Assembly: GCF_024158035.1 (NCBI RefSeq)
Contig: NZ_JAMZEK010000003.1
Coordinates: 496,001-560,000, forward strand
DNA length: 64,000 nucleotides
Source: Dyella lutea
Lineage (GTDB): Bacteria; Pseudomonadota; Gammaproteobacteria; Xanthomonadales; Rhodanobacteraceae
Direction: 5' to 3'
Shown: positions 1 to 64,000 of the stretch, piece by piece
How the letters are laid out: every line of letters begins with the position of its first letter
How positions within the stretch are numbered: position 1 is the first letter of the stretch
Notes under the pieces: generated by a model
Told to the model about the DNA's origin: nothing
Databases searched by the model: none
What the model saw: only the letters and a program-made list of their open reading frames with translations
Program-made: the position numbers and the translations under genes

Positions 1-115
1 CCAGCATGCGACTGGCCGAGGCGAGCTTGGCCTCGAGGGCGGCGGCATCGTCGACGGGCAGCTCCGCAATGAGGGTACGGTCGAATGCCTGCACCACCTG
101 CAGTGGACGGGTCAT
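1..115 (-). CDS. Aldehyde dehydrogenase, N-terminal fragment (runs off the window)
   Basis: Only the first 38 codons are present, starting at an ATG two bases beyond the stop of the ThDP enzyme upstream, so the two are co-transcribed. The visible protein begins MTRPLQVVQAFDRTL and continues into an alanine-rich helix, which resembles the start of NAD-dependent aldehyde dehydrogenases. Such a dehydrogenase is often found next to acetolactate-synthase-like enzymes. The catalytic part lies outside the window, so the assignment rests on the N-terminus and context only. Confidence 0.55.
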   Translation of the reverse strand, partial: MTRPLQVVQAFDRTLIAELPVDDAAALEAKLASASRML

Positions 116-117
116 GA

Positions 118-1764
118 TCAGTCCTCCTTCTGGATGGGCAGGCGCTGCTGCAGCTCGTCAACCAGCACGCGCTTGTTTTCCGAGTAGTCGATGGGCACCA
201 CCACGAGCTGCACGCCCCCATCGGTGAACGCCTTTTCCAGCGTGGAGCGCAATGCGCCGACCGTCTCCACCCGGGTGCCGGTCGCGCCGTAAGCCTTCGC
301 ATAGGTCACGAAGTCCGGGTTGTCGAAGGTCATGCCGTAGTCGGGGAACGCATCCACCGCCTGCTTCCAGCGGATCATGCCGAAGGCACGATCCTCGATG
401 ACCAGCACCACCAGGTCGAGCTTGAGCCGGACGGCGGTCTCGAGCTCCTGGCTGTTCATCATGAAGCCGCCGTCGCCGCACACGGCCATCACCCGGCGCC
501 CGGGATACAGCATCGCGGCCATGATGGCCGAGGGCAGGCCCGCGCCCATGGTCGCCAGCGCGTTGTCGAGCAGGAGCGTGTTGGCGACCTGCGTGCGGTA
601 ATTGCGCGCGAACCAGATCTTGTACATGCCGTTGTCGAGGGCGAGGATGCCGTCGGCCGGCATGACCTCGCGCACGTCGTGCACCAGCCGCTGCGGCGTG
701 AAGCGGTCCTCGGTGGCGCGCGCGGCGACCCGGCTCAGGATCCCCTCCCGCAGCGGCAGCAGCGCCCGGGCATGCGGGATGTGTCCTTCGACGCGATCGG
801 CCAGTTGCCGCAGCGACGGCCCCAGGTCACCGACCACCTCGGCCTGGGGGAAGTAGACCTGCTCGACATGCGCGGGCTCGTAGCCGATGTGCACCACCTG
901 CGGCCCCTTGGCGCCCATCAGGAACGGCGGCTTTTCGACCGTGTCGTGACCGATGGTGACGATCAGGTCCGCCCGTTCGATCGCCTCGTGCACATAGTCG
1001 CGTTCGGAAAGCGCCGCGGTGCCCATGTACAGCTCGGTGCCGCCCGGCACCGTGCCCTTGCCCATCTGCGTGGTGAAGTACGGGATGCCGGTGCGCAGGA
1101 CGAACGTTGCGAGATCGGACGAGGAGCGCGGACGCGACGCCGCCGCGCCCAGCATCAGCAGCGGCGCCTGCGCCTGCATGATCAGCTGCGCGGCACGCTC
1201 GATGGATTCGGCGCTCGCCACGGGCAGCTCGATCGGATGCGCCGGGATCAGCGCGATCTCTTCGCACGACTCCGCGGCGATGTCCTCGGGCAACTCGAGC
1301 AGCACCGGTCCGGGCCGTTCCTCCGCGGCGACGCGGAACGCCTCGCGCACCATCGCAGGGATCATGGTGGGCGAGACGATCTGCCGCGACAGCTTGGTCA
1401 GCGGCCGCATCGTGGCGATCACGTCGACGATCTGGAACCGCGCCTGCCGGGACGATCGGATCGCCTTCTGGCCGGTGATCATGATCATCGGCATGGCACC
1501 GAGGAGTGCGTACCCGGCCCCAGTCGCCAGGTTCAGCGCACCGGGCCCGAGCGTGGTGATGCAGACCCCGGGCTTGCCGGTGAGCCGGCCATAGGTCGCC
1601 GCCATGAAGGCCGCCGCCTGTTCGTGCCGGGTCAGCACCAGCTGGATCGACGACTTGCGAATGGACTCGACCAGGTCGAGGTTTTCCTCGCCGGGGATCC
1701 CGAAGATGCGCTCCACGCCCTCGTTCTCGAGCGCGGCGACGAACAGATCCGAAGCTTTCAACAT
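118..1764 (-). CDS. Acetolactate synthase large-subunit-like ThDP enzyme
   Basis: This is a 548-residue thiamine-diphosphate enzyme of the IlvB/AlsS family, the usual family length, acting in the cytoplasm on 2-keto acids. The N-terminal Pyr domain carries the catalytic glutamate in RHEQAA (about residue 48) after FGIPGEENLD. The C-terminal PP domain has the GDGGFMMNSQELETA motif, although the usual paired asparagines at its end read ED here. No small regulatory subunit is adjacent, so a catabolic or specialised decarboxylase/ligase is as likely as a biosynthetic role. It heads an operon with the aldehyde dehydrogenase at the window edge. Confidence 0.8.
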   Translation of the reverse strand: MLKASDLFVAALENEGVERIFGIPGEENLDLVESIRKSSIQLVLTRHEQAAAFMAATYGRLTGKPGVCITTLGPGALNLATGAGYALLGAMPMIMITGQKAIRSSRQARFQIVDVIATMRPLTKLSRQIVSPTMIPAMVREAFRVAAEERPGPVLLELPEDIAAESCEEIALIPAHPIELPVASAESIERAAQLIMQAQAPLLMLGAAASRPRSSSDLATFVLRTGIPYFTTQMGKGTVPGGTELYMGTAALSERDYVHEAIERADLIVTIGHDTVEKPPFLMGAKGPQVVHIGYEPAHVEQVYFPQAEVVGDLGPSLRQLADRVEGHIPHARALLPLREGILSRVAARATEDRFTPQRLVHDVREVMPADGILALDNGMYKIWFARNYRTQVANTLLLDNALATMGAGLPSAIMAAMLYPGRRVMAVCGDGGFMMNSQELETAVRLKLDLVVLVIEDRAFGMIRWKQAVDAFPDYGMTFDNPDFVTYAKAYGATGTRVETVGALRSTLEKAFTDGGVQLVVVPIDYSENKRVLVDELQQRLPIQKED

Positions 1765-1838
1765 GACCTATCTCCAAAGATAGCCAGGCGGCCCGGTGCG
1801 CCTCGTGCGAGCCGCCGCCGGGATCCCGGCATGGGCTT

Positions 1839-2240
1839 TCATCCCGCCGGCGTGCAGACCAGCTCGATGCGCGCGCCACCGGGCTCGCGGATCATGCAGT
1901 GCACCCTTGGCCCCTTGCCTACCGGCTCGGGGGCGAACTCGACCACGACATCCGGCCAGCCCGACACCCGCGCGTGGAGATCCGAAAGGACATCGAGGTC
2001 CGCGATCTTCAGGGCCAGGTGATGCAGGCCGACGTTTCGGCGCCGGTCGAACGCGGCATGGCCGGCGTCCGCCTGCCATAACGTCAACCGCGTGGTGCCA
2101 TCCGATACGAAGACGGCCGGATACGCGGGATTCTCGCCCACCACCGTCCATCCCAGGCACTCCACGAAAAAGCGTCGCGAGCGCTCGATGTCGCCCACGG
2201 TGAGGCCGACGTGGTCGACACCGAGGGTGTAGGGAGTCAT
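1839..2240 (-). CDS. VOC (glyoxalase/bleomycin resistance) family protein
   Basis: The 133-residue protein shows the paired beta-alpha-beta-beta-beta modules of the vicinal-oxygen-chelate fold. It opens with GVDHVGLTVGDIERSRRFF, has a central HHLALKI strand, and ends with REPGGARIELV, which supplies the usual metal-ligand glutamate. H9, H71 and the C-terminal E are plausible metal ligands. I chose the ATG at 2240; the in-frame codon three residues earlier is a TTG. It sits just upstream of the ThDP enzyme on the same strand, 74 bp apart, and may share its transcript. The substrate cannot be inferred. Confidence 0.75.
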   Translation of the reverse strand: MTPYTLGVDHVGLTVGDIERSRRFFVECLGWTVVGENPAYPAVFVSDGTTRLTLWQADAGHAAFDRRRNVGLHHLALKIADLDVLSDLHARVSGWPDVVVEFAPEPVGKGPRVHCMIREPGGARIELVCTPAG

Positions 2241-2434
2241 GCCTGCCAAGGACCGTACTCCTGCATGGTGGCCGGACAGCGCGTCCAGCCGGATTCGCGG
2301 GTAACGCTACGCCTCATGCGTTGCCAAACGAATAGCCGAGACCCGGCAGACACTCTTGCGCATACCGGAAGAATGCCGCCGCCAGCGCGGGATCGCCTCC
2401 CTTCCCGTCATCGCCCCGTCCGGAAGCCCAAGGG

Positions 2435-2857
2435 TTACCCGGCCCGCCGGAGCACCCCGCGCAGGACGGTGCCGGGCGCGACCGTGTTGAACACCGTGCC
2501 GAACTTCTTCACGTTCTCGTGGAGCAGTTCGAGCCGGTGCTCGCTCTCGTCGGTGTCGACCAGGATCTCGTAGTCGATCGACTCCATCCGCGGCGGCACG
2601 TCCTGGCGCACCCCGTGCACGCGCACTTCCACCCCGCGAAGCCGGAAATCCAGTATCGGCGTGACCCGCTCGATGCCCTTGAGCATGCAGGCCGACAGCG
2701 CGGCCAGCAGCAGCTCGGCCGGGTTGAAGGCGTCGCGACGTCCACCCAGGTCGGTGTCCAGCGCGAGGTCGGCGTCCTTGCAGCGCGCCGTGCTGCCGTG
2801 GGCGCCGATACGGCGCGCGCTGACATCGAAAGTCATTTTTGTGCGGGTGTCGCTCAT
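2435..2857 (-). CDS. OsmC/Ohr family protein
   Basis: The 140-residue protein has the OsmC fold signature: an FNPAELLLAALSACML helix with its conserved cysteine, then beta strands and a C-terminal helix. Family members reduce organic hydroperoxides with two cysteines. Here the first is present (AALSACML), but the second position, in the helix around HENVKKFGT, has no cysteine, so peroxidase activity by the standard mechanism is doubtful. The ATG at 2857 has a good GAGG ribosome-binding site eight bases upstream. It stands alone on the minus strand. Confidence 0.8.
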   Translation of the reverse strand: MSDTRTKMTFDVSARRIGAHGSTARCKDADLALDTDLGGRRDAFNPAELLLAALSACMLKGIERVTPILDFRLRGVEVRVHGVRQDVPPRMESIDYEILVDTDESEHRLELLHENVKKFGTVFNTVAPGTVLRGVLRRAG

Positions 2858-3066
2858 GGCGATTCCTCGGTAGCGGGTAAGACCGCCGGGGCGGTCGAAG
2901 TGGGGACTGGCGGCGGCTCGTCTCCGACTACATCGTGCGCCTTACCGGTCACCTCGACGGGGTCATTGTCACGGGAAGTGGCCTGAAACGCCGTAACCAC
3001 GTAGATTTGGCGGGCCAAACGGCCATCGCTCCATGAGGGGCGGTGCATTGCATGAGACCGAAGATC

Positions 3067-3450
3067 ATGGCCACCAAGACCACTGCCAAGAAGACCACCA
3101 AAGCCAAGGCCGCCCCGAAGGCGGCTCCCACCATCAAGCCGATCAAGGACGCGATGAGCAAGTCGGCGCTGATCGCGCACCTGGCCGAGCAGGCCAGCGT
3201 CGAGGCGAAGCACGTCAAGGCCGTGCTCGCCGCCCTCGAGCACACGGTGCTCGGCGCGGTGCACAAGAAGGGTGCCGGCAACTTCACCCTCCCCGGCCTG
3301 TTCAAGATCAACGCGGTGCAGGTTCCGGCCAAGCCGAAGCGCAAGGGCAAGAACCCCTTCACCGGCGAGGAGCAGGTGTTCGCCGCCAAGCCGGCTACCG
3401 TGAAGGTGAAGGTGCGTCCGCTGAAGAAGCTCAAGGACGCCGCGCTCTGA
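3067..3450 (+). CDS. HU-family DNA-binding protein with basic N-terminal tail
   Basis: This is a 127-residue nucleoid protein. Residues 1-30 are an extended Lys/Ala/Pro tail (ATKTTAKKTTKAKAAPKAAP). The HU/IHF fold follows, from MSKSALIAHLAEQA through the DNA-binding arm region NPFTGEEQVFAAKPAT. Ordinary HU is about 90 residues, so the tail is an addition of the kind seen in bacterial histone-H1-like extensions. The start is the ATG at 3067; upstream ATGs at 3043 and 3052 lack family support. The short gap to the next gene contains no obvious terminator. Confidence 0.85.
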   Translation: MATKTTAKKTTKAKAAPKAAPTIKPIKDAMSKSALIAHLAEQASVEAKHVKAVLAALEHTVLGAVHKKGAGNFTLPGLFKINAVQVPAKPKRKGKNPFTGEEQVFAAKPATVKVKVRPLKKLKDAAL

Positions 3451-3562
3451 TGTGCTGAACGGTATCGGCCTGGTTCCAGGCCGATACCTTCACCGCGGTG
3501 TGGTGGGGCCCGCCGCACACGCGGCTGTCGACCACATACTTTCCCGGCTCCCTATCGCCCAC

Positions 3563-5197
3563 ATGCGCACCGGCAGCATCGCGTTTCGCCACCCCCTCGC
3601 TTTCTGGACCGGCAGCGCACTGCTGGTGGCCGGCGTGCTGTTGCACCTGCCGATGTACCTGATGGCCGCGCCGATGCATTACCGACTGGCGGGCATGCCG
3701 ATGTCTCCTGGCATGCTGCTGGGCATGGCATTGATCCCGCTGGGCTTGTGCCTGGCCGGCTTCGCGTTGGCACCTCCGCGCCGCATGGCGATGGACGGCA
3801 CTACGCCCGTCACGCGTACGCATCGCCACGACTTCCACGTCGCCGACGGCGTGCCGCTGAACCGGGCCCACCTAACCCTGGTGGCCGTACTCGTGGTGGC
3901 GCTGGCAGTGGACGTGATGAAGCCCGCCACGCTCGGCTTCGTCATGCCGGGCCTCACCGGTGAATATGGGATCAGCAAGGAGGTCGGTGCCCTGCTCGCG
4001 CTGGTGGCGCTGACCGGCACCACGCTCGGCTCGGTGGCCTGGGGCTGGATCGGCGATCGCTTCGGCCGCCGGGCCGCGGTGCTGCTGTCGGCGTTGATGT
4101 TCATGGGCACCGCCATCTGCGGCGCGATGCCCTCGTTCGGCTGGAACCTGGTGATGTGCTTCCTGATGGGGGCATCGGCCGGTGGCCTGCTGCCGATCAC
4201 CTTCACCCTGATGGCCGAGGCGATCCCCGCGGCACATCGCGGCTGGCTGCTGGTGGCACTGGGCGGCGTCGGCACCTCGGCGGGCTACCTCTTGGCCGCC
4301 GGAGCGGCTGCCTGGCTGGAACCTGGCTACAGCTGGCGTGCGCTGTGGTTGCTGGGCCTGCCGACCGGCGCGGTGATCATCATGCTCAATCACTGGATTC
4401 CCGAGTCGTCGCGCTTCCTGGCCAGCCAGGGGCGTTGGGCCGAGGCGCGCGTAGCGCTCGCCCGCTTCACCGGCGCACGCAAGGCGGGCGTGGAGGAGGA
4501 CAGCCCGGAGCATCCCGGCGCCCCGGTGCTGGACGATCCGCATGTCGTGATCGGCTTGAAGCAGCTGTTGCACGGCTCGCATGCTGCACTCACGCGCGGC
4601 CTGCTGATCTGCGGCATGGCCTGGGGCCTGGCCAATTTCGGCTTTCTGCTGTGGCTACCGGTGAATCTGGTCAAGCTGGGCATCGATCCGTCGGGCGCCA
4701 GTCGCCTGCTTGCCGATTCGGCGCTGATCGCCCTGCCCGGCATCGGCCTGGTGGTGTGGCTCTACCACCGCTGGAGCACCGTGCGCTCGCTGGTGTTGTT
4801 CATCGGCCTGACCACGGTGGCGCTGGCCACGTTCGTGGCGCTGGATCTGCTGGACGTGCGCCAGGCATGGCTGATCACGCTGGCCACGGCGGGACTGCTG
4901 GTCAGCGTGAGCGGCGTGATCGCGATGCTGATCCCGTATGCCGCGGAGATCTACCCGGTGCACCTGCGCGGCACCGGGTCAGGCGTGATCGCGGCCAGCT
5001 CCAAGTTCGGTGGCATCCTCGGCGCGCTGCTGGGCGTGGCTGGCCTGTTCGAACATCTCGCGCTCGCTGCCGGCTCGATCGCACTGGCCATGCTGGCCGC
5101 GGGCATCACCCTGCTGCGGCATGGCGTGGAGACGCGCGGCCTTTCGCTGGAGGCCATCCAGGTACACATCCGTGGCGCGGCCTTGAAGACCCCGTAG
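3563..5197 (+). CDS. MFS transporter (sugar/aromatic-acid-type)
   Basis: This is an inner-membrane carrier of 544 residues with about 12-14 hydrophobic helices. The loop 2-3 signature GWIGDRFGRRAA places it in the major facilitator superfamily. The VPESSRFLA-like stretch (here IPESSRFLASQGRWAEA) after helix 6 is typical of the sugar-porter/AAHS/SV2-like branch. Two extra N-terminal helices precede the core, making it longer than the usual 450 residues. The ATG at 3563 begins just ahead of the first hydrophobic segment; a longer reading from 3452 adds an unlikely leader. The substrate is not apparent from its neighbours. Confidence 0.8.
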   Translation: MRTGSIAFRHPLAFWTGSALLVAGVLLHLPMYLMAAPMHYRLAGMPMSPGMLLGMALIPLGLCLAGFALAPPRRMAMDGTTPVTRTHRHDFHVADGVPLNRAHLTLVAVLVVALAVDVMKPATLGFVMPGLTGEYGISKEVGALLALVALTGTTLGSVAWGWIGDRFGRRAAVLLSALMFMGTAICGAMPSFGWNLVMCFLMGASAGGLLPITFTLMAEAIPAAHRGWLLVALGGVGTSAGYLLAAGAAAWLEPGYSWRALWLLGLPTGAVIIMLNHWIPESSRFLASQGRWAEARVALARFTGARKAGVEEDSPEHPGAPVLDDPHVVIGLKQLLHGSHAALTRGLLICGMAWGLANFGFLLWLPVNLVKLGIDPSGASRLLADSALIALPGIGLVVWLYHRWSTVRSLVLFIGLTTVALATFVALDLLDVRQAWLITLATAGLLVSVSGVIAMLIPYAAEIYPVHLRGTGSGVIAASSKFGGILGALLGVAGLFEHLALAAGSIALAMLAAGITLLRHGVETRGLSLEAIQVHIRGAALKTP

Positions 5198-5323
5198 TCG
5201 CCTCATCCGAAGGCGAGGGTGTACCCGGTCCATTCAACGGCCCCACCATTGGAGATCGCGGTCGGAATATGCATCATCCGATCGTGATAGAACGACTTGG
5301 CAAAACGACTCCCGAGGACAAAT

Positions 5324-5737
5324 ATGGCTATCAATCTCGACTCGCTCTCCCCTGCTGAACTCCAGGCGCTCATCAAGAACGCCGAAGCGCAGATGGAATC
5401 TGCCCGCAAGAACAAGGCCCAGGAGGTCCGCACCAGGATTGACGCGCTTCTCAAGAGCGCCGGCCTGAGCATCGACGAGGTCTACCCGCGGCGCGGCGGC
5501 AAGGGTGCCAAGGTCTCCAAGGCCGTCGTCGCACCGAAGTATCGCAATCCGGAGAATGCCGCCCAGACCTGGTCGGGCCGCGGCAAGCGTCCGCTGTGGT
5601 TCTCCGCGGCACTGAAAAAGAAGGGCGTCACGGCGGAGAGCCTGCTCATTGCCGGCTCCGCGCCGAAGGCCGCGCCGGCCAGGAAAGCGGCCAGGAAGGC
5701 CGTCAGGAAGGCTCCGGCGAAGAAGGCGGCGAAGTAA
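5324..5737 (+). CDS. H-NS family nucleoid protein with Lys/Ala C-terminal tail
   Basis: The 137-residue protein has an N-terminal coiled-coil oligomerisation region (LSPAELQALIKNAEAQ) and the C-terminal H-NS DNA-binding motif TWSGRGKRPLWF at about residues 82-93. It ends in a repeated ARKAARKAVRKAPAKKAAK-like tail resembling histone H1. It should act as a minor-groove-binding silencer of AT-rich DNA. The ATG at 5324, preceded by GAGGA, fits the family start; the 9-codon upstream extension does not. A strong intrinsic terminator lies 24 bp after the stop. Confidence 0.85.
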   Translation: MAINLDSLSPAELQALIKNAEAQMESARKNKAQEVRTRIDALLKSAGLSIDEVYPRRGGKGAKVSKAVVAPKYRNPENAAQTWSGRGKRPLWFSAALKKKGVTAESLLIAGSAPKAAPARKAARKAVRKAPAKKAAK

Positions 5738-5760
5738 GTAGATCCCGTTCCGCTGAAAGC

Positions 5761-5790
5761 AAAGCCCCGCAGCTCGCTGCGGGGCTTTTT
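5761..5790 (+). terminator. Rho-independent terminator after the H-NS-like gene
   Basis: The stem AAAGCCCCGCAG/CTGCGGGGCTTT is perfect over 12 bp around a four-base loop and runs into five thymines. It ends the H-NS-like transcript; the convergent gene ends at 5845. Confidence 0.9.
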
Positions 5791-5844
5791 CATGATCGAA
5801 GCCCAGTCGCGTCGAGGATGTCGTTCGCGGCCACCGTGCGAGAC

Positions 5845-7479
5845 CTAGCTGCCTGCGAGGTAGCGGTCGAGCACGTTCGACGTCACCCGGGCCACCATCG
5901 CATCGTTGCGCAGCAGCGCCGCCACCCACTCGCAGCTTCCGGCGTGGAACACTTCGCCGGCGCCGCGCGTGAAGTGCACGATCATGCCGCAACCGCGCTT
6001 GACGCGATCGACCGATGCCTCGCTCGCATCACCGAAGCGCAGCTCGGCGACGTAGGTCGCCTCCTCGTCGCCGATGAAGCGGTCGTCGGTATCGGCTTGC
6101 GAACGTGGCTCCTCGATCAACGAGGACATCCCGAGCGCCAGGATCGAGAGGCTCTCCGGCGCACCGCCCGTGGGCAGGGCTTCGGGCAGGCCATCGCGGA
6201 TCACGTAGGGCAAGCCATCGACCTCGTAGCCGAACGCGTGGCCCTCGGCGCCCAGCAGGTCGCCATAGGAGAGGTCCGTGCCACGGAAGGCCCAGTGCCC
6301 GGGCCTGTAGACGGGAAAGCCGCGCACGCCGCGCGCGGCGCACCCACCCCAGCCGGCGTACAGGCCGTCGATGGCATTGAGACCGAACGTGGCCGCGCCT
6401 GGCCGGCCGGTCTCCGGCGCCTCCCAGGAGCCGGTCGTGCGCGAGTTGTCGCGCTCGCGATAGACCGGGTCCTCGGCGCGTGCGCGGTACTTGTAGCAGA
6501 CCTGGCGCCTGCCGCCGTCTTCCAGCCGCGTCTGCCACATGAAGTTGCCGGCGAAGCGCGCCAAGTGCCCGCCGCGCTCCACGTAGGCGTCGATCGCGTC
6601 GCGCATCTCCCAGCTCCAGTACTCGTCGTGGCCGACCATCACGACGCAGTCGTAGTCGTGCAGTAACTCCGGCTCATAGTGAAGCTCGTGCTGGCTGACC
6701 AAGTCGACGGCGTAGCCTGCGCGTTCGGCCCAGCGCATGAAGTGCGAGTCGTAGCTCGCCCAGCCGGCCGACGCGTATTTGGTCGAGTGGCCGGTCGCGT
6801 AGGCCCACTCCATGTGCGGGTAGCGCAAGGGCGCGCCTGGCGGTGGCTGGCATTCGAGCGGCACCCGCGGTGCGCCGGCTGGCAGCACGACGAAGCCGCG
6901 GCACCACGGTCGCTCGATGCTGACGGTCGGCGAGTACTGGTCGCGATTCGGCCCGGTGAGGCCGCGGTAGTGATTTGAGCCGCCCCAAGTGTTGTAGGCG
7001 GTCCAGGTGCCGGTGGCGGCGACCTGCAGGATCCGGCGCGGCTTAGGGCCAGGGCGCGGCTTGACGATGAACAGGTGATGCGAGCGGACCGGCGCGCCAT
7101 CGCTGCCCGCGGCGACCAGACTGACGCGATAGGCCCCGGACGGCCAGTCCTCGCCGATGCGGAACTCGAACGCGCTTTCCCAGCCGCAGCCCACGACCGA
7201 GCAGTCCTCCGGCGTCGGTTGCCAGCGCAGACCGGATAGCGTGCCCTTGAGGACAGCGCGCAGTTCCGCTCCGTCACGGGCGATCTCGAGCTCCGCGCGC
7301 TCCACGCTCGAGCTGATCATCAGCCGCACGAGCGAGCCCGGCGCATAGGCCAGCGCATCGCTGTAACACCACAGCTCGCCGCGGGCACCATCCATGCCCG
7401 GATACTCGTATCGATGGGCAAACACGGCGTCGCGGCGCTGCGCCGCATCCAGTCCAAAATCAGGGTAATCCGTGCTCAT
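5845..7479 (-). CDS. N,N-dimethylformamidase beta-subunit-like protein
   Basis: The 544-residue protein resembles the large subunit (DmfA2) of N,N-dimethylformamidase, an iron amidohydrolase. It has an N-terminal beta-sandwich region, then a Rossmann-like domain with VATGTWTAYNTWGGSNHY, VMVGHDEYWSWEMRDA and HLARFAGNFMWQT, which are the recognisable family blocks. The start is the ATG at 7479; an upstream extension to 7677 is cysteine-rich and unlike the family. No small subunit gene is adjacent, so the activity on formamides is uncertain. It is divergent from an NCS1 permease, suggesting joint import and hydrolysis of an amide or cyclic nitrogen compound. Confidence 0.7.
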   Translation of the reverse strand: MSTDYPDFGLDAAQRRDAVFAHRYEYPGMDGARGELWCYSDALAYAPGSLVRLMISSSVERAELEIARDGAELRAVLKGTLSGLRWQPTPEDCSVVGCGWESAFEFRIGEDWPSGAYRVSLVAAGSDGAPVRSHHLFIVKPRPGPKPRRILQVAATGTWTAYNTWGGSNHYRGLTGPNRDQYSPTVSIERPWCRGFVVLPAGAPRVPLECQPPPGAPLRYPHMEWAYATGHSTKYASAGWASYDSHFMRWAERAGYAVDLVSQHELHYEPELLHDYDCVVMVGHDEYWSWEMRDAIDAYVERGGHLARFAGNFMWQTRLEDGGRRQVCYKYRARAEDPVYRERDNSRTTGSWEAPETGRPGAATFGLNAIDGLYAGWGGCAARGVRGFPVYRPGHWAFRGTDLSYGDLLGAEGHAFGYEVDGLPYVIRDGLPEALPTGGAPESLSILALGMSSLIEEPRSQADTDDRFIGDEEATYVAELRFGDASEASVDRVKRGCGMIVHFTRGAGEVFHAGSCEWVAALLRNDAMVARVTSNVLDRYLAGS

Positions 7480-7589
7480 CAACGAGGCCTTTTGCACGTT
7501 CGCATTGCGAACAAAAACAAATAGTTGTGACTGGTGTGCGTTTGTGTTCTCTTCGCACGACACCGCAAAGAAAAAATACTTGCACGCCC

Positions 7590-8996
7590 ATGCAAACCCG
7601 CACAAGCACGCGTCGACGCCGCATCGAGCAGCACACGATCTTTCCGATTCCGCTCGATGAGCGACATGGCAAGGCACGGCAATTGTTCTCGTTGTGGTTC
7701 GGCGCGAACTTGAACGTGCTGACCATCGTCACCGGCGCACTGGCCACGACCGTATTCAGGCAATCGTTCCTCGCCGGCACCCTGGCGATCGTGCTCGGCA
7801 ACCTGATCGGCACCTTGTTCATGGCGCTGCATGCGGCGCAGGGGCCGCGCCTGGGCGTGCCGCAGATGGTGCAGAGCCGCGGCCAGTTCGGCGCGCGCGG
7901 GGCGGCGTCAGTGGTGGCGCTGGTGATCTTCATGTACGTCGGCTACGGCGCGACCGCGCTGGTGACCGGCGGCCAGTCGCTGCACGCGATCGTGCCCACG
8001 ATCGGCGTGCGCGAAGGCATCGCCGTGGTCGGCCTGGTGAGCCTGGCGATGGCGATCTACGGGCACGACCTGATCCATGCCGCCACGCGCGCGATTGCCT
8101 ACGTTTCCGGCGCGGCGGTCGTGCTCTGCTACGTCGCCCTCGCGGTCGAGGGGCGGCTGCCGCACGCATACCTCACCCAAGGCTCGTTCTCCGTCGTCGG
8201 CTTTCTCGGCATGATGTCGATCGGCGTGTTCTGGCAGCTCGGCTACGCGCCGTACGTCTCGGACTATTCGCGCTACCTGCCCCCCGACACCGGTCCGCGG
8301 CAGGCGTTCTGGGCCTCGTACTGGGGCACCACCCTGGGCGCGGTGCTGCCGATGATTTTCGGCGCCCTGATCGGGCCGGCGGTCGTGGGCGGCGACGTCG
8401 TCGCAGCAATCTCGGCGCTGACCGGAAAGGCCAGCACGCCGATCGTCATGCTGTTCACGCCCGGCGTGGCCGTCGCCGGCGCGATCTGCATCTACGGTGG
8501 CACGCTCGCGGTGATCACCCTCGCCCAGACCTTCGCCCCAAGCTGGCACGCGAGCTGGCGCACGCGGGCGCCGATTGCCACCGCGATCTTCCTCGTCGCC
8601 GTCGCGCTCGGCACCGTCGGTGCCGCCAGCTTCCTGCCGCTGTACAGCCGTTTCACCGAGCTGCTGCTCTATCTGATGGTGCCGTGGACGGCGGTGAACC
8701 TGGTCGATTACTACTGGGTGCGTTTCGGCGATTATCACGTGCCGTCGTTCTTCGCCGCCGATGGCGGCGTCTACGGCCGCTACAACGTGGCGGCGCTCGT
8801 CTCCTACGTGCTCGGCATCGTCGTGCAGGTGCCCTTCATCGCCGCCGATTTCTACGTCGGCCCGATGGCGCGCGTGCTCGGCGGCATCGACCTTTCCTGG
8901 CTCGCCGGTCTGGTGGTCACCGCGGCCGTCTATTACTTCAGCGCGCCCCGCCATGCCGTGCCGGTGATGCTGGCCGACGCCGAAGGCGTGGAGTAG
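7590..8996 (+). CDS. NCS1 family nucleobase/hydantoin-type permease
   Basis: The 468-residue inner-membrane carrier has about 12 helices. It begins with the classical NCS1 opening RIEQHTIFPIPLDER, and the helix 1 motif FSLWFGANLNVLTI follows, as in CodB/PucI-type transporters for cytosine, purines, allantoin or hydantoins. I chose the ATG at 7590, which leaves a 20-residue cytoplasmic tail. The 110-bp gap to the divergent dimethylformamidase-like gene should hold both promoters. The substrate is probably a nitrogen heterocycle or amide. Confidence 0.8.
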   Translation: MQTRTSTRRRRIEQHTIFPIPLDERHGKARQLFSLWFGANLNVLTIVTGALATTVFRQSFLAGTLAIVLGNLIGTLFMALHAAQGPRLGVPQMVQSRGQFGARGAASVVALVIFMYVGYGATALVTGGQSLHAIVPTIGVREGIAVVGLVSLAMAIYGHDLIHAATRAIAYVSGAAVVLCYVALAVEGRLPHAYLTQGSFSVVGFLGMMSIGVFWQLGYAPYVSDYSRYLPPDTGPRQAFWASYWGTTLGAVLPMIFGALIGPAVVGGDVVAAISALTGKASTPIVMLFTPGVAVAGAICIYGGTLAVITLAQTFAPSWHASWRTRAPIATAIFLVAVALGTVGAASFLPLYSRFTELLLYLMVPWTAVNLVDYYWVRFGDYHVPSFFAADGGVYGRYNVAALVSYVLGIVVQVPFIAADFYVGPMARVLGGIDLSWLAGLVVTAAVYYFSAPRHAVPVMLADAEGVE

Positions 8997-9062
8997 CCCG
9001 GCTCGAAGCCCCGATGCCGGGGGCGGGCCACGCGCTCTGCCACTGAGCAACCACGGCGACAG
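8997..9062 (-). other. tRNA-like remnant
   Basis: On the minus strand, a D-arm-like GCTCAGTGGCAGAGC and a T-loop-like TTCGAGC lie 26 bases apart, close to tRNA spacing. The anticodon and T stems do not pair well and no acceptor stem closes. This looks like a decayed tRNA or a tRNA-derived fragment rather than a working gene. Confidence 0.35.
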
Positions 9063-9215
9063 GCAAGGAACACGTGCCCTCGGTGGGTACGGATGACGTG
9101 CGCGGACGTCGCCGCGAACGCCTCATCGCCGAGAATCGCGTCGGTCTGGCGAGGCCGGCAGGGCTCATCCCGGTGCCTTGGCCTTCGCACGTCACGCGCC
9201 ACGACGCCGGTGGCG

Positions 9216-9455
9216 TCAGCCCTGCTCGACGATGAAGCTCACGCGCATGTCCACGCGCCATTCGGTGATCTTGCCGTCGGGCGTGGTGCAGACCTTGATG
9301 TCGCTGATCCAGGCGCCGCGGATGTCACCGATGGTCTTGGCCACCCGGCCCAGGCCGAAGCGCACGGCGTCCTCGATGCCCTTGTCGGAGGCGGCGTTGA
9401 CCTCGATCACCTTGGCAAGCTGCGTTTTTGCGGTCTTGGACTTTTTCGTGGCCAT
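9216..9455 (-). CDS. Dodecin family flavin-binding protein
   Basis: This small 79-residue protein matches dodecin, which assembles into a hollow dodecamer that stores flavins or CoA-type cofactors. Recognisable features are the first strand KVIEVNAASDKGIEDA, the helix RFGLGRVAKTI, a tryptophan in GAWISD at the position that stacks flavin, and the final strands EWRVDMRVSFIVE. A short basic leader (MATKKSKTAKTQ) precedes the domain. Its promoter has an FNR-type box at 9515-9528 and a TACCGT -10, so it is the first member of the regulon that runs to 26.7 kb. Confidence 0.85.
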   Translation of the reverse strand: MATKKSKTAKTQLAKVIEVNAASDKGIEDAVRFGLGRVAKTIGDIRGAWISDIKVCTTPDGKITEWRVDMRVSFIVEQG

Positions 9456-9514
9456 GGACGGCTCCTCCGTTGCAGAGATGTCGGAGCACGGTAGATGCCG
9501 GGCGCGGGGCGATC

Positions 9515-9528
9515 TTGACCACGGTCAA
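9515..9528 (-). promoter_or_regulatory. FNR-type box for the dodecin gene
   Basis: TTGACCACGGTCAA is a near-perfect dyad. Reading leftwards, TACCGT follows after 21 bp, which is the geometry of a class II FNR promoter centred near -41.5. The dodecin ATG lies 60 bp from the box. Confidence 0.75.
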
Positions 9529-9579
9529 CAAGCCCGGCCGCGCGCGGTGGCGCCGTTCCGGGCGCGCCGGACATGAGCC

Positions 9580-9593
9580 TTGACTTCGATCAA
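9580..9593 (+). promoter_or_regulatory. FNR-type box for the PRPP-synthase-like gene
   Basis: TTGACTTCGATCAA is followed 21 bp later by GACACT as a possible -10. The start codon is at 9653. This box and the dodecin box are only 51 bp apart and serve divergent genes. Confidence 0.75.
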
Positions 9594-9652
9594 CGGCGAC
9601 GCCGGCATCCGCCGGACACTCCCGCATCACGCCAACCACCGGAGGCAAGTCG

Positions 9653-10618
9653 ATGCCGCGGGAGATCAAGCTGTTCGGGCTGGGTGCCAGCCGCCCGTTG
9701 GCGGAAGCGATCGCGGCGGGGCTGGGCGTGCCGCTGGCGGCGATCGAGGAGCGCGAATTCGAGGACGGCGAACACAAGGCGCGACCGCTGGAGAGCGTGC
9801 GCGACGCCGACGTCTGCGTGGTGCATTCGCTCTATGCCGACGAGCAGCAGAGCGTGGAGGACAAGCTGTGCCGCCTGCTGTTCTTCCTGGCGACCGTGCG
9901 CGACCACGGCGCCGCGCTGGTCACCGCCGTGGTGCCGTACCTGTGCTACGCGCGCAAGGACCGCCGCACCCGGGCACTCGATCCGCTGGGTACGCGCTAC
10001 CTCGCGCAACTGTTCGAGGCGGTCGGCGTCGATCGGGTGATCACGCTGGAGACCCACAACCCGGCGGCGTTCGGCAACGCCTTCCGCTGCGGCGCCGACA
10101 ACCTGTCGGCTCATCGCCTGCTCGTCGCCGGGCTGACGCCGGAGCTGGGTGCCGCGGATGTCGTGGTGCTCTCGCCGGATGCCGGAGGCATCAAGCGGGC
10201 CGAAGCGTTCCGGCAACAACTGGCGGCCTCGCTGGGACGACCGGTGCAGTTGGGCATGATGGAGAAATGGCGCGGTGGCGGCGTACTCTCCGGTTCGACC
10301 TTGTTCGCACAGGTCGTCGGTTGCGACGTGGTGATCGTCGACGACCTGATCGGCACCGGTGGCACCGTGTTGAGGGCGGCGCATGCGGCCCGCGATGCGG
10401 GGGCCCGGGCGGTGCACGCAGTGGCCGCCCATGGCTTGTTCACGGGCGATGCCACCGTGGCCCTGGCCGACCCGGTGCTGGCCAGCCTGCGGGTCACCGA
10501 CAGCGTCCCGCCGTTCCGGTTGCGCGGGAGCGGGGTGCTGGCCAGGCTGAGCGTGCTGCCCGTCGCGCCGCTGTTCGTGCAGGCGGTCCGGCCGCCGGTG
10601 CCCGACGATGCGGCGTGA
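9653..10618 (+). CDS. Ribose-phosphate pyrophosphokinase-like protein
   Basis: The 321-residue protein has both tandem phosphoribosyltransferase-fold halves of PRPP synthase. The N-terminal half holds the catalytic-loop region VVPYLCYARKDRRTR, and the C-terminal half holds the PRPP-binding loop VIVDDLIGTGGT. It would convert ribose 5-phosphate and ATP to PRPP, possibly for nucleotide salvage together with the phosphoribosyltransferase at 15486. It is a divergent paralogue: housekeeping Prs proteins are near 310-315 residues and more conserved, so a stress-specific role is inferred. Its promoter carries an FNR-type box. Confidence 0.75.
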   Translation: MPREIKLFGLGASRPLAEAIAAGLGVPLAAIEEREFEDGEHKARPLESVRDADVCVVHSLYADEQQSVEDKLCRLLFFLATVRDHGAALVTAVVPYLCYARKDRRTRALDPLGTRYLAQLFEAVGVDRVITLETHNPAAFGNAFRCGADNLSAHRLLVAGLTPELGAADVVVLSPDAGGIKRAEAFRQQLAASLGRPVQLGMMEKWRGGGVLSGSTLFAQVVGCDVVIVDDLIGTGGTVLRAAHAARDAGARAVHAVAAHGLFTGDATVALADPVLASLRVTDSVPPFRLRGSGVLARLSVLPVAPLFVQAVRPPVPDDAA

Positions 10619-10654
10619 CCGGCGCATCCGTTTGCATCGGATCGGAATGAGCCG

Positions 10655-10676
10655 CACTCCCGCGCACGCGGGAGTG
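10655..10676. repeat. CACTCCCGCG palindrome
   Basis: A perfect 10-bp inverted repeat (CACTCCCGCG, CA, CGCGGGAGTG) lies between convergent genes. It has no U tract, so it is at most a weak bidirectional terminator. It resembles the ATTCCCGCG element at 46189-46208 and is probably one of the interspersed palindromes common in this order. Confidence 0.6.
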
Positions 10677-10681
10677 ACGCG

Positions 10682-11851
10682 CTAACCGGAGTCCCGACGG
10701 CTTGCCGGGTTGCGATGCGGATGTCCCCGGTTACGCAGGCCATCGATGTAGCCGCGTGCGCGAGCCAGGTAATCGCCGGCACGGGCGAGCCAGCGGCGAC
10801 GGGGACCGGTATCCGGATCGTCCAGGTGCCAGAGTGCGATCTTGGCGCGCACGAAGGCGTTGAGCGCCTTGTGGAACTCGATCAGGGCGCGCGGCGGATG
10901 GTCTGCGGTGCGTGCCCGATAGGCGGCGAACAGCCAGGCGTCGACCTCGCGATGCCCCAGCCGGTCGCACTCCATCGCCAGGAAGGCCAGTTCGTCGACG
11001 GGGTCGCGCAGCCGCAGCTCGCGGTCGAACTCGATGCAGTCGACGATGGTCGGCGGCGCGGTCAGGTAGACGTGCTCGGGACGCAGGTCGCCGTGTCCCT
11101 CGACGATGCGACGTTCGCGCGCGCGGGCCGCCAGGAGGTCGGCATGCGCGTCGAGGAAGTCGAGCAGCGCCTTCGCCAGGGCCTCGATCTGGTCGCGCGC
11201 CTGCCCGTAGCCGGGGCGGCACAGCCCCGCCGCCGTGCCGGTGATCCGGGTGCGCAGATGCCGCAGGTAGGCCCGGACGCTCCAGCGCGCACGCGGCCCG
11301 TCCCGGAACAGCGGCAGCAGTCGCGCGACCACCCGGCCGATCTGCATCGGCGTCACCGTCCCGGCGCGCAGGCGCTGTTCCAGCGAAAACGCCTCGGGCA
11401 GGCGCCGCATGTGCACCAGCCGGTCGATCGTCCGACCCTTCCCGTCCAGTGCCATGCGCCCCTCGGCGTCGATGGTCAGGCGGACCGTGCCGAGGTAATC
11501 GTCCGGTGCCAGGCGGCGGTTGAGGCGCACCTCGCGCAGGCAGTTGAGCCGTCGCGCGGCCGGTGTCGCGTAGTCGATGCGCTCGTGCCGGTAAGGCTTC
11601 TTCAGCTTGTAGACGTCGGACCCGGCAAGGAACAGCCAGGACATGTGCGTCTCCAACGACTCGACCCGGTCGACACGGCCGGGATAGCTCTCCGGCCGCT
11701 TCAGGAAGGCAAGCTTCGTGGCGAGGTCCGGTTCGTGGCGGAGATGCGGGGTGCTTCGCGACGAACGCTTGCCGGGATGCTGCGACAGCGTCGCGCCGGA
11801 ACGGATCGACTTCGACTCCCGCGACGATGGCCCGGGCACCGGGAAACTCAC
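10682..11851 (-). CDS. COG2187 family protein with aminoglycoside-phosphotransferase-like fold
   Basis: The 389-residue protein begins with the family block LATKLAFLKRPESYPGRVDRVESLETHMSW split across residues 42-71, then VYKLKKP. A kinase-like core follows with EGHGDLRPEHVYL, where HGD is the catalytic-loop motif, and IVDCIEFDRELR, the metal-binding aspartate region. In longer family members an AAA/gluconate-kinase-type domain follows; here it is absent, so the P-loop half is missing. I start it at the GTG at 11851, whose GTGA overlaps the hydrolase stop and has AGGGG upstream, indicating translational coupling. The substrate is unknown. Confidence 0.65.
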   Translation of the reverse strand: MSFPVPGPSSRESKSIRSGATLSQHPGKRSSRSTPHLRHEPDLATKLAFLKRPESYPGRVDRVESLETHMSWLFLAGSDVYKLKKPYRHERIDYATPAARRLNCLREVRLNRRLAPDDYLGTVRLTIDAEGRMALDGKGRTIDRLVHMRRLPEAFSLEQRLRAGTVTPMQIGRVVARLLPLFRDGPRARWSVRAYLRHLRTRITGTAAGLCRPGYGQARDQIEALAKALLDFLDAHADLLAARARERRIVEGHGDLRPEHVYLTAPPTIVDCIEFDRELRLRDPVDELAFLAMECDRLGHREVDAWLFAAYRARTADHPPRALIEFHKALNAFVRAKIALWHLDDPDTGPRRRWLARAGDYLARARGYIDGLRNRGHPHRNPASRRDSG

Positions 11852-12516
11852 GGCGCCCCTGCCCCCATGTGCGCGAGAAACCAGTCGCGTGCCAGCTCCG
11901 CCACCTGTTCGAGGGCGCCCGGTTCCTCGAACAGGTGGGTCGCTCCCGGAACGATCTTCAGGGCACGAACGCAGTGCATCTGCGCGAAGGCCTGGCGGTT
12001 CAACTCGAGCACTTCGCCGTCCTGCCCGCCAACGATCAGCAGCGTCGCCGCCTCCACCCGCGACAGGGCGGTTCCGGCCAGGTCCGGCCGGCCGCCGCGC
12101 GAAACCACGGCCTCGACCCGCCCCGCCTCCTCGGACGCCGCCATCAGGGCGGCGGCCGCCCCGGTACTGGCGCCGAACAGGCCCAGCGGCAACCGGCCCA
12201 CGTCGTCGCGACCGTCGAGCCAGTCGATCGCTTCGCCCAGTCGGCCGGCCAGCAGTTGGATATCGAAGACATGGCGCCGGTCGGCAGCCTCCTCCTCGGT
12301 CAGCAGGTCGAACAGCAAGGTGGCGATGCCGGCACGACCGAACGCCTCGGCGACCGCGTTGTTGCGCGGACTCAGCCGGCTGCTTCCGCTGCCGTGCGCG
12401 AAGGCCACCATGCGGTGTGCGAGCTCCGGAATGCGCAGCAGGCCTTCCAGCCGCCGCGCCGAGACATGCACCGTGCGCACCGCAACGGCGGCCGCATGCT
12501 GGATGGATCGGGCCAT
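11848..12516 (-). CDS. Dienelactone-hydrolase-type alpha/beta hydrolase
   Basis: The 222-residue protein has an alpha/beta-hydrolase fold with nucleophile elbow GLFGASTGAAAA (serine in GASTG), an acidic residue in GGQDGEV and a histidine in GATHLFEE, the complete catalytic triad in order. Related proteins are often fused to a phosphoribosyltransferase; here one is encoded separately at 15486. The ATG at 12516 is used because the transcript predicted from the box at 12579 begins after the longer in-frame start. It is coupled to the downstream COG2187 gene. Confidence 0.75.
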   Translation of the reverse strand: MARSIQHAAAVAVRTVHVSARRLEGLLRIPELAHRMVAFAHGSGSSRLSPRNNAVAEAFGRAGIATLLFDLLTEEEAADRRHVFDIQLLAGRLGEAIDWLDGRDDVGRLPLGLFGASTGAAAALMAASEEAGRVEAVVSRGGRPDLAGTALSRVEAATLLIVGGQDGEVLELNRQAFAQMHCVRALKIVPGATHLFEEPGALEQVAELARDWFLAHMGAGAP

Positions 12517-12578
12517 GGCGAGACTCTCCCTTCCGGTGGCAACGGCGGAAAGCGTGCGTGCTGGCACCGCGCCCCGTG

Positions 12579-12592
12579 CTGACCCAGATCAA
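12579..12592 (-). promoter_or_regulatory. FNR-type box for the hydrolase/COG2187 operon
   Basis: Read on the minus strand the box is TTGATCTGGGTCAG, with CACGCT as a -10 after 22 bp. The hydrolase start at 12516 lies downstream. Confidence 0.65.
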
Positions 12593-12612
12593 CATCGCCC
12601 CCCACCGGAACC

Positions 12613-12626
12613 TTGACCCAGGTCGA
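12613..12626 (+). promoter_or_regulatory. FNR-type box for polX
   Basis: TTGACCCAGGTCGA is followed after 21 bp by TAGCCT. The longest open frame of the PolX gene begins with a TTG inside this box, so that start must be wrong. Confidence 0.7.
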
Positions 12627-12678
12627 CACCGCCGGCCCGGTCGACGCTAGCCTGGAGCGGTCCATCGAGGGCGCCGCC

Positions 12679-14409
12679 GTGGTCGTCGACAACACCGCCA
12701 TCGCCGCCGCATTCGAGGAGATCGCCGATCTGCTCGAGCTGCAGCAGGCCAATCCTTTCCGCGTGCGCGCATATCGCAACGCGGCGCGCACCCTCGCCTC
12801 GTGGCCGGAAGAAATGAGCCTGTGGGCAGCCCAGGGACGCGACTTCGACGAGCTCCCCGGCATCGGCAAGGACTTGGCGGCGAAGATCGCCGAGATCCTG
12901 CAACGCGGCACCTGCGACCAGCTGGAGCGGCTACGCGCCAGCTTTCCGCGCGGCATCACCCACCTGCTGCAGATCCCCGGGCTCGGTCCACGCCGCGTGC
13001 ATGTGCTCTACCACGAGCTCGGCGTGCGCACGCCGCAGGAATTGCTGGACGCCGCCCGAGCCGGTCACGTCCAGGCTATCCCGGGATTCGGCGCGACCAG
13101 CGAGCGGCGCATTGCCGAGGCGGTGGCCGGCTATCTGGACCGTTCCCACCGCTGGCCGCTGGCACGTGTGGATGCCGCCGTGCAGGCCGTGCTCGCACAC
13201 CTGCGCGCCGGACCCGGCGTCGAGGATGTCGTGGTCGCCGGCAGCTACCGGCGCCGCCGCGACACGGTCGGCGACATCGACGTGCTGGTCGCCGGCTCGC
13301 GCGGGGGCAATGCGTGCAGGCGCCTGTGCGACTTCGAGCACGTCGCGCGCGTGCTGGCGCAGGGTCGGACCCGGGCCAGCGTGGTGCTGCGCGACGGCCT
13401 GCAGGTGGACCTGCGCGTGGTGCGCCCGGAGAGCTTCGGCGCCGCCCTGGTCTACTTCACCGGTTCCAAACCGCACAACATCGCGCTGCGGCGGATCGCG
13501 CAGTCGCGCGGGCTGAAGATCAACGAATACGGCGTGTACCGGGGCACCCGGCGCATCGCCGGCAAGACCGAGGCCTCGGTGTACGCCACGGTCGGGTTGC
13601 CCTGGATCCCGCCGGAGCTGCGCGAGGACCACGGCGAGATCGAAGCGGCACGCAGTCACGCCCTGCCCCGGTTGATCGAGCGCGACGACCTGCGCGGCGA
13701 TCTGCACGCGCACACCAGCGCCAGCGACGGCGCCGACAGCATGGAGGCGATGGCTGCGGCCGCCCGCGAGGCCGGCCTGGACTACCTGGCGATCACCGAC
13801 CATTCCAGCGGCCTGAAGGTCGCGCACGGCCTGGATGAAAAGCGCCTGCTGGCACAGATGGAGGCCATCGACCGGCTCAACGAGCGGCTGCGTGACATCG
13901 TCCTGCTCAAGGGCATCGAGGTGGAGATTCTCGCCGACGGCTCGCTGGACCTGCCCGATCAAGTGCTCGGACGGCTCGACCTGGTGGTCGGTGCCGTGCA
14001 CAGCGCCCTCGACCTGTCTCGCGAACAGCAGACCGCCCGCATCCTGCACGCCATGGACCATCCGCACTTCAGCATCCTGGCGCACCCGAACGGCCGCCTG
14101 TTCGGCACCCGCGGCGGCTGCGCGCTGGACATGGAGCGCATCGTCCGCCACGCCGCCGAACGCGGCTGCTTCCTCGAACTCAATGCGCAGCCGGACCGGC
14201 TCGACCTGTTCGACGTGCAGTGCCGCCTAGCCCGCGACGCCGGCGCCGCCGTGGCGATCGGCAGCGACGCGCACCGCGGCAGCGATTTCCACTGGCTGCA
14301 ACTGGGCGTCGACCAGGCGCGCCGCGGCTGGCTTCAGAAGGACGACGTGCTCAACGCCCTTCCGCTCGCCGCGTTGCGCAGGCGCCTGGCCGCGACCATG
14401 GGCAGGTAG
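12679..14409 (+). CDS. polX: PolX-type DNA polymerase/3'-5' exonuclease with PHP domain
   Basis: The 576-residue family-X polymerase is of the bacterial PolX type used in base-excision repair. An N-terminal helix-hairpin-helix region (FDELPGIGKDLAAKI, LLQIPGLGPRRVHVLY) is followed by the polymerase palm with GSYRRRRDTVGDIDVLV, whose two aspartates bind metal. The C-terminal PHP nuclease domain starts at GDLHAHTSASDGADS and continues through ITDHSSG and SDAHRG. The GTG at 12679 gives the normal family length and lies downstream of the predicted -10; the longer TTG start overlaps an FNR-type box. It suggests repair under the same stress regime as its neighbours. Confidence 0.88.
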   Translation: MVVDNTAIAAAFEEIADLLELQQANPFRVRAYRNAARTLASWPEEMSLWAAQGRDFDELPGIGKDLAAKIAEILQRGTCDQLERLRASFPRGITHLLQIPGLGPRRVHVLYHELGVRTPQELLDAARAGHVQAIPGFGATSERRIAEAVAGYLDRSHRWPLARVDAAVQAVLAHLRAGPGVEDVVVAGSYRRRRDTVGDIDVLVAGSRGGNACRRLCDFEHVARVLAQGRTRASVVLRDGLQVDLRVVRPESFGAALVYFTGSKPHNIALRRIAQSRGLKINEYGVYRGTRRIAGKTEASVYATVGLPWIPPELREDHGEIEAARSHALPRLIERDDLRGDLHAHTSASDGADSMEAMAAAAREAGLDYLAITDHSSGLKVAHGLDEKRLLAQMEAIDRLNERLRDIVLLKGIEVEILADGSLDLPDQVLGRLDLVVGAVHSALDLSREQQTARILHAMDHPHFSILAHPNGRLFGTRGGCALDMERIVRHAAERGCFLELNAQPDRLDLFDVQCRLARDAGAAVAIGSDAHRGSDFHWLQLGVDQARRGWLQKDDVLNALPLAALRRRLAATMGR

Positions 14410-14448
14410 GCGCACGTGCGGCGTCCGCAAGCCGTCCGGTGCCATTCC

Positions 14449-14462
14449 TTGATTGCCGTCAA
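14449..14462 (+). promoter_or_regulatory. FNR-type box for the CBS-flavodoxin-PRT operon
   Basis: TTGATTGCCGTCAA is followed after 21 bp by CAGGCT as the -10. The CBS gene begins at 14525. Confidence 0.75.
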
Positions 14463-14524
14463 GGTGACGATCGCGTCGGCGCGCAGGCTGCATCACGAGT
14501 CACTCCTGACCATGGGGTCGTGCC

Positions 14525-14974
14525 ATGCATGCCGCCGAAATCTGCACCCGCCACGTCGTCTACATCGACCGCAAGGCGTCCATCCGCGAGGCGGCGCAGA
14601 GCATGCGCAGCCACCACGTCGGCGCCCTGGTGATCACCGACCAGCCGAATGGCGAACGCGTTCCGGCCGGCATCATCACCGACCGCGACATTGCCATCGC
14701 CGTGGTGGCGGCGGGCATCCAGCCCGAAAACCTCATGGTCGAGGATGTGATGAACCGCAACGTCGCCACCTGCGCCGAGAGCGAGGACCTGTTCGACATC
14801 ATCACCACCATGCTCGCCCGGAGCGTGCGGCGGCTGCCGGTCGTCAACGACAAGGGTGGACTGGTCGGCATGGTCTCGTCCGACGATCTCTACGGTGCCC
14901 TGTCCACGCACCTGCGCATGCTGAGCCAGGCGCTGGCTCGCGAGCAGGTGCGCGAGATGGAAGTCCGCGTCTGA
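14525..14974 (+). CDS. Two-CBS-domain protein
   Basis: The 149-residue cytoplasmic protein consists of a CBS pair (Bateman module). The first repeat covers SIREAAQSMRSHHVGALVI and TDRDI; the second covers VARCAES-like VATCAESEDLFDI, RRLPVVNDKGGLVGMVSSDDL. Such modules bind adenine nucleotides and sense energy charge. It is the first gene of a three-gene operon, nine bases ahead of the flavodoxin, under an FNR-type promoter. It has no effector domain and probably acts through a partner. Confidence 0.85.
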   Translation: MHAAEICTRHVVYIDRKASIREAAQSMRSHHVGALVITDQPNGERVPAGIITDRDIAIAVVAAGIQPENLMVEDVMNRNVATCAESEDLFDIITTMLARSVRRLPVVNDKGGLVGMVSSDDLYGALSTHLRMLSQALAREQVREMEVRV

Positions 14975-14983
14975 GCCGCCGCC

Positions 14984-15481
14984 ATGAAGCCACGCATCCT
15001 GCTCGCCTATTACTCGATGACCGGTCACACCCGCGACATCGCCGAGGAACTGCGCTCGGCGCTGCAGGCCGACGTGGAGGAAATCCGCGAGCCGCATCCG
15101 CGCCGCGGCCTGCGCGGTGTACTGCGCGCCCTGTTCGACGCGGTCCTGCGCCGCGAACCGCCGATCGGGACGCCGCGCCACGATCCTGCCGTCTACGATC
15201 TGCTCGCGATGGGTGGCCCGGTGTGGGCCGGTCGCATGGCCTCGCCGCTTCGCAGCTACGCCAGGCAGCTGGCCGAGCGTGCCCCACGTGTCGCGTTCTT
15301 CTGCACCGAGGGCGGACGCGGCGCCGAGCAGGCGTTCGACGATCTCGGCAGGCTCTGCGGCAAGATCCCGGAGGCCACCCTGGTCGTGGATGCGCAACAC
15401 CTTCCACCGGGACTGCACCTGGATACCCTGCAGCGGTTCGTGGCGAAGCTCGGGAGAGAACGGCCCACCCCGGGCCATTGA
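14984..15481 (+). CDS. Flavodoxin family protein
   Basis: The 165-residue protein has a flavodoxin-like Rossmann fold. The phosphate-binding loop YYSMTGHTRDIAEEL near the N-terminus binds FMN phosphate, and AMGGPVWAGRMASPLRSY contacts the isoalloxazine ring. It should be a soluble one- or two-electron carrier or an NAD(P)H:quinone reductase-like protein. It lies between the CBS gene and the phosphoribosyltransferase with gaps of nine and four bases, so the three are one transcript. Confidence 0.8.
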   Translation: MKPRILLAYYSMTGHTRDIAEELRSALQADVEEIREPHPRRGLRGVLRALFDAVLRREPPIGTPRHDPAVYDLLAMGGPVWAGRMASPLRSYARQLAERAPRVAFFCTEGGRGAEQAFDDLGRLCGKIPEATLVVDAQHLPPGLHLDTLQRFVAKLGRERPTPGH

Positions 15482-15485
15482 AGCC

Positions 15486-16115
15486 ATGCGCGGCCTGCCC
15501 TTCTTCGACCGGATCGAGGCCGCCCGCCTGCTGGTCGAGCGGCTCGGCGCCTACCGCGATGCCCATGCGCTGGTACTCGCGATCCCGCGCGGCGCCGCGC
15601 CGATGGGCCGCGTCATCGCCGACGCCCTGCACGCGGAGCTGGACGTGGTGCTGGTGCGCAAGCTCGGCGCGCCGGGCAACCCGGAGCTCGCCATCGGCGC
15701 GGTCGACGAGTCGGGGACCGTGCACGTGGCCGAATACGCCGCCACCACCGGTGCCGACCACAGTTATCTCGGACACGAGCGCGCGCGACAGCTGCAACGC
15801 ATCAGGGAGCAGCGCCGCCGCTACAGCCGGGAACGCGCCCCCATCGATCCGGCCGGGCGCGTGGTGATCGTGGTCGACGATGGCCTGGCCACCGGCGAGA
15901 CCATGGCCGCCGCGCTCGCCGCCGTGCGACGGCAGGCACCGGCGAGACTGGTCTGTGCGGTACCGGTGGCTTCCGGCGACGCGCTCGCGCGCGTGCGCTC
16001 ACTCGCCGACGAGGTCGTCTGCCTGCACGTCCCGCCGCACTTCGGGGGCGTGGGGGCGTTCTACCTGCGCTTCGACCAGGTCGAGGACGAGGACGTCGTG
16101 GCGGCGCTGCGCTGA
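15486..16115 (+). CDS. Phosphoribosyltransferase family protein
   Basis: The 209-residue type I phosphoribosyltransferase-fold protein has the PRPP loop VVIVVDDGLATGETM, preceded by the conserved VLAIPRGAAPMG and VLVRKLGAPGNPELAIGAV blocks of the family found beside dienelactone-hydrolase proteins. The base substrate is unknown. The ATG at 15486 follows the flavodoxin stop directly. PRPP could come from the Prs-like enzyme at 9653, which is under the same type of promoter. Confidence 0.8.
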   Translation: MRGLPFFDRIEAARLLVERLGAYRDAHALVLAIPRGAAPMGRVIADALHAELDVVLVRKLGAPGNPELAIGAVDESGTVHVAEYAATTGADHSYLGHERARQLQRIREQRRRYSRERAPIDPAGRVVIVVDDGLATGETMAAALAAVRRQAPARLVCAVPVASGDALARVRSLADEVVCLHVPPHFGGVGAFYLRFDQVEDEDVVAALR

Positions 16116-16130
16116 GCCGCGCAGGCGGGG

Positions 16131-16427
16131 TCAGTCGCGCGCGCGGCTGCCGAGCAGACCGATCAGGAACGCCGCGGCCGCCACGCCACCGAGAACGATC
16201 CAGGGCTGCTCGTGCACGTACCGGTTGCCGCGGTCGACGGTCCGGCGCACACGGTCGCCGGCATCGCGTTCGAGTCGGGAAACCCGCTCGCGGATCCCGC
16301 GCAGGCGGGTGTGGACGTCCTCGGCACTCTCCCCGGTCGCGGCCGCCACGTCCTTCATCAGCTGCTCGACGTCGCTGGCGATCGCGTTCAGGTCGCCCTT
16401 CAGGTATTCGGCGTGCACATGTGCCAT
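16131..16427 (-). CDS. ElaB/YqjD/DUF883-type inner-membrane protein
   Basis: The 98-residue protein has an amphipathic, coiled-coil-prone N-terminal two thirds (LNAIASDVEQLMKDV, RERVSRLERDAGDRV) and a single C-terminal hydrophobic segment WIVLGGVAAAAFLIGLLG. This is the architecture of YqjD/ElaB, which tether ribosomes to the inner membrane in stationary phase in E. coli. A ribosome-related role would fit the hibernation factor at 25173. No FNR-type box was found upstream. Confidence 0.7.
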   Translation of the reverse strand: MAHVHAEYLKGDLNAIASDVEQLMKDVAAATGESAEDVHTRLRGIRERVSRLERDAGDRVRRTVDRGNRYVHEQPWIVLGGVAAAAFLIGLLGSRARD

Positions 16428-16519
16428 GGCTGGTCTCCGGTTCTCATCAAGCAGGGGTGTGGTGCTGCAAGGTCTGGGAGCTGCCCGCACAGGCCCCGGG
16501 CAGCGGAACAGTCCGGGGC

Positions 16520-17278
16520 TCAGGCCGCCGCCAGCGGCAGGTCGTTTCGGTCCGAGCGCACCGCCTCCCTGCCCCAGACTGCCGAGCGCTCGAGCTGTGC
16601 CGGATCGCGGATATGGATGCTGCGGCCCTGCACGTCGACCGCTCCGATCCGGTTGAGGCGACTCAGCCCTCGACTGACGGTTTCCAGCTTCAGCCCCAGG
16701 TAGCTGGCTATGTCCTCGCGTGTCATGCGCAGCACATACTCGCTGGAAGAGCAGCCGCGCTCGGCATAGCGCCGACCGAGCTCCAGCAGGAACGTGGCCA
16801 AGCGCTCCTCCGCCCTCGCCGAGCCCAGCAGCAAAAGGGTCTGCTGTTCGTACTCCACCTCGTGGGACAGTTTGCGGATCAGCGCCACGTAGAGCCCGTG
16901 GATATCGATGCCGACCTGCTCCAGATGCGGTAGCGGGATTTCCAGCGCCACGCTGTACTCGAGCATGCGGATCGACGTGGGGTGAACCCCGGCATCGAGT
17001 GCATCCAGCCCCAAAAGGTCCTCGGCCATGTAAAAGCGGGTGACCTGCTCGCGCCCGTCGGCGCCCGGGCGGGTCGCCTTGGCCGAGCCGCTGGTGAGCA
17101 GGAACAGCGAGCGGAAAGGCGCGCCGGCATAGGTCAGGTGGGCACCCTTCTGCAGCCGGTGCACGTGCAGCGCGAAGCGGGAAGCCACGTTGATCAGGGC
17201 CCGGCCAAAGGCGCTGCGATGCAGGGTGTCGTCAGCCAGCTTGCGTGCATCGGACAGGGAGGCGATCGTCGCGGACAT
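16520..17278 (-). CDS. Crp/Fnr family regulator without Fe-S ligands
   Basis: The 252-residue regulator has an N-terminal cyclic-nucleotide-binding-type beta barrel (LQKGAHLTYAGAPFRSLFLL), a dimer helix, and a C-terminal winged helix. Its recognition helix reads ETVSR at residues 199-203, matching the E-x-x-S-R residues with which FNR reads TTGAT. The only cysteine is C176, so the four iron-sulfur ligands of FNR/ANR are absent and the protein is more like DNR or FixK in this respect. It is the natural candidate to bind the eleven boxes around it. The ATG at 17278 was chosen; upstream sequence is non-homologous. No box precedes its own gene. Confidence 0.85.
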   Translation of the reverse strand: MSATIASLSDARKLADDTLHRSAFGRALINVASRFALHVHRLQKGAHLTYAGAPFRSLFLLTSGSAKATRPGADGREQVTRFYMAEDLLGLDALDAGVHPTSIRMLEYSVALEIPLPHLEQVGIDIHGLYVALIRKLSHEVEYEQQTLLLLGSARAEERLATFLLELGRRYAERGCSSSEYVLRMTREDIASYLGLKLETVSRGLSRLNRIGAVDVQGRSIHIRDPAQLERSAVWGREAVRSDRNDLPLAAA

Positions 17279-17346
17279 CGGATGGCTCCAGCCAGGGCGG
17301 TAGCCCCGACTTTGCACGTCCGGGCGCGTCCTGTGACCACAAAGAG

Positions 17347-17371
17347 GTAACCTTGTGTAACGGCATGTAAC
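17347..17371. promoter_or_regulatory. Three GTAAC repeats at 10-bp period
   Basis: GTAAC occurs at 17347, 17357 and 17367, exactly one helical turn apart, with a fourth copy at 17423. Tandem direct repeats of this kind are typical of OmpR/PhoB-family response regulator sites. They lie between the Crp/Fnr gene and the response regulator gene and could serve either. Confidence 0.5.
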
Positions 17372-17507
17372 AGCCGGGCAGGTGCCGCCCTGGGTTTGCA
17401 GCGCACCGGAGCGGTCATGCGAGTAACCTGCCGCAGCCGGGACACCCGGGCGCAAGCCTCGCCGCTCGGGGGCGAATCTGGCCGCAAGGCAGCATAAGGA
17501 GGCCATC

Positions 17508-18257
17508 GTGACGTCGACGGAAGCCGACAAGTCCGAGACGCCCGGCCAGCAGACGCATGTGCTGGTGGTCGATGACGATAGCGAGATCGCGCTGCTGCTC
17601 AAGCGCTATCTCGCTGCCCAGGGCTTCGCGGTGAGTGTCGCCGGCTCTGGCCGTGAGATGCTTGCCCGCCTCGCCGAGACCTCGGTGGACCTGGTCCTGC
17701 TCGACCTCGGCCTGCCCGGCGAGGACGGTCTCGATCTCACCCGATATCTGCATGAGCACTGGCGCGGGCCGGTGATCATCGTCACCGGGCGCGGGGATTC
17801 GGTCGACCGCATCGTCGGGCTGGAGCTTGGCGCGGACGACTACGTCACCAAGCCGTTCGAGTTGCGCGAGCTGCTGGCGCGCATCCGCAGCGTGCTGCGT
17901 CGCGTCGGTGAGCGCCCGCGGGAGAACGAAGCGCAGCCGCCCACCTATTGCTTCGCCGGCTACCGCCTGGAATCCCACAGCCGAACGCTGACGACTGGTG
18001 CCGGCCAGCCGGTCGCACTCACCAACGGCGAATACGAGCTGCTGCAGGTCTTCGTCACCCATCCGAACCGGGTGTTGTCCCGGGACGAGCTGATGAATCA
18101 CCTCTACGGTCGCGATTCCGGTCCCTACGACCGTGCGGTGGATGTGCAGGTCGGACGCCTGCGACGCAAGATCGAGCCCGACCCGACCGTGCCGACGCTG
18201 ATCAAGTCGGTGCGCGGCGCCGGTTACATGTTCAGCGACACGGTGCAACGGGAGTAA
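17508..18257 (+). CDS. OmpR-family response regulator
   Basis: The 249-residue transcription factor has a receiver domain with phosphoacceptor D66 (VLLDLGLPGEDG) and the conserved lysine in VTKPFELRELLAR. A winged-helix DNA-binding domain covers about residues 145-245 (LTNGEYELLQVFVTHPNRVLS split by the helix; VDVQVGRLRRKIE). The GTG start at 17508 has an AAGGAGG site at ideal spacing. It precedes the hybrid kinase by four bases, and the two form a cognate pair. Confidence 0.9.
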   Translation: MTSTEADKSETPGQQTHVLVVDDDSEIALLLKRYLAAQGFAVSVAGSGREMLARLAETSVDLVLLDLGLPGEDGLDLTRYLHEHWRGPVIIVTGRGDSVDRIVGLELGADDYVTKPFELRELLARIRSVLRRVGERPRENEAQPPTYCFAGYRLESHSRTLTTGAGQPVALTNGEYELLQVFVTHPNRVLSRDELMNHLYGRDSGPYDRAVDVQVGRLRRKIEPDPTVPTLIKSVRGAGYMFSDTVQRE

Positions 18258-18261
18258 CGCC

Positions 18262-20304
18262 ATGGCCAGCGTCAGCATCGCCGGAAACGAATACCTGTTG
18301 CGGACGCTTTTCGACACGGTGCCCGACGCTATGGTGGTGATCGACCGCAGCGGCAACATCGTGCTGGCCAATCCGCAGGCCCACAGCTTGTTCGGCTATG
18401 TGCCCGACGGTCTGCCCGGCCTTACCATCGAAGTACTGCTGCCGGAGGGCGTGCGTACGGCACATGCCCGGCATCGCGAACACTACATGAGCCATCCCCG
18501 TGTCCGCCCGATGGGCGCGGGCTACGAGCTGACCGGGCTAAGGCGCAGCGGGGAAACCTTTCCGGTGGAAGTTGCGCTGAGCCCGATCGGCCAGGAGCTG
18601 TTCGCCGCCTCGATCCGCGACATCTCGGAAACCCAGCGGGTGCGACAAGCCCTGCAGCACGCCCGCTACCACAGCTACCTGGCGCAGCTGGGCCGGCTGC
18701 TGCTGGAATCGAACCGGGACGAGTCGGCGCGCACCGCCGTGCCTGCGCTGATCGCCGAGGCGCTCGGAGTGGAGGCGGTGGCGGTCGCCATCGGCCTGCC
18801 CGATGGCGAAGCCCTGCCGATACGCGCTTCCCACGGGATGCCTCCGCGGTTGGCGGATGCTTTGCCCGAGGCCTTCGCCAGCGACCGGTTGGCCGAACGC
18901 CTTGCCGACTTCCGGTCGACCGGCATCTGGACGCTCTCGCGCAGTCCGGCGCACGACCTGCCGGCGTTGCGCTCGACCCTGCATGCCCACGGCTTCGCAG
19001 ACATGGCGATCGTCCCGCTGCTCGACCGGTTCAAGCCCACCGGTGCCCTGCTCGCCCTGTCCACCGAGCCGGACAACTGCGACAACGACAAGTCGAACTT
19101 CCTGCGCTTGTCCGCGCACCTGCTGGCATCGGCCATCCAGCGCAGCCGGAGCGACCAGCAACTGGCCCACGCCCATCGGCTCGATGCCCTCGGCCAGCTC
19201 AGCGGCGGCATAGCGCACGACTTCAACAACATGCTCACCATCATCTCGGGAAATCTGCAGATGCTGGATGCCGAGCAGGTCGGCGGCCAGGGCGCGCATC
19301 CGTTGATCGAGAGTGCGTTGCGCGCGGTCGATCACGGCGCCGCGCTCACCCGGAAGCTGCTGGGGTTCTCGCGCCAACGGGCACTGTCCCCACGCGCGCT
19401 GCGCCCGCAACGTGTGCTCGCTGAACTGGGCGAGATGCTTGCCCACACCCTCGGCGAGCGCGTCCGGCTCAGCATGGAGTGCGCCGCGGACGTGCCGGCA
19501 GTGCTCGCCGATGCCAGCGAACTGGAGACCGCGCTGGTGAACCTCGCGCTCAACGCCCGCGATGCCATGCCGGACGGAGGATCGCTGCGGATCACTGCCC
19601 GCGCGCGCCCGACGCCCCCCGAGGGGCCGGAAGGACTGACGTCGGGCAGCTACGTTGCGTTTACCGTCGCGGATACCGGCACCGGCATGCCGCGGGACGT
19701 GCTCAAGCGCGCTATGGACCCCTTCTTCACCACCAAGACGGCCGGCAAGGGCACCGGCCTCGGCCTGAGCATGGTCTACGGTTTCGTCAGGCAATCGGGT
19801 GGCGGGGTCAGGATCGAGAGCATGCCGGGCCAGGGAACCCAGGTCGAATTGCTGCTGCCGACCTCGCCGATGCCGCCGCAGGAAGAGGACGAGCCCAACG
19901 CCGCACAGGAGGCCCGAGTGCGCCGGGATCCGCCGCGGGTGCTGGTAGTGGAGGACGAGCCGGACGTGCGCCGGGTGGCCATGGGTCTGCTCCATGCGCT
20001 CGGCTATGAACCGATCGAGGCAGTCAGCGCCTCGCAGGCGCTGGCACGGCTGCATGAAGACCCGACGATCCGACTGATGTTCTCGGACGTAGTCCTCGGC
20101 CACGGACACACCGGATTCGAGCTGGTGCGCGAAGCACGCATGATGCGGCCGGGTCTCGCCGTACTGCTGACTTCCGGATACGAGCAGGCTTCTGCGGGTA
20201 CCGAGGCGGCGCACCGCGACGGCATCCAGCTCCTGCGCAAGCCGTATCGGCAGAGCCAGCTCGCCGAAGCTCTGGCCAAGGCACTCGAAGTTACGGCGCG
20301 CTAG
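18262..20304 (+). CDS. Hybrid sensor histidine kinase (PAS-GAF-HisKA-HATPase-REC)
   Basis: The 680-residue protein has no convincing transmembrane segment, so it is probably a cytoplasmic sensor. In order it has a PAS domain (about residues 15-130, [19 protein letters not shown]), a GAF-like domain (about 140-290), a dimerisation helix with H319 in [11 protein letters not shown], a catalytic domain with N, G1 and G2 boxes ([18 protein letters not shown]), and a C-terminal receiver with D609 (MFSDVVLG). The AHDFNN type of kinase often feeds a second receiver. It pairs with the upstream OmpR-type regulator; the PAS domain may sense redox state. Confidence 0.88.
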
Positions 20305-20326
20305 CCGCTGGCACGTCGGAGACGGA

Positions 20327-21307
20327 TCACGGCACAAGTACCGCAGAGCCCTGAAAACGGCCGTGGCGGAGGTCGTCAAGCGCCTCGTTCGCCTGCTCCA
20401 GCCGATAGCGCAGCGTGGTGGCGCGCACGCAGGCGCGCCTCGCCTGGTCGAAGAACGCCCGCGCGTCCGACCGGGCCAGGTTGGTCACCGATACCAGTTC
20501 CCGTTCGCCCCACAGCCATTGGTATGGCATCGACGGAATGTCGGACATGTGGATGCCGCCGCAGACCACGCGCCCGCCCTTGCGCACTGCGCGCAGGGCC
20601 CGCGGAACAAGCTCGCCGCTGGGCGCGAAGATGATCGCCGCGTCGAGCAACTCGGGCGTCGCCGCGTCGGAATCTCCGGCCCAGGCAACGCCGTGCGCAC
20701 GAGCGAAATCCTGTGCCGCATGGTCGCCCGGTCGGGTGAACGCCAGCACGCGACGCCCCTGGTGGCGCGCGATCTGGGTCATCAGGTGCGCCGCGCCGCC
20801 AAAACCGTAGATGCCGATCGTGCCGGCCTCGTTGGTTCGGGCCAGCGCGCGCCAGCCGATCAGGCCCGCACACAGCAGCGGCGCGCAGGCCACCGGGTCG
20901 ACCTCGCCCAGCGGAATGCAGAAGTCGGCGCGGGCGATCAGGTGGCTGGCAAAGCCCCCGGGCCGCGTGTAGCCGGTGAACTGCGGTGCGTCGCAGAGAT
21001 TCTCGCGCCCAACGCGACAGTAGTCGCACACGCCGCAGGTCGCCCCCAGCCAGGGCACGCCCACGCGCTGGCCAGGAACCAGCCCCCCGACGTCCGGGCC
21101 TACGCATTCGACCCACCCGACCACCTCGTGACCTGGCACGACCGGCAACACCAGCCCCGGCAACTCGCCATCGACCACGTGCAGGTCGGTGCGGCAAACG
21201 CCGCAGGCCTCCACGCGGATCCGTGCCTCGCCGGGTCCCGGCACGGGATCCTCGTGATGGCGCAGCACCAGCGGCTGCCCGGCCGCCTCGAGCGTCATCG
21301 CGCGCAT
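20327..21307 (-). CDS. Zinc-dependent alcohol dehydrogenase
   Basis: The 326-residue medium-chain dehydrogenase oxidises alcohols or reduces aldehydes with NAD(P). Catalytic zinc ligands lie in EACGVCRTDLH and VPGHEVVG; the structural zinc site is the four cysteines of ATCGVCDYCRVGRENLC. The nucleotide-binding glycine motif is GIYGFGGAAH. It lies nine bases after the UspA gene and is therefore in its operon, under the FNR-type box at 22218. An anaerobic fermentative role is inferred. Confidence 0.85.
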   Translation of the reverse strand: MRAMTLEAAGQPLVLRHHEDPVPGPGEARIRVEACGVCRTDLHVVDGELPGLVLPVVPGHEVVGWVECVGPDVGGLVPGQRVGVPWLGATCGVCDYCRVGRENLCDAPQFTGYTRPGGFASHLIARADFCIPLGEVDPVACAPLLCAGLIGWRALARTNEAGTIGIYGFGGAAHLMTQIARHQGRRVLAFTRPGDHAAQDFARAHGVAWAGDSDAATPELLDAAIIFAPSGELVPRALRAVRKGGRVVCGGIHMSDIPSMPYQWLWGERELVSVTNLARSDARAFFDQARRACVRATTLRYRLEQANEALDDLRHGRFQGSAVLVP

Positions 21308-21316
21308 GACCTGTCC

Positions 21317-22144
21317 TCAGTGATGCAGCAGGACGGGCAGCGAGGCGTGCCACAACACATGCCGCGTGGCACCGCCGAGCACCCATTCGCTGAACCGGCT
21401 GCGACCGAACGCCCCCATCACCAGCAGGTCGGCGTCGAACCGGCGCGCATGCTCCAGCAGCGCCTCGCCGACCTCCTGGCCGGTCGTGGTCAGGTCCTGC
21501 GAACGCGGCTGGATGCCGTGCCGGAGCAGATAGCCGTCGATGTCGAAGGGCGGCTTCCAGACCACGTCGTGGTGAGGCTCCCTCGGCAATCCGCGCACCA
21601 GCAGCACCTCCTCGGCCCGCTGCAGCAACGGCAGGGCCGCGTGCACGGCCCGGACAACCTCGGGTGCGCCGTTCCAAGCGATCGCGATGCGGGCCAGCGA
21701 GACACCGCCGACCGGTCGTGGCGGCACCACGACGCACGGCACGCCGACCTGCAGGACCAGTCCGGCGATGTCTTCCGGCTTCGACCAGGTGCGGTCGTCG
21801 TCGCGTTCCAGGACCAGCAGGTCGTGCCAGCAGGCGATCTGCGCCAGGGCGTCGGCCAGGTTGCCCTGCGCGACCATCCAGCTGGCCTGCCCAACGCCCA
21901 GGCTGGCCGCCCAGTCCACGAACGCCTCGCGGGCACCAAGTGCGCTCGCCTCGAGGATCCGCGACATGTCCGTAAGCGTCTCGATCACGTCGGGCGTGCC
22001 GAACTCCGGCGTCGCGTACAGCGGCGAGGGGTAGACATAGACCCCGGTCACCGCGGCCTGGACCAGTGCGGCCAGTCGCACGCCGTACTGCGCATCGCGG
22101 GACCAGCTGTCGAAGCGGGCGGTGTTGACGAGAATGTCGTGCAT
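21317..22144 (-). CDS. Universal stress protein, tandem UspA domains
   Basis: The 275-residue protein has two UspA-like halves (about 1-140 and 150-275). The second half ends in LLVMGAFGRSRFSEWVLGGATRHVL, with the G-x2-G-x9-G(S/T) nucleotide-binding signature in recognisable form; the first half is degenerate. Such proteins support survival under anoxia or starvation. The ATG at 22144 aligns with the start of its paralogue across the divergent promoter region. The alcohol dehydrogenase follows on the same transcript. Confidence 0.85.
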   Translation of the reverse strand: MHDILVNTARFDSWSRDAQYGVRLAALVQAAVTGVYVYPSPLYATPEFGTPDVIETLTDMSRILEASALGAREAFVDWAASLGVGQASWMVAQGNLADALAQIACWHDLLVLERDDDRTWSKPEDIAGLVLQVGVPCVVVPPRPVGGVSLARIAIAWNGAPEVVRAVHAALPLLQRAEEVLLVRGLPREPHHDVVWKPPFDIDGYLLRHGIQPRSQDLTTTGQEVGEALLEHARRFDADLLVMGAFGRSRFSEWVLGGATRHVLWHASLPVLLHH

Positions 22145-22217
22145 GGCAGGCTCTCCCTGTCCACCGTCGTACGACGGTGCCCGGCTCGCACCGTGGGCCA
22201 GTTCGTCGTGCCGCTTG

Positions 22218-22231
22218 GTGATCCAGATCAA
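22218..22231 (-). promoter_or_regulatory. FNR-type box for the uspA-adh operon
   Basis: On the minus strand the box is TTGATCTGGATCAC, with CACGGT as the -10 after 22 bp. It lies 31 bp from the box for the divergent Usp gene. Confidence 0.65.
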
Positions 22232-22262
22232 GGTTGCGGTGCGGGTCGATCCCGCTCCGAGG

Positions 22263-22276
22263 ATGACCTGGATCAA
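22263..22276 (+). promoter_or_regulatory. FNR-type box for the second uspA
   Basis: ATGACCTGGATCAA is followed after 21 bp by CATGCT as the -10. The predicted transcript starts near 22311, which excludes the ATG at 22299 as the start codon of the Usp gene. Confidence 0.65.
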
Positions 22277-22349
22277 ACCGACCGGCGCCGGCCCACGCAT
22301 GCTGGCGACCGCCCGGCTCCCCGTGCGGTCGGTATGCGAGGTGCGTGAG

Positions 22350-23156
22350 GTGCGCGACATCGTCGTCCACAGTCCGGACTTCCGGCATTGGCAGGCCGGC
22401 GTGCGCTATGCGGCCGAGCTCGCCGCGGACCTCCATGCCGGGCTGGTCGGCCTCTACGCCGCCACGGCGTGCACATCGGTGGCCGGGCCGCCGCAACTGG
22501 TGCAGGAAGCCCTTGCCTATGCACAGGACGAACTGCAGCAGGCGATGCTGGCCGGCCCTGCCTTTGCCAGCTGGGCAGCGACGCTTGGGGTACACCAGGC
22601 CCGTTGGCAGGTGGCGCTGGGGACGGTGGCCGACGCGCTGGTACAGGCCGGTCACTGGAACGATGTGGTGGTTCTGCAGGGCCACGCAACGCCCGCTTCC
22701 GCCGAGGAGCGGCCGTTGCTGGAGGTCCTGCTGTCGGGTACCTCCTGCATCCTGGTTCCCGGGACGGGCGTCTCGCCCGGCCAGGTGATGCGCGCCGTGG
22801 TGGCGTGGGACGGCAGCCCCGCATCGAATCGCGCCCTGCATGGTGCGTTGCCGCTGCTGGTTGCGGCCGATTCGGTCCGTCTGCTCGCCGCTGCGCCGCC
22901 ATACGCCCGTGGCCGCACCCGGTTCGATCCCCTGGACCATCTGCGCAGGCATGGCGTGCGGGTCACCCGTGTGGAAACCCTGGAGGAGACCGGCGAGGCC
23001 GCCGGCGAGCAACTGCTGGCTTGTGCTGCCGGAGATCGTGCGGACCTGCTGGTGCTGGGTGCCAGCGGCTGCCGGCGCCCCGGTGGATGCAGCTTCGGTG
23101 CTACTACCCGGGCGGTGCTGACGCGCAGCCACCTGCCGCTGTTCCTCCGCCACTGA
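22350..23156 (+). CDS. Universal stress protein, tandem UspA domains (second copy)
   Basis: The 268-residue protein is a divergent paralogue of the UspA protein encoded on the other strand. The second half carries DLLVLGASGCRRPGGCSFGATTRAVL, the Usp nucleotide-binding region with an unusual arginine and cysteine insertion. The GTG at 22350 is chosen because MRDIVVHSPDF aligns with the paralogue's MHDILVNTARF, a GAGG site sits eight bases upstream, and earlier candidates fall in or before the predicted promoter. Confidence 0.75.
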   Translation: MRDIVVHSPDFRHWQAGVRYAAELAADLHAGLVGLYAATACTSVAGPPQLVQEALAYAQDELQQAMLAGPAFASWAATLGVHQARWQVALGTVADALVQAGHWNDVVVLQGHATPASAEERPLLEVLLSGTSCILVPGTGVSPGQVMRAVVAWDGSPASNRALHGALPLLVAADSVRLLAAAPPYARGRTRFDPLDHLRRHGVRVTRVETLEETGEAAGEQLLACAAGDRADLLVLGASGCRRPGGCSFGATTRAVLTRSHLPLFLRH

Positions 23157-23172
23157 GCGCTCACCGCACACC

Positions 23173-23186
23173 TTGACCGGCATCAA
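23173..23186 (+). promoter_or_regulatory. FNR-type box for ftsH
   Basis: TTGACCGGCATCAA is followed after 22 bp by TAGCGT as the -10. The FtsH start codon is at 23244. Confidence 0.75.
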
Positions 23187-23243
23187 TGGGGCGGCCTGCC
23201 GCAGGCGCTAGCGTGATCCGACCGACCGCGCCGCGGAGGCGGC

Positions 23244-25103
23244 ATGAAACGCGATCGCCCGATCAATGCCTGGTACTTCGTCGCCGCCCTGCTCACGGTG
23301 GTGGCGCTGCAGTTCCTGTTCGCGGGCAGCGCCGTCGAAACGGTGCCCTACAGCCGCTTTCAGGCCGAACTCAAGGCCGGCGACATCGCCGAGGTGACCG
23401 TCTCCGGCGACAGCATCCGGGGCAGCTATCGCCAGCCGGCCGCGGATGGACGGCCGCGCCGGTTCCAGACCACCCGAGTTGCGCCCGAGCTGGCCAAGGC
23501 ACTGTCCGATGCCGGGATCACCTACAGCGGCAAGGCATCGCCGGGCTGGGGCGAGCGCATGCTCACCTGGCTGCTGCCGCCGCTGCTGTTCGTCGGCATG
23601 TGGCTGCTGCTGATGCAACGCATGCCGGGCAGCGGACGAAGCAGCGCTCTGTCGATCGGCAAGAGCAAGGTGAAGATCTACCTGGAGAAGTCGATCGCCA
23701 CCACCTTCGACGACGTCGCCGGCGTGGACGAGGCGAAGGAGGAGCTGCGCGAGGTGATCGCGTTCCTGAAGGATCCCGTCGGCTACGGCCGGCTCGGCGC
23801 ACACGTGCCCAAGGGCGTGCTGCTGGTCGGCCCGCCGGGTACCGGCAAGACCCTGCTCGCCCGCGCGGTGGCCGGCGAGGCGGGGGTGCCGTTCCTGTCG
23901 ATCAGCGGCTCGGAGTTCGTCGAACTGTTTGTCGGCGTCGGTGCCGCCCGCGTGCGCGACCTGTTCTCCCAGGCCGGCGAACATGCCCCGTGCATCATCT
24001 TCATCGACGAGCTGGACGCGCTGGGACGTGCCCGCGGCGCAGCGCCGGTGAGCGGCGGGCAGGACGAGAAGGAGCAGACGCTCAACCAACTGCTCACCGA
24101 GCTGGACGGTTTCGACGTGCACAGCGGCGTGGTGCTGCTGGCGGCCACCAACCGGCCGGAAATCCTCGATCCGGCCCTGCTCCGCGCCGGGCGCTTCGAT
24201 CGCCAGATCCTGGTGGACCGGCCGGATCGGCCCGGGCGCCTGGCGATCCTGCGCGTGCACGCGCGCAAGCTGAAGCTGGACGCGGACGTGTCGCTGGATG
24301 ACGTGGCCGCGCTCACCGCCGGCATGACCGGCGCCGACCTCGCCAACCTGCTCAACGAGGCCACCCTGCTCGCGACCCGGCGCGGCGCCGGGGCCGTGGA
24401 GCCGGCCGATCTTACCGGCGCCATCGAGCGCGTGGTGGCCGGCCTGGAGAAAAAGACCCGGGTGCTCAGCCCGCGCGAGCGTCGCACCGTCGCATACCAC
24501 GAGACCGGCCATGCGCTGGTGGCGATGGCCCTGCCCGGCAGCGACCCGGTGCAGAAGGTATCGATCATCCCCCGCGGCATCAGCGGGCTCGGCTACACCC
24601 TCCAGCGCCCGACCGAAGACCGCTTCCTGATGTCGCGCGACGAGCTGGCCGACAGGATGACCGTCTTGCTCGGCGGCCGCGCGGCCGAGATGCTGGCGCT
24701 CGGCGACATGTCCACCGGCGCCGCCGACGACCTGGCCCGGGCGACCGGCATCGCGCGCGGCATGGTGACCCACTACGGCATGGCCCCCGAGCTCGGCCAG
24801 ATCACCTACGAGGAAGAAGCCGGGCCCCTGCTCGGCTACCCGCTGGATGCCTGGCAGCCTCGCCGCTACAGCGAGGCCAGCGCGGCGGCGATCGACCGGG
24901 CGGTGCGCGAGCTGGTCGAGCAAGCCTTCATGCGGGCCCGCGCGATCCTCGTGCGCGACCGCGACGCGCTGGAACGGGTCGCCGAGGCGCTGCTCGCCCG
25001 GGAAACCCTGTCCGGTGCCGAACTGGCCACCATGGCCGCCCCGCCCGTGGCGCCCACCGGATCGGAGGACGTCGGCCATCCCCCGCTCGCAGCGCGGGGA
25101 TGA
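23244..25103 (+). CDS. FtsH-type AAA+ membrane metalloprotease
   Basis: The 619-residue protein is an inner-membrane ATP-dependent protease. It has two transmembrane helices (about residues 12-30 and 108-128) around a periplasmic domain, the Walker A motif GPPGTGKT at 196-203, Walker [10 protein letters not shown], the second region of homology [19 protein letters not shown], and the zinc site HETGH at 419-423. Most genomes of this group have a separate housekeeping ftsH beside rlmE, so this stress-cluster copy is probably an additional, condition-specific protease. An FNR-type promoter lies 57 bp upstream. Confidence 0.92.
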
Positions 25104-25113
25104 TCTGGATCAA
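25100..25113 (+). promoter_or_regulatory. FNR-type box for the hibernation factor gene
   Basis: ATGATCTGGATCAA overlaps the ftsH stop codon. GAGCAT follows after 21 bp as a -10, and the hibernation factor starts at 25173. Confidence 0.7.
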
Positions 25114-25172
25114 ACCGCCTGTCGCGTGCCGTTCGAGCATGGGCGACACCATCCATCCCGCGGAGTCCCGCC

Positions 25173-25532
25173 ATGAGTTTCGTGATCGAAGTGAGTTTCC
25201 TCGACATGCCGCCATCGAAGGCGCTTCACGAGGACATCTCGCGCCACGCGCTGCAACTGCAGCACTTCGCCCCGACCCTCGCCGACTGCCGGGTGACGGT
25301 CCGTCACAGCGAGATGCGCCATCACCAGGGCAACCACTTCCACGTACTGGCACGGGTCAGCCTGCCCGGCGGCGGCCAGTTCGAGGCCGGCCGGGAGACC
25401 GGTAACGACACCCATGCCGATGCCTACGTGGCGGTGCGCGACACCTTCGCCGCGCTGCGTCGCCAGTTGCAGGACTTCATGCGCATCCGCCGTGGCGACG
25501 TGAAACACCACGATCGCCCGGATGCGCGATGA
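25173..25532 (+). CDS. HPF/RaiA-type ribosome hibernation protein
   Basis: The 119-residue protein has the beta-alpha-beta-beta-beta-alpha fold of short ribosome hibernation factors (LHEDISRHALQLQ, DCRVTVRHSEMRHHQGNHFHV, AYVAVRDTFAALRRQL). These proteins bind the 30S decoding site and silence ribosomes. It lacks the C-terminal dimerisation domain of long HPF. The extra histidines in the central strands are unlike housekeeping HPF, so it is probably a low-oxygen paralogue; it has its own FNR-type box. Confidence 0.78.
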   Translation: MSFVIEVSFLDMPPSKALHEDISRHALQLQHFAPTLADCRVTVRHSEMRHHQGNHFHVLARVSLPGGGQFEAGRETGNDTHADAYVAVRDTFAALRRQLQDFMRIRRGDVKHHDRPDAR

Positions 25533-25549
25533 GCTCGCCTGCCGGGCGA

Positions 25550-25563
25550 TTGATGCAGGTCAA
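25550..25563 (+). promoter_or_regulatory. FNR-type box for the baeRF-like gene
   Basis: TTGATGCAGGTCAA is followed after 21 bp by TAGCAT. The start codon is at 25631. Confidence 0.75.
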
Positions 25564-25630
25564 GCCGCATCGCCCGGGCGCGCCTAGCATGGAGCCACCA
25601 CATCGCTTGGCCCAAGGGGCGGGAGACACC

Positions 25631-26074
25631 ATGACGACAACCTGGATTCTCGTGGCGGATGCGGCCCGGGCGCGGGTCTTCGAATCGGAGCGGCGCGGCG
25701 GTCCGTGGACGGTGGTGTCGTGCCTTGCCAATCCGGACGGAAGAGCGCCGGGCCGCGACGCCACCACCGAGCGTGCACCACGCACCATGGAGAGCGTCGG
25801 CTCGGCGCGGCATGCGATCGAACCGCACACGACGCTGCGCGACAAGAGCAGCGAGCGCTTCGCACGCATGCTGCGGGACGAGCTCGATCGCGGCTGCACC
25901 GAGCGTCGCTGCGAGCAGCTGGTGCTGGTGGCCCCGCCGCGTTTCCTCGGCACGCTGCACGGGGTGCTGGACAAGGCGCTGCGCGAACGGATCAGCGGCG
26001 AGCTGCAGAACGACTTCACCGCGCTGGAGGAACCAGATGTCCGCGAGCGCGTGATGCGCGAACTGCCGGTCTGA
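25631..26074 (+). CDS. Host-attachment-protein/baeRF family protein
   Basis: The 147-residue protein belongs to the family first named for Agrobacterium host attachment (AtsE-like) and later grouped with bacterial release-factor-like (eRF1-type) domains. Recognisable blocks are TWILVADAARARVFE at the N-terminus, FARMLRDELDRG, and QLVLVAPPRFLGTLHGVL. A ribosome-associated role would fit its neighbours HPF and YqjD. The ATG at 25631 starts the conserved domain; a longer frame from 25529 overlaps the FNR-type box. Confidence 0.78.
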   Translation: MTTTWILVADAARARVFESERRGGPWTVVSCLANPDGRAPGRDATTERAPRTMESVGSARHAIEPHTTLRDKSSERFARMLRDELDRGCTERRCEQLVLVAPPRFLGTLHGVLDKALRERISGELQNDFTALEEPDVRERVMRELPV

Positions 26075-26128
26075 ACGAGCCGGACGGACGCACCGCATGC
26101 GGCGGTGCGTCCGCGGCGCATGGCGCAT

Positions 26129-26590
26129 TCATTTCACCGCGATGCGCTGGCTGCTTCCATTCGGCTTCTTCGGCAAGGTCAGCGTGAGCACGCCACCCTC
26201 GTAGCGGGCCTCGGCCTTGCTGCTGTCGACTTCGGCCGGCAGGCTGAAGGCGCGGAACACGCGTCCGACGTAGCGTTCGTTCACCAGCGCATGCTCGTTC
26301 TCCTTCTTTTCGCTGCTGTGCCTGGCTTCGGCGCTGATTGCCACCTGGCCGCCGTCCACCGAGATCTCGATGTCGTTCTTGTCGACGCCGGGAATATCGG
26401 CCTTGACCACGTAGGCCTCGTCTTTTTCGGACACGTCCAGGCGCATCTCCGGGATCATGTCCACGTCGCGCCAGAACGCCCGGCTGGCCATCGGACGGAA
26501 CACGTCGTCGAAGGCGCCGAGCGGAAAGCCGGCGAGCGGATCGATGCGGGCGGGACTCTTGAAGGGGTTCCAGTGTGTGAGGGTGCTCAT
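26129..26590 (-). CDS. Hsp20/alpha-crystallin small heat-shock protein
   Basis: The 153-residue chaperone has the alpha-crystallin domain from MRLDVSEKDEAYVVKADIPG through RVFRAFSLPAEVD and ends with a short C-terminal extension LPKKPNGSSQRIAVK. It forms oligomers that hold unfolded proteins. The ATG at 26590 is preceded by a GGAGGAACC site. Its promoter has an FNR-type box instead of an obvious heat-shock element, and it closes the stress cluster. Confidence 0.9.
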   Translation of the reverse strand: MSTLTHWNPFKSPARIDPLAGFPLGAFDDVFRPMASRAFWRDVDMIPEMRLDVSEKDEAYVVKADIPGVDKNDIEISVDGGQVAISAEARHSSEKKENEHALVNERYVGRVFRAFSLPAEVDSSKAEARYEGGVLTLTLPKKPNGSSQRIAVK

Positions 26591-26672
26591 GGTGGTTCCT
26601 CCGGGTTGGGCGATGGCGCAACGGCTCGGGTCACGCCAGCAGGCAATCTGCGTCCGCCGCAGCGGTGTGGTG

Positions 26673-26686
26673 TTGATTCCGGTCAA
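26673..26686 (-). promoter_or_regulatory. FNR-type box for hsp20
   Basis: On the minus strand the box is TTGACCGGAATCAA, with CAGATT as the -10 after 22 bp. It is the last box of the cluster. Confidence 0.7.
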
Positions 26687-26829
26687 GCTTGCGTAGCGGG
26701 GGAATCACATCTTCACTGCTGCCGATCCGGCGCGTCGGGTGTACCGTTCACGGGTTGCTCCGTCGCCCGCTGCCCGCGGGTGCCCCTGCCGTCCCGCCGG
26801 CGTCCGCCGCTTCCCGGAGGTCAGACTGC

Positions 26830-27483
26830 ATGTCCCAGCGCAAGCCACCCCAGCCGCCCACGGGCGATGCCCCCGCTCCCGCCGTGTCGATCAGCCGGCG
26901 AGGCTTCCTGCAGATGGTCGGCGTCACCGGTGCGGCCTCCACCCTGGGCCTGGGCGGCCACGCCCTGGCGGCGACCGCGATGGCGCACCTGCCGCCGGAC
27001 GTGCCGGGCAAGGACGGTGACGGCACGGTCACCGTGAAGCTCACCGTCAACGGCCAGCCGCGCACGCTCACCGTCGATCCGCGCACCACCCTGCTCGACG
27101 CGCTGCGCGAGCACCTCGCGCTCACCGGCACCAAGAAGGGCTGCGACCATGGCCAGTGCGGCGCCTGCACGGTGCACGTCAACGGCCGCCGGGTGAACGC
27201 CTGCCTCAGCCTGCTGGCGATGCACGAGGGCGACAGCATCACCACCATCGAGGGGCTCGGCGCACCCGGGCGGCTGCACCCGATGCAGCAGGCCTTCCTC
27301 GACCACGACGGCTACCAGTGCGGCTACTGCACCTCCGGCCAGATCATGTCGGCGGTGGCGATGCTGGACGAACCGTGGGCCGCCGACGACACGGCCATGA
27401 AGGAGGCGATGGCCGGCAACATCTGCCGCTGCGGCGCCTATCCGAACATCCACGCCGCGATCCGGCAGGTCCGCAAGGGCTGA
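26830..27483 (+). CDS. paoA: Periplasmic aldehyde oxidoreductase, 2Fe-2S subunit (PaoA-type)
   Basis: The 217-residue subunit of a molybdenum hydroxylase carries a Tat signal with SRRGFLQM near residue 23, so the complex is exported folded. The plant-type [2Fe-2S] cluster is bound by GCDHGQCGACTVHVNGRRVNAC, and the second cluster by the four cysteines in QCGYCTSGQ and ICRCGAYPN. It passes electrons from the molybdenum centre to FAD. The ATG at 26830 gives a normal Tat leader. Eleven bases separate it from the FAD subunit. Confidence 0.9.
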   Translation: MSQRKPPQPPTGDAPAPAVSISRRGFLQMVGVTGAASTLGLGGHALAATAMAHLPPDVPGKDGDGTVTVKLTVNGQPRTLTVDPRTTLLDALREHLALTGTKKGCDHGQCGACTVHVNGRRVNACLSLLAMHEGDSITTIEGLGAPGRLHPMQQAFLDHDGYQCGYCTSGQIMSAVAMLDEPWAADDTAMKEAMAGNICRCGAYPNIHAAIRQVRKG

Positions 27484-27494
27484 GGGAGCACACC

Positions 27495-28496
27495 ATGCAG
27501 GCCTTCACCTTCCTCCGCGCCACCGACGCCCGCCAGGCGATCGACGCCGGCGCGCGTTCCCCCACCGCCCAGCAGGGCGCCAGCGTGCGCTTCGTCGCCG
27601 GCGGCACCACCCTGCTCGACCTGATGAAGCTGCACGTGGAAATGCCGCAGCAGGTGGTGGACATCAACCACCTGCCGCTGGACCGCATCGAGCGCACCCA
27701 CGACGGCGGCCTGAAGATCGGCGCGCTGGCGCGCAACAGCGACGTGGCCAACCACGCCGAGGTGCAGCGCGACTACGCGGTGCTGTCGCAGGCGCTGCTC
27801 GCCGGCGCGTCGGCGCAGCTGCGCAACATGGCCACCACCGGCGGCAACCTGCTGCAGCGCACGCGCTGCATGTACTTCCGCGACGAGCACATGCCGTGCA
27901 ACAAGCGCCAGCCCGGCAGCGGCTGCCCGGCGATCGGCGGCGCCAACCGCACGCTGGCGATCCTGGGCACCAGCGACCACTGCATCGCCACCAACCCCAG
28001 CGACCAGAACGTGGCGCTGGCCGCGCTGGAGGCACGCATCGCGATCCACGGCGCGCAGGGCGAGCGCATCGTGCCGATCGCGGATTTCTTCCTGCTGCCG
28101 GGCGACACGCCCGACCGCGAGACGGTGATGCAGCCGGGCGACCTGATCACCCACGTGCTGCTGCCGCCGCCGAAGGCCGGCACGCGCTCGCACTATCTCA
28201 AGCTGCGCGACCGCGCCTCGTACGAGTTCGCGCTGGCCTCGGCCGCGGTGGTGCTGGGCGTGGACGGCGGGCGCATCCATCACGCCCGCGTGGCGCTGGG
28301 CGGGGTCGGCACGCGCCCATGGCGCGCGCCCGAAGCCGAGCAAGCCCTGCTCGGCCGGCCCGCCACGCCGGCCAGCTTCGCCGCGGCCGCGACCGCGGCG
28401 CTGCGCGACGCCCACGCGCAGAGCGAGAACGGCTTCAAGGTGGAGCTGGCCCGCCGCTGCCTGGTGCACGCCCTCACCACCGTGGCCACCGCCTGA
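27495..28496 (+). CDS. paoB: Periplasmic aldehyde oxidoreductase, FAD subunit (PaoB-type)
   Basis: The 333-residue FAD-binding subunit has the VRFVAGGTTLLDLMKLHVE pyrophosphate region, ATTGGNLLQRTRC and the central cysteines RCMYFRDEHMPCNKRQPGSGC. This insertion binds an extra [4Fe-4S] cluster in E. coli PaoB and separates PaoB from other XdhB-type proteins. The C-terminal CO-dehydrogenase flavoprotein domain follows. It needs no signal of its own because it is carried out with PaoA. Confidence 0.88.
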   Translation: MQAFTFLRATDARQAIDAGARSPTAQQGASVRFVAGGTTLLDLMKLHVEMPQQVVDINHLPLDRIERTHDGGLKIGALARNSDVANHAEVQRDYAVLSQALLAGASAQLRNMATTGGNLLQRTRCMYFRDEHMPCNKRQPGSGCPAIGGANRTLAILGTSDHCIATNPSDQNVALAALEARIAIHGAQGERIVPIADFFLLPGDTPDRETVMQPGDLITHVLLPPPKAGTRSHYLKLRDRASYEFALASAAVVLGVDGGRIHHARVALGGVGTRPWRAPEAEQALLGRPATPASFAAAATAALRDAHAQSENGFKVELARRCLVHALTTVATA

Positions 28497-28519
28497 GCGC
28501 CCCGCGAGGAGAACCGACC

Positions 28520-30742
28520 ATGTCCCCCGACGCCACCTCCGCCCGGCCCGCCATCGGCGCTTCCATCCCGCGCGTGGACGGCCCGCTGAAGGTCAGCGGC
28601 CGCGCCACCTACAGTTCCGATCATCACTTCCCCGGCCTGCTCTATGCGGTACCGGTAGGCGCGACCGTCGCCCGCGGCGAAGTCGCCAGCATCGACGACT
28701 CCGCCGCCGCGGCCATGCCCGGCGTGCGCAAGGTCTACACCCGCGCCAACCTCGGCACGTTCTACAAACCCGGCAAGTCCGGGACCATCGACGAAAGCCG
28801 GCCGCCGTTCGAGGACGACACCGTCCACTACTACGGCCAGTACGTGGCGCTGGTGGTGGCCGACACCTTCGAGCAGGCCACCGCCGCGGCCCGCGCGGTG
28901 AAGGTGGACTACCGCAACGTGGTCGCGCCGGACGTGCGCATGCAGCTCACCGCCGAGGAGAACCAGACCACCGACTCCGAGCGCGGCCAGGTCGATGCCG
29001 CGCTGGCCAGCGCCCCGGTGACGGTCGACCAGACCTACACCACGCCGCCGGAAACCCACAATCCGATCGAGCTGCACGCCAGCGTGGCGGTGTGGGACGG
29101 CAAGGCGTTCACGCTGTACGAGACCACCCAGTCGATCATGAACCACCGCGCCGTGATGGCGCAGATGCTGGGCGTGCCGAAGGAGAACGTGCGCATCGTC
29201 ACCGAGTTCCTCGGCTCCGGCTTCGGCGGCAAGCTGTGGCCCTGGCCGCATGCCCTGCTCGCCGCCGCCGCCGCGCGCGACTTGGGCAAGCCGGTCAAGC
29301 TGGTGGTGACGCGCCAGATGATGTTCCACAACGTCGGCCACCGCACCAACACCCAGCAGCGCGTGCGGCTGGGCGCGAACCACGACGGCAAGCTGATCGC
29401 GCTGCGCCAGGACTTCATCTACCGCACCTCGCGCATCGACGACTCCAAGGAAGACTGCGGCGAGGTCACCGCCTTTCTCTACTCCACGCCCAACCTCAAG
29501 GTCACCAGCGCCCGCGCCCGCCGCGACATCGCGCCGAACACCGCCATGCGCGGCCCCGGTGCGGTGCCGGGCCTGTTCGCGATCGAGTCGGCGATGGACG
29601 AGCTGGCGCTGGCGCTGAAGATCGATCCGGTGGAACTGCGTCTGCGCAACGAGCCGGAAATCGACGAGAGCCTCGGCATCCCGTTCTCCTCGCGCCATAT
29701 GAAGGAGTGCCTGACTCGCGGCGCCGAGCGCTTCGGCTGGGCGCGGCGCAATCCGGCGATCGGCTCGATGCGGCACGACGGCGTGGTGCTCGGCTGGGGC
29801 ATGGCCGCCTGCGCGTGGATGGCGCAGCGGCTCGACGCCGAGGTGTCGCTGCTGCTCAACGCCGACGGCAGCGTGCGCGTGGCCAGCGGCACGCAGGACA
29901 TCGGCACCGGCACCTACACCATGCTGGCGCAGATGGTGGCGCACGACCTGGGCGTGCCGATCGAGCGCATCCAGGTGGTGATTGGCGACAGTGCGCTGCC
30001 GCCGGGGCCGCTCTCCGGCGGCTCGATGGTCACCGGCTCGCTGGTGCCGGCGGTGGCGCAGGCCGCGGCCGGCGCGGTGAAGCAATTGCTGGACACCGCC
30101 GCCGGCCACGGGCCGTTCGCCGGGGCGAAAGCCGGGCAGCTCGCCTTCACCGAGGGCCGCGTGCACCTGCGCAGCGGCACGCCGGCCGATGGCGTGCCGT
30201 TCGCCGACATCCTGAAGCAGGCGCGGCTGGCGCACGTCGAAGGCAAGGGCAAGTCGCGCAACACCTTCGGCGACAAGGAGGCGAAGAAGTTTTCCATGCA
30301 CTCCTACGGCGCGCACTTCGTCGAGGTGACCTGGGAGCCGGCCATCGCCCGGCTGCGGGTCAGCCGCGTGGTCACCGCGATCGATGCCGGGCGCATCCTC
30401 AACCCGCTCACCGGGCGCAACCAGATCGAGGGCGCGATCGCGATGGGCGTGGGCATGGCGCTGTTCGAGGACACCCATTACGAACCGCTGCACGGCAAGG
30501 CGATCAACAGCAACCTGGCCGACTACATCATGACCACCCACGCCGACATGCCGGACGTCGACGTACTGTTCCTCGACTACCCGGACACGAAGCTCAATGC
30601 GCTCGGCGCCCGCGGCATCGGCGAGATCGGCCTGGCCGGCGTGGCCCCGGCGATCGCCAACGCGGTGCATCACGCCACCGGCGTGCGCGCGCGCGACCTG
30701 CCGGTGAAGATCGAGGACCTGCTGGCCTCGCACGTGGTCTAG
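28520..30742 (+). CDS. paoC: Periplasmic aldehyde oxidoreductase, molybdenum subunit (PaoC-type)
   Basis: The 740-residue catalytic subunit binds molybdopterin cytosine dinucleotide and oxidises aldehydes to acids. Typical blocks are FLGSGFGGKLWPWPHALLAA, RGPGAVPGLFAIESAMDELA, GTQDIGTGTYT, and the C-terminal GARGIGEIGLAG, whose glutamate is the general base. The length matches E. coli PaoC (about 730). It lies 23 bases after paoB. Aromatic aldehydes are the known substrates of the family. Confidence 0.9.
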   Translation: MSPDATSARPAIGASIPRVDGPLKVSGRATYSSDHHFPGLLYAVPVGATVARGEVASIDDSAAAAMPGVRKVYTRANLGTFYKPGKSGTIDESRPPFEDDTVHYYGQYVALVVADTFEQATAAARAVKVDYRNVVAPDVRMQLTAEENQTTDSERGQVDAALASAPVTVDQTYTTPPETHNPIELHASVAVWDGKAFTLYETTQSIMNHRAVMAQMLGVPKENVRIVTEFLGSGFGGKLWPWPHALLAAAAARDLGKPVKLVVTRQMMFHNVGHRTNTQQRVRLGANHDGKLIALRQDFIYRTSRIDDSKEDCGEVTAFLYSTPNLKVTSARARRDIAPNTAMRGPGAVPGLFAIESAMDELALALKIDPVELRLRNEPEIDESLGIPFSSRHMKECLTRGAERFGWARRNPAIGSMRHDGVVLGWGMAACAWMAQRLDAEVSLLLNADGSVRVASGTQDIGTGTYTMLAQMVAHDLGVPIERIQVVIGDSALPPGPLSGGSMVTGSLVPAVAQAAAGAVKQLLDTAAGHGPFAGAKAGQLAFTEGRVHLRSGTPADGVPFADILKQARLAHVEGKGKSRNTFGDKEAKKFSMHSYGAHFVEVTWEPAIARLRVSRVVTAIDAGRILNPLTGRNQIEGAIAMGVGMALFEDTHYEPLHGKAINSNLADYIMTTHADMPDVDVLFLDYPDTKLNALGARGIGEIGLAGVAPAIANAVHHATGVRARDLPVKIEDLLASHVV

Positions 30743-30843
30743 CACCGCGCTCCGGCCACGGCGGGCCGCCGCCCGCCGTGGCGTACCCCTGCCCCACTCC
30801 AGGATTCCCGCCCGATGCATCTGCCGACGGATTCCGTCCCCCG

Positions 30844-31938
30844 ATGAATTCGCCGCACGAACTGGCCCTGCTGATCGACGCCCTGCACGCACTGCACGGC
30901 GACGCCCATCCGCGCGCCGCGCTCGCCACGCTGACCCGCACGCGCGGCTCCACCTTCCGCCGGCCCGGCACGCACATGCTGGTGTTGGAGGACGGCCGGC
31001 TGGTCTGCGAGCTGTCCGGCGGCTGCCCGCAGCGCGACATCGAGCTGCGCGCCCGCGAGGCCATCGCCAGTGGCCAGCCGCGCCTGCTGCACTACAACGC
31101 CGACTCCGGTCTGGACGTGCTGATGGAGATGGGCTGCGGCGGCGAGCTGGAGATCCTCATCGAGCCGCTGCTGTCGCCCGGCGCCACCGACTTTGCCGCA
31201 CCGCTGGCGCGCTGCATGGAATCGCGCGCCTCCGCGCGGCTGGCGACGCTGCTCGCCGTGGACGGCCAGGTGCTGGAACCGCGCCGCCTGCTTAGCTGCG
31301 ACGGCGAGGTGTGCTTCGACGGCACCGGTGACGAGGCATGGCGAGCGGCACTGGCCGCCGCCTGTGCGGACTGGCCCGGACGCGGCGCGGGCACGCACCG
31401 GCTGGCCACGCCGCGCGGCGAGCTGGACGTGTTGGTAGAGGCGATCGATCCGCCGCACGCGCTGGTGGTGGTGGGCTCCAGTGCGGCGGCCCGTGCGCTG
31501 CTGCCGGTATCCGGCGCGCTGGGGTGGCGGACCACCCTGGTCGACAGCGATCCCGACCGGCTTAGCCGCCACGAGCCGCTGCCCGGCCTGAGCAGCCTCT
31601 GCACCACGCCGGACGGCCTGCGCGAAGCGCTGCCGCTGGACCGGCATACCTCGGTCGTGGTGATCACCCACAACCTCGAACAGGACATCGCCTGGCTGGC
31701 CGCGCTGCGCGATGCGCCGGTCGCCTATGTCGGCGCACTGGGATCGCGCGAGCGGGTCGCCCGCATGCGGCATGCCCACGAACTGGCCGGGCTGCGCCTG
31801 CACGCGCCAGCAGGGCTGGACATCGGTTCGGAAACGCCGGAGGAGATCGCGCTCGCGGTGGCCGCCGAGATCATGGCCGTGCTCAACGGACGCGGCGGCG
31901 GACCGCTGCGCGACAACGACGGCGCCATCCACGGATGA
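30844..31938 (+). CDS. XdhC/PaoD-type molybdenum cofactor maturation factor
   Basis: The 364-residue cytoplasmic chaperone has the XdhC N-terminal domain (TRTRGSTFRRPGTHMLVLEDG in pieces, LSGGCPQRDIELRA) and a C-terminal Rossmann domain (YVGALGSRERVARM, GLDIGSETPEEIALAVAAEI). Such proteins bind the cofactor, sulfurate it and insert it into the apoenzyme. The CxGGC-like cysteine in SGGCP is conserved. It overlaps the downstream cytidylyltransferase by four bases (ATGA). Confidence 0.88.
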   Translation: MNSPHELALLIDALHALHGDAHPRAALATLTRTRGSTFRRPGTHMLVLEDGRLVCELSGGCPQRDIELRAREAIASGQPRLLHYNADSGLDVLMEMGCGGELEILIEPLLSPGATDFAAPLARCMESRASARLATLLAVDGQVLEPRRLLSCDGEVCFDGTGDEAWRAALAAACADWPGRGAGTHRLATPRGELDVLVEAIDPPHALVVVGSSAAARALLPVSGALGWRTTLVDSDPDRLSRHEPLPGLSSLCTTPDGLREALPLDRHTSVVVITHNLEQDIAWLAALRDAPVAYVGALGSRERVARMRHAHELAGLRLHAPAGLDIGSETPEEIALAVAAEIMAVLNGRGGGPLRDNDGAIHG

Positions 31939-32567
31939 ACGCCGCCGACGGCACACCGGTGATCCTGCTGCTGGCCGCCGGCGAAGGCGCCCGCTTCGGC
32001 GGCATCAAGCAACTGGCTGAGGTCGACGGCGAGCCGATGATCCGTCGCAGCGCCCGCCAGGCGCTGGCCTGCGGCGTGCCGGTGCGGGTGCTGCTCGGCG
32101 CCCATGCCGACGCGGTAGCGCAGGTGCTGGTCGATCTGCCGCTCGAGCTGCATGTCCATCCGGACTGGGCCCGGGGCATGGGCGACTCGCTGGCCGCTGG
32201 CGTGCGCGAGGTGCAGGTGCGGCATCCGCACGCCAGTGGCGTGCTGGTGGCGCTGGCCGACCAGCCCTGGATCGGCCCGCGGCTGCTGCCTGCGCTGCTC
32301 GAGGCCCACGCACGCTCGCCGCGGCGGATCATCGCTACCACCCTCGACGGCCGCGCCGGACCACCCGTCCTGTTCCCCCGCGACGACTTCGCCGCGCTCG
32401 CCGCACTCAGCGGGGCGCACGGCGCCCGCGCGCTGCTGCAGCGCGAGGCCGCCCGCGTGATCCTGCTCGACCCGCGCGATCATGACGCCGACCTGCTCGA
32501 CATCGATACGCCGCACGACCTGGCCCGAGCCACCCACCCGCCCGCCAACACGACGGACCGCCCGTGA
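31935..32567 (+). CDS. mocA: MocA-like molybdenum cofactor cytidylyltransferase
   Basis: The 210-residue nucleotidyltransferase has the MobA/MocA signature LLLAAGEGARFGGIKQLAEVDG at the N-terminus and LVALADQPWIGP at the metal-binding aspartate. The MocA branch makes the cytosine dinucleotide form used by PaoC. TTLDGRAGPPVLFPRDDF is typical of this branch. It overlaps the genes on both sides by four bases, so it is in one coupled operon with xdhC and the MFS gene. Confidence 0.85.
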   Translation: MNAADGTPVILLLAAGEGARFGGIKQLAEVDGEPMIRRSARQALACGVPVRVLLGAHADAVAQVLVDLPLELHVHPDWARGMGDSLAAGVREVQVRHPHASGVLVALADQPWIGPRLLPALLEAHARSPRRIIATTLDGRAGPPVLFPRDDFAALAALSGAHGARALLQREAARVILLDPRDHDADLLDIDTPHDLARATHPPANTTDRP

Positions 32568-33796
32568 ACCCCACACCGACGTCGCCACCCACCCGCCACT
32601 GGTTGAACCGCACCGTCGCCGGCGCCGGCCTCACCAGCGCGCTGGGCGATTTCTGCTACGAGACGACCACGGTGATCCTGCCCGGCTTCCTCGCCGTGCT
32701 CGGCATTCCGGCCGCCGCGCTGGGGCTGATCGAGGGCGCCGCCGATGCGCTGGCCAGCTTCACCAAGATGGTCGCCGGCCACCTCGCCGATCGGCTCGGC
32801 CACCGCAAGGCGCTGGTGGTTGCCGGCTACGCGCTGACGCCAGTGGGCCAGATGCTGATCGCGCTGGCCGCCGGATGGCCGCTGCTGCTCGCCGGCCGGC
32901 TGGTATCCTGGTTCGGCAAGGGACTGCGCGGGCCGCTGCGCGACGCCATCGTGGTGCAGGCGGTGAGTGAGACCACCCGCGGCCGCGCCTTCGGGTTTCA
33001 CCGGGCCGCCGACACGCTGGGCGCGGTGGCCGGTCCGCTGCTGGGCGTCGCCCTGCTCGGCTGGGCGCGCGGGCTGGACGGCGGCGATCCGGCCTGGCCA
33101 TTCCGGCTGGTGCTGTGGCTGTCGCTGGTCCCGGGCGTGCTGGCGGTGCTGGCATTCCTGCTGCTGGTGCGCGATCCGGGCGAATCGCCCAATCCCGGGC
33201 TGCGGCTGATGCGCTCGCTGCGCGAGCTGCCGGCCCGCTTCAAGCGCTACCTCGCCGCGATCGGCCTGTTCGGCGTCGGCGACTTCTCGCACAGCCTGCT
33301 GATCCTCGCCGCAACCACCCTGCTGGCGCCGTCGCTTGGCGTGGTGGAAGCCGCGCAGGTGGCCGGCCTGCTGTACGTGGGCCGCAACGTGGTGCAGGTG
33401 CTGGCCTCGTTTCCGATCGGCGCGCTGGCGGACCGCGTCGGCCACCGGCCCGTGCTGGTGGCTGGCTACGCGCTGGGGGCGCTGACCGGCGGACTGATGG
33501 CGCTTGCGATGCTTCGGCAGGTGCACAGCGTGGCGCTGCTCGCCGGGGTGTTCGTGGTCGCCGGTCTCTACACCGCGGTGCAGGAGGCGCTGGAATCGAC
33601 CGTCACCGCCTCGATGGTGCCGGCCGACCGGCTGTCCACCAGCTACGGCGCGCTGGGCACGGTGAACGGCGCGGCCAAGTTCGTCTCCAGCGCGGCGGTG
33701 GGGCTGGCCTGGAGCCTGCACTCGCCCGCCGCCGGCTTCGCGCTCGCCGCCGGCCTGATGCTGGCCGGCACGCTGGCGATGCTGCGCACGCGCTGA
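32564..33796 (+). CDS. MFS transporter inside the molybdenum operon
   Basis: The 410-residue, 12-helix carrier has the MFS loop signature GHLADRLGHRKALVVAGY in its first half and FPIGALADRVGHRPVLVAGY in the second, the classic duplication. It overlaps mocA by four bases, so it is translated with the aldehyde oxidoreductase genes. A substrate or product of the oxidoreductase is a reasonable guess for its cargo, but nothing in the sequence names it. Confidence 0.8.
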   Translation: MNPTPTSPPTRHWLNRTVAGAGLTSALGDFCYETTTVILPGFLAVLGIPAAALGLIEGAADALASFTKMVAGHLADRLGHRKALVVAGYALTPVGQMLIALAAGWPLLLAGRLVSWFGKGLRGPLRDAIVVQAVSETTRGRAFGFHRAADTLGAVAGPLLGVALLGWARGLDGGDPAWPFRLVLWLSLVPGVLAVLAFLLLVRDPGESPNPGLRLMRSLRELPARFKRYLAAIGLFGVGDFSHSLLILAATTLLAPSLGVVEAAQVAGLLYVGRNVVQVLASFPIGALADRVGHRPVLVAGYALGALTGGLMALAMLRQVHSVALLAGVFVVAGLYTAVQEALESTVTASMVPADRLSTSYGALGTVNGAAKFVSSAAVGLAWSLHSPAAGFALAAGLMLAGTLAMLRTR

Positions 33797-33827
33797 GCCG
33801 GGACGGTTGTCCGGCAGCGGGAATCGT

Positions 33828-33851
33828 CGTTATATAGCCAGGTTAATAACG
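33828..33851. promoter_or_regulatory. ModE operator upstream of modA
   Basis: CGTTATAT and TAATAACG form an inverted repeat separated by eight bases, closely matching the known ModE site that represses mod operons when molybdate is plentiful. It lies 15 bp before the modA ATG. Confidence 0.85.
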
Positions 33852-33866
33852 ACGTCCGGCATCGCC

Positions 33867-34625
33867 ATGCGCGCTTTTCCTACCCGCCGTCTCACCGCCC
33901 TGCTGCTGGCGCTTGCCGCCCTCGGGAGCGCCCGCGCGGACGACCTGGTGGTGTCGGCCGCCTCCAGCCTGACCAATGCCTTCCAGGCCGTCGCCAAAAG
34001 CTACGAGGCCGCCCATCCTGGCACCCACGTGGTGCTGAACTTCGCCTCCTCCGACACCTTGCTGCGGCAGATCCTCAATGGCGCGCCGGCCGACGTGTAC
34101 GCCTCGGCCGACCAGGTGGCGATGGACCGCGCGCAGTCGCAGGGTGCCATCGTGCCCGGCACACGGGTCGACTTCGCCGGCAACCAGCTGGTGGTGATCG
34201 TGCCGACAGGAACCCGCACCCACCTCACCGCGCTCGCCGACCTGGCCGGACCGGGATTCAAGCGCATCGCCTGGGGCAACCCGGCATCGGTGCCGGTGGG
34301 ACGCTACACGCAGCGCGTCCTGCACGACGCCGGCCTGAGCGGTCAGTTGGCGCCGCGGGCAGTACTGGCGCAAAACGTGCGGCAGTGCCTGGACTATGTC
34401 GTGCGCGACGAGGTCGATGCCGGCTTCGTCTACGCCACCGACGCCGCCATCGCCGGCGACAAGGTGAAGGTGGCGCTGCGCCTGCCCACGCCCACGCCGA
34501 TCACCTACCCCATCGCCGTCGTCGCGCATTCGGCTCGTGCCAGCGAGGCGCGGTCCTTCATCGATTTCGTGCGCTCGGCCGCCGGCCAGCAGGCGATGGC
34601 CCGCTTCGGCTTCCTGGCACCCTGA
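33867..34625 (+). CDS. modA: Molybdate ABC transporter, periplasmic binding protein
   Basis: The 252-residue protein has a cleavable signal peptide (LTALLLALAALGSARA) and the ModA fold. VSAASSLTNAFQAV supplies the serine loop that binds the oxyanion, and NFASSDTLLRQI the second binding serine. C-terminal blocks are VDAGFVYATDA and YPIAVVAHS. It captures molybdate or tungstate in the periplasm. The ATG at 33867 follows the ModE operator immediately, so the transcript leader is short. Confidence 0.9.
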   Translation: MRAFPTRRLTALLLALAALGSARADDLVVSAASSLTNAFQAVAKSYEAAHPGTHVVLNFASSDTLLRQILNGAPADVYASADQVAMDRAQSQGAIVPGTRVDFAGNQLVVIVPTGTRTHLTALADLAGPGFKRIAWGNPASVPVGRYTQRVLHDAGLSGQLAPRAVLAQNVRQCLDYVVRDEVDAGFVYATDAAIAGDKVKVALRLPTPTPITYPIAVVAHSARASEARSFIDFVRSAAGQQAMARFGFLAP

Positions 34626-34629
34626 CGCC

Positions 34630-35307
34630 GTGCGACCGGAGATCTGGCAGCCACTGCTGCTGTCGCTGAAGGTCGCGCTGTGGGCGACCGGGATCAATCT
34701 CGTGCTTGGCGTCACCGTGGCCTACGGGTTGTCGCGCTGGCGCTCGCGGCTCAACGCCACCGTCGACGCGCTGCTGACCCTGCCGCTGGTGCTGCCACCG
34801 ACCGTGCTGGGCTACTACCTGCTGGTGCTGCTCGGGCGACGCGGCCTGATCGGCGGCTGGCTCGACGACCTGGGCCTCAACCCCGTGTTCACCTGGCAGG
34901 GCGCAGTGATCGCCGCCACGCTGGCCGCCTTCCCGCTGGTGCAGAAGGCGGCACGGGCTGCGTTCGAAGGTGTGGACGTGCAACTGGAGGACGCGGCGAA
35001 AGTGCTGGGCCTGAAGCCGCTGGCGGTATTCGTGCGGGTGTCGCTGCCACTGGCCATGCGCGGCATCGTCGCCGGCGCCCTGCTCGCCTTCGCCCGGGCG
35101 CTGGGCGAGTTCGGCGCCACGCTGATGATCGCCGGCAACCTGCCCGGCCGCACGCAGACGCTGTCGGTAGCGATCTATTCGGCGATCGAGGCGGGCGACG
35201 ACGCCGGCGCCAACCTGCTGGTGCTGGTCGCCTCGCTCACCTGCGTGACGGCGCTGCTGGTCGCCAGCCGGCTGACCCGCGAACGCACCCCGCGGAGGGC
35301 CGCCTGA
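34630..35307 (+). CDS. modB: Molybdate ABC transporter, permease
   Basis: The 225-residue inner-membrane permease has five or six helices and the EAA-like loop ARALGEFGATLMIAGN that docks to the ATPase. LPLVLPPTVLGYYLLVLLG is typical of ModB. The GTG start at 34630 lies four bases after the modA stop, and the gene's TGATG overlaps the modC start. Confidence 0.9.
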   Translation: MRPEIWQPLLLSLKVALWATGINLVLGVTVAYGLSRWRSRLNATVDALLTLPLVLPPTVLGYYLLVLLGRRGLIGGWLDDLGLNPVFTWQGAVIAATLAAFPLVQKAARAAFEGVDVQLEDAAKVLGLKPLAVFVRVSLPLAMRGIVAGALLAFARALGEFGATLMIAGNLPGRTQTLSVAIYSAIEAGDDAGANLLVLVASLTCVTALLVASRLTRERTPRRAA

Positions 35308-35987
35308 TGCGCCTGGACATCGCCATCCAGCGCCGGCTGGACGACCCGCTACGCCCGTTCGCGCTCGACGTGGCGTTCCGCTCGGATGCCGGGCGGCTGG
35401 TGCTGTTCGGCCCCTCCGGCGCCGGCAAGAGCCTCACCCTGCGCGCCATCGCCGGCCTGCTGCGACCGGACCGCGGCCACGTCACCGTGGCCGGTCGCAC
35501 CCTGTTCGATGACTTCCGCGACGTCGACGTGCCGGCTCGCGATCGCCAGGTCGGCTACGTGTTCCAGGACTACGCCCTGTTCCCGCACCTCACCGTGGCG
35601 CAGAACGTGGCGTTCGGCCTGCGAGCCGGCCTGCGCCAGCCGTCGCGGCGGCGCGTGCCCGAGGCCGCGCGCCGCTGGCTGGAAGCGTTCGAGATCGACG
35701 GCCTCGCCACGCGCTATCCCTCGCAGCTCTCCGGCGGTCAGCGCCAGCGCGTGGCACTGGCCCGCGCCCTGGCGCCGGAGCCGCGGCTGCTGCTGCTCGA
35801 TGAGCCGTTTGCCGCACTGGACACCGCCCTGCGCGGCCGCCTGCGCGGCAGCCTCGTCGCGCTGCAGGAGCGGCTGGGCCTGCAGATGCTGATGATCACC
35901 CACGACCCGGCCGACGTCGAAGCGCTGGCGCAGCAGGTGCTGGAGATCCGCGACGGGCGCATCCATCCCGGCCCGCGCCCGGGCTGA
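35307..35987 (+). CDS. modC: Molybdate ABC transporter, ATPase (no TOBE domain)
   Basis: The 226-residue ATPase has Walker A GPSGAGKS, Q-loop VFQDYALFPHLTVAQNV, signature LSGGQRQRVALARAL, Walker B LLLLDEPF and the H-loop ITHD. E. coli ModC is about 350 residues because of a C-terminal TOBE/Mop domain that senses molybdate; that domain is absent here, so allosteric trans-inhibition is probably lost. The final arginine/proline tail ends directly at the convergent modE gene. Confidence 0.9.
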   Translation: MRLDIAIQRRLDDPLRPFALDVAFRSDAGRLVLFGPSGAGKSLTLRAIAGLLRPDRGHVTVAGRTLFDDFRDVDVPARDRQVGYVFQDYALFPHLTVAQNVAFGLRAGLRQPSRRRVPEAARRWLEAFEIDGLATRYPSQLSGGQRQRVALARALAPEPRLLLLDEPFAALDTALRGRLRGSLVALQERLGLQMLMITHDPADVEALAQQVLEIRDGRIHPGPRPG

Positions 35988-35992
35988 CCGGC

Positions 35993-36781
35993 TCAGCCGG
36001 TAGTGCCCAGCAGCACGCTGGATGCATCGATCACCGCGCGCGCCGGTCGCCCTTCGGCCAGCTGCAGCGCGTCGATCCGCTCCTGCGGCACCACCGCGAT
36101 CAGCACGCCGCCGCCGTCCAGTTCGAGCCGCACCTCGGCATCCGCCGCGTCGCGATGGATCGCCACGACGAAGCCGTCCAGCCGGTTGCCGTCGACGGCA
36201 TCGTCATCGGCCGGCACCAGGGTCACCGCCGGGGCCTTGATCAGGGCGATCGCCTCGGCACCCACGGTCAGCGCCAGTTCCTCCGTGCTCGCACGGGTGA
36301 TGGTTACTTGCAGCGTCTGACCGCCAGGCAGACGCAGCCCGACCAGGTCATTGACCTCGCCGGGTTCGAGGGCGACGACGGTGCCGGCCAGCTGGTTGCG
36401 GGCGCTGGTGCGCAAGGCGAAGCGGCGCATCAGCTGGAGGTCGCGCGACGAGGCTTCGTCGAGGGCACCGAGCCGGGCCACGTAGCGTGCGTGCTCGGCG
36501 GCCACGACGCGGAATGCCTCGACCAGCCGCTGGCCACGCGGCGTCAGCGTGGTGCCGCCGCCGCGATGGCCGCCGGCGGCGCGCACCACCAGCGGCTCGT
36601 CGGCGAGGTTGTTCATCGCGTCGACGGCATCCCAGGCGCCCTTGTAGCTCATGCCCACCGCACGGGCGGCGGCACTGATGCTGCCGCTCTCGCCGATCGC
36701 CGCCAGCAACTCGATACGGTCCTGCCCGGCAACCTGCCGGTTGCCCGCATGCAACGACAGCATGCCCTTCAGTTCGAACAT
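35993..36781 (-). CDS. modE: Molybdate-responsive regulator ModE
   Basis: The 262-residue regulator has a LysR-type winged-helix domain at residues 20-85 (SGSISAAARAVGMSYKGAWDAV; GGGTTLTPRGQRLVEAF) and two C-terminal Mop/TOBE molybdate-binding domains (SARNQLAGTVVALEPGEVND; NRLDGFVVAI). It should bind the operator at 33828 as a repressor when molybdate is bound. It is convergent with modC, five bases apart, and divergent from the porin gene. Confidence 0.92.
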   Translation of the reverse strand: MFELKGMLSLHAGNRQVAGQDRIELLAAIGESGSISAAARAVGMSYKGAWDAVDAMNNLADEPLVVRAAGGHRGGGTTLTPRGQRLVEAFRVVAAEHARYVARLGALDEASSRDLQLMRRFALRTSARNQLAGTVVALEPGEVNDLVGLRLPGGQTLQVTITRASTEELALTVGAEAIALIKAPAVTLVPADDDAVDGNRLDGFVVAIHRDAADAEVRLELDGGGVLIAVVPQERIDALQLAEGRPARAVIDASSVLLGTTG

Positions 36782-36882
36782 CGCCTGCCGACTCCGTGAT
36801 TCCCGCCTGCGCCGCGGCCGAGTCTAGCCCCGGGGCGCATCCGTGCCACCACCGTCACCCGTTGCATCGCAGGAGTCGTTCC

Positions 36883-38067
36883 ATGAACAGGCTGGCGCTC
36901 GCCGTCCCCCTGGCCCTCGCCGCCCCGCTGGCCCACGCCGCCGACCAGCCGTCGTACGACATCCGCGAGCACTGGCCCACGCATCTGGTGCTGGCCGACG
37001 GCACCGATCTCGGCGTCGCCTTCAAGTACCAGTACGACGTGGATCGCTTTTCCCGCGACAACGGTCGGCTGGCCGACGCGCAGACCAACCGCCGCAAGGA
37101 GCTCGGTGCCTACGTGCGCAGGAAGGGCGTGTACGACGCCATCGCGGTGTTCGACTTCCAGTCCAGGAACTGGCTCGACGTCTACGCCCGTGTGCAGACC
37201 AAGGCCCTATTCGGCACCGATGCGGGAGCCCTGCGCGCCGGCTACAGCAAGACGCCGGTCGGCCTGGAAGGCAACACCGGCACCGGTGCCACCACCTTCC
37301 TGGAAACCGCGCTGCCGACCCAGGCGATCTACGCCGGGCGTCGCATCGGCCTGGACTGGGCGCTCGCCCGCAAGCACTGGCTGGTGAATGCCGGCTACTA
37401 CTGGGCCGGCGACCTGCAGGGCGGCTCCGACGGCCGCATGACCGCGCTGCGCGCTGCCTGGACGCCGCGCAACGCACCCGGCGACGTGCTGCACCTGGGC
37501 ATATCCGCCTCGCGCGAAAATCCCCACGGCAGCACGGATGGCCGCGACATCTACACGCCGCCGGGCGCACGCCTGCGCGCGAAACCGGAAGCCGGCCTCA
37601 CCACCGTGCGCCTGGTCGACTCCGGCACGCTGTCGCGGGTCGACCACATCGGCCGGACCGGCCTGGAAGCGCTGTGGATCGGCGGGCCGTGGTCGCTGCA
37701 GGGCGAATACCTCGACGCCCGCGTGCGGCTCGACGACGGCCGACCGACCTGCCACGGCCGCGGCTGGTACGCGTTCGGCAGCTGGGTGCTCACCGGCGAG
37801 TCGCGCAGCTACAAGGCCGGCACCGCCGGCGACGTGAAGCCGAAGGGTCCGAACGGCGCGGTGGAGCTGGCGCTGCGCTACAGCGAGCTGAACCTGGACG
37901 ACGCGCCGGTGCTGGGCGGCGCGGAGCACAACTGGACGCTCGGCGCGAACTGGTACATCAACCGGTACCTGAAGCTGCAGGGCAACTATGTGCGTGCGCA
38001 CAGCGATCGGCGCGGAGTGGTGGTGGATCCGGATATCGTCGAGGTGCGGGCGCAGATCGCGCTCTGA
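36883..38067 (+). CDS. OprO/OprP-type outer-membrane porin
   Basis: The 394-residue protein has a signal peptide (LALAVPLALAAPLAHA) and alternating strands of an outer-membrane barrel, ending in a hydrophobic/aromatic-type final strand VEVRAQIAL. Blocks such as YARVQTKALFGTDAG, NWTLGANWYINRYLKLQGNYV and GRGWYAFGSWVLTGESRSY are typical of the phosphate/pyrophosphate-selective porins OprP/OprO. Its position divergent from modE suggests passage of an oxyanion such as molybdate, which is inference. No ModE-like site is seen in its 101-bp upstream region. Confidence 0.8.
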   Translation: MNRLALAVPLALAAPLAHAADQPSYDIREHWPTHLVLADGTDLGVAFKYQYDVDRFSRDNGRLADAQTNRRKELGAYVRRKGVYDAIAVFDFQSRNWLDVYARVQTKALFGTDAGALRAGYSKTPVGLEGNTGTGATTFLETALPTQAIYAGRRIGLDWALARKHWLVNAGYYWAGDLQGGSDGRMTALRAAWTPRNAPGDVLHLGISASRENPHGSTDGRDIYTPPGARLRAKPEAGLTTVRLVDSGTLSRVDHIGRTGLEALWIGGPWSLQGEYLDARVRLDDGRPTCHGRGWYAFGSWVLTGESRSYKAGTAGDVKPKGPNGAVELALRYSELNLDDAPVLGGAEHNWTLGANWYINRYLKLQGNYVRAHSDRRGVVVDPDIVEVRAQIAL

Positions 38068-38250
38068 TCGGGGAGGCCTGGTCGGACATCCCGCTTTTGC
38101 CGGGAGTGTCGGTCCAGTGAATCGCAACAGGCGTGATGGGTTGGCCGGAATTTCTCAGGCTCGCCTTTCGCGGTGGCGAGCTTTCGCCGTTTCGCGTTTG
38201 CCGTGAAAGCAACAGCGAAGAGCGTTTCGTTCTCCTGCGGAGACCGAGTC

Positions 38251-38278
38251 ACTTTCTCTTGGATCGCCAAGAGAAAGT
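38251..38278. repeat. ACTTTCTCTTGG palindrome in a gene-free stretch
   Basis: A perfect 12-bp inverted repeat with an ATCG loop sits between the porin and DUF1697 genes. The flanking GAAAGTAACC resembles interspersed repeats common in Xanthomonadales. It may also end both convergent transcripts. The rest of 38068-38344 shows no gene. Confidence 0.6.
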
Positions 38279-38344
38279 AACCACTGCGCCGCAGGAGCGG
38301 CGCGAACGACGAAGACGACAAGCAAAACTCTGCCCCACTCCAAC

Positions 38345-38857
38345 CTACTCCGCCGCCATCGCCGCCAACCGCCCCACCGTATTCATGTTGCGCGCCGTCC
38401 CCTGGGCCGCCGCCTTGATCGCCAACCGCGAGTCGGCCATGCCGTCGCCGTAGTGCACGTAGATCTCCCGCCGCCCCAGCGCCAGCCGCTCGCCGGCCTG
38501 GCCGCGGACATCCGTCAGCGCGTCCTTCGGCGGCGGCGCGTCGAGGAAGATCGCCACCACGCGGTTGCCCGGTGCCTCCGGAAACGGATTGGCGGCGAGC
38601 ACGCCGGCCATCTCCAGCGCGGTGCGGACCAGCACGCCGACCGGCTTGCCGGCGTAGGCGGCGAGCTGTCGCTCCAGCGCCGCCTTCACCGCGGCCTCGT
38701 CCAGCGCCGACGCGAACACCACGTTGCCGCTGGCGATGTAGGTGCGCACGCCGGCGAAACCGGCCGACTCGCACATGGCCTTCAGTTCGGCCATCGGCAG
38801 CTTGCCGGTGCCGCCGACGTTGACGGCGCGCAGCAGCGCCACATAGCGGTGAGTCAT
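38345..38857 (-). CDS. DUF1697 family protein
   Basis: The 170-residue protein matches DUF1697 from its start (YVALLRAVNVGGTGKLPM) through TYIASGNVVFAS and RNMNTVGRLAAMA. The family is widespread, cytoplasmic and of unknown function. It overlaps the downstream end of the DUF4105 gene by four bases, so the two are probably co-transcribed. Confidence 0.85.
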   Translation of the reverse strand: MTHRYVALLRAVNVGGTGKLPMAELKAMCESAGFAGVRTYIASGNVVFASALDEAAVKAALERQLAAYAGKPVGVLVRTALEMAGVLAANPFPEAPGNRVVAIFLDAPPPKDALTDVRGQAGERLALGRREIYVHYGDGMADSRLAIKAAAQGTARNMNTVGRLAAMAAE

Positions 38858-39906
38858 CGGGTCTGCCTCTTTCCGTGTGATGCGCGGATCGCGCGCGAGA
38901 AATCCTCGTCCGGCGCGGTGCGCCGGGCCTTCTCCGTGATGCGGGCGCGGGCGCGCTGCACGCCTTCCGGTTCGCCGGTGTCGATGGCGTCGTGGTCGCG
39001 AAGGTAGCCCTGCAGGTGGCCGGTGAGCAGCAGGCGGATGTCCATCGGCAGCCCGGGGTTGATCTGCCGCGCCATGCGGTAGACCAGCGTGGTGCAGTTG
39101 GATGTCACCGTGTTGTAGAACGCCGGCCGCTCGGCCAGCCGGTTGGCGGCCTCCACGTAGGAGAGGAACAGCCGGCGCATGGTCGGCCGCTCCAGCGTCA
39201 TCGGGTAGAGGTAGTCGTCCTCGCCGCGCACGTTGGTGCGCACGCGCACGATGTCGTTTTCCTCGGCCGCCACCAGTACCGTCTCGAACTGCTTGAAGAA
39301 GCCGCCGATGCTGGAGAACGCCTCGCCCCGCTTCTTGCGGATCTCCACCGAGAACACCACGTGGCGGCCGTCGTCGAAGCCGAACGAGATCATCGCGTGG
39401 GCAATGGCCCGGCTGCCCCAGTAGGACAGGATCGCATCGGCCGACACCAGCCGGGCCAGGTCGTAGGTGCGGGTTTCCCAGCGCACGTCGTAGTCGTCGT
39501 CACTGCGCCAGGTGAAGTTGCGCACATCGGTGAGGGTGACCCGGTTGCCGTGCACCTCGCCGCGCATCAGCCGGGCGACGTCGTCGGCCCAGATGCGGTC
39601 GTTCGAGGGGCGGATCGAGCCCCACCACACCAGCAGCAGCGCGAAGGCGGCCAGGTAGACCCCGATCGGCCAGCCGCTGCGCCGCATCACCGCCATCGCC
39701 AACAGGCCCAACACCAGCACCGACCACAGCGCGCTGCCCAGCGCGCGGACCGCAGCACCACCGGGCAGGCGGTACCACAGTGCCAGCGTGCCCCACGTAC
39801 CACTGGCCGCCAGCAGCAATCCGGTGAACACCGCAACCACGACATGCATCGCACGACGCAGCCGGGATGAACCGGGAAAAGGAGCGGACGTCGACGAGTC
39901 GATCAT
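38854..39906 (-). CDS. DUF4105 membrane protein
   Basis: The 350-residue protein has three N-terminal hydrophobic segments (about residues 19-45, 50-70 and 78-95) and a large extracytoplasmic DUF4105 domain with FTWRSDDDYDVRWETRTYDL, HAMISFGFDDGRHVVFSVE and NTVTSNCTTLVYRM. The conserved HAMISF and SNCTT motifs suggest a papain-like His/Cys hydrolase fold; the family function is unknown. It precedes and overlaps the DUF1697 gene. Confidence 0.82.
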   Translation of the reverse strand: MIDSSTSAPFPGSSRLRRAMHVVVAVFTGLLLAASGTWGTLALWYRLPGGAAVRALGSALWSVLVLGLLAMAVMRRSGWPIGVYLAAFALLLVWWGSIRPSNDRIWADDVARLMRGEVHGNRVTLTDVRNFTWRSDDDYDVRWETRTYDLARLVSADAILSYWGSRAIAHAMISFGFDDGRHVVFSVEIRKKRGEAFSSIGGFFKQFETVLVAAEENDIVRVRTNVRGEDDYLYPMTLERPTMRRLFLSYVEAANRLAERPAFYNTVTSNCTTLVYRMARQINPGLPMDIRLLLTGHLQGYLRDHDAIDTGEPEGVQRARARITEKARRTAPDEDFSRAIRASHGKRQTR

Positions 39907-39982
39907 GCGGGCAGTCTAGTGCCTGGCCGCCGCATGCCTGCGCGAACGATCCACCGCGCCGGAAAGACGGCCAAACGGAAGC

Positions 39983-42169
39983 TCACGCACCCTGCAAGGG
40001 CATATCCGCGGCGGACGGAACCGCGCAGACCGGATGCGCGCGATACCAGTCGAGGAATTCGTCGGCCGGCATGGCATGCGCATAAAGGTGGCCCTGCACC
40101 ACATCGCAACCCAGCTCGTCGAGACATTCCGCCTGCTCGGCGCGCTCCACTGCCCCGGCAATCACGCGCATGTCCAGGCTGTGCGCCATGCCGATCACTG
40201 CGGCGACGATGGCGCGCGAGCCGCTGTCTTCGGGCAGGCCGGCCAGGAAGCTCGGGGCCAGCTTGATCGCCTCCACCGGCAGCCGGCGCAGGTAGGCCAG
40301 CGACGAATAACCCGTGCCGAAGTCGTCGATGGACAGCCCTACGCCCAAGCGCCGCAGCGACTGCAGCAGCGACGCGGTAGCGGCGCCGTGCTCCATCAGG
40401 CCGCTCTCGGCGATCTGCAGCTCGAGCAGTTCCGGCGACAGGCCCGTGTCGGCCAGCACGCGCACCAGGAACAGCGGCAGTTGCGCATCGACGGCCTGGC
40501 GCGGCGAGAGATTCACCGCCATGCGGAACGACGGCAGGCCGTCGGCCCTCCACTGGGCCAGTTGCCGCACCGCATGCTCCAGCACCCACTCGCCGATGGG
40601 TTCGATCAGTCCGGTTTCCTCCGCATAGGGGATGAAATGCTCGGGCATCCAGTCCGGCTCGCCATCGGGCCAGCGCAGCAGCGCTTCCGCCGCCACCACG
40701 CGTCCGCTGCGCAGGTCGATCTGCGGCTGGTAGTGCAGCTCGAAGGCGCCGTCCTGGATCGCGCGGCGCAGCTTCACGCCCAGTTGCAGCCAGCTGCTCG
40801 CCTGGTCGGTCAGCGAGCGGTTGTAGAAGCGGCAGTCGCCCGCCCCGGACCGCTTGGCCCGATCCAGCGCCGCATCGGCATTCCTGAGCAACGTGGCGCC
40901 ATCGCGCCCGTCCACCGGGCACAGGCTCACGCCGATGCTGGCGCCGACCACCACCTCGCTGCCGTCCAGCGGATACGGCTCGGACAAGGCACGCTGGATG
41001 CGCCCGGCGGTGGCCGACACGCTCATCGCGGTGACGTTGCTGGCCAGCAGCACCACGAACTCGTCACCGCCAAGATGGGCGATGAGGTCATGCTCGGGCA
41101 CGGCGTCGCCGAGGCGCTTCGCGGCCCCCTGCAGCAAGAGGTCGCCAGCGGCGTGCCCCAGGCTCTCGTTGACACGCTTGAAGTTGTCCAGGTCCACCGC
41201 CAGCAGCGCCAGCGGCGAGGCGTTCGCCTGGCCGGTGAGCTGGTCGAGCCGGAACTGCAGCATGCGCCGGTTCGGCAGGCCGGTCAGCGCATCGTGGTGG
41301 GCCAGGTGCTCGAGGTCGCGGGTGCGCCGCTCCACCGCCCGGCGCAACGACAGGCCCCACAGCAACAGCGCCACACCCAGGCCGATCGCCACCAGCAGCG
41401 CGTAGCCGGCCAGGCGCATGTACGGCGCAAAGTCCAGCGACCGCCCCATCCACTTGCGTTTGAGTGCCTCGCGCTCGGCCGGGGTGATCATCGCCATGCC
41501 GTGTTCGACCAGCGCAAGCGTTTTCGTGTCGCCCTTGCGCACGCCGCGGCGGAACTCGTCGGTGTAGAAGTCGAACGCCTTGACGAAGCGCGTGTCGCCC
41601 TGCAGCCGGTACAGGTAGTACGCCGCGGGCAGCTCGTCCATGCAGAAGATGCGGATGTCCAACCGCTGCGCGGCGCCGATGATGTCGGCGTAGCCCGGGT
41701 ACTCGTGCAGCGAATCCACCCCGGCCCGGTGCAGGCGGTCCACGCAAGCGTCACCGCGCTCCACGCCAACGTTGAAGCCCGACAGCGCGTCCGGCCCGTC
41801 GATGCCGGTGATGCCCGCATCCACGTAAACGCCCACGTGCACGGTGGCGAACGGCTCGGTGAAGTCGTACAGCGCCTCGCGTTCCGGTGTGCGGAAGATC
41901 ATGTCGATCACGTCGGCCTGGCCGGACTGCAGGCGCTGCTGCGCGTCGGCCCAGTCGGTGGCGACCAGTTCCACGTGCACGCCGGTCTTCTTCTCCCACA
42001 GTTTCCACTCGTCCACGACGTAGCCGCGGGGCTTGCCGTCGCTGCCGAGAAACAGGTACGGGGGATAGTTGTCGTCACCGACGACGCGCAATACCTTGCC
42101 GGCCGCCGTCATCGGCAGCAGCAGCATGAACACCGCGATCGCGCACCACAGCGCCGGCCTTGCAGTCAC
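39983..42169 (-). CDS. SBP-GGDEF-EAL protein with altered EAL site
   Basis: This is a 728-residue inner-membrane signalling protein. A signal segment is followed by a periplasmic solute-binding domain (VVGDDNYPPYLFLGSDG), one transmembrane helix, a GGDEF domain with intact GGDEF, and an EAL domain. The GGDEF I-site arginine is replaced (PEHD for RxxD), so product inhibition is likely lost. In the EAL domain EALLRW, the asparagine of VNLSP and DDFGTGYSS are kept, but the usual AEGVE reads AGAVE, removing a metal-ligand glutamate. Phosphodiesterase activity is therefore doubtful. Start: GTG at 42169 after GAAGGA. Confidence 0.85.
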   Translation of the reverse strand: MTARPALWCAIAVFMLLLPMTAAGKVLRVVGDDNYPPYLFLGSDGKPRGYVVDEWKLWEKKTGVHVELVATDWADAQQRLQSGQADVIDMIFRTPEREALYDFTEPFATVHVGVYVDAGITGIDGPDALSGFNVGVERGDACVDRLHRAGVDSLHEYPGYADIIGAAQRLDIRIFCMDELPAAYYLYRLQGDTRFVKAFDFYTDEFRRGVRKGDTKTLALVEHGMAMITPAEREALKRKWMGRSLDFAPYMRLAGYALLVAIGLGVALLLWGLSLRRAVERRTRDLEHLAHHDALTGLPNRRMLQFRLDQLTGQANASPLALLAVDLDNFKRVNESLGHAAGDLLLQGAAKRLGDAVPEHDLIAHLGGDEFVVLLASNVTAMSVSATAGRIQRALSEPYPLDGSEVVVGASIGVSLCPVDGRDGATLLRNADAALDRAKRSGAGDCRFYNRSLTDQASSWLQLGVKLRRAIQDGAFELHYQPQIDLRSGRVVAAEALLRWPDGEPDWMPEHFIPYAEETGLIEPIGEWVLEHAVRQLAQWRADGLPSFRMAVNLSPRQAVDAQLPLFLVRVLADTGLSPELLELQIAESGLMEHGAATASLLQSLRRLGVGLSIDDFGTGYSSLAYLRRLPVEAIKLAPSFLAGLPEDSGSRAIVAAVIGMAHSLDMRVIAGAVERAEQAECLDELGCDVVQGHLYAHAMPADEFLDWYRAHPVCAVPSAADMPLQGA

Positions 42170-42271
42170 CACGATTCCTTCGTCGGAGATTGCTCCGGGC
42201 CCCTCCCCACGCCGGCCCGCCTGGGCGCAGAGCATCCTCCAGCGCCCGCACGCAGGCAACTGGGAAAACTG

Positions 42272-44113
42272 TCAGCGCTTCGCGCGGAGGTGGCGGCTTC
42301 GCTCACGGGCCTCGCGCAGCCGCTGGCCGTGGGCCGCGAGCAGATCGCTTCGGGTCAGTATGCCGACCATCCGCATTTCGCCGCCCGCGGCCAGCACGAT
42401 CAGCCGACCCACGTCGGCGGCCACCATGTGATCGGCCGCCTCGCGCAGGCTGTGGTCCTCGCGCACGGCCAATGGCGGGCGTGTGACCAGGCTGCCCACA
42501 GTGGCGGTGTCGGGCACCGTGGCATCGAAGAGGTTGCGCCGGGTCAGCACACCGATCGCCCGTCCCTCATCGTCGAGCACCGGGAAGCCCTGGTGGCGCG
42601 AGACGTCCTCGCCACGGGCCAGCCAGGCGCGCAGTTCGGCCATGCTCTGGCCGGCGCGCAGAGACACCACCTCGCGCGTGCATGCCTCACCCACCGCGAT
42701 GCGGTCCAGCGGGTCGGCGCTGTAGTCCGACGGCACCCGCACGCCGCGGCGCACGATCTTCTCGGTCATGATCGTGTTGCGCATCATCAGCCCGGACACC
42801 AGGTAGGCCGCCGCGCACGCACCGAGCAGCGGCAGCAGGCCGTGCGGCTGCAGCGTGGTCTCGAAGGCGAACACCACCGAGGTGAGGAAGGCGCGCGAGG
42901 CGCCGGCGAAGATCGCCGCCATGCACACCAGCGCGGCCATCCGCGGATCGACATGCAGCCACGGCATCGCCTGCGCCACCCCCAGGCCGATCGCCCCGCC
43001 CAGCGTGCTGCCGATGGTGAACAGCGGCGCCAGCGTGCCGCCGGAGGTGCCGCTGCCCAGTGCGATCGACCATGAGGCGAGCTTGGCCACGCACAGCATC
43101 AGCAGGGCAGACACGCCCAGCGTGCCGCCGATCGCGGTGGTGATGTTGGCGTAGCCCACGCCGAGCGTCAGCGGCTGCACGTAGCCGATCAGCCCCACGG
43201 CCAGGCCGCCCAGCGCCGGCCACCACATCCAATGGATCGGCAGCTTTTCGAAGGCATCCTCGATGCCGTAGCAGAGTTTGGTGACGCCTACGCTGACCAC
43301 GCCGATCAGCACGCCCAGCAGCACGTAGACGCCCAGCGCACCGGGCGCGGCCGCGGCCACGTCCGGCATCGGGAACATCGGTTCGCTGCCCTCCAGCATG
43401 AAGCGCACCCCGGTGCCGACGAACGCCGCCAGCGCCACCGGGATCAGCGAGCGGGCACGGCGCTCGAACAGCAGCAGCTCGATCGACAGCAGCACCGAGG
43501 ACACCGGCGCGGCAAACACCGCCGCCATGCCCGCGGCGGCGCCGGCGGCGAGCAACGTCTTGCGTTCGTCGGCGGTGACGTGGGCGAGCTGGCCGAGCAG
43601 CGAGCCGAGCGCCCCGCCGGTGGCGATGATCGGCCCCTCGGCGCCGAACGGGCCGCCGGTGCCGATGGCGACGGCGGAGGACACCGGCTTCAGCCAGGTC
43701 ATGCGCGGCGGAATGCGGCTCTCATTGAGCAGGATCTGCTCCATCGCCTCGGGGATGCCGTGGCCGCGGATCGCCCGCGAACCCCAGCGCGCCATCACGC
43801 CCACGATCAGCCCGCCGACCACCGGCACCGCGATCACCCACAGGCCCAGGTGATGGCCGGCCGGGCTGCTCAACACGGTGTCCCAGCGGCCATAGAACGA
43901 CAGGTTGGTGATCAGCCCGATGAGAGCAGTGAGCAGCCACGCCACCCCGGCGACCACGGCACCGAGCACCATGGCGGCCAGGGTGATGCCCAGTACGCGG
44001 CGGTCCAGCGGACGGAAGCGGCGCGGCAGGTGCGCCTCGGCCAGCGTGGAATCCAGCGAAGGCGCGAGCGGAATCGCCGCACGCGAGTGCGGGGCGTCGG
44101 AATGATCGGTCAT
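42272..44113 (-). CDS. ClC-family chloride channel/antiporter with CBS domains
   Basis: The 613-residue membrane protein has the ClC signatures GHGIPEAME, GTGGPFGAEGPII and GSGTSGGTLAPLF, and a C-terminal CBS pair (about residues 470-600, TRREVVSL-like region, FPVLDDEGRAIGVLTRRNL, VGILTRSDLL). The first motif has GHGIP in place of GSGIP, changing a central anion-site residue. In GAEGP the gating glutamate is present, so H+/Cl- exchange is possible. The ATG at 44113 fits the family. Confidence 0.88.
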   Translation of the reverse strand: MTDHSDAPHSRAAIPLAPSLDSTLAEAHLPRRFRPLDRRVLGITLAAMVLGAVVAGVAWLLTALIGLITNLSFYGRWDTVLSSPAGHHLGLWVIAVPVVGGLIVGVMARWGSRAIRGHGIPEAMEQILLNESRIPPRMTWLKPVSSAVAIGTGGPFGAEGPIIATGGALGSLLGQLAHVTADERKTLLAAGAAAGMAAVFAAPVSSVLLSIELLLFERRARSLIPVALAAFVGTGVRFMLEGSEPMFPMPDVAAAAPGALGVYVLLGVLIGVVSVGVTKLCYGIEDAFEKLPIHWMWWPALGGLAVGLIGYVQPLTLGVGYANITTAIGGTLGVSALLMLCVAKLASWSIALGSGTSGGTLAPLFTIGSTLGGAIGLGVAQAMPWLHVDPRMAALVCMAAIFAGASRAFLTSVVFAFETTLQPHGLLPLLGACAAAYLVSGLMMRNTIMTEKIVRRGVRVPSDYSADPLDRIAVGEACTREVVSLRAGQSMAELRAWLARGEDVSRHQGFPVLDDEGRAIGVLTRRNLFDATVPDTATVGSLVTRPPLAVREDHSLREAADHMVAADVGRLIVLAAGGEMRMVGILTRSDLLAAHGQRLREARERSRHLRAKR

Positions 44114-44249
44114 GGGAGTTCAAGCCAGAGGATGCAGCCGCGAAAGGCTACGCGGATATCGCCTTCGTAGCTGGCTGGAAAATGAACAGGGGTAGCGCAC
44201 CACCTTGCACCACGCTATCAATACCGACTTCCCAGCCAGCCGCGGCGCC

Positions 44250-45386
44250 ATGTCGACCCTTTCCCCAGCCCGCCTCGACGCCACGCCCGAGCCGCGCTCC
44301 GTGCGCATGACCCTGCTCAGCCGCCCGCTGTGGCTGGTGCTCTATTTCGCCGGCTGGACCTTCATCGGCCTGTGGCTGGGCACCAATGTGTGGATCAGCC
44401 AGCGCGACAACCCCGGCGCGGTGGCCTGGCACTACTACACGTGGGAGTTGAGCAGCGCGCTGGTGGTCGGTGCGCTGGCGCTAGCGGTCGGCTGGTTCGA
44501 ATCACGCTGCAGGATCACCGGCCCCGGCGCGTGGCGACGCATGCTGGTGCACCTGCCGGCGGCAGTGTTGTTCTCGCTGGTGCACGTGGCCATCATCGTG
44601 GCGATCCGCAAGGCGGTGTACGCGGCGATGGGCGCGTCGTACGACTTCGGCGAGGTGTGGATCGGGCTGGTCTACGAGTTCCAGAAAGACCTCATCACCT
44701 ACCTCAGCCTGGTCGTCGCCTGCGCGTTGATCCGCACCATCCGCGAGCGCCGCCGCCACCAGCTCGAAGCACTCGAACTGCGCCGCGCCCTGAGCGAGGC
44801 GAAGCTGGCGCACCTGGCCGCGCAGATCGAGCCGCATTTCGTGTTCAACACGCTCAACGCCATCTCCAACCGCATGTACGAAGACGTGCCCGCCGCCGAC
44901 CGCATGATCGTGGCGCTGTCCGACCTGCTGCGCACGGCGATGACCGCCGACGGCTCCGCCTTCGTGCGCGTGTCCGACGAAGTGCATTGGCTGCGCGCCT
45001 ACACCGCGCTGATGGCCGAGCGCCAACCCGGCCTGCTGCACGTCGATATACGCGTGGACGAAGGGCTCGACGCCATGCGCCTGCCGCGCCTGCTGCTGCA
45101 GCCGTTGGTGGAAAACGCGTTCCGCCACGGCCTGCGCAACGGCCGCGGCCGGCTCACCGTCGCCCTGCGCGGCGACGGCGAGCAACTGCACTGCCGCGTG
45201 GAAGACGACGGCGTCGGCTTCGCCGCCGATGCACAACCCGGCGTCGGCCTGGCCAACGTGCGCGAACGCCTCGCCCTGCTCTACCCGGATCGCCACACCT
45301 GGCACATCGGCCCCGGCACGCACGGCGGCACCGCGGTGGACATCACCCTGCCGCTGGAACCGTGGACTGCGGAGCCGAAGGCATGA
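44250..45386 (+). CDS. LytS-type sensor histidine kinase (full copy)
   Basis: The 378-residue kinase has four predicted N-terminal transmembrane helices (about residues 20-150), a short coiled linker (RTIRERRRHQLEALELRRAL), the His_kinase domain with H196 in QIEPHFVFNTLNAISN, and an ATPase domain with PLVENAFRHGL and GVGLANVRERL. It belongs to the AlgZ/YehU/LytS group. The ATG at 45250-type alternatives are absent; 44250 is preferred over a TTG at 44205. Its stop overlaps the regulator start as ATGA. A 5'-truncated second copy is at 53981. Confidence 0.88.
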   Translation: MSTLSPARLDATPEPRSVRMTLLSRPLWLVLYFAGWTFIGLWLGTNVWISQRDNPGAVAWHYYTWELSSALVVGALALAVGWFESRCRITGPGAWRRMLVHLPAAVLFSLVHVAIIVAIRKAVYAAMGASYDFGEVWIGLVYEFQKDLITYLSLVVACALIRTIRERRRHQLEALELRRALSEAKLAHLAAQIEPHFVFNTLNAISNRMYEDVPAADRMIVALSDLLRTAMTADGSAFVRVSDEVHWLRAYTALMAERQPGLLHVDIRVDEGLDAMRLPRLLLQPLVENAFRHGLRNGRGRLTVALRGDGEQLHCRVEDDGVGFAADAQPGVGLANVRERLALLYPDRHTWHIGPGTHGGTAVDITLPLEPWTAEPKA

Positions 45387-46144
45387 CCCTGCGCCTGGCC
45401 ATCGTGGAAGACGAAGCCCCCGCCCGCGCCCGGCTGCGCCGCCTGCTGGCCGATCACGCTGACGTCGACGTCGTGCTGGAAGCCGACACCCTGCCCGCCG
45501 CGCTCGCCACCCTGCCCGGCGCCCACGCCGACGCGCTGTTCCTGGACATCGCACTGGGCGAATCCACCAGCTTCGATCTGCTGGACCAGTTGCCGCCCCC
45601 ATGGCCGCTGCTGGTGTTCGCCACCGCCTACCACGAGCACGCGCTGCGCGCGTTCGAAGTCGCCGCCGTCGACTACCTGCTCAAACCCTTCGACGCCCCG
45701 CGCCTCGCCGCCACGCTAGACCGCCTGCGCGCCCGCCTCGCCGACACCGACCCGCTACCCGCCGAAGAAGACCTGCGACGTCTGCAGGCCGCCATGCCCG
45801 CACCGGCGTTCAACCCGCCGCCGCTGGTGGTCACCGAACGCGGCCAACGCGTGGTGGTGCCGCTGGACGAAGTGACCCACCTGGTCGGCAGCGGCAACTA
45901 CGTGGAACTGCACACCCCGCAACGCAGCTACCTGATGCGCGCCACCCTCACCCAACTGGCCAGCCAGCTGCACCCCGCGCAGTTCCTGCGCGTGCACCGC
46001 AGCTACCTGGTCCGCGCCGACCAGATCGCGGCGCTCACGCCGCGGGGGCATGGGGATGCGGAGCTCACCTTGCGCGACGGGACCACGGTGATGGTGAGTC
46101 GGCGCTATCGGGAGGCGTTGCCGGAAAGCTTGCGCGGACGCTGA
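45383..46144 (+). CDS. LytTR-type response regulator (first copy)
   Basis: The 253-residue regulator has a receiver domain with phosphoacceptor aspartate in LFLDIALGES, the lysine in DYLLKPFDAPRL, and a C-terminal LytTR DNA-binding domain (VVPLDEVTHLVGSGNYVEL; FLRVHRSYLVRADQIAAL). It is of the AlgR/YehT type and forms a pair with the kinase upstream. It differs at only nine of 253 positions from the second copy at 54757, and the DNA-binding domain is nearly identical, so both should bind the same sites. Confidence 0.9.
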   Translation: MTLRLAIVEDEAPARARLRRLLADHADVDVVLEADTLPAALATLPGAHADALFLDIALGESTSFDLLDQLPPPWPLLVFATAYHEHALRAFEVAAVDYLLKPFDAPRLAATLDRLRARLADTDPLPAEEDLRRLQAAMPAPAFNPPPLVVTERGQRVVVPLDEVTHLVGSGNYVELHTPQRSYLMRATLTQLASQLHPAQFLRVHRSYLVRADQIAALTPRGHGDAELTLRDGTTVMVSRRYREALPESLRGR

Positions 46145-46188
46145 AGCCGCGCGCCAGCCCGGCCCATGCCCCGACTCCCCTCACCGTC

Positions 46189-46208
46189 ATTCCCGCGAAC
46201 GCGGGAAT
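46189..46208. repeat. ATTCCCGCG-AA-CGCGGGAAT palindrome
   Basis: A perfect 9-bp inverted repeat preceded by CACCGTC is an interspersed repeat found widely in this bacterial group. The same CTCACCGTCAT lead-in occurs at 60701. Confidence 0.7.
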
Positions 46209-46235
46209 CCATCCTGCCCTTCGCCAAGGGTTGGC

Positions 46236-46256
46236 TTAATTAGCCACGTCCCCTTT
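46236..46256 (+). repeat. 21-bp direct repeat, copy 1
   Basis: TTAATTAGCCACGTCCCC plus TTT occurs three times in the window in the same orientation (also 47996 and 53947). This copy lies between the first lytTR gene and hipBA. Confidence 0.85.
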
Positions 46257-46266
46257 CCCGCGTAGT

Positions 46267-46386
46267 AAATATTCACGTTCGTGGATATTTTCAGCCAAAC
46301 CTGTGGGCTCAAGCGAAATATTCACGATCATGGATATTTCTCTTGACTCGTCGCTTGGACCGCCAGATATTCACGATCGTGTATAT
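46267..46386 (+). promoter_or_regulatory. hipBA promoter with three evenly spaced operators
   Basis: Three 20-bp dyads of the form ATATTCACG-N2-CGTGGATAT (with small variations) start at 46269, 46318 and 46367, exactly 49 bp apart. A promoter TTGACT (46343) with a 17-bp spacer and GATATT (46366) is covered by the third dyad. This is the layout expected for HipB autorepression, in which several dimers and HipA bind cooperatively. Confidence 0.8.
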
Positions 46387-46402
46387 GGTCGAGGAACCAG
46401 CC

Positions 46403-46651
46403 GTGAGCGCCAAACATCAACCGAGCGGCATGGAAGCGGAGTACGCCGACATCCGGGCCCTGGCCGCCGCGGTGCGGGCCGCACGCAAACGCCACGCACT
46501 GACCCAGGCCGACCTGGCCGGGCTGTCCGGCGTGAGCCTGGGCTTTCTGATCGCACTCGAGGGCGGCAAGCCCACGGTGGCACTCAACAAGGTGCTGCAG
46601 GTGCTTGCTGCACTGGGGCTTCGTCTTTCGGTCTCGGACGTCAGCCCATGA
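46403..46651 (+). CDS. hipB: HipB-type antitoxin (XRE family)
   Basis: The 82-residue DNA-binding protein has a Cro/C1 helix-turn-helix: RAARKRHALTQADLAGLSGV then SLGFLIALEGGKPTVAL, with a short C-terminal strand LRLSVSDV. It represses hipBA and neutralises HipA. The GTG at 46403 is chosen because GAGGAA sits six bases upstream; the ATG at 46385 lies inside the third operator, almost at the transcript start. It overlaps hipA as ATGA. Confidence 0.85.
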   Translation: MSAKHQPSGMEAEYADIRALAAAVRAARKRHALTQADLAGLSGVSLGFLIALEGGKPTVALNKVLQVLAALGLRLSVSDVSP

Positions 46652-47943
46652 TGGAGATCCTCTACGTCCGCATCTTCGGTCGCTATGCCGGCGTGCTCGG
46701 CGTGGCCGGGTCGGTACGCGCGCCGGAAGACTGGCGCTTTGAATACGATGCCGCCTACCTCGCCCACGAGCAGGCCGTTGCGCTCTCTGTGAGCCTGCCG
46801 CTGCAGCGCGCGCCATTCGAAGGCGCCGTGGTTCGCAACTGGTTCGGCAACCTCTTGCCGGAGGGCATGATCCGCGAGGCCATTTGCGCGCGCTTGAAAC
46901 TCCCCGTCTGGGACGACTTCGCGCTGCTGGCAGCCATCGGCGGCGAGTGCGCCGGCGCCGTGAGCCTCTCGGCGGATTTCAATGCCGAAGGCGGCGATGC
47001 GCTGACTTCCCAAGCGCTGGAAGCGGAGCTCCTGCAGAGCGGATGGCACGGCAGCGCCGCGGAGATGGCGCTCGTCGGCACGCCTCGGCGCCTGTCCCTG
47101 GCCGGGGCGCAGGACAAGATCGCCGTGGTGGTGCATGCCGACGGGGTCATCCGCATGCCCGCCACTGGCGAGCTGACCACGCACATCCTCAAGCCCGACA
47201 GCCACCGCTTACCGGGCCTTCGCGACCTCGAAGCACTGGGCCTGACCTTGGCGCGTGCGCTGGGCTTGCCGGTCGCCCACACCGAGCTGCGAACCGTGGC
47301 CGGAGAAAAGGCCCTGCTGGTCGCGCGCTACGACCGTGCGGTCGGTCCAACGGGTGATCCCGTCCGGTTGCACCAGGAAGATTTCTGCCAGGCGCTGGGG
47401 CACCCCAGCGAACAGAAGTACGAGGTGCAAGGCGGCCCCTCCCTGGCGGCGTGCGCCAACCTCATCCGTTTTCAGCTGCGGCTGGGGCCCCTCGCCATCC
47501 GGCATTTTCTCGACTGGGTGATCTACAACACCCTCATCGGCAACGCCGACGCCCATGCAAAAAACCTGGCGCTGCTGACCCCGCAGGACGGGCGCCGCCA
47601 GCTGGCGCCGTTCTACGATCTGGTGCCGACCATCGCGGTGCCGGAACGCTACGTAGATCGGGTGCCCGCCATGAACATCGGCCACGCCAAGGCGATCGAT
47701 CAGGTGGACTACCGCGACTGGGAAGCCCTCGCCGCGTCCACCGGCTACAAGCTTCCCTTCATGCGGGCACGCCTACGGCAGATGGCGGAAGAAATTCACC
47801 ACCACCTGCCCGACGTGGTCACCGCGCTAGTGAACGACGGCGCCGAACGCACATTGCTGGATAGCGCCAGCGACGCCATCGCGAAGAACGTCGCTCGCGC
47901 TGTCGCGTGCTTCGAATCTTCGGCGCGCACCGCCAAAAAATGA
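46648..47943 (+). CDS. hipA: HipA-type serine/threonine kinase toxin
   Basis: The 431-residue toxin kinase has the HipA N-terminal subdomain (GRYAGVLGVAG; VRNWFGNLLPEG), the autophosphorylation loop LSLAGAQDK with the serine exactly at residue 150 as in E. coli HipA, the catalytic loop IGNADAHAKN with D301, and the metal-binding aspartate in FYDLVPT. In E. coli, HipA inactivates glutamyl-tRNA synthetase and induces persistence. All key residues are present, so it should be active. It is flanked by direct repeats at 46236 and 47996. Confidence 0.9.
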   Translation: MMEILYVRIFGRYAGVLGVAGSVRAPEDWRFEYDAAYLAHEQAVALSVSLPLQRAPFEGAVVRNWFGNLLPEGMIREAICARLKLPVWDDFALLAAIGGECAGAVSLSADFNAEGGDALTSQALEAELLQSGWHGSAAEMALVGTPRRLSLAGAQDKIAVVVHADGVIRMPATGELTTHILKPDSHRLPGLRDLEALGLTLARALGLPVAHTELRTVAGEKALLVARYDRAVGPTGDPVRLHQEDFCQALGHPSEQKYEVQGGPSLAACANLIRFQLRLGPLAIRHFLDWVIYNTLIGNADAHAKNLALLTPQDGRRQLAPFYDLVPTIAVPERYVDRVPAMNIGHAKAIDQVDYRDWEALAASTGYKLPFMRARLRQMAEEIHHHLPDVVTALVNDGAERTLLDSASDAIAKNVARAVACFESSARTAKK

Positions 47944-47995
47944 GAAGTGGACGTGCCTCATTAGGCAGGCGGCCACTACCAGACGAAGGCCGAAT

Positions 47996-48016
47996 TTAAT
48001 TAGCCACGTCCCCTTT
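47996..48016 (+). repeat. 21-bp direct repeat, copy 2
   Basis: An identical copy of the repeat at 46236 lies 53 bp after the hipA stop and is followed by a partial copy (TTAATTAGCC at 48015-48024). With copy 1 it brackets hipBA. Confidence 0.85.
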
Positions 48017-48095
48017 AATTAGCCCCCGGTCGGCAGGTCTTGACCAATCTGCCTCACCGCCGTACATTACCTTTAGGTTATGTATCTGGATAGTT

Positions 48096-48452
48096 ATGCA
48101 AAGTTCGGAACGCCTCAACCTGACCTTCGCCGCCCTGGCCGACCCCACCCGCCGCGCGATCCTTGCCCGGCTGGCCACGGGAGAGGCCACCGTGACGGAA
48201 CTCGCCGTGCCGTTCGAGATGAGCCAACCCGCCATTTCCAAACATCTGAAAGTGCTTGAACGCGCCGGCCTCATCTCGATGGACGTCGATGCGCAACGAC
48301 GTCCACGCAGATTGGAAACGAAAGGATTGAAGGAGGCCGTGGACTGGATCGAACGTTACCGCGAGATCTTCGAGCAGAACTACCAGCGTCTCGATGCGTT
48401 GCTCGGGGAACTCCAGGCCAAACCGTCCCGGCGCAAACGGACACACAAATAG
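48096..48452 (+). CDS. ArsR-family transcriptional regulator
   Basis: The 118-residue winged-helix repressor has FAALADPTRRAILARLATGEATVTEL and the recognition helix MSQPAISKHLKVLERAGL. It lacks the cysteine pairs of metal-sensing ArsR/SmtB proteins. It belongs to the group that accompanies an AHSA1/SRPBCC protein, as here: the next gene starts 79 bp downstream. It probably controls both. Confidence 0.88.
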   Translation: MQSSERLNLTFAALADPTRRAILARLATGEATVTELAVPFEMSQPAISKHLKVLERAGLISMDVDAQRRPRRLETKGLKEAVDWIERYREIFEQNYQRLDALLGELQAKPSRRKRTHK

Positions 48453-48531
48453 CACTGACGTGTCAGCGCGCCGTTTGTTCACGCGTCCTCAGAGTCTCGC
48501 GCCATCACGAAGGATCACCCAGGAGAAACCC

Positions 48532-49056
48532 ATGCCCAAGCCCGCAGAAGTGACATTTCCGAGTGATCGCGAAGTCCGCGTCACACGTACATTCCATGCG
48601 CCTCGCCAGATGGTGTGGGATGCACATACACGCCCCGAGCTCGTGCGCAAATGGCAAGGCTATGAAGGCTGGGACATGCCCGTGTGCGACATGGATGTCC
48701 GCGTCGGCGGCACATACAAGTGGCAGTGGAAAAACCGCGAAGACGGCAGCGCGTTTGGCTTTCTGGGTACGTTCACCGAAGTCGATGACGGCTCCAGGCT
48801 CGTCCACGAACAATACTTCGACCCGGGCGACATGGACTTCGCCATGCCAACGGGCGATCCCTGCATCGTGTCACTTGAACTCACGGAGGAGCACGGCATC
48901 ACGACGCTGATCTGCAACCTGACGTTCGCCTCCAAGCAAGCGCGTGAAGACGCAGTCTCCACCGGCATGACCGACGGCATGGAGCACAGCTACACACGCC
49001 TCGACGACATGTTTCAAGGACGGGGTCGCGTTCGGTCCCACTCACTAGACGGGTGA
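48532..49056 (+). CDS. SRPBCC/AHSA1 family protein
   Basis: The 174-residue protein has the START-like helix-grip fold of the AHSA1 family: VTRTFHAPRQMVWDAHTRPEL at the N-terminus, CDMDVRVGGTYKW in the centre and a long C-terminal helix GMTDGMEHSYTRLDDM. These bind hydrophobic ligands; the specific role is unknown. The ATG at 48532 has an AGGAG site. Its 3' end overlaps the convergent GrpB-like gene by 12 bp. Confidence 0.85.
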   Translation: MPKPAEVTFPSDREVRVTRTFHAPRQMVWDAHTRPELVRKWQGYEGWDMPVCDMDVRVGGTYKWQWKNREDGSAFGFLGTFTEVDDGSRLVHEQYFDPGDMDFAMPTGDPCIVSLELTEEHGITTLICNLTFASKQAREDAVSTGMTDGMEHSYTRLDDMFQGRGRVRSHSLDG

Positions 49057-49584
49057 ACCGATAGATTCCAGCACCTGCTGAACGAACCCGGTTTTGGACT
49101 GGGTGTACGCGTCGCGGTCATGGCGGTATCTGCTGGCCATGTCCAATTTGAGCTGGGCGTACTCTTGTGCGAGACGTGCGTTCGCTCGCAGCGCATCGCG
49201 GAACCCCAGCCTTGCCCGCCAAAGCTCACTGCCGTAAGGAACCAGGTGGAGATGGTGCGTCCGGTGGGCATCCGAGGGCTTGCAGAACCAGTGCATGACA
49301 TCGGCTTTGTATGGCCAATATAGGTAGCCCAACGCTTCGGCGGCCGGGATGGCAGGGCGTGAAGCATCCAGGTTTTCAACGGCGACCATGATGTCGATAA
49401 CGGGTTTCGCGGCGAGCCCAGGAACCGCGGTACTACCGACATGCTCAATGGGGCCTGCCAGCCATGGCGCCAGCGCGAGGGAAAGCGCCTGCTTCTCGGA
49501 TTCAAACTCGCTCGGCCACGACGCGTCGTAGGGAACAACGATGACGGGAGCAGACGTCTCTTGGGAGGCGGAACTCGATGTCAT
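49045..49584 (-). CDS. GrpB/UPF0157 family protein
   Basis: The 179-residue protein has the GrpB nucleotidyltransferase-like motif HVGSTAVPGLAAKPVIDI near residue 55, followed by HLHLVPYGSELWRARLGF. The GST and DxD-like pattern suggests the polymerase-beta fold; the substrate is unknown. Its start is the ATG at 49584; a longer frame lacks similarity. It ends inside the AHSA1 gene on the other strand. Confidence 0.85.
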   Translation of the reverse strand: MTSSSASQETSAPVIVVPYDASWPSEFESEKQALSLALAPWLAGPIEHVGSTAVPGLAAKPVIDIMVAVENLDASRPAIPAAEALGYLYWPYKADVMHWFCKPSDAHRTHHLHLVPYGSELWRARLGFRDALRANARLAQEYAQLKLDMASRYRHDRDAYTQSKTGFVQQVLESIGSPV

Positions 49585-49915
49585 GCGCGGAACCTCAGAA
49601 ACCTGACGCTGTGGAGGTCGCAGAGCGCGATCGAATCCTGCGACCTGATCCATTCGGCCCTGCATCCCCTCACGGCACCTGTTCAATCAATCCAGCCACC
49701 TACCCTTGCTGCCGCGGCTTAGTTCTGCAATCTAATCCCGCAGCGCGCATTCCGGCCGGAGACATGAGCGCATCGTTCCACGGCGAGGGGTGTGGGCAAG
49801 CGTATAACGACACGGTTGCCGACGCTGCTCGGTCCGGCCTGCATGGAGGGCGTGAACCTGATGCTATAAAAAGTGCACGGAGACAGTTGGCGTCCTTTTC
49901 TCCGTGCCCTGGTCC
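49585..49915. other. Stretch without a recognised gene
   Basis: Between the GrpB-like gene and the IS110 fragment I see no coding sequence with family support and no strong repeat; it is probably debris of the insertion history of this region. Confidence 0.5.
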
Positions 49916-50092
49916 AGCTACACCGCTACACGCCTCCATCGCCACCACGGTGCCGGCCGGCTGCTGGCCGAGCCATGCGGCAAAGGCTTCGCGCCTCAAC
50001 GCCTGCCGCCGCAGCACATGCCCGGCGGCATTCACCTAGCATACCGAGAACACCCGCTTCGCCAGGTCCACACCCAGGGCTATAGTGCCCAT
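49916..50092 (-). pseudogene. IS110-family transposase fragment with in-frame stop
   Basis: On the minus strand the ATG at 50092 opens MGTIALGVDLAKRVFSVC, the DEDD-type catalytic start of IS110 transposases. It stops at a TAG (50036-50038) and then resumes in frame with NAAGHVLRRQALRREAF and TVVAMEACSGVA. Similarity ends near 49916, so both the rest of the RuvC-like domain and the C-terminal domain are lost. It is a dead remnant of about 60 codons. Confidence 0.75.
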
Positions 50093-50168
50093 GGAGACTT
50101 CCTCCTCCGCTGACGGTTGTGTTGCCACCATCATGGCCCTCGAGGCCGAAAGGGGGAAAGTCTCTTTT

Positions 50169-50209
50169 GTTCGTTCAAGGCTGACGGCTTCGCCGCCGCT
50201 CCAGCGTTA
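50169..50209 (+). other. Partial integron attC site
   Basis: TTCGTTCAAGG, a hairpin (GCTG..CGGC TTC GCCG..CAGC) and the core GTTAGCT at 50203-50209 match the right part of an attC site. The left core site is missing. It lies directly ahead of the first plus-strand cassette gene. Confidence 0.6.
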
Positions 50210-50225
50210 GCTGCCAAGGATAGCC

Positions 50226-50774
50226 ATGAGGAATTTTGTAGCTCTTGTTTTCGCTGCACTACTGCTCTGCGCAGGATGCGCATCAATTCCACTGTCCACC
50301 GCGCTGAGTCTTTCGTCACTCTCGCCACGCGACCTCGCGCAGGTGGATCCCACGCAAGTGCGAGTGAGGCTCTCCGTTCCTGCGGGGTACGACCTGAACA
50401 TCTCCGCAGCCCGGCTCACGCTAAGCCTCTCTGGCCCCGCCGGCGCCCGATCGGCCGCGATGGGGCTTGTGCCGCTGCAAGTGGGGCCCGGCACCCGCTC
50501 GGGTGGTGTCTTTAGCTCGGACATCCGTGTATTGACCTATCTGCTGGCTCTTAGCCCGCGCGGCGCACATGAGCTGGCCGCGCTTCAAAAGTTCGTCCTT
50601 GCGAACAATCCCAAGAGCTTTACCTTCTCGGTCAATGCCCCATTCGCCAAGCTGCCAGCCCAAGCACGCGAAGTAACGTTCTGGGCGGATCTCAGGCTGC
50701 GACAGGGCGAACCGTTTATGCGGCTCATCGATGACGCCAAGATCCGATTCGAGCAATCACCGATTGGCAGGTGA
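50226..50774 (+). CDS. Cassette-borne lipoprotein of unknown function
   Basis: The 182-residue protein has a lipoprotein signal (VALVFAALLLCAGC, cysteine at residue 18) and a soluble, mostly beta-rich region without a family I recognise. It lies between attC-type sites at 50169 and 50769, with the stop codon inside the downstream attC, which is typical of integron gene cassettes. The base composition is less GC-rich than the flanking chromosome. Confidence 0.75.
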   Translation: MRNFVALVFAALLLCAGCASIPLSTALSLSSLSPRDLAQVDPTQVRVRLSVPAGYDLNISAARLTLSLSGPAGARSAAMGLVPLQVGPGTRSGGVFSSDIRVLTYLLALSPRGAHELAALQKFVLANNPKSFTFSVNAPFAKLPAQAREVTFWADLRLRQGEPFMRLIDDAKIRFEQSPIGR

Positions 50775-50828
50775 CAATTCATTCAATCCGAAGCCGGCTT
50801 GCGGCTTGGCTCAATTCAGGCGTTAGGC
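50769..50828 (+). other. Integron attC site (60 bp)
   Basis: ACAATTCATTCAATCCGAAG, then GCGGCTTGGCTCAATTCAGGC and the core GTTAGGC form the imperfect palindrome of a class of attC sites close to those of resistance-integron cassettes. The left core is degenerate because it overlaps the lipoprotein stop. Confidence 0.85.
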
Positions 50829-50831
50829 GTC

Positions 50832-51143
50832 ATGGAAGCAAAGCACACGATCAAATATTTGGCGTTCGCATGGCCACTACTCGCCGTCGCTAGTTTCGCG
50901 CTAGGGGTTGCCGTGAGCGACGCGGTAGCCACGCTCGGCATCACAAACTTTGCGCAGGATCATCGCGGGGAGTGGGGTTTAATCATTACGCCTATATTGA
51001 CGCTCTTCGCCTTTGCGTCCGGAGTCTGGCCGTATCGTTACCTGCGGCGCAACCTCAAGAACACAGCACCTATTGTAGTGGCTATTACCATCACAGTCTT
51101 ATCATGCGCATGGATCACATGGCACTTCGCGAGGGGCGCCTAA
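50832..51143 (+). CDS. Cassette-borne small membrane protein
   Basis: The 103-residue protein has three hydrophobic segments (about residues 9-30, 45-65 and 75-97) and no recognised domain. The ATG lies three bases after the attC core GTTAGGC, as is common for cassettes. Its stop codon lies in the next attC-type sequence. No function can be given. Confidence 0.75.
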   Translation: MEAKHTIKYLAFAWPLLAVASFALGVAVSDAVATLGITNFAQDHRGEWGLIITPILTLFAFASGVWPYRYLRRNLKNTAPIVVAITITVLSCAWITWHFARGA

Positions 51144-51155
51144 CTCCGGTTAGCA
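51138..51155 (+). other. Minimal attC-like core pair
   Basis: GCCTAAC-TCCG-GTTAGCA contains a left and a right core site with only four bases between them instead of about 43. It looks like an attC that has lost its middle and can form only a 5-bp stem. Confidence 0.6.
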
Positions 51156-51173
51156 CTCAAGGAACCGAATGAT

Positions 51174-51548
51174 ATGGATGCCATCGAAGAGCGACTCTGG
51201 ACGCTTACTACGGTTCTATTCGTCGTGGTTGTAGCCCAGGCCGTGCTTCTCGTCATGGGCCTTGTAGGTTCGCGCGTCGCTCGCAGAAAACAAAAATTTC
51301 TTGACCTCTGGCGTCAGAATCGGCTCGCTGAATTGATCGATATATCTCGTGCCACCTTGAGCAAGGAGCCGAACAACACTGACGCCTTGCTATACGGCGC
51401 AAAGGCGCTGCGTACAAATGGCCATCTAAAAGATGCACGCCTTTGGTTCGAACGAGCACTTCAGTCTGAACCAGCCCTGAGACGCATCATCGAAGGTGAG
51501 TTAGATTTCATTCGCAAGAAAGAATCCGAGTCGCAGCAAGGACGCTAA
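51174..51548 (+). CDS. Cassette-borne TPR-like membrane protein
   Basis: The 124-residue protein has one N-terminal transmembrane helix (about residues 12-32, VLFVVVVAQAVLLVMGLVG) and a cytoplasmic helical region with a TPR-like repeat (NTDALLYGAKALRTNGHLKD, then LWFERALQSEP). It may be a membrane-anchored scaffold. The stop codon falls in a truncated attC at 51543. Confidence 0.75.
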   Translation: MDAIEERLWTLTTVLFVVVVAQAVLLVMGLVGSRVARRKQKFLDLWRQNRLAELIDISRATLSKEPNNTDALLYGAKALRTNGHLKDARLWFERALQSEPALRRIIEGELDFIRKKESESQQGR

Positions 51549-51556
51549 CAACTCGT
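51543..51556 (+). other. Truncated attC (left end)
   Basis: CGCTAACAACTCGT matches the left end of an attC site, then similarity stops at CGGATCC. It marks the right junction of the plus-strand cassette array with other DNA. Confidence 0.6.
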
Positions 51557-51572
51557 AGACCGGATCCCCCGA

Positions 51573-51962
51573 TCAATGGTGGGCACCGAGCGCATGGCCA
51601 AGTAGTTGGGCCGCCCTGGCCGAGCTGTCGAACACCATGTACGTCGACGTCACCAGCCCCGCGTGCACGGTGTGCCACTCGCTCATCGCCATCGTGGCGT
51701 CGCCATCGGGCGTGTGAATGTCGAGTTCGTAGACGGTGGAAACATCAGCGCCTTCTGCCCATTGACGCAAGATGCGGAAGGCACGAATAAAACGGGTCTT
51801 CGCTTCTGCCCCGGCGAAGTAGGTCGACTTGCTGCCGCGTCCGTCGTGCAGTGGCGCTTGGAACCAGAAGTCCTCGCTCACCATATGCCTGGCCCGGTCG
51901 ATATCGCCGGACATGAAGGCCTGAAGGAAGGCGGTGACGACCTGGGCAGGGCTCGCGGGCAT
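51573..51962 (-). CDS. SnoaL-like (NTF2-fold) protein
   Basis: The 129-residue protein has the cone-shaped NTF2 fold typical of SnoaL-like enzymes: VVTAFLQAFMSGDIDRARHMV, FWFQAPLHDGRG, AMSEWHTVHAG. The family covers isomerases, hydrolases and binding proteins, so the role is open. The ATG at 51962 starts the domain; the upstream in-frame extension is not conserved in type. It lies just outside the cassette array on the opposite strand. Confidence 0.72.
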   Translation of the reverse strand: MPASPAQVVTAFLQAFMSGDIDRARHMVSEDFWFQAPLHDGRGSKSTYFAGAEAKTRFIRAFRILRQWAEGADVSTVYELDIHTPDGDATMAMSEWHTVHAGLVTSTYMVFDSSARAAQLLGHALGAHH

Positions 51963-52259
51963 CTCGCAGTTCTCGCGTGGGGGATGGAAGCCCAATGTAG
52001 GCCTTGGATCCTGGTCCAGAGTCAACAGAGAAGTGGACTCGACTCGCTGCCAGCGGATTCGGACAGGACAGGTTTCATTCGCCGAATCCACCAGCAGCAG
52101 CGTGACCGGCTGGTCGCCTCACCCGTCGTTGACCACTTGGCGGGCCAACCGGACGCATTGCCATAGCCGCCGGAAGCAAAGGCGGCCTCTGGCCGATTCC
52201 GGCCGGAAATCTCCCGCGGATTACCTTCCTGGCGCGGCAAAGAGCGGCGCTGAAAGAAA

Positions 52260-52293
52260 GGGCACGGAGCGACCGGATCGTTCCCCCGTGCCC
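52260..52293 (-). terminator. Intrinsic terminator of the 52302 gene
   Basis: On the minus strand GGGCACGG and CCGTGCCC form an 8-bp stem followed by TTTCTTTC. The surrounding 51963-52301 has no other feature. Confidence 0.75.
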
Positions 52294-52301
52294 TTGTCCG
52301 G

Positions 52302-52961
52302 CTATTGGTACGTCGGGTGCTCGCGCACAAGGTGCGATGCGCTGTCCATGGGCACCTGCCAGGGCTGTCCGAGGTAGGTGGCGCCCTCCTCCGCTACGCC
52401 GGGTCGCGTACTGCGTGGCGGTGTCAGCCGCTGCGCGTCGATGGCGTCGATGAGATCGCGCAGCGTGCCGGCGTCGCGGTAGATGGCGTCGCCCATCATC
52501 GTCAGCGTGCCGTCGGCGAACTCGGCCCGATGGCTGCACGTCACCACGTCGCCGTGGGCGCGAAGCTTGTCGAGCAGCTCGTGGATCGCGTCGATCTGAT
52601 CCAGGGTGATGCCGGACATGTAGCGCGGCCCCGCGTCGTCCATCGCGGACGCCGCATCGTCATAGGCTGCGTCATCCGGCACCGCATCGGCGTCCTGCGC
52701 GGCCGTTCGCTCGTCTGCCTCCGTTGCGCTCGAATGCACGTCAAGCACCTGCCCGATCCGCGCCTCCAGCCAGGTCAGGCTGCGGGCCATTTCGCTCAGG
52801 CGCACGGCCGTGAGGTCATCCGGTGGCGCGTCCGTTCCGCGCGTTCGCGCCAGCTGGGCCAACAACGCCACATCCACGCGCAGCTTCGCCAGCCGTTGCA
52901 GGCTGTGCATGGGCCAAGCCTCGCCCGTTGCTCCCAGGTCTTCCGAATCGATCGTCGACAT
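52302..52961 (-). CDS. Unknown protein with XAC0095-like N-terminal region
   Basis: The 219-residue acidic, soluble protein has an N-terminal helical segment (LQRLAKLRVDVALLAQLARTRG; MARSLTWLEARIGQVLD in pieces) that resembles the short XAC0095-like proteins of Xanthomonadales. An acidic linker follows, then a second helical domain (LDQIDAIHELLDKLRAHGDV). The ATG at 52961 has a GAGGAGG site. No function is known. A clear intrinsic terminator follows it. Confidence 0.65.
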   Translation of the reverse strand: MSTIDSEDLGATGEAWPMHSLQRLAKLRVDVALLAQLARTRGTDAPPDDLTAVRLSEMARSLTWLEARIGQVLDVHSSATEADERTAAQDADAVPDDAAYDDAASAMDDAGPRYMSGITLDQIDAIHELLDKLRAHGDVVTCSHRAEFADGTLTMMGDAIYRDAGTLRDLIDAIDAQRLTPPRSTRPGVAEEGATYLGQPWQVPMDSASHLVREHPTYQ

Positions 52962-53127
52962 GTTCGCCTCCTCATTCCATGAAGTACCCGCGCGCCGGGA
53001 CGGCGACGGGAAGTCGGGAGGCTCGAAACCGCACACAGCCGGCGGGCGTATTCCCCTTGCGGGTGTTGTATTAGCCGCCCTCCCGACACAGGCTTCGCGT
53101 CGGTTGCGCCTGCAATGACGCAGGCAC

Positions 53128-53157
53128 AAAAAACCCACCGGTTTGACGGAGGTGGGT
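53128..53157 (-). terminator. Intrinsic terminator in the 52962-53402 gap
   Basis: Read on the minus strand, ACCCACC and GGTGGGT enclose an 11-base loop and are followed by six thymines. It would stop transcripts coming from the MAPEG gene. The rest of the 440-bp gap contains no recognisable gene. Confidence 0.7.
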
Positions 53158-53402
53158 ACCGCTGTGTGGGGAGTTTCGAGGCTCCTTGCGACCGAGTCTG
53201 CTACTGCTATGGATGGGCGTCAAGGCAGCGAGCCACAGGTAAATCAAAGAGTGATCTAAACGGGGGGCGCACCAAAGCGATGCCTGCTGCATCTGGTCGA
53301 AGGATAAGAACCCGACGGGAATCGGGTCTCATCGGTACGGAGTTCAACCGACCGAGACCCCGCTGTGGAGAAGTCGACTCTGCCTCTTGTCTCGGGCGCT
53401 GC

Positions 53403-53783
53403 CTAGATCATCGGCAACGCCATCATCAAAAGACCGAACATGCTGGCCAGCCAGACCAGGGATCGCAGCCAGGGGATGCCGCTGACGTAGGCGGGCACGT
53501 AGACGACGCGGGCCACGAGAAAGACCAACGCACCCTGAGCCTCCGCCTCCTGGCTGGTTCCCCTCGTGAGGGCCAGCAGTGCCAGGGAGATGAAGATCGG
53601 CAAGGACTCCAGAAGGTTGTTCTTCGCTCGATCCAGCCGAGCCGCGATCACGGAAGGTTCGGGCTGAACGTCACGGTTGCCAACAATGCCCTTGAGGTCA
53701 AACCTGAAGCGCGAGGTCTCTTGCAGGAATATCTGAGCGACGTACAGAGCGAGCACGAGAAGAATGATGGTTGTCAGGTGCAC
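53403..53783 (-). CDS. MAPEG family membrane protein
   Basis: The 126-residue protein has four hydrophobic helices and the MAPEG pattern: TTIILLVLALYVAQIFL, RLDRAKNNLLESLPIFI (the conserved R-A-x-x-N-x-x-E-x-x-P motif) and YVPAYVSGIPWLRSLVW. The family includes membrane glutathione transferases. The GTG at 53783 with GGAGG seven bases upstream gives the family length; the longer ATG frame from 53936 adds a non-homologous leader. Confidence 0.82.
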   Translation of the reverse strand: MHLTTIILLVLALYVAQIFLQETSRFRFDLKGIVGNRDVQPEPSVIAARLDRAKNNLLESLPIFISLALLALTRGTSQEAEAQGALVFLVARVVYVPAYVSGIPWLRSLVWLASMFGLLMMALPMI

Positions 53784-53946
53784 GGCTTGGCCTCCAGTAA
53801 ATTCGCCCACGAAAAGCATGATCGAAAACAAACCAGGACTAAAAGCGCAACCGTACAGAGAAAGCGCCTTGAAAAGGCGACCCTGCCCCCTTTGTTGCCG
53901 CCGCCAATCGCCAACACGGAAAGTGAACCCGGCCACGCTTCTCGAC

Positions 53947-53967
53947 TTAATTAGCCACGTCCCCTTT
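53947..53967 (+). repeat. 21-bp direct repeat, copy 3
   Basis: An identical copy of the repeat at 46236 and 47996 lies 13 bp before the point where the duplicated lytS sequence begins, so it marks that breakpoint. Confidence 0.85.
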
Positions 53968-53980
53968 AATCGTTTAATCG

Positions 53981-54760
53981 CGCAAGGCGGTGTACGCGGC
54001 GATGGGTTCGTCGTACGAGTTCGGCGAGGTGTGGATCGGGCTGGTCTACGAGTTCCAGAAAGATCTCATCACCTACCTCAGCCTCGTTGTCGCGTGCGCG
54101 TTGATCCGCACCATCCGCGAGCGCCGCCGGCAGCAGCTGGACGAGCTGGAACTGCGCCGGGCGCTGAGCGAGGCGCGGCTGGCGCACCTGTCGGCGCAGA
54201 TCGAGCCGCACTTCGTGTTCAACACGCTCAACGCCATCTCCAACCGCATCTACGAGGACGTGCCCGCTGCCGACCGGATGATCGTGGCGCTGTCCGACCT
54301 GCTGCGCGCGGCGATGACCGCCGACGGTTCCGAGTTCGTGCGCGTCGCCGACGAAACGCACTGGCTGCGCGCCTACACCGCGCTGATGGCCGAACGCCAA
54401 CCCGGCCTGCTGCACGTTGATATCACCGTGGACGAAGGGCTGGACACCATGCGCCTGCCGCGCCTGCTGCTGCAGCCGCTGGTGGAAAACGCCTTCCGCC
54501 ACGGCCTGCGCAACGGCCGCGGCCGGCTCGCCGTCAGCCTGCGCCGCGATGGCGACCGGCTGCACTGCCGCGTGGAAGACGACGGCGTCGGCTTCGCCGC
54601 CGATGCGCAACCGGGCGTGGGCCTGGCCAACGTGCGCGAACGCCTCGCCCTGCTCTACCCGGATCGCCACCACTGGCAGATCGGCCACGGCGCGCAGGGC
54701 GGCACCGTGGTGGACATCACCCTGCCGCTGGAAACGTGGACGGCGGAGCCGACCGCATGA
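53981..54760 (+). pseudogene. 5'-truncated copy of the LytS-type kinase
   Basis: Sequence from CGCAAGGCGGTGTACGCG onward matches the first kinase copy starting at 44607. Everything upstream, including most transmembrane helices, is missing. The remaining open frame has the phosphoacceptor histidine (EPHFVFNTLN) and ATPase motifs (PLVENAFRHGL, GVGLANVRERL). A shortened soluble product from an ATG at 54002 is possible but has no obvious ribosome-binding site. I treat it as a pseudogene; the regulator after it is intact. Confidence 0.7.
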
Positions 54761-55518
54761 CCCTGCGCCTGGCCATCGTGGAAGACGAAGCCCCCGCCCG
54801 CGCCCGGCTGCGCCGCCTGCTCGCCGACCACGAAGACGTCGAGGTGGTGCTGGAAGCCGACACCCTGCCCGCCGCGCTCGCCACCTTGCCCGGCGCCAAC
54901 GCCGACGCGCTGTTTCTGGACATCGCACTGGGCGAATCCACCGGCTTCGACCTGCTGGACCGGTTGCCGCCGCCGTGGCCGCTGCTGGTGTTCGCCACCG
55001 CCTACCACGAGCACGCGCTGCGCGCGTTCGAAGTCGCCGCCGTCGACTACCTGCTCAAACCCTTCGACGCCCCGCGCCTCGCCGCCACGCTGGCCCGCCT
55101 GCGCGCCCGCCTCGCCGACGCCGACCCGCTACCGGCTGAAGAAGACCTGCGCCGTCTGCAGGCCGCCATGCCCGCACCGGCGTTCAACCCGCCGCCGCTG
55201 GTTATCACCGAACGCGGCCAGCGCGTGGTAGTGCCCCTGGACGAAGTGACCCACCTGGTCGGCAGCGGCAACTACGTGGAACTGCACACCCCGCAACGCA
55301 GCTACCTGATGCGCGCCACCCTCACCCAACTGGCCAGCCAGCTGCACCCCGCACAGTTCCTGCGCGTGCACCGCAGCTATCTCGTTCGCGCTGATCAGAT
55401 CGCGGCGCTGACGCCACGGGGGCATGGGGATGCCGAGCTCACGCTACGGGACGGGACGACGGTGATGGTGAGTCGACGGTATCGGGAGGCGTTGCCGGAG
55501 AGGTTGAGGGGGCGATGA
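54757..55518 (+). CDS. LytTR-type response regulator (second copy)
   Basis: The 253-residue regulator is about 96% identical to the copy at 45383 (nine differences, mostly in the receiver and linker; the LytTR domain is nearly unchanged). The phosphoacceptor and DNA-binding residues are intact. Its start overlaps the stop of the truncated kinase as ATGA. Without an intact adjacent kinase it may depend on the first kinase for phosphorylation. Confidence 0.88.
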   Translation: MTLRLAIVEDEAPARARLRRLLADHEDVEVVLEADTLPAALATLPGANADALFLDIALGESTGFDLLDRLPPPWPLLVFATAYHEHALRAFEVAAVDYLLKPFDAPRLAATLARLRARLADADPLPAEEDLRRLQAAMPAPAFNPPPLVITERGQRVVVPLDEVTHLVGSGNYVELHTPQRSYLMRATLTQLASQLHPAQFLRVHRSYLVRADQIAALTPRGHGDAELTLRDGTTVMVSRRYREALPERLRGR

Positions 55519-55547
55519 GGCGTGTTGCGGCCGCTAATTGCCAGCAG

Positions 55548-55566
55548 TGAAAGTGAACCTGCCCCC
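55548..55566 (-). repeat. GGGGGCAG-GTTCACTTTCA motif
   Basis: On the minus strand GGGGGCAGGTTCACTTTCA resembles GGGGGCAGAGTGCACTTTCA at 57771. Both lie at edges of the minus-strand cassette block. Confidence 0.5.
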
Positions 55567-55584
55567 GTTCCTGCTTCTGATCTC

Positions 55585-56064
55585 CTACCGCAAACCCGCC
55601 TCTTCGATTTTCCGTAGGAGCATTGAGGTGAGCGAAAGGTGGTCGAGACAGGTGTCAGGATCATCTACGACGCCGCTCTTATGACCTCGGGGGTTCCTTA
55701 TTCCTGCCATCGTCCCAGCGAAAATGAACTTAAAGCCCTCTTGCTCGCTTTGTTCAGAAGCAGTCATCCCTGGGTTTAATCGCAATTTCGGAGGAACCCC
55801 ACCAAAGACTCTCATCATCAGACTCTTTCCGAAGTCAGAGTCCCCGGATATACGTTGAACCTCTTCGTCAAGATACTTGAGCGCTTCGAACGTGGCTTGG
55901 GCATAGTGACCATTATCAAAAAGCCTCCTTACATCTTCAGGCAGGTCAGAATGTATATTGCGCTCATCGAATGGATGCTCGGAGCTATTACCGGCGGAGC
56001 CAGCCTCCGTGAAGGCGTGCGCTCCGCGAGCAATACGTTCAAACTGGTCTAGGTCAAGAGCCAT
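55585..56064 (-). CDS. TIGR02391 (Ymh) family protein with RNxxxH motif
   Basis: The 159-residue helical protein matches the TIGR02391 type: HYAQATFEALKYLDEEVQ, a central loop with LRLNPGM, and GTMAGIRNPRGHKSG near the C-terminus. R123-N124-x3-H128 has the form of the catalytic motif of HEPN ribonucleases, common in toxins and abortive-infection proteins. Its ATG lies inside the end of the DUF5343 gene (11-bp overlap), so the two are translationally coupled. An RNase toxin or defence effector is inferred. Confidence 0.7.
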   Translation of the reverse strand: MALDLDQFERIARGAHAFTEAGSAGNSSEHPFDERNIHSDLPEDVRRLFDNGHYAQATFEALKYLDEEVQRISGDSDFGKSLMMRVFGGVPPKLRLNPGMTASEQSEQEGFKFIFAGTMAGIRNPRGHKSGVVDDPDTCLDHLSLTSMLLRKIEEAGLR

Positions 56065-56737
56065 TGATCAAATTCTTCCGAATGCTTTGGAAGATGCGGT
56101 CGTATGTTTCCTGATCTCCCGATGCAGGAAGATTTACCTCAATACGAACTGTAAGGCCAACTAGAGATTGTTCCGAGCCGGAAGCTTTTTGGTCCGAGAC
56201 CGTACCTTGTAAGTTACTTTGCGATGTCGGTGGATTCTTCTTCGCACTCGTCGTTGCTGAAGCTCCTTGCGACTTTTTTGGGACAGTATTCGTTTTTGGA
56301 GCTGGCATCTCTGCGTGGCCAGAAAGTGCAGCAAGGGCCGAAAAAGTGCCCGCTTGGCGAGTTCCGACAACTTCTGTGGAATGATCGGATGTTCGAAAAA
56401 ACTGGGTTAATGAACTTCGATCGAGCTTCCACGCCGCATCGCCATGAAGTTCAAAGAGCTCCTCGTAGGCCTCGCGGACGACCTTTTCGAACTCCGATGA
56501 AAAGGCGCCGTCTTGGTGCTGGACAAAGGCCTTTGCCTTGCTATCAACTTTCCTTCCCTCTTCATCGATAACCCCCAAAAATCGAAGCACGTTGATCACG
56601 TATGATTCGTTCTTGGGTGCCACCCCCAATTTTCGCAGCGTATCTGCGGTAACTTCCTTTGGGAAGCTCTTCCGAAAATGACTTACGGCCTTTACAAGCG
56701 GGCCTGCGGAAGCTACGTATGGATACTTGTTCGCCAT
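56054..56737 (-). CDS. DUF5343 family protein
   Basis: The 227-residue protein has an N-terminal domain with winged-helix-like character (LVKAVSHFRKSFPKEVTADTLRKL in two helices, VINVLRFLGVIDEEGRK), which is the DUF5343 type. A low-complexity Ser/Thr/Lys linker (about 140-185) leads to a C-terminal segment IEVNLPASGDQETYDRIFQSI. It may bind DNA or regulate its partner, the overlapping TIGR02391 gene. The pair lies in an integron-type cassette downstream of an attC at 56770. Confidence 0.7.
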   Translation of the reverse strand: MANKYPYVASAGPLVKAVSHFRKSFPKEVTADTLRKLGVAPKNESYVINVLRFLGVIDEEGRKVDSKAKAFVQHQDGAFSSEFEKVVREAYEELFELHGDAAWKLDRSSLTQFFRTSDHSTEVVGTRQAGTFSALAALSGHAEMPAPKTNTVPKKSQGASATTSAKKNPPTSQSNLQGTVSDQKASGSEQSLVGLTVRIEVNLPASGDQETYDRIFQSIRKNLINGS

Positions 56738-56769
56738 CTACATTCCCCTGTTGTTGAGATTTTTCATGT

Positions 56770-56826
56770 ATCTAACGCTAGAGTTAAGCAGCGGCGAGGT
56801 CGCTGGCCTTGAACTAGTCATTAGTG
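56770..56826 (-). other. Integron attC site (57 bp, minus orientation)
   Basis: On the minus strand it runs from CACTAAT (containing the stop of the membrane-protein gene) through TTCAAGGCCAGCGACC and CGCTGCTTAACTCTAGC to the core GTTAGAT, with the internal palindrome of an attC. Confidence 0.8.
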
Positions 56827-57156
56827 GCCAAGCGCTACGACCCCGGCCTTGACCACTGCAAGGACGAAACACACGGTAAGAATTACGAGAAATGTAGCCA
56901 TTAACCCAACCTTGAAACGGCTAGTACCCGGCCCGCAGAATTTGGTGAAAAACACGCCAGCAGCGATGAACGCAAGGCCAAAACCACCGACGAAGACCAG
57001 TAGACCTAAGATCGAAGCGACAGGCGGAAAAGGCGGGAACGCGGATGCGCTAAAGCGAAGCATCGCCGCTCCTCCGACAGACGTCGCTGCGGCGAGGCCG
57101 AGCCGCTCACATAACGTAAACACCAACTCCAATTTCTCAATTTTTGTAGCATCCAT
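56821..57156 (-). CDS. Cassette-borne small membrane protein
   Basis: The 111-residue protein has three hydrophobic stretches (about residues 20-35, 45-68 and 82-105) and no recognised domain. It is flanked by attC sites at 57194 (upstream) and 56770 (downstream, containing its stop codon). An AGGAG site precedes the ATG at 57156. No function can be given. Confidence 0.72.
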   Translation of the reverse strand: MDATKIEKLELVFTLCERLGLAAATSVGGAAMLRFSASAFPPFPPVASILGLLVFVGGFGLAFIAAGVFFTKFCGPGTSRFKVGLMATFLVILTVCFVLAVVKAGVVALGH

Positions 57157-57193
57157 ATCTGTTATATCTCCTGCGTGCTGTTGCTTTTTTGGC

Positions 57194-57250
57194 CACCAAC
57201 GCTTGTGTTAAGCGGCACGGATTCGACCGCCTTGAGCAAACGAGTTGGGC
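57194..57250 (-). other. Integron attC site (57 bp, minus orientation)
   Basis: On the minus strand it runs from GCCCAAC (a canonical left core) through GCTCAAGGCGG and CCGCTTAACACAAGC to GTTGGTG. The two outer core sites pair well, and the length equals that of the neighbouring site. Confidence 0.85.
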
Positions 57251-57269
57251 TGGGACGATCGCGAAGATT

Positions 57270-57680
57270 TCAAGAAAAGCTAATCTCAAAACCCTTTGGG
57301 CCCGCCTTAACAGTCGGAGGTTGATGCCCAGTAAGAACGCGAATTGCTGAAAAGCCTCCGCCAAAAATCATAACTGCCCCTGTGCCTAAAGCTGCGGCAA
57401 TTTTGCTAAATGGCTCTGGATCAATTATAGCCATTACCAGCAGGTATACTCCAGCGCCGGCCATGCCTAACGATATCAGTACAGCACCCCATTCCTTTGC
57501 TGTGAGATTTGCCTTGCGCCCCATTTGAAGAAGCGTTTCATTAATGGGATCGACACCCAGATTAGCATCGTCGATAAGAGTAACCGAGGTTTTCGCTTTA
57601 TATGCTTTTGCTAGCATTGGTAGCCAACTTTCACCGCTGGTGTAGATTTCCAGGCCCGTGGAAGATGAATTATTACGCAT
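57270..57680 (-). CDS. Cassette-borne two-helix membrane protein
   Basis: The 136-residue protein has a soluble N-terminal region, two hydrophobic helices (about residues 65-85 and 95-112) and a short tail. I recognise no family. An AGGAG site precedes the ATG at 57680. It is bracketed by attC sites at 57709 and 57194. Confidence 0.72.
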   Translation of the reverse strand: MRNNSSSTGLEIYTSGESWLPMLAKAYKAKTSVTLIDDANLGVDPINETLLQMGRKANLTAKEWGAVLISLGMAGAGVYLLVMAIIDPEPFSKIAAALGTGAVMIFGGGFSAIRVLTGHQPPTVKAGPKGFEISFS

Positions 57681-57708
57681 ACGTCTCCTGTGTTATTGAA
57701 TTCGTCCG

Positions 57709-57764
57709 ACCTAACGCCTGAGTTAAGCGGCTGCAAAGTTGTCCGCCTCGAGTGAGATGTAGGC
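57709..57764 (-). other. Integron attC site (56 bp, minus orientation)
   Basis: On the minus strand it runs from GCCTACA through CTCGAGGCGGACAAC and GCAGCCGCTTAACTCAGGC to the core GTTAGGT. It is the first clear site of the minus-strand array. Confidence 0.8.
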
Positions 57765-57770
57765 AGAACA

Positions 57771-57790
57771 GGGGGCAGAGTGCACTTTCA
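57771..57790 (+). repeat. GGGGGCAGAGTGCACTTTCA motif
   Basis: It is closely related to the motif at 55548 but in the opposite orientation; both sit at cassette-block borders. Confidence 0.5.
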
Positions 57791-57810
57791 TAAGTCTCGC
57801 TCCCCTTGCC

Positions 57811-58257
57811 CTAGCCCAGAGCAGCCCGAAGACTGGCCGCCCACTCGATACGGTCCTCAAAGTTGTAAGGCACTTTTCTACCCGCATGCAGCGCGTCCCC
57901 TGAGTAGCGCGGAAACACATGCAGATGAAAATGCCACACATCCTGATCACCAGCTGGCCCGTTGTGCTGGCGAGTTGAGATCCCCTCACACTGGAAAACA
58001 TCCCGCATCGCCTGCGCCAGGCGACGCGTGGCACGAAAGAAGTCAGCGCCAAGGCTGTCCGGAATATCCAGCACATTCTCGTAGTGCATCCGGGGAATAA
58101 CCAGGCAGTTGCCCTTGATCCCGCCGTAGTGATGCGTCGGCACGAGGGCGTAGAGGTTGTTATCCACCAGCACAACGGCCGATTCCGGAGCCGGCGAAGG
58201 AAGCGCCGCAGCGATGCCACAGAACGGACACGCGTATCCGGCCGGAGCATGCCTCAT
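57811..58257 (-). CDS. HIT family protein
   Basis: The 148-residue histidine-triad protein has an N-terminal CPFC zinc-type pair (YACPFCGIAA), GNCLVIPRMHYENVLDI and the catalytic triad DVWHFHLHVFPRY. It should hydrolyse or transfer nucleotides (Ap4A-hydrolase or AMP-lysine hydrolase-like). The ATG at 58257 is used. It lies upstream of the minus-strand attC array and might itself be an older cassette, since a degraded attC-like end precedes it. Confidence 0.85.
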   Translation of the reverse strand: MRHAPAGYACPFCGIAAALPSPAPESAVVLVDNNLYALVPTHHYGGIKGNCLVIPRMHYENVLDIPDSLGADFFRATRRLAQAMRDVFQCEGISTRQHNGPAGDQDVWHFHLHVFPRYSGDALHAGRKVPYNFEDRIEWAASLRAALG

Positions 58258-58260
58258 GAG

Positions 58261-58320
58261 GCCTGACGCCGAATAGTTTGGAAATGCGGTGTCATCCTGC
58301 CGCCTACTCCTTCAAGCTCC
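58261..58320 (-). other. Possible degraded attC before the HIT gene
   Basis: On the minus strand GCGG...CCGC followed by CAAACTATTCGGCGTCAGGC resembles an attC right end, with core GTCAGGC in place of GTTAGGC. Weak on its own. The remaining gap to 58597 holds no recognised gene. Confidence 0.3.
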
Positions 58321-58597
58321 GCGCGCCGGGCGCGGTAACTCCCTGATCAGACCCACAGCGGCGTTCTGCTGATGCCGCCGGCTCGCATAGTCTTGCGCTT
58401 TCCCCATTAAGCCGGGCATTGCCCGACTTCGGGATCGTTCCACGGGTCGTCATGGGGCACAAGTGCGAAAGCCGCGCATGGTCCTTGCTGACATCCGGAC
58501 CCGCCTACGTCATCCCCCATCCCACTCACCCCAAACCGCTTGCCCCACCCCACCCCACCCGCGACCCTGCGCCCACTGTCACAGGGAGCGTCCATCC

Positions 58598-60565
58598 ATG
58601 CGTGGTTCCACCTTCATCCTCGCCGCCGCCATCACCGCCCTGCTCGGCGGCTGTTCCCGCTCGGCTCCGGTCGACGTGCCGCCGCTGGATGCCGCAGCGC
58701 ATGCGTTCCAGTGGTCGGCCTGGGGTGGCGATGCTGGCGGCAGCCGGTTTGCGCCGCTGAGGCAGATCACCCCGGCCAACGTGGCGGCACTGCAGCCGGC
58801 GTGGACGTTCCACACCGGCGCGCTGGCCAAGGGCTGGGAGACCGAGGGAAAGCTGACCTTCGAGGCGACGCCGCTGTTCGTGGACGGCACGCTGTACTTC
58901 AGCACCGCCACCGGTGAGGTGTTTGCGCTGGATGCGGCCACCGGCACGCAGCGCTGGAAGTACGACGCGCATGTCGACGGCAGCGAGGACCGCTCCGAAC
59001 TGGCCTCGCGCGGTGTCACCTGGTGGCGCGACCCGACCGCGGCGGCCAGCAGCGCCTGCGCCACACGCATCTTCTTTGGCACCGTCGACGCGCGGCTGAT
59101 CGCACTGGATGCGGCCACCGGCCGGCCCTGCGAGGGCTTCGGCGAGCACGGCCAGCTGCAGCTCTCCGCGCACCTGCTGCGCGACTCCGACAAAGGCGAC
59201 TACGAGTTCACCTCGCCGCCGGCGGTGGACGGCGACACGCTGATCCTGGGCTCGTCCATCGGCGACAACTACTCGGCCGCCAACGCGCTGGGCGTGGTGC
59301 GCGCGTTCGATGCGCGCACCGGCGCGCTGCGCTGGCACTGGGACCCGGTGGAGCGCACCGCCGAGGCCGGCGACCCGGAGGCCAAGCCCTACCCCACCTG
59401 GGACGGCGCAGCCAATGCCTGGGGCGTGTTCTCGGTGGATCCGGCGCGGCACCTGGTGTTCATCCCCACTGGCTCGGCCAGCCCGGACCCGTACGGCGGC
59501 GAGCGCCCCGGCGACAACCGCTGGGCCAATTCGCTGGTGGCACTGGATACGGCAACCGGCAAGCTGGTGTGGGCGCGGCAGCTGATCCACCACGACGTGT
59601 GGGACTACGACCTGGCCGCGCAGCCGATGCTGGTGGACCTCAAGCGCGACGGGCAGAGCATCCCGGCGGTGATCCAGCTGACCAAGACCGGCCAGGTGTT
59701 CGTGTTCCGCCGCGACGACGGCACGCCACTGTTCGACATCACCGAGAAGCCGGTGCCGCAGGACGGTGTGCCGGGCGAGAAGCTGTCGCCGACCCAGCCG
59801 TTCTCGGCCCTGCCCTCGCTGGTGCGCAACGGTCCGGTGACGCCGGCCGACGCGCACGGTCTCACCTTCTGGGACCGCAACCGCTGCCGCGCGCTGATCG
59901 GCTCGCTGAAGAGCGAGGGCATCTTCACCCCGCCCAGCCTGCAGGGCACCATCGAGATGCCCAGCTACGCCGGCGGCGTGAACTGGGGCTCCGGCGCCTG
60001 GGACCCGGCCACGCAGACCCTGGTGACCAACGTCAACGACCTGCCGATGCAGGTGCAGTTGCTGCCGCGCGAGGAGTGGCTGCGGCAGATCAAGGCCGGC
60101 GGAGAAAAGGGCTGGGAGTACGCCCGCATGAAGCACACCCCGTACGGCATGCGCCGCCGCGTGCTGCAGTCGCCGCTGGGCGCGCCGTGCATCGCCCCGC
60201 CGTGGGGCCGGGTGGTAGCGCTGAACCTGGGCACCGGCAAGCTGGACTGGTCGATCCCACTGGGCACCGGCAAGCACAAGGCGCCGTGGCCGATCTCGAT
60301 CAAGGGCATGCCGGGCATGGGCGGGCCGCTGATGACGGCCAGCGGGCTGGTGTTCATCGCCGCCTCCACCGACGGCTACCTGCGGGCGCTGGACCGGGCC
60401 ACCGGCAAGGAGCTGTGGCGCGCCGAACTGCCCGCTCCGGGCATGGCCACGCCGATGACCTACGCGGTGGGCAACCGGCAGTACGTGGTGATCGCGGCGG
60501 GCGGGCACGGCAAGCTGGATACCGGGCGCAGCGACGCGCTGGTGGCGTTCAAGTTGCCGGAGTGA
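58598..60565 (+). CDS. PQQ-dependent glucose dehydrogenase-like lipoprotein
   Basis: The 655-residue quinoprotein has a lipoprotein signal ending LLGGCS and an eight-bladed propeller with repeated tryptophan-docking motifs (DAATGTQRWKYDAH, DARTGALRWHWDP, DTATGKLVWARQL, DRATGKELWRAEL). QLIHHDVWDYDLAAQP holds catalytic-site residues of the membrane glucose dehydrogenase group. It lacks the five N-terminal transmembrane helices of Gcd, so it is a periplasmic or outer-membrane-anchored form. Sugars or alcohols are likely substrates. Confidence 0.85.
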   Translation: MRGSTFILAAAITALLGGCSRSAPVDVPPLDAAAHAFQWSAWGGDAGGSRFAPLRQITPANVAALQPAWTFHTGALAKGWETEGKLTFEATPLFVDGTLYFSTATGEVFALDAATGTQRWKYDAHVDGSEDRSELASRGVTWWRDPTAAASSACATRIFFGTVDARLIALDAATGRPCEGFGEHGQLQLSAHLLRDSDKGDYEFTSPPAVDGDTLILGSSIGDNYSAANALGVVRAFDARTGALRWHWDPVERTAEAGDPEAKPYPTWDGAANAWGVFSVDPARHLVFIPTGSASPDPYGGERPGDNRWANSLVALDTATGKLVWARQLIHHDVWDYDLAAQPMLVDLKRDGQSIPAVIQLTKTGQVFVFRRDDGTPLFDITEKPVPQDGVPGEKLSPTQPFSALPSLVRNGPVTPADAHGLTFWDRNRCRALIGSLKSEGIFTPPSLQGTIEMPSYAGGVNWGSGAWDPATQTLVTNVNDLPMQVQLLPREEWLRQIKAGGEKGWEYARMKHTPYGMRRRVLQSPLGAPCIAPPWGRVVALNLGTGKLDWSIPLGTGKHKAPWPISIKGMPGMGGPLMTASGLVFIAASTDGYLRALDRATGKELWRAELPAPGMATPMTYAVGNRQYVVIAAGGHGKLDTGRSDALVAFKLPE

Positions 60566-60700
60566 GGGGTTCCCGAGTTGCTTTCGTCTCGCGGTCCCGG
60601 CGGAAACCGGGACGGTAGGTGGTGGGTCAGGATCGCGATCACCTCAGCGAATGGAGCAACGCTGCGGGCGATTTCACCTTGCCGCAGAGCCTCACACTTC

Positions 60701-60843
60701 CTCACCGTCATCCCAGCGGCTTTCAACAGCCGAATGGCTGGTCAAGCTGGGATCCAGTGACTTCGATGGGGGAAGAGGCGAAAGGCACTGGATGACCGGC
60801 TGCGCCGTTGTGAAGCTCCTCCGGCCTTCGCCGGGATGACGAC
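60701..60843. repeat. Interspersed inverted repeat with CGTCATCCC ends
   Basis: CCGTCATCCCAGC near 60705 and CGCCGGGATGACG near 60830 are inverted, and an inner pair ATCCAGTG/CACTGGAT (60752, 60786) adds a second hairpin. It shares the CTCACCGTCAT lead-in with the element at 46181 and is probably a small non-coding repeat element. The rest of 60566-60943 has no gene. Confidence 0.6.
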
Positions 60844-60943
60844 GTTGTGGGGCGTGGCGGCGTGGGGGCGCGGCGGCCCGGCTCGGGTTCGCGGCACCGC
60901 CGAAACCACGTAGCATTCGCGGATGCCCTTCCGGGAGCCGTGC

Positions 60944-62988
<2,045 letters not shown>

Positions 62989-62992
<4 letters not shown>

Positions 62993-63981
62993 AGTTGCGG
63001 CCGCTGAGCGCCGACCGGCCCACGAAGATGCCCGGCCGGCTGCAGCTGGCCCGGGCGGCCAAGGCGCTGCGCGCCGGCAAGCTGGTGGCCTTCCCCACCG
63101 AGACAGTCTACGGGCTGGGCGCGAACGGGCTGGATCCACAGGCGGTGGCGCGCATCTTCGAGGTGAAACGGCGGCCGCGCACCAGCCCGCTGATCCTGCA
63201 CGTGGACAGCATCGCCGCCGCGCGCGCGCTGGTGACCGAATGGCCGGATGCTGCACAACGGCTGGCCGAGGCGTTCTGGCCCGGCCCGCTCACCCTGGTG
63301 TTGCCGCGGCGCGCCGTGGTGCCGGACATCGTCACCGGCGGCGGCACCCACGTCGGCGTGCGCATGCCCAACCATCCGGTCGCACTGGCCCTGCTCTCGG
63401 CCGCCGGCGTACCGGTGGCCGCGCCCAGCGCCAATCGCTTCACCCAGATCTCGCCGACCACCGCGCAGCACGTGCGCAACGGGCTTGGCGCTGACGTGGA
63501 CGTGATCCTCGACGGCGGATCCTGCACGGTCGGGATCGAGTCCAGCGTACTGGCGCTGTACGACGCCGGGCCGGTGCTGCTCCGGCCCGGCGGCATCAGC
63601 CGCGAGGCGATCGAGGCGGTGATCGGCCAGCCGGTGGCGCTGCCCGGCCTGGCGCCGGCGAAGGGGGCGGTGCATGCCGCTCCGGGCATGCACTTCCGTC
63701 ATTACAGCCCGCGGACCATGACCCTCACCGCCCACCCGGCGATGGCGGTACCCAGCGGCACCGGTGCCCTGCTCACGCACCGGCCCGGCCATTACGAGCA
63801 TCTGCCGGTGACGCACCTGCAGGTGATGCCCGACCAGCCGGTGCCGTATGCGCAGCGCCTGTACGCGGCGCTGCACGAACTGGACGCGCATGGCTACGAC
63901 TGGATCGCGATCGACCTGCCGCCGGATACGCCGGAGTGGGCCGCGGTGCGCGACCGGCTGAAGCGCGCCATCGCGCACTGA
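62989..63981 (+). CDS. Sua5-type threonylcarbamoyl-AMP synthase
   Basis: The 330-residue enzyme forms threonylcarbamoyl-AMP for the t6A37 modification of tRNA. The YrdC domain (about 15-205) has [29 protein letters not shown], and [18 protein letters not shown]. The C-terminal Sua5 domain is joined by the [11 protein letters not shown] linker. It is the long Sua5 form rather than the short YrdC/TsaC form. It is translationally coupled to nadE. The window ends 19 bases after its stop. Confidence 0.9.
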
Positions 63982-64000
63982 CCTGCGGGGCGCCTCAGCG

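Follow-up and report, generated by a model that had tools for sequence, protein, structure and literature searches.

The window, a term used here for the whole 64-kb stretch of DNA that was analysed, contains an 18-kb module (positions 9000-27000) in which the following genes and a K-box-like operator are located:

9216-9455, minus strand: dodecin
9653-10618, plus strand: ribose-phosphate diphosphokinase-like protein (PRPP synthetase)
10682-11785, minus strand: kinase-like ORF with no Pfam or NCBIfam match, conserved in the congener G003; presumably aminoglycoside-phosphotransferase-like
11848-12510, minus strand: alpha/beta hydrolase, dienelactone-hydrolase-like (start approximate)
12688-14409, plus strand: DNA polymerase X (PolX) with PHP domain (start approximate)
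14525-14974, plus strand: two-CBS-domain protein
14984-15481, plus strand: flavodoxin-like protein
15480-16115, plus strand: phosphoribosyltransferase (PRTase; start approximate)
16131-16490, minus strand: DUF883 protein
16520-17275, minus strand: FNR-family regulator without the CxxC..C motif, recognition helix ETVSR (FixK-like)
17347-17371, minus strand: K-box-like operator GTTACATGCCGTTACACAAGGTTAC, located 72-96 bp before the presumed ATG of the regulator gene
17568-18257, plus strand: OmpR-family response regulator, FxkR-like (start approximate)
18262-20304, plus strand: hybrid histidine kinase, PAS-(weak GAF)-HisKA-HATPase-REC, hFixL-like, with a FixL-like PAS
20327-21307, minus strand: zinc alcohol dehydrogenase (ADH; TIGR02822)
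21317-22150, minus strand: universal stress protein (Usp; start approximate)
22330-23156, plus strand: Usp (start approximate)
23244-25103, plus strand: FtsH-family AAA protease
25173-25532, plus strand: S30AE/ribosome hibernation factor (HPF), 119 aa
25600-26074, plus strand: Host_attach/baeRF family 12 protein, release-factor-like (start approximate)
26129-26600, minus strand: Hsp20 small heat-shock protein (start approximate)

This content supports the stress and dormancy character proposed for the module in an earlier note on this DNA. The set comprises dodecin, PRPP synthetase, PolX, the CBS, flavodoxin-like and PRTase proteins, both Usp, ADH, FtsH, HPF/S30AE, baeRF12/Host_attach and Hsp20. 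Comparable islands, sharing some of these genes and also bearing phased boxes, are present in other genera of the family. A plus-strand ORF at 10715-12616 was discarded, having no Pfam match; the conserved genes lie on the minus strand instead.

Eleven sites with the pattern TTGAY-N4-RTCAA (anaeroboxes) are assigned to these genes, each with a -10 element of the form xAxxxT:

9515-9528, minus strand: anaerobox TTGACCGTGGTCAA for dodecin (9216-9455, minus strand); -10 TACCGT at 9488-9493, spacing 21; box and phased -10 kept in 4/4 congeners
9580-9593, plus strand: anaerobox for the PRPP-synthetase-like gene; -10 GACACT at 9615-9620, spacing 21; conserved in G003
12579-12592, minus strand: anaerobox (1 mismatch) for the alpha/beta-hydrolase-like gene and the one following it; -10 CACGCT at 12551-12556, spacing 22; conserved in congener G003
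12613-12626, plus strand: anaerobox (1 mismatch) for PolX; -10 TAGCCT at 12648-12653, spacing 21; conserved in G003
14449-14462, plus strand: anaerobox for the CBS-flavodoxin-PRTase operon; -10 CAGGCT at 14484-14489, spacing 21; 4/4 congeners
22218-22231, minus strand: anaerobox (1 mismatch) for the Usp-ADH operon; -10 CACGGT at 22190-22195, spacing 22; 4/4 congeners
22263-22276, plus strand: anaerobox (1 mismatch) for the plus-strand Usp; -10 CATGCT at 22298-22303, spacing 21; 4/4 congeners
23173-23186, plus strand: anaerobox for FtsH; -10 TAGCGT at 23209-23214, spacing 22; phased in G003
25100-25113, plus strand: anaerobox (1 mismatch) for HPF/S30AE; -10 GAGCAT at 25135-25140, spacing 21; 4/4 congeners
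25550-25563, plus strand: anaerobox for the Host_attach/baeRF12 gene; -10 TAGCAT at 25585-25590, spacing 21; 4/4 congeners, with a spacing there of 21 or 22
26673-26686, minus strand: anaerobox for Hsp20; -10 CAGATT at 26645-26650, spacing 22; 22 in 4/4 congeners

As had been claimed, all eleven boxes are present at the coordinates given in the note and fit the pattern with few changes (six with no mismatch, five with one). The box at 26673 is real, but the entry in the earlier list needs a minor correction: its best gene is Hsp20 on the minus strand, at the conserved spacing given above. In the G045 stretch no such FtsH was found, and the 1-mismatch box at 23822 there is unphased; the prs-polX block is missing from that stretch as well.

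The phasing of boxes and -10 elements was scored in the direction assigned to the gene for each of the eleven boxes. All of them carry xAxxxT towards that gene, at offset 21 (seven boxes) or 22 (four boxes), and at each remaining offset within 0-59 the element appears in at most one box. A random place has the element at one or other of these two offsets with a background frequency of 0.047. By chance, 11/11 would then have a probability of about 1e-15, which rises to about 6e-11 once both strands and 15 offset choices are allowed for. The proposal of a -10 element 21 or 22 bp past every box is thus borne out. The associated class II FNR geometry is likewise supported: class II FNR/FixK-type promoters have a -10 element starting about 22 bp past the box and a box centre near -41.5, and the eleven promoters show this arrangement. 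For instance, the FNR site of the Herbaspirillum seropedicae fnr1 promoter is centred at -42 and taken as class II in the available text of PMC5934665. A twelfth box with at most one mismatch, at 9397, is absent from the earlier list and was set aside, since it lies within the dodecin gene; it is also unphased. The phasing counts exclude it together with its counterparts at 14848 (G045) and 12952 (G029).

The boxes are clearly concentrated in the module. With up to two mismatches, 52 are present in the 64-kb window versus 26.9 +/- 4.8 in shuffles. With at most one mismatch there are 12 inside the 18-kb module and three across the remaining 46 kb, the figures for the reversed-pattern control being zero and two, respectively. 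Genome-wide, 23 perfect boxes (reversed control, five) and 232 with at most one mismatch (reversed control, 100) were counted, and positions 9515-26686, i.e. 0.39% of the 4.40-Mb genome, contain six of the 23 perfect ones where about 0.09 is expected. The earlier note had suggested comparing both density and phasing with the rest of the genome. The density part holds. Phasing, on the other hand, extends beyond the module: of the 17 perfect boxes outside it, 14 show xAxxxT at 21/22 when read one way or the other (about 9% expected if both directions are allowed). Density alone sets the module's boxes apart, phasing being common elsewhere in the genome. The outside perfect boxes adjoin, among others, acetate kinase, PhaC and another Usp. 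The idea of one dedicated regulon in 17 kb therefore stands as regards the strong clustering but not as regards exclusivity, and the module is the dense part of a wider regulon.

The FNR-family regulator at 16520 had been regarded as an FNR-type sensor. This role is ruled out because the Fe-S cysteine motif is absent: the protein has no N-terminal Cys motif that could provide the cluster ligands found in Fe-S FNR/Anr proteins. It does have an ExxSR helix, ETVSR, which we take to be the FNR-type recognition helix. The CxxC..C motif is also missing in 30/30 homologues of the family, as in the FixK subfamily, and a kinase or response regulator is present within a 3-kb locus of 29/30 of them. With a Sinorhizobium medicae FixK-like protein as query on this genome, the top hit was an Fe-S paralogue (75.9 bits), followed by the window regulator (59.8), and the best NCBIfam model for the regulator was Fnr, below its cut-off (159.3 bits; cut-off 228), FixK reaching 69.8 bits (cut-off 300). 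Therefore, the regulator is not an orthologue of rhizobial FixK by best hit. In a class-wide search among 369 genomes at strict cut-offs it matched its own genome only, and no anaerobox was found upstream of the regulator gene itself in this genus. The regulator locus is also present in D. ginsengisoli LA-4.

According to the available text of PMC7888657 and PMC4999443, rhizobial FixK lacks an Fe-S cluster and FxkR binds the K-box, with consensus GTTACA-N4-GTTACA, located before fixK. Such a K-box precedes the FNR-family gene here. GTTAC-N5-GTTAC occurs in the 64-kb window only at the operator, upstream of regulator 16520, and in the whole genome three times, two of them at the regulator locus. 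Among the 30 homologues, 29 have it upstream on the regulator's strand and none on the opposite one (mean 0.0 in 300 resamples). When half-site spacings from 2 to 11 were tried, spacing 5 gave 29 homologues, spacing 6 gave one and the others none. Perfect K-boxes are also present upstream of FixK-like genes on plasmids of Rhizobium leguminosarum, S. medicae, Ensifer and S. meliloti, and that of S. fredii has one base changed. Across whole genomes the motif shows no enrichment: over the 58 family genomes scanned, the reversed control is commoner (177 versus 69 listed matches, totals summed by hand). Co-location, compared by eye, places 24 of the 69 matches (20 genomes) just upstream of a listed regulator match and 45 away from any. 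Only the place of the K-box is striking.

With the S. medicae response regulator as query, that of the window is the best of 17 in the genome, by a modest margin (236 versus 212 bits). In a tree, the response regulators of the trio (kinase, response regulator and FNR-family regulator) and those of rhizobia were joined (94/88, below the star threshold), apart from the eight own paralogues used; the rhizobial sequences were candidates chosen by position and not records named FxkR. The kinase combines PAS and receiver domains, as expected for an hFixL hybrid kinase. A class-wide search of 369 genomes at strict cut-offs, scoring up to three candidates per genome, recovered it only from its own genome and from G014, of the same family.

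These features make it probable that the module is a low-oxygen survival island run by an hFixL-FxkR-FixK-like relay through class II anaeroboxes. The hybrid kinase (18262-20304) would sense O2 or another haem ligand by means of its FixL-like PAS and would phosphorylate the OmpR-type response regulator (17568-18257). The latter is predicted to bind the K-box (17347-17371), an operator recognised by its conservation, and so to raise the divergent cluster-less regulator. This protein, in turn, would bind TTGAY-N4-RTCAA near -41.5 and activate the class II dormancy promoters, whose geometry and conservation are described above, the two Fe-S FNR paralogues of the genome probably joining it at the boxes at lower oxygen. 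The output would be hibernation, proteostasis, Usp and alcohol-dehydrogenase genes, in the mode of rhizobial hFixL-FxkR-FixK. Low-oxygen control of the island is what we infer from this arrangement.

The boxes fit any FNR-family protein. The two Fe-S paralogues (C1:248655 and C3:731673) have both the CxxC..C motif and the ETVSR recognition helix and could use the same boxes. There is a real possibility, which we place somewhat below even, that activation of the island falls mainly to one or both of them, the local regulator being secondary or devoted to other sites. This would resemble Anr at the Pseudomonas aeruginosa Usp genes and is not fully exclusive of the relay. The phased boxes outside the island point in this direction, as do boxes exceeding the control in 30/30 related genomes searched, some of them without a listed regulator match. 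Of 18 ADH-centred regions, nine have no trio regulator within 20 kb, seven of which still show phased boxes. However, a 20-kb view is not the whole genome, and a regulator missing from it may still be present, since two of those nine (G042 and G024) carry a regulator match with a K-box elsewhere. Moreover, the trio and boxed Usp/ADH/CBS genes are found together in several genera, and the anaerobox genes of R. leguminosarum tested at 1% O2 were driven by hFixL-FxkR-FixK and not by FnrN, as described in the accessible part of PMC7888657.

It is rather unlikely that the relay is real but responds to a signal other than O2, such as redox, NO, light or a cytosolic metabolite perceived by the PAS or a GAF-like region, the boxes then reporting that signal. 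The distal Arg220 of FixL is found in 0/14 kinases (Y in 8/14; F, M, G, L, H or Q in the rest), which leaves room for a different ligand or for redox sensing by the PAS. The segment linking PAS to HisKA gives a weak, sub-cut-off GAF match, and the structure closest to the PAS, 10jx, is annotated only as a multi-sensor kinase. Against this, the next closest structures are the haem-PAS of FixL and DosP, the proximal haem-ligand His is kept in 14/14 kinases, as in hFixL, and the controlled genes are similar to known low-oxygen sets. As for boxes and phasing being a coincidence of high-GC intergenic sequence, a pattern that the reversed control also yields at the genome-wide counts given above, the probability is negligible and chance is ruled out by the phasing (11/11 against a 4.7% background), which recurs at 21/22 in 25/26 congener boxes and 11/15 boxes from other genera (either direction), and by half-sites 99.2% identical versus 63% in the flanks in up to four congeners.

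The relay favoured here shares with hFixL-FxkR-FixK(f) of Rhizobium and Sinorhizobium a hybrid kinase with a FixL-like PAS, an OmpR-type response regulator, a cluster-less FNR-family output with a K-box before its gene, and anaeroboxes at the targets. It differs in its gammaproteobacterial host, in a kinase with a GAF-like region and without the distal Arg, in an output regulator that is not the FixK orthologue, and in local targets that are dormancy and stress genes instead of cbb3 oxidase or nif. The origin of hFixL-FxkR-FixKf has been placed in the ancestor of Rhizobiaceae (available text of PMC4999443). The K-box upstream of 29/30 gammaproteobacterial homologues suggests that the circuit is wider and older, or was transferred. 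Whether the kinase, OmpR-type regulator and cluster-less FNR protein form, with the K-box, a portable alpha- and gammaproteobacterial oxygen cassette rather than a Rhizobiaceae invention seems to us evenly balanced. Its core would be the K-box and response regulator, the FNR output having been swapped for an independently cluster-less relative that governs a dormancy island in this family. Among the matches listed, no description of the circuit was found for Dyella, Rhodanobacter, Xanthomonas or Stenotrophomonas, and titles on FxkR, K-box, hFixL or fixK dealt only with rhizobia, legume symbiosis, phytoremediation or plant microbes.

For a Dyella-like soil bacterium, the proposed relay would connect oxygen with ribosome hibernation, with proteolysis and with Usp proteins along a path open to direct testing, and it predicts controllers of similar Usp islands in other bacteria. 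The lxa locus of Burkholderia cenocepacia, likened here by description, groups stress genes induced by low oxygen, six Usp included, and an Anr/FixK-like protein of the CRP family, BCAM0049, has been put forward as its regulator (available text of PMC6127331 and PMC9104464). It differs in that the B. dolosa homologue of BCAM0049 is under FixLJ, with a LuxR-type FixJ (PMC5234846, in part). Usp genes are also activated by FNR-type proteins in Pseudomonas and Herbaspirillum, but there Anr/FNR are one-component sensors and the available text of PMC5934665 and PMC6127331 does not mention a local relay. In Myxococcus xanthus, NmpRSTU is an oxygen-responsive relay over CBS and Usp genes, but with an NtrC-like regulator and a protoglobin kinase (PMC11841059, accessible part).

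A Usp island is also found on a megaplasmid of the betaproteobacterium Variovorax. A perfect K-box was found in 0/3 Variovorax stretches, and a response regulator-kinase-Crp/Fnr trio of the same layout lies there amid Usp, BON and ADH genes with phased boxes.

All 11 FNR-type boxes (TTGAY-N4-RTCAA) that an earlier note had placed between positions 9515 and 26686 are present, six of them being perfect and five carrying one mismatch. The constant promoter geometry that it described also held: a -10 of the form xAxxxT lies gene-ward at 21 bp (seven boxes) or 22 bp (four boxes) in all 11 cases. The background rate for this spacing is 4.7%, and at the island boxes each of the other offsets from 0 to 59 gives xAxxxT at most once. 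A reversed-pattern control, allowing up to one mismatch, gave no box within the 18-kb module (9000-27000) and two outside it in the 64-kb window.

The window covers positions 496001-560000 of contig C3 in a genome of 4.40 Mb, which contains 23 perfect boxes versus five for the control, and six of the 23 are located in the island. This density sets the island apart, but phasing is not restricted to it: 17 perfect boxes lie outside, and 14 of them are phased at 21 or 22 bp when either direction is counted, the other three being unphased. Therefore, the regulon extends beyond the island, which is its densest part. Genes near the perfect boxes elsewhere include those for acetate kinase, an ATP-synthase-like subunit, PhaC, another Usp and a P-type ATPase. 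Two perfect phased boxes at positions 329191 and 335913 of contig C3 (loci L008 and L009), 6.7 kb apart, have the first three of these genes nearby and are perhaps a second anaerobic-survival cluster.

According to Pfam and NCBIfam names, the island carries genes for dodecin, PRPP synthetase, an alpha/beta hydrolase, PolX, CBS, flavodoxin, a phosphoribosyltransferase and DUF883, followed by a regulatory trio and by genes for zinc ADH, two Usp, FtsH, S30AE/HPF, Host_attach/baeRF12 and Hsp20; ORF 10682-11785 matched no Pfam or NCBIfam model. The trio and its putative operator are:

16520-17275, minus strand, CRP/FNR-family regulator
17347-17371, minus strand, GTTAC-N5-GTTAC repeat (K-box)
17568-18257, plus strand, OmpR-type response regulator
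18262-20304, plus strand, hybrid kinase with a PAS domain and a weak match to GAF

Three congeners keep the island gene order. The prs-to-polX segment (9653-14409) and FtsH (23244-25103) are present in this genome and in congener G003 and were not found in the G045 and G029 stretches; apparently, genes and their boxes are gained or lost together. Host_attach/baeRF12 (25600-26074), of a release-factor-like family, is boxed in four of four congeners and is found again close to the trio in other genera, a hint of some function linked to translation in the dormant state.

Genus and family here are the kinship labels of the search tool; Dyella ginsengisoli LA-4, a relative with 88% identity in the best segment of its regulator match, is placed in Rhodanobacteraceae (NCBI). 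When the 11 promoters were compared over as many as four congeners, agreement was 365/368 for half-sites, 247/276 for middle bases and 1449/2300 for flanks. Once two boxes within the dodecin gene had been left out, the 21/22 spacing, counted in either direction, was found in 25 of 26 pooled congener boxes and in 11 of 15 from three members of other genera. An ADH homologue was matched in 36 of 117 genomes searched, and the regions centred on it were surveyed in 18 of these. These 18 regions hold 97 boxes with up to one mismatch (73 phased), 68 of them perfect (55 phased); two regions lack a phased box. The trio regulator is within view in nine, mostly amid Usp, CBS, ADH or Host_attach genes.

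By sequence comparison the regulator matches FNR and FixK2 structures; it has the ETVSR helix and lacks the CxxC..C motif. Three further CRP-family genes exceed the Pfam cut-off in this genome; two of them encode the Fe-S motif, and the third is Crp/Clp-like and lacks it. The Fe-S cysteines are also absent from all of the best 30 family homologues (one per genome, from 146 matching genomes of 197 searched). A kinase is found within the 3-kb locus of 28 of these homologues and a response regulator in one more; the remaining one lies near a contig end, its start being 192 bases away.

Upstream of the regulator, on its own strand, lies GTTACATGCCGTTACACAAGGTTAC. The FxkR K-box, GTTACA-N4-GTTACA, is located upstream of fixK, whose product has no cysteine cluster (passages of PMC7888657). 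Of the 30 homologues, 29 are preceded by GTTAC-N5-GTTAC on the coding strand and none on the opposite one, the 30th (L041) having a degenerate form. Among spacings of 2 to 11, spacing 5 gave 29 cases, spacing 6 one and the others none (0.0 in resampled sequences). No K-box precedes the two Fe-S paralogues, and two of the three matches in the whole genome are the repeat upstream of the regulator. At least 69 matches occur in 58 family genomes; among those listed, 24 (20 genomes) are just upstream of a regulator match, as judged by eye against the regulator matches listed, and 45 are not. Matches to the reversed control outnumber them (177 versus 69, summed by hand) and therefore the K-box by itself is not enriched; its placement is.

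An anaerobox with up to one mismatch was observed within 420 bp upstream of 17 of the 30 regulator homologues (L024-L048), starting 33-45 bp before a perfect K-box in 12 of the 16 having both, and none was seen upstream of the trio regulator in the genus of the window. This arrangement suggests joint control by FNR proteins.

The closest structure to the kinase PAS domain is 10jx, a multi-sensor kinase, followed by FixL and DosP. The haem-ligand His of FixL is conserved in 14 of 14 compared kinases and its distal Arg in none. Among the matches listed for the response regulator in at most 5000 records, the best 25 plasmid rows belong to Sinorhizobium or Ensifer (22), Variovorax (2) and Aminobacter (1). 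Trio and rhizobial response regulators group together (94/88), separate from the eight own paralogues used, in a tree whose deeper part is unsure because of several long branches.

Taken together, these features point to a relay working like hFixL-FxkR-FixK, in which the K-box would have been retained and the output regulator would have been exchanged or have diverged strongly. The hybrid kinase would sense O2, with phosphotransfer presumably followed by operator binding and activation. The same boxes may also serve the Fe-S paralogues, by analogy with FnrN of R. leguminosarum (passages of PMC7888657). In its passages, PMC4999443 dates the hFixL-FxkR-FixKf cascade to the Rhizobiaceae ancestor, and no report of it in Gammaproteobacteria was found among the entries listed and the passages matched in the literature searched. 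The nearest known systems in function, as passages of the papers describe them, are the Burkholderia lxa islands (PMC6127331, PMC9104464) and Anr/Fnr control of Usp (PMC5934665).

The three genes of the trio lie side by side in S. medicae and S. meliloti and within 8 kb in R. leguminosarum; in Variovorax the order is response regulator, kinase, Crp/Fnr. A perfect K-box precedes an FNR-family gene in four loci (R. leguminosarum, S. medicae, S. meliloti and Ensifer); the repeat in S. fredii carries a single base change, three Variovorax stretches lack a perfect one, and the Aminobacter stretch showed neither a perfect K-box nor an FNR-family gene. Of the boxes with up to one mismatch, 11 of 13 are phased in the three Variovorax stretches (L119, L137, L138) and just one of eight in R. 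leguminosarum. In the Variovorax megaplasmids L119 and L138 the trio is annotated inside a Usp/BON/ADH island.

Elsewhere in the window, predicted genes at about 46303-53936 have a third-position GC of 0.66-0.80, below most of the window, and this segment is perhaps acquired DNA.
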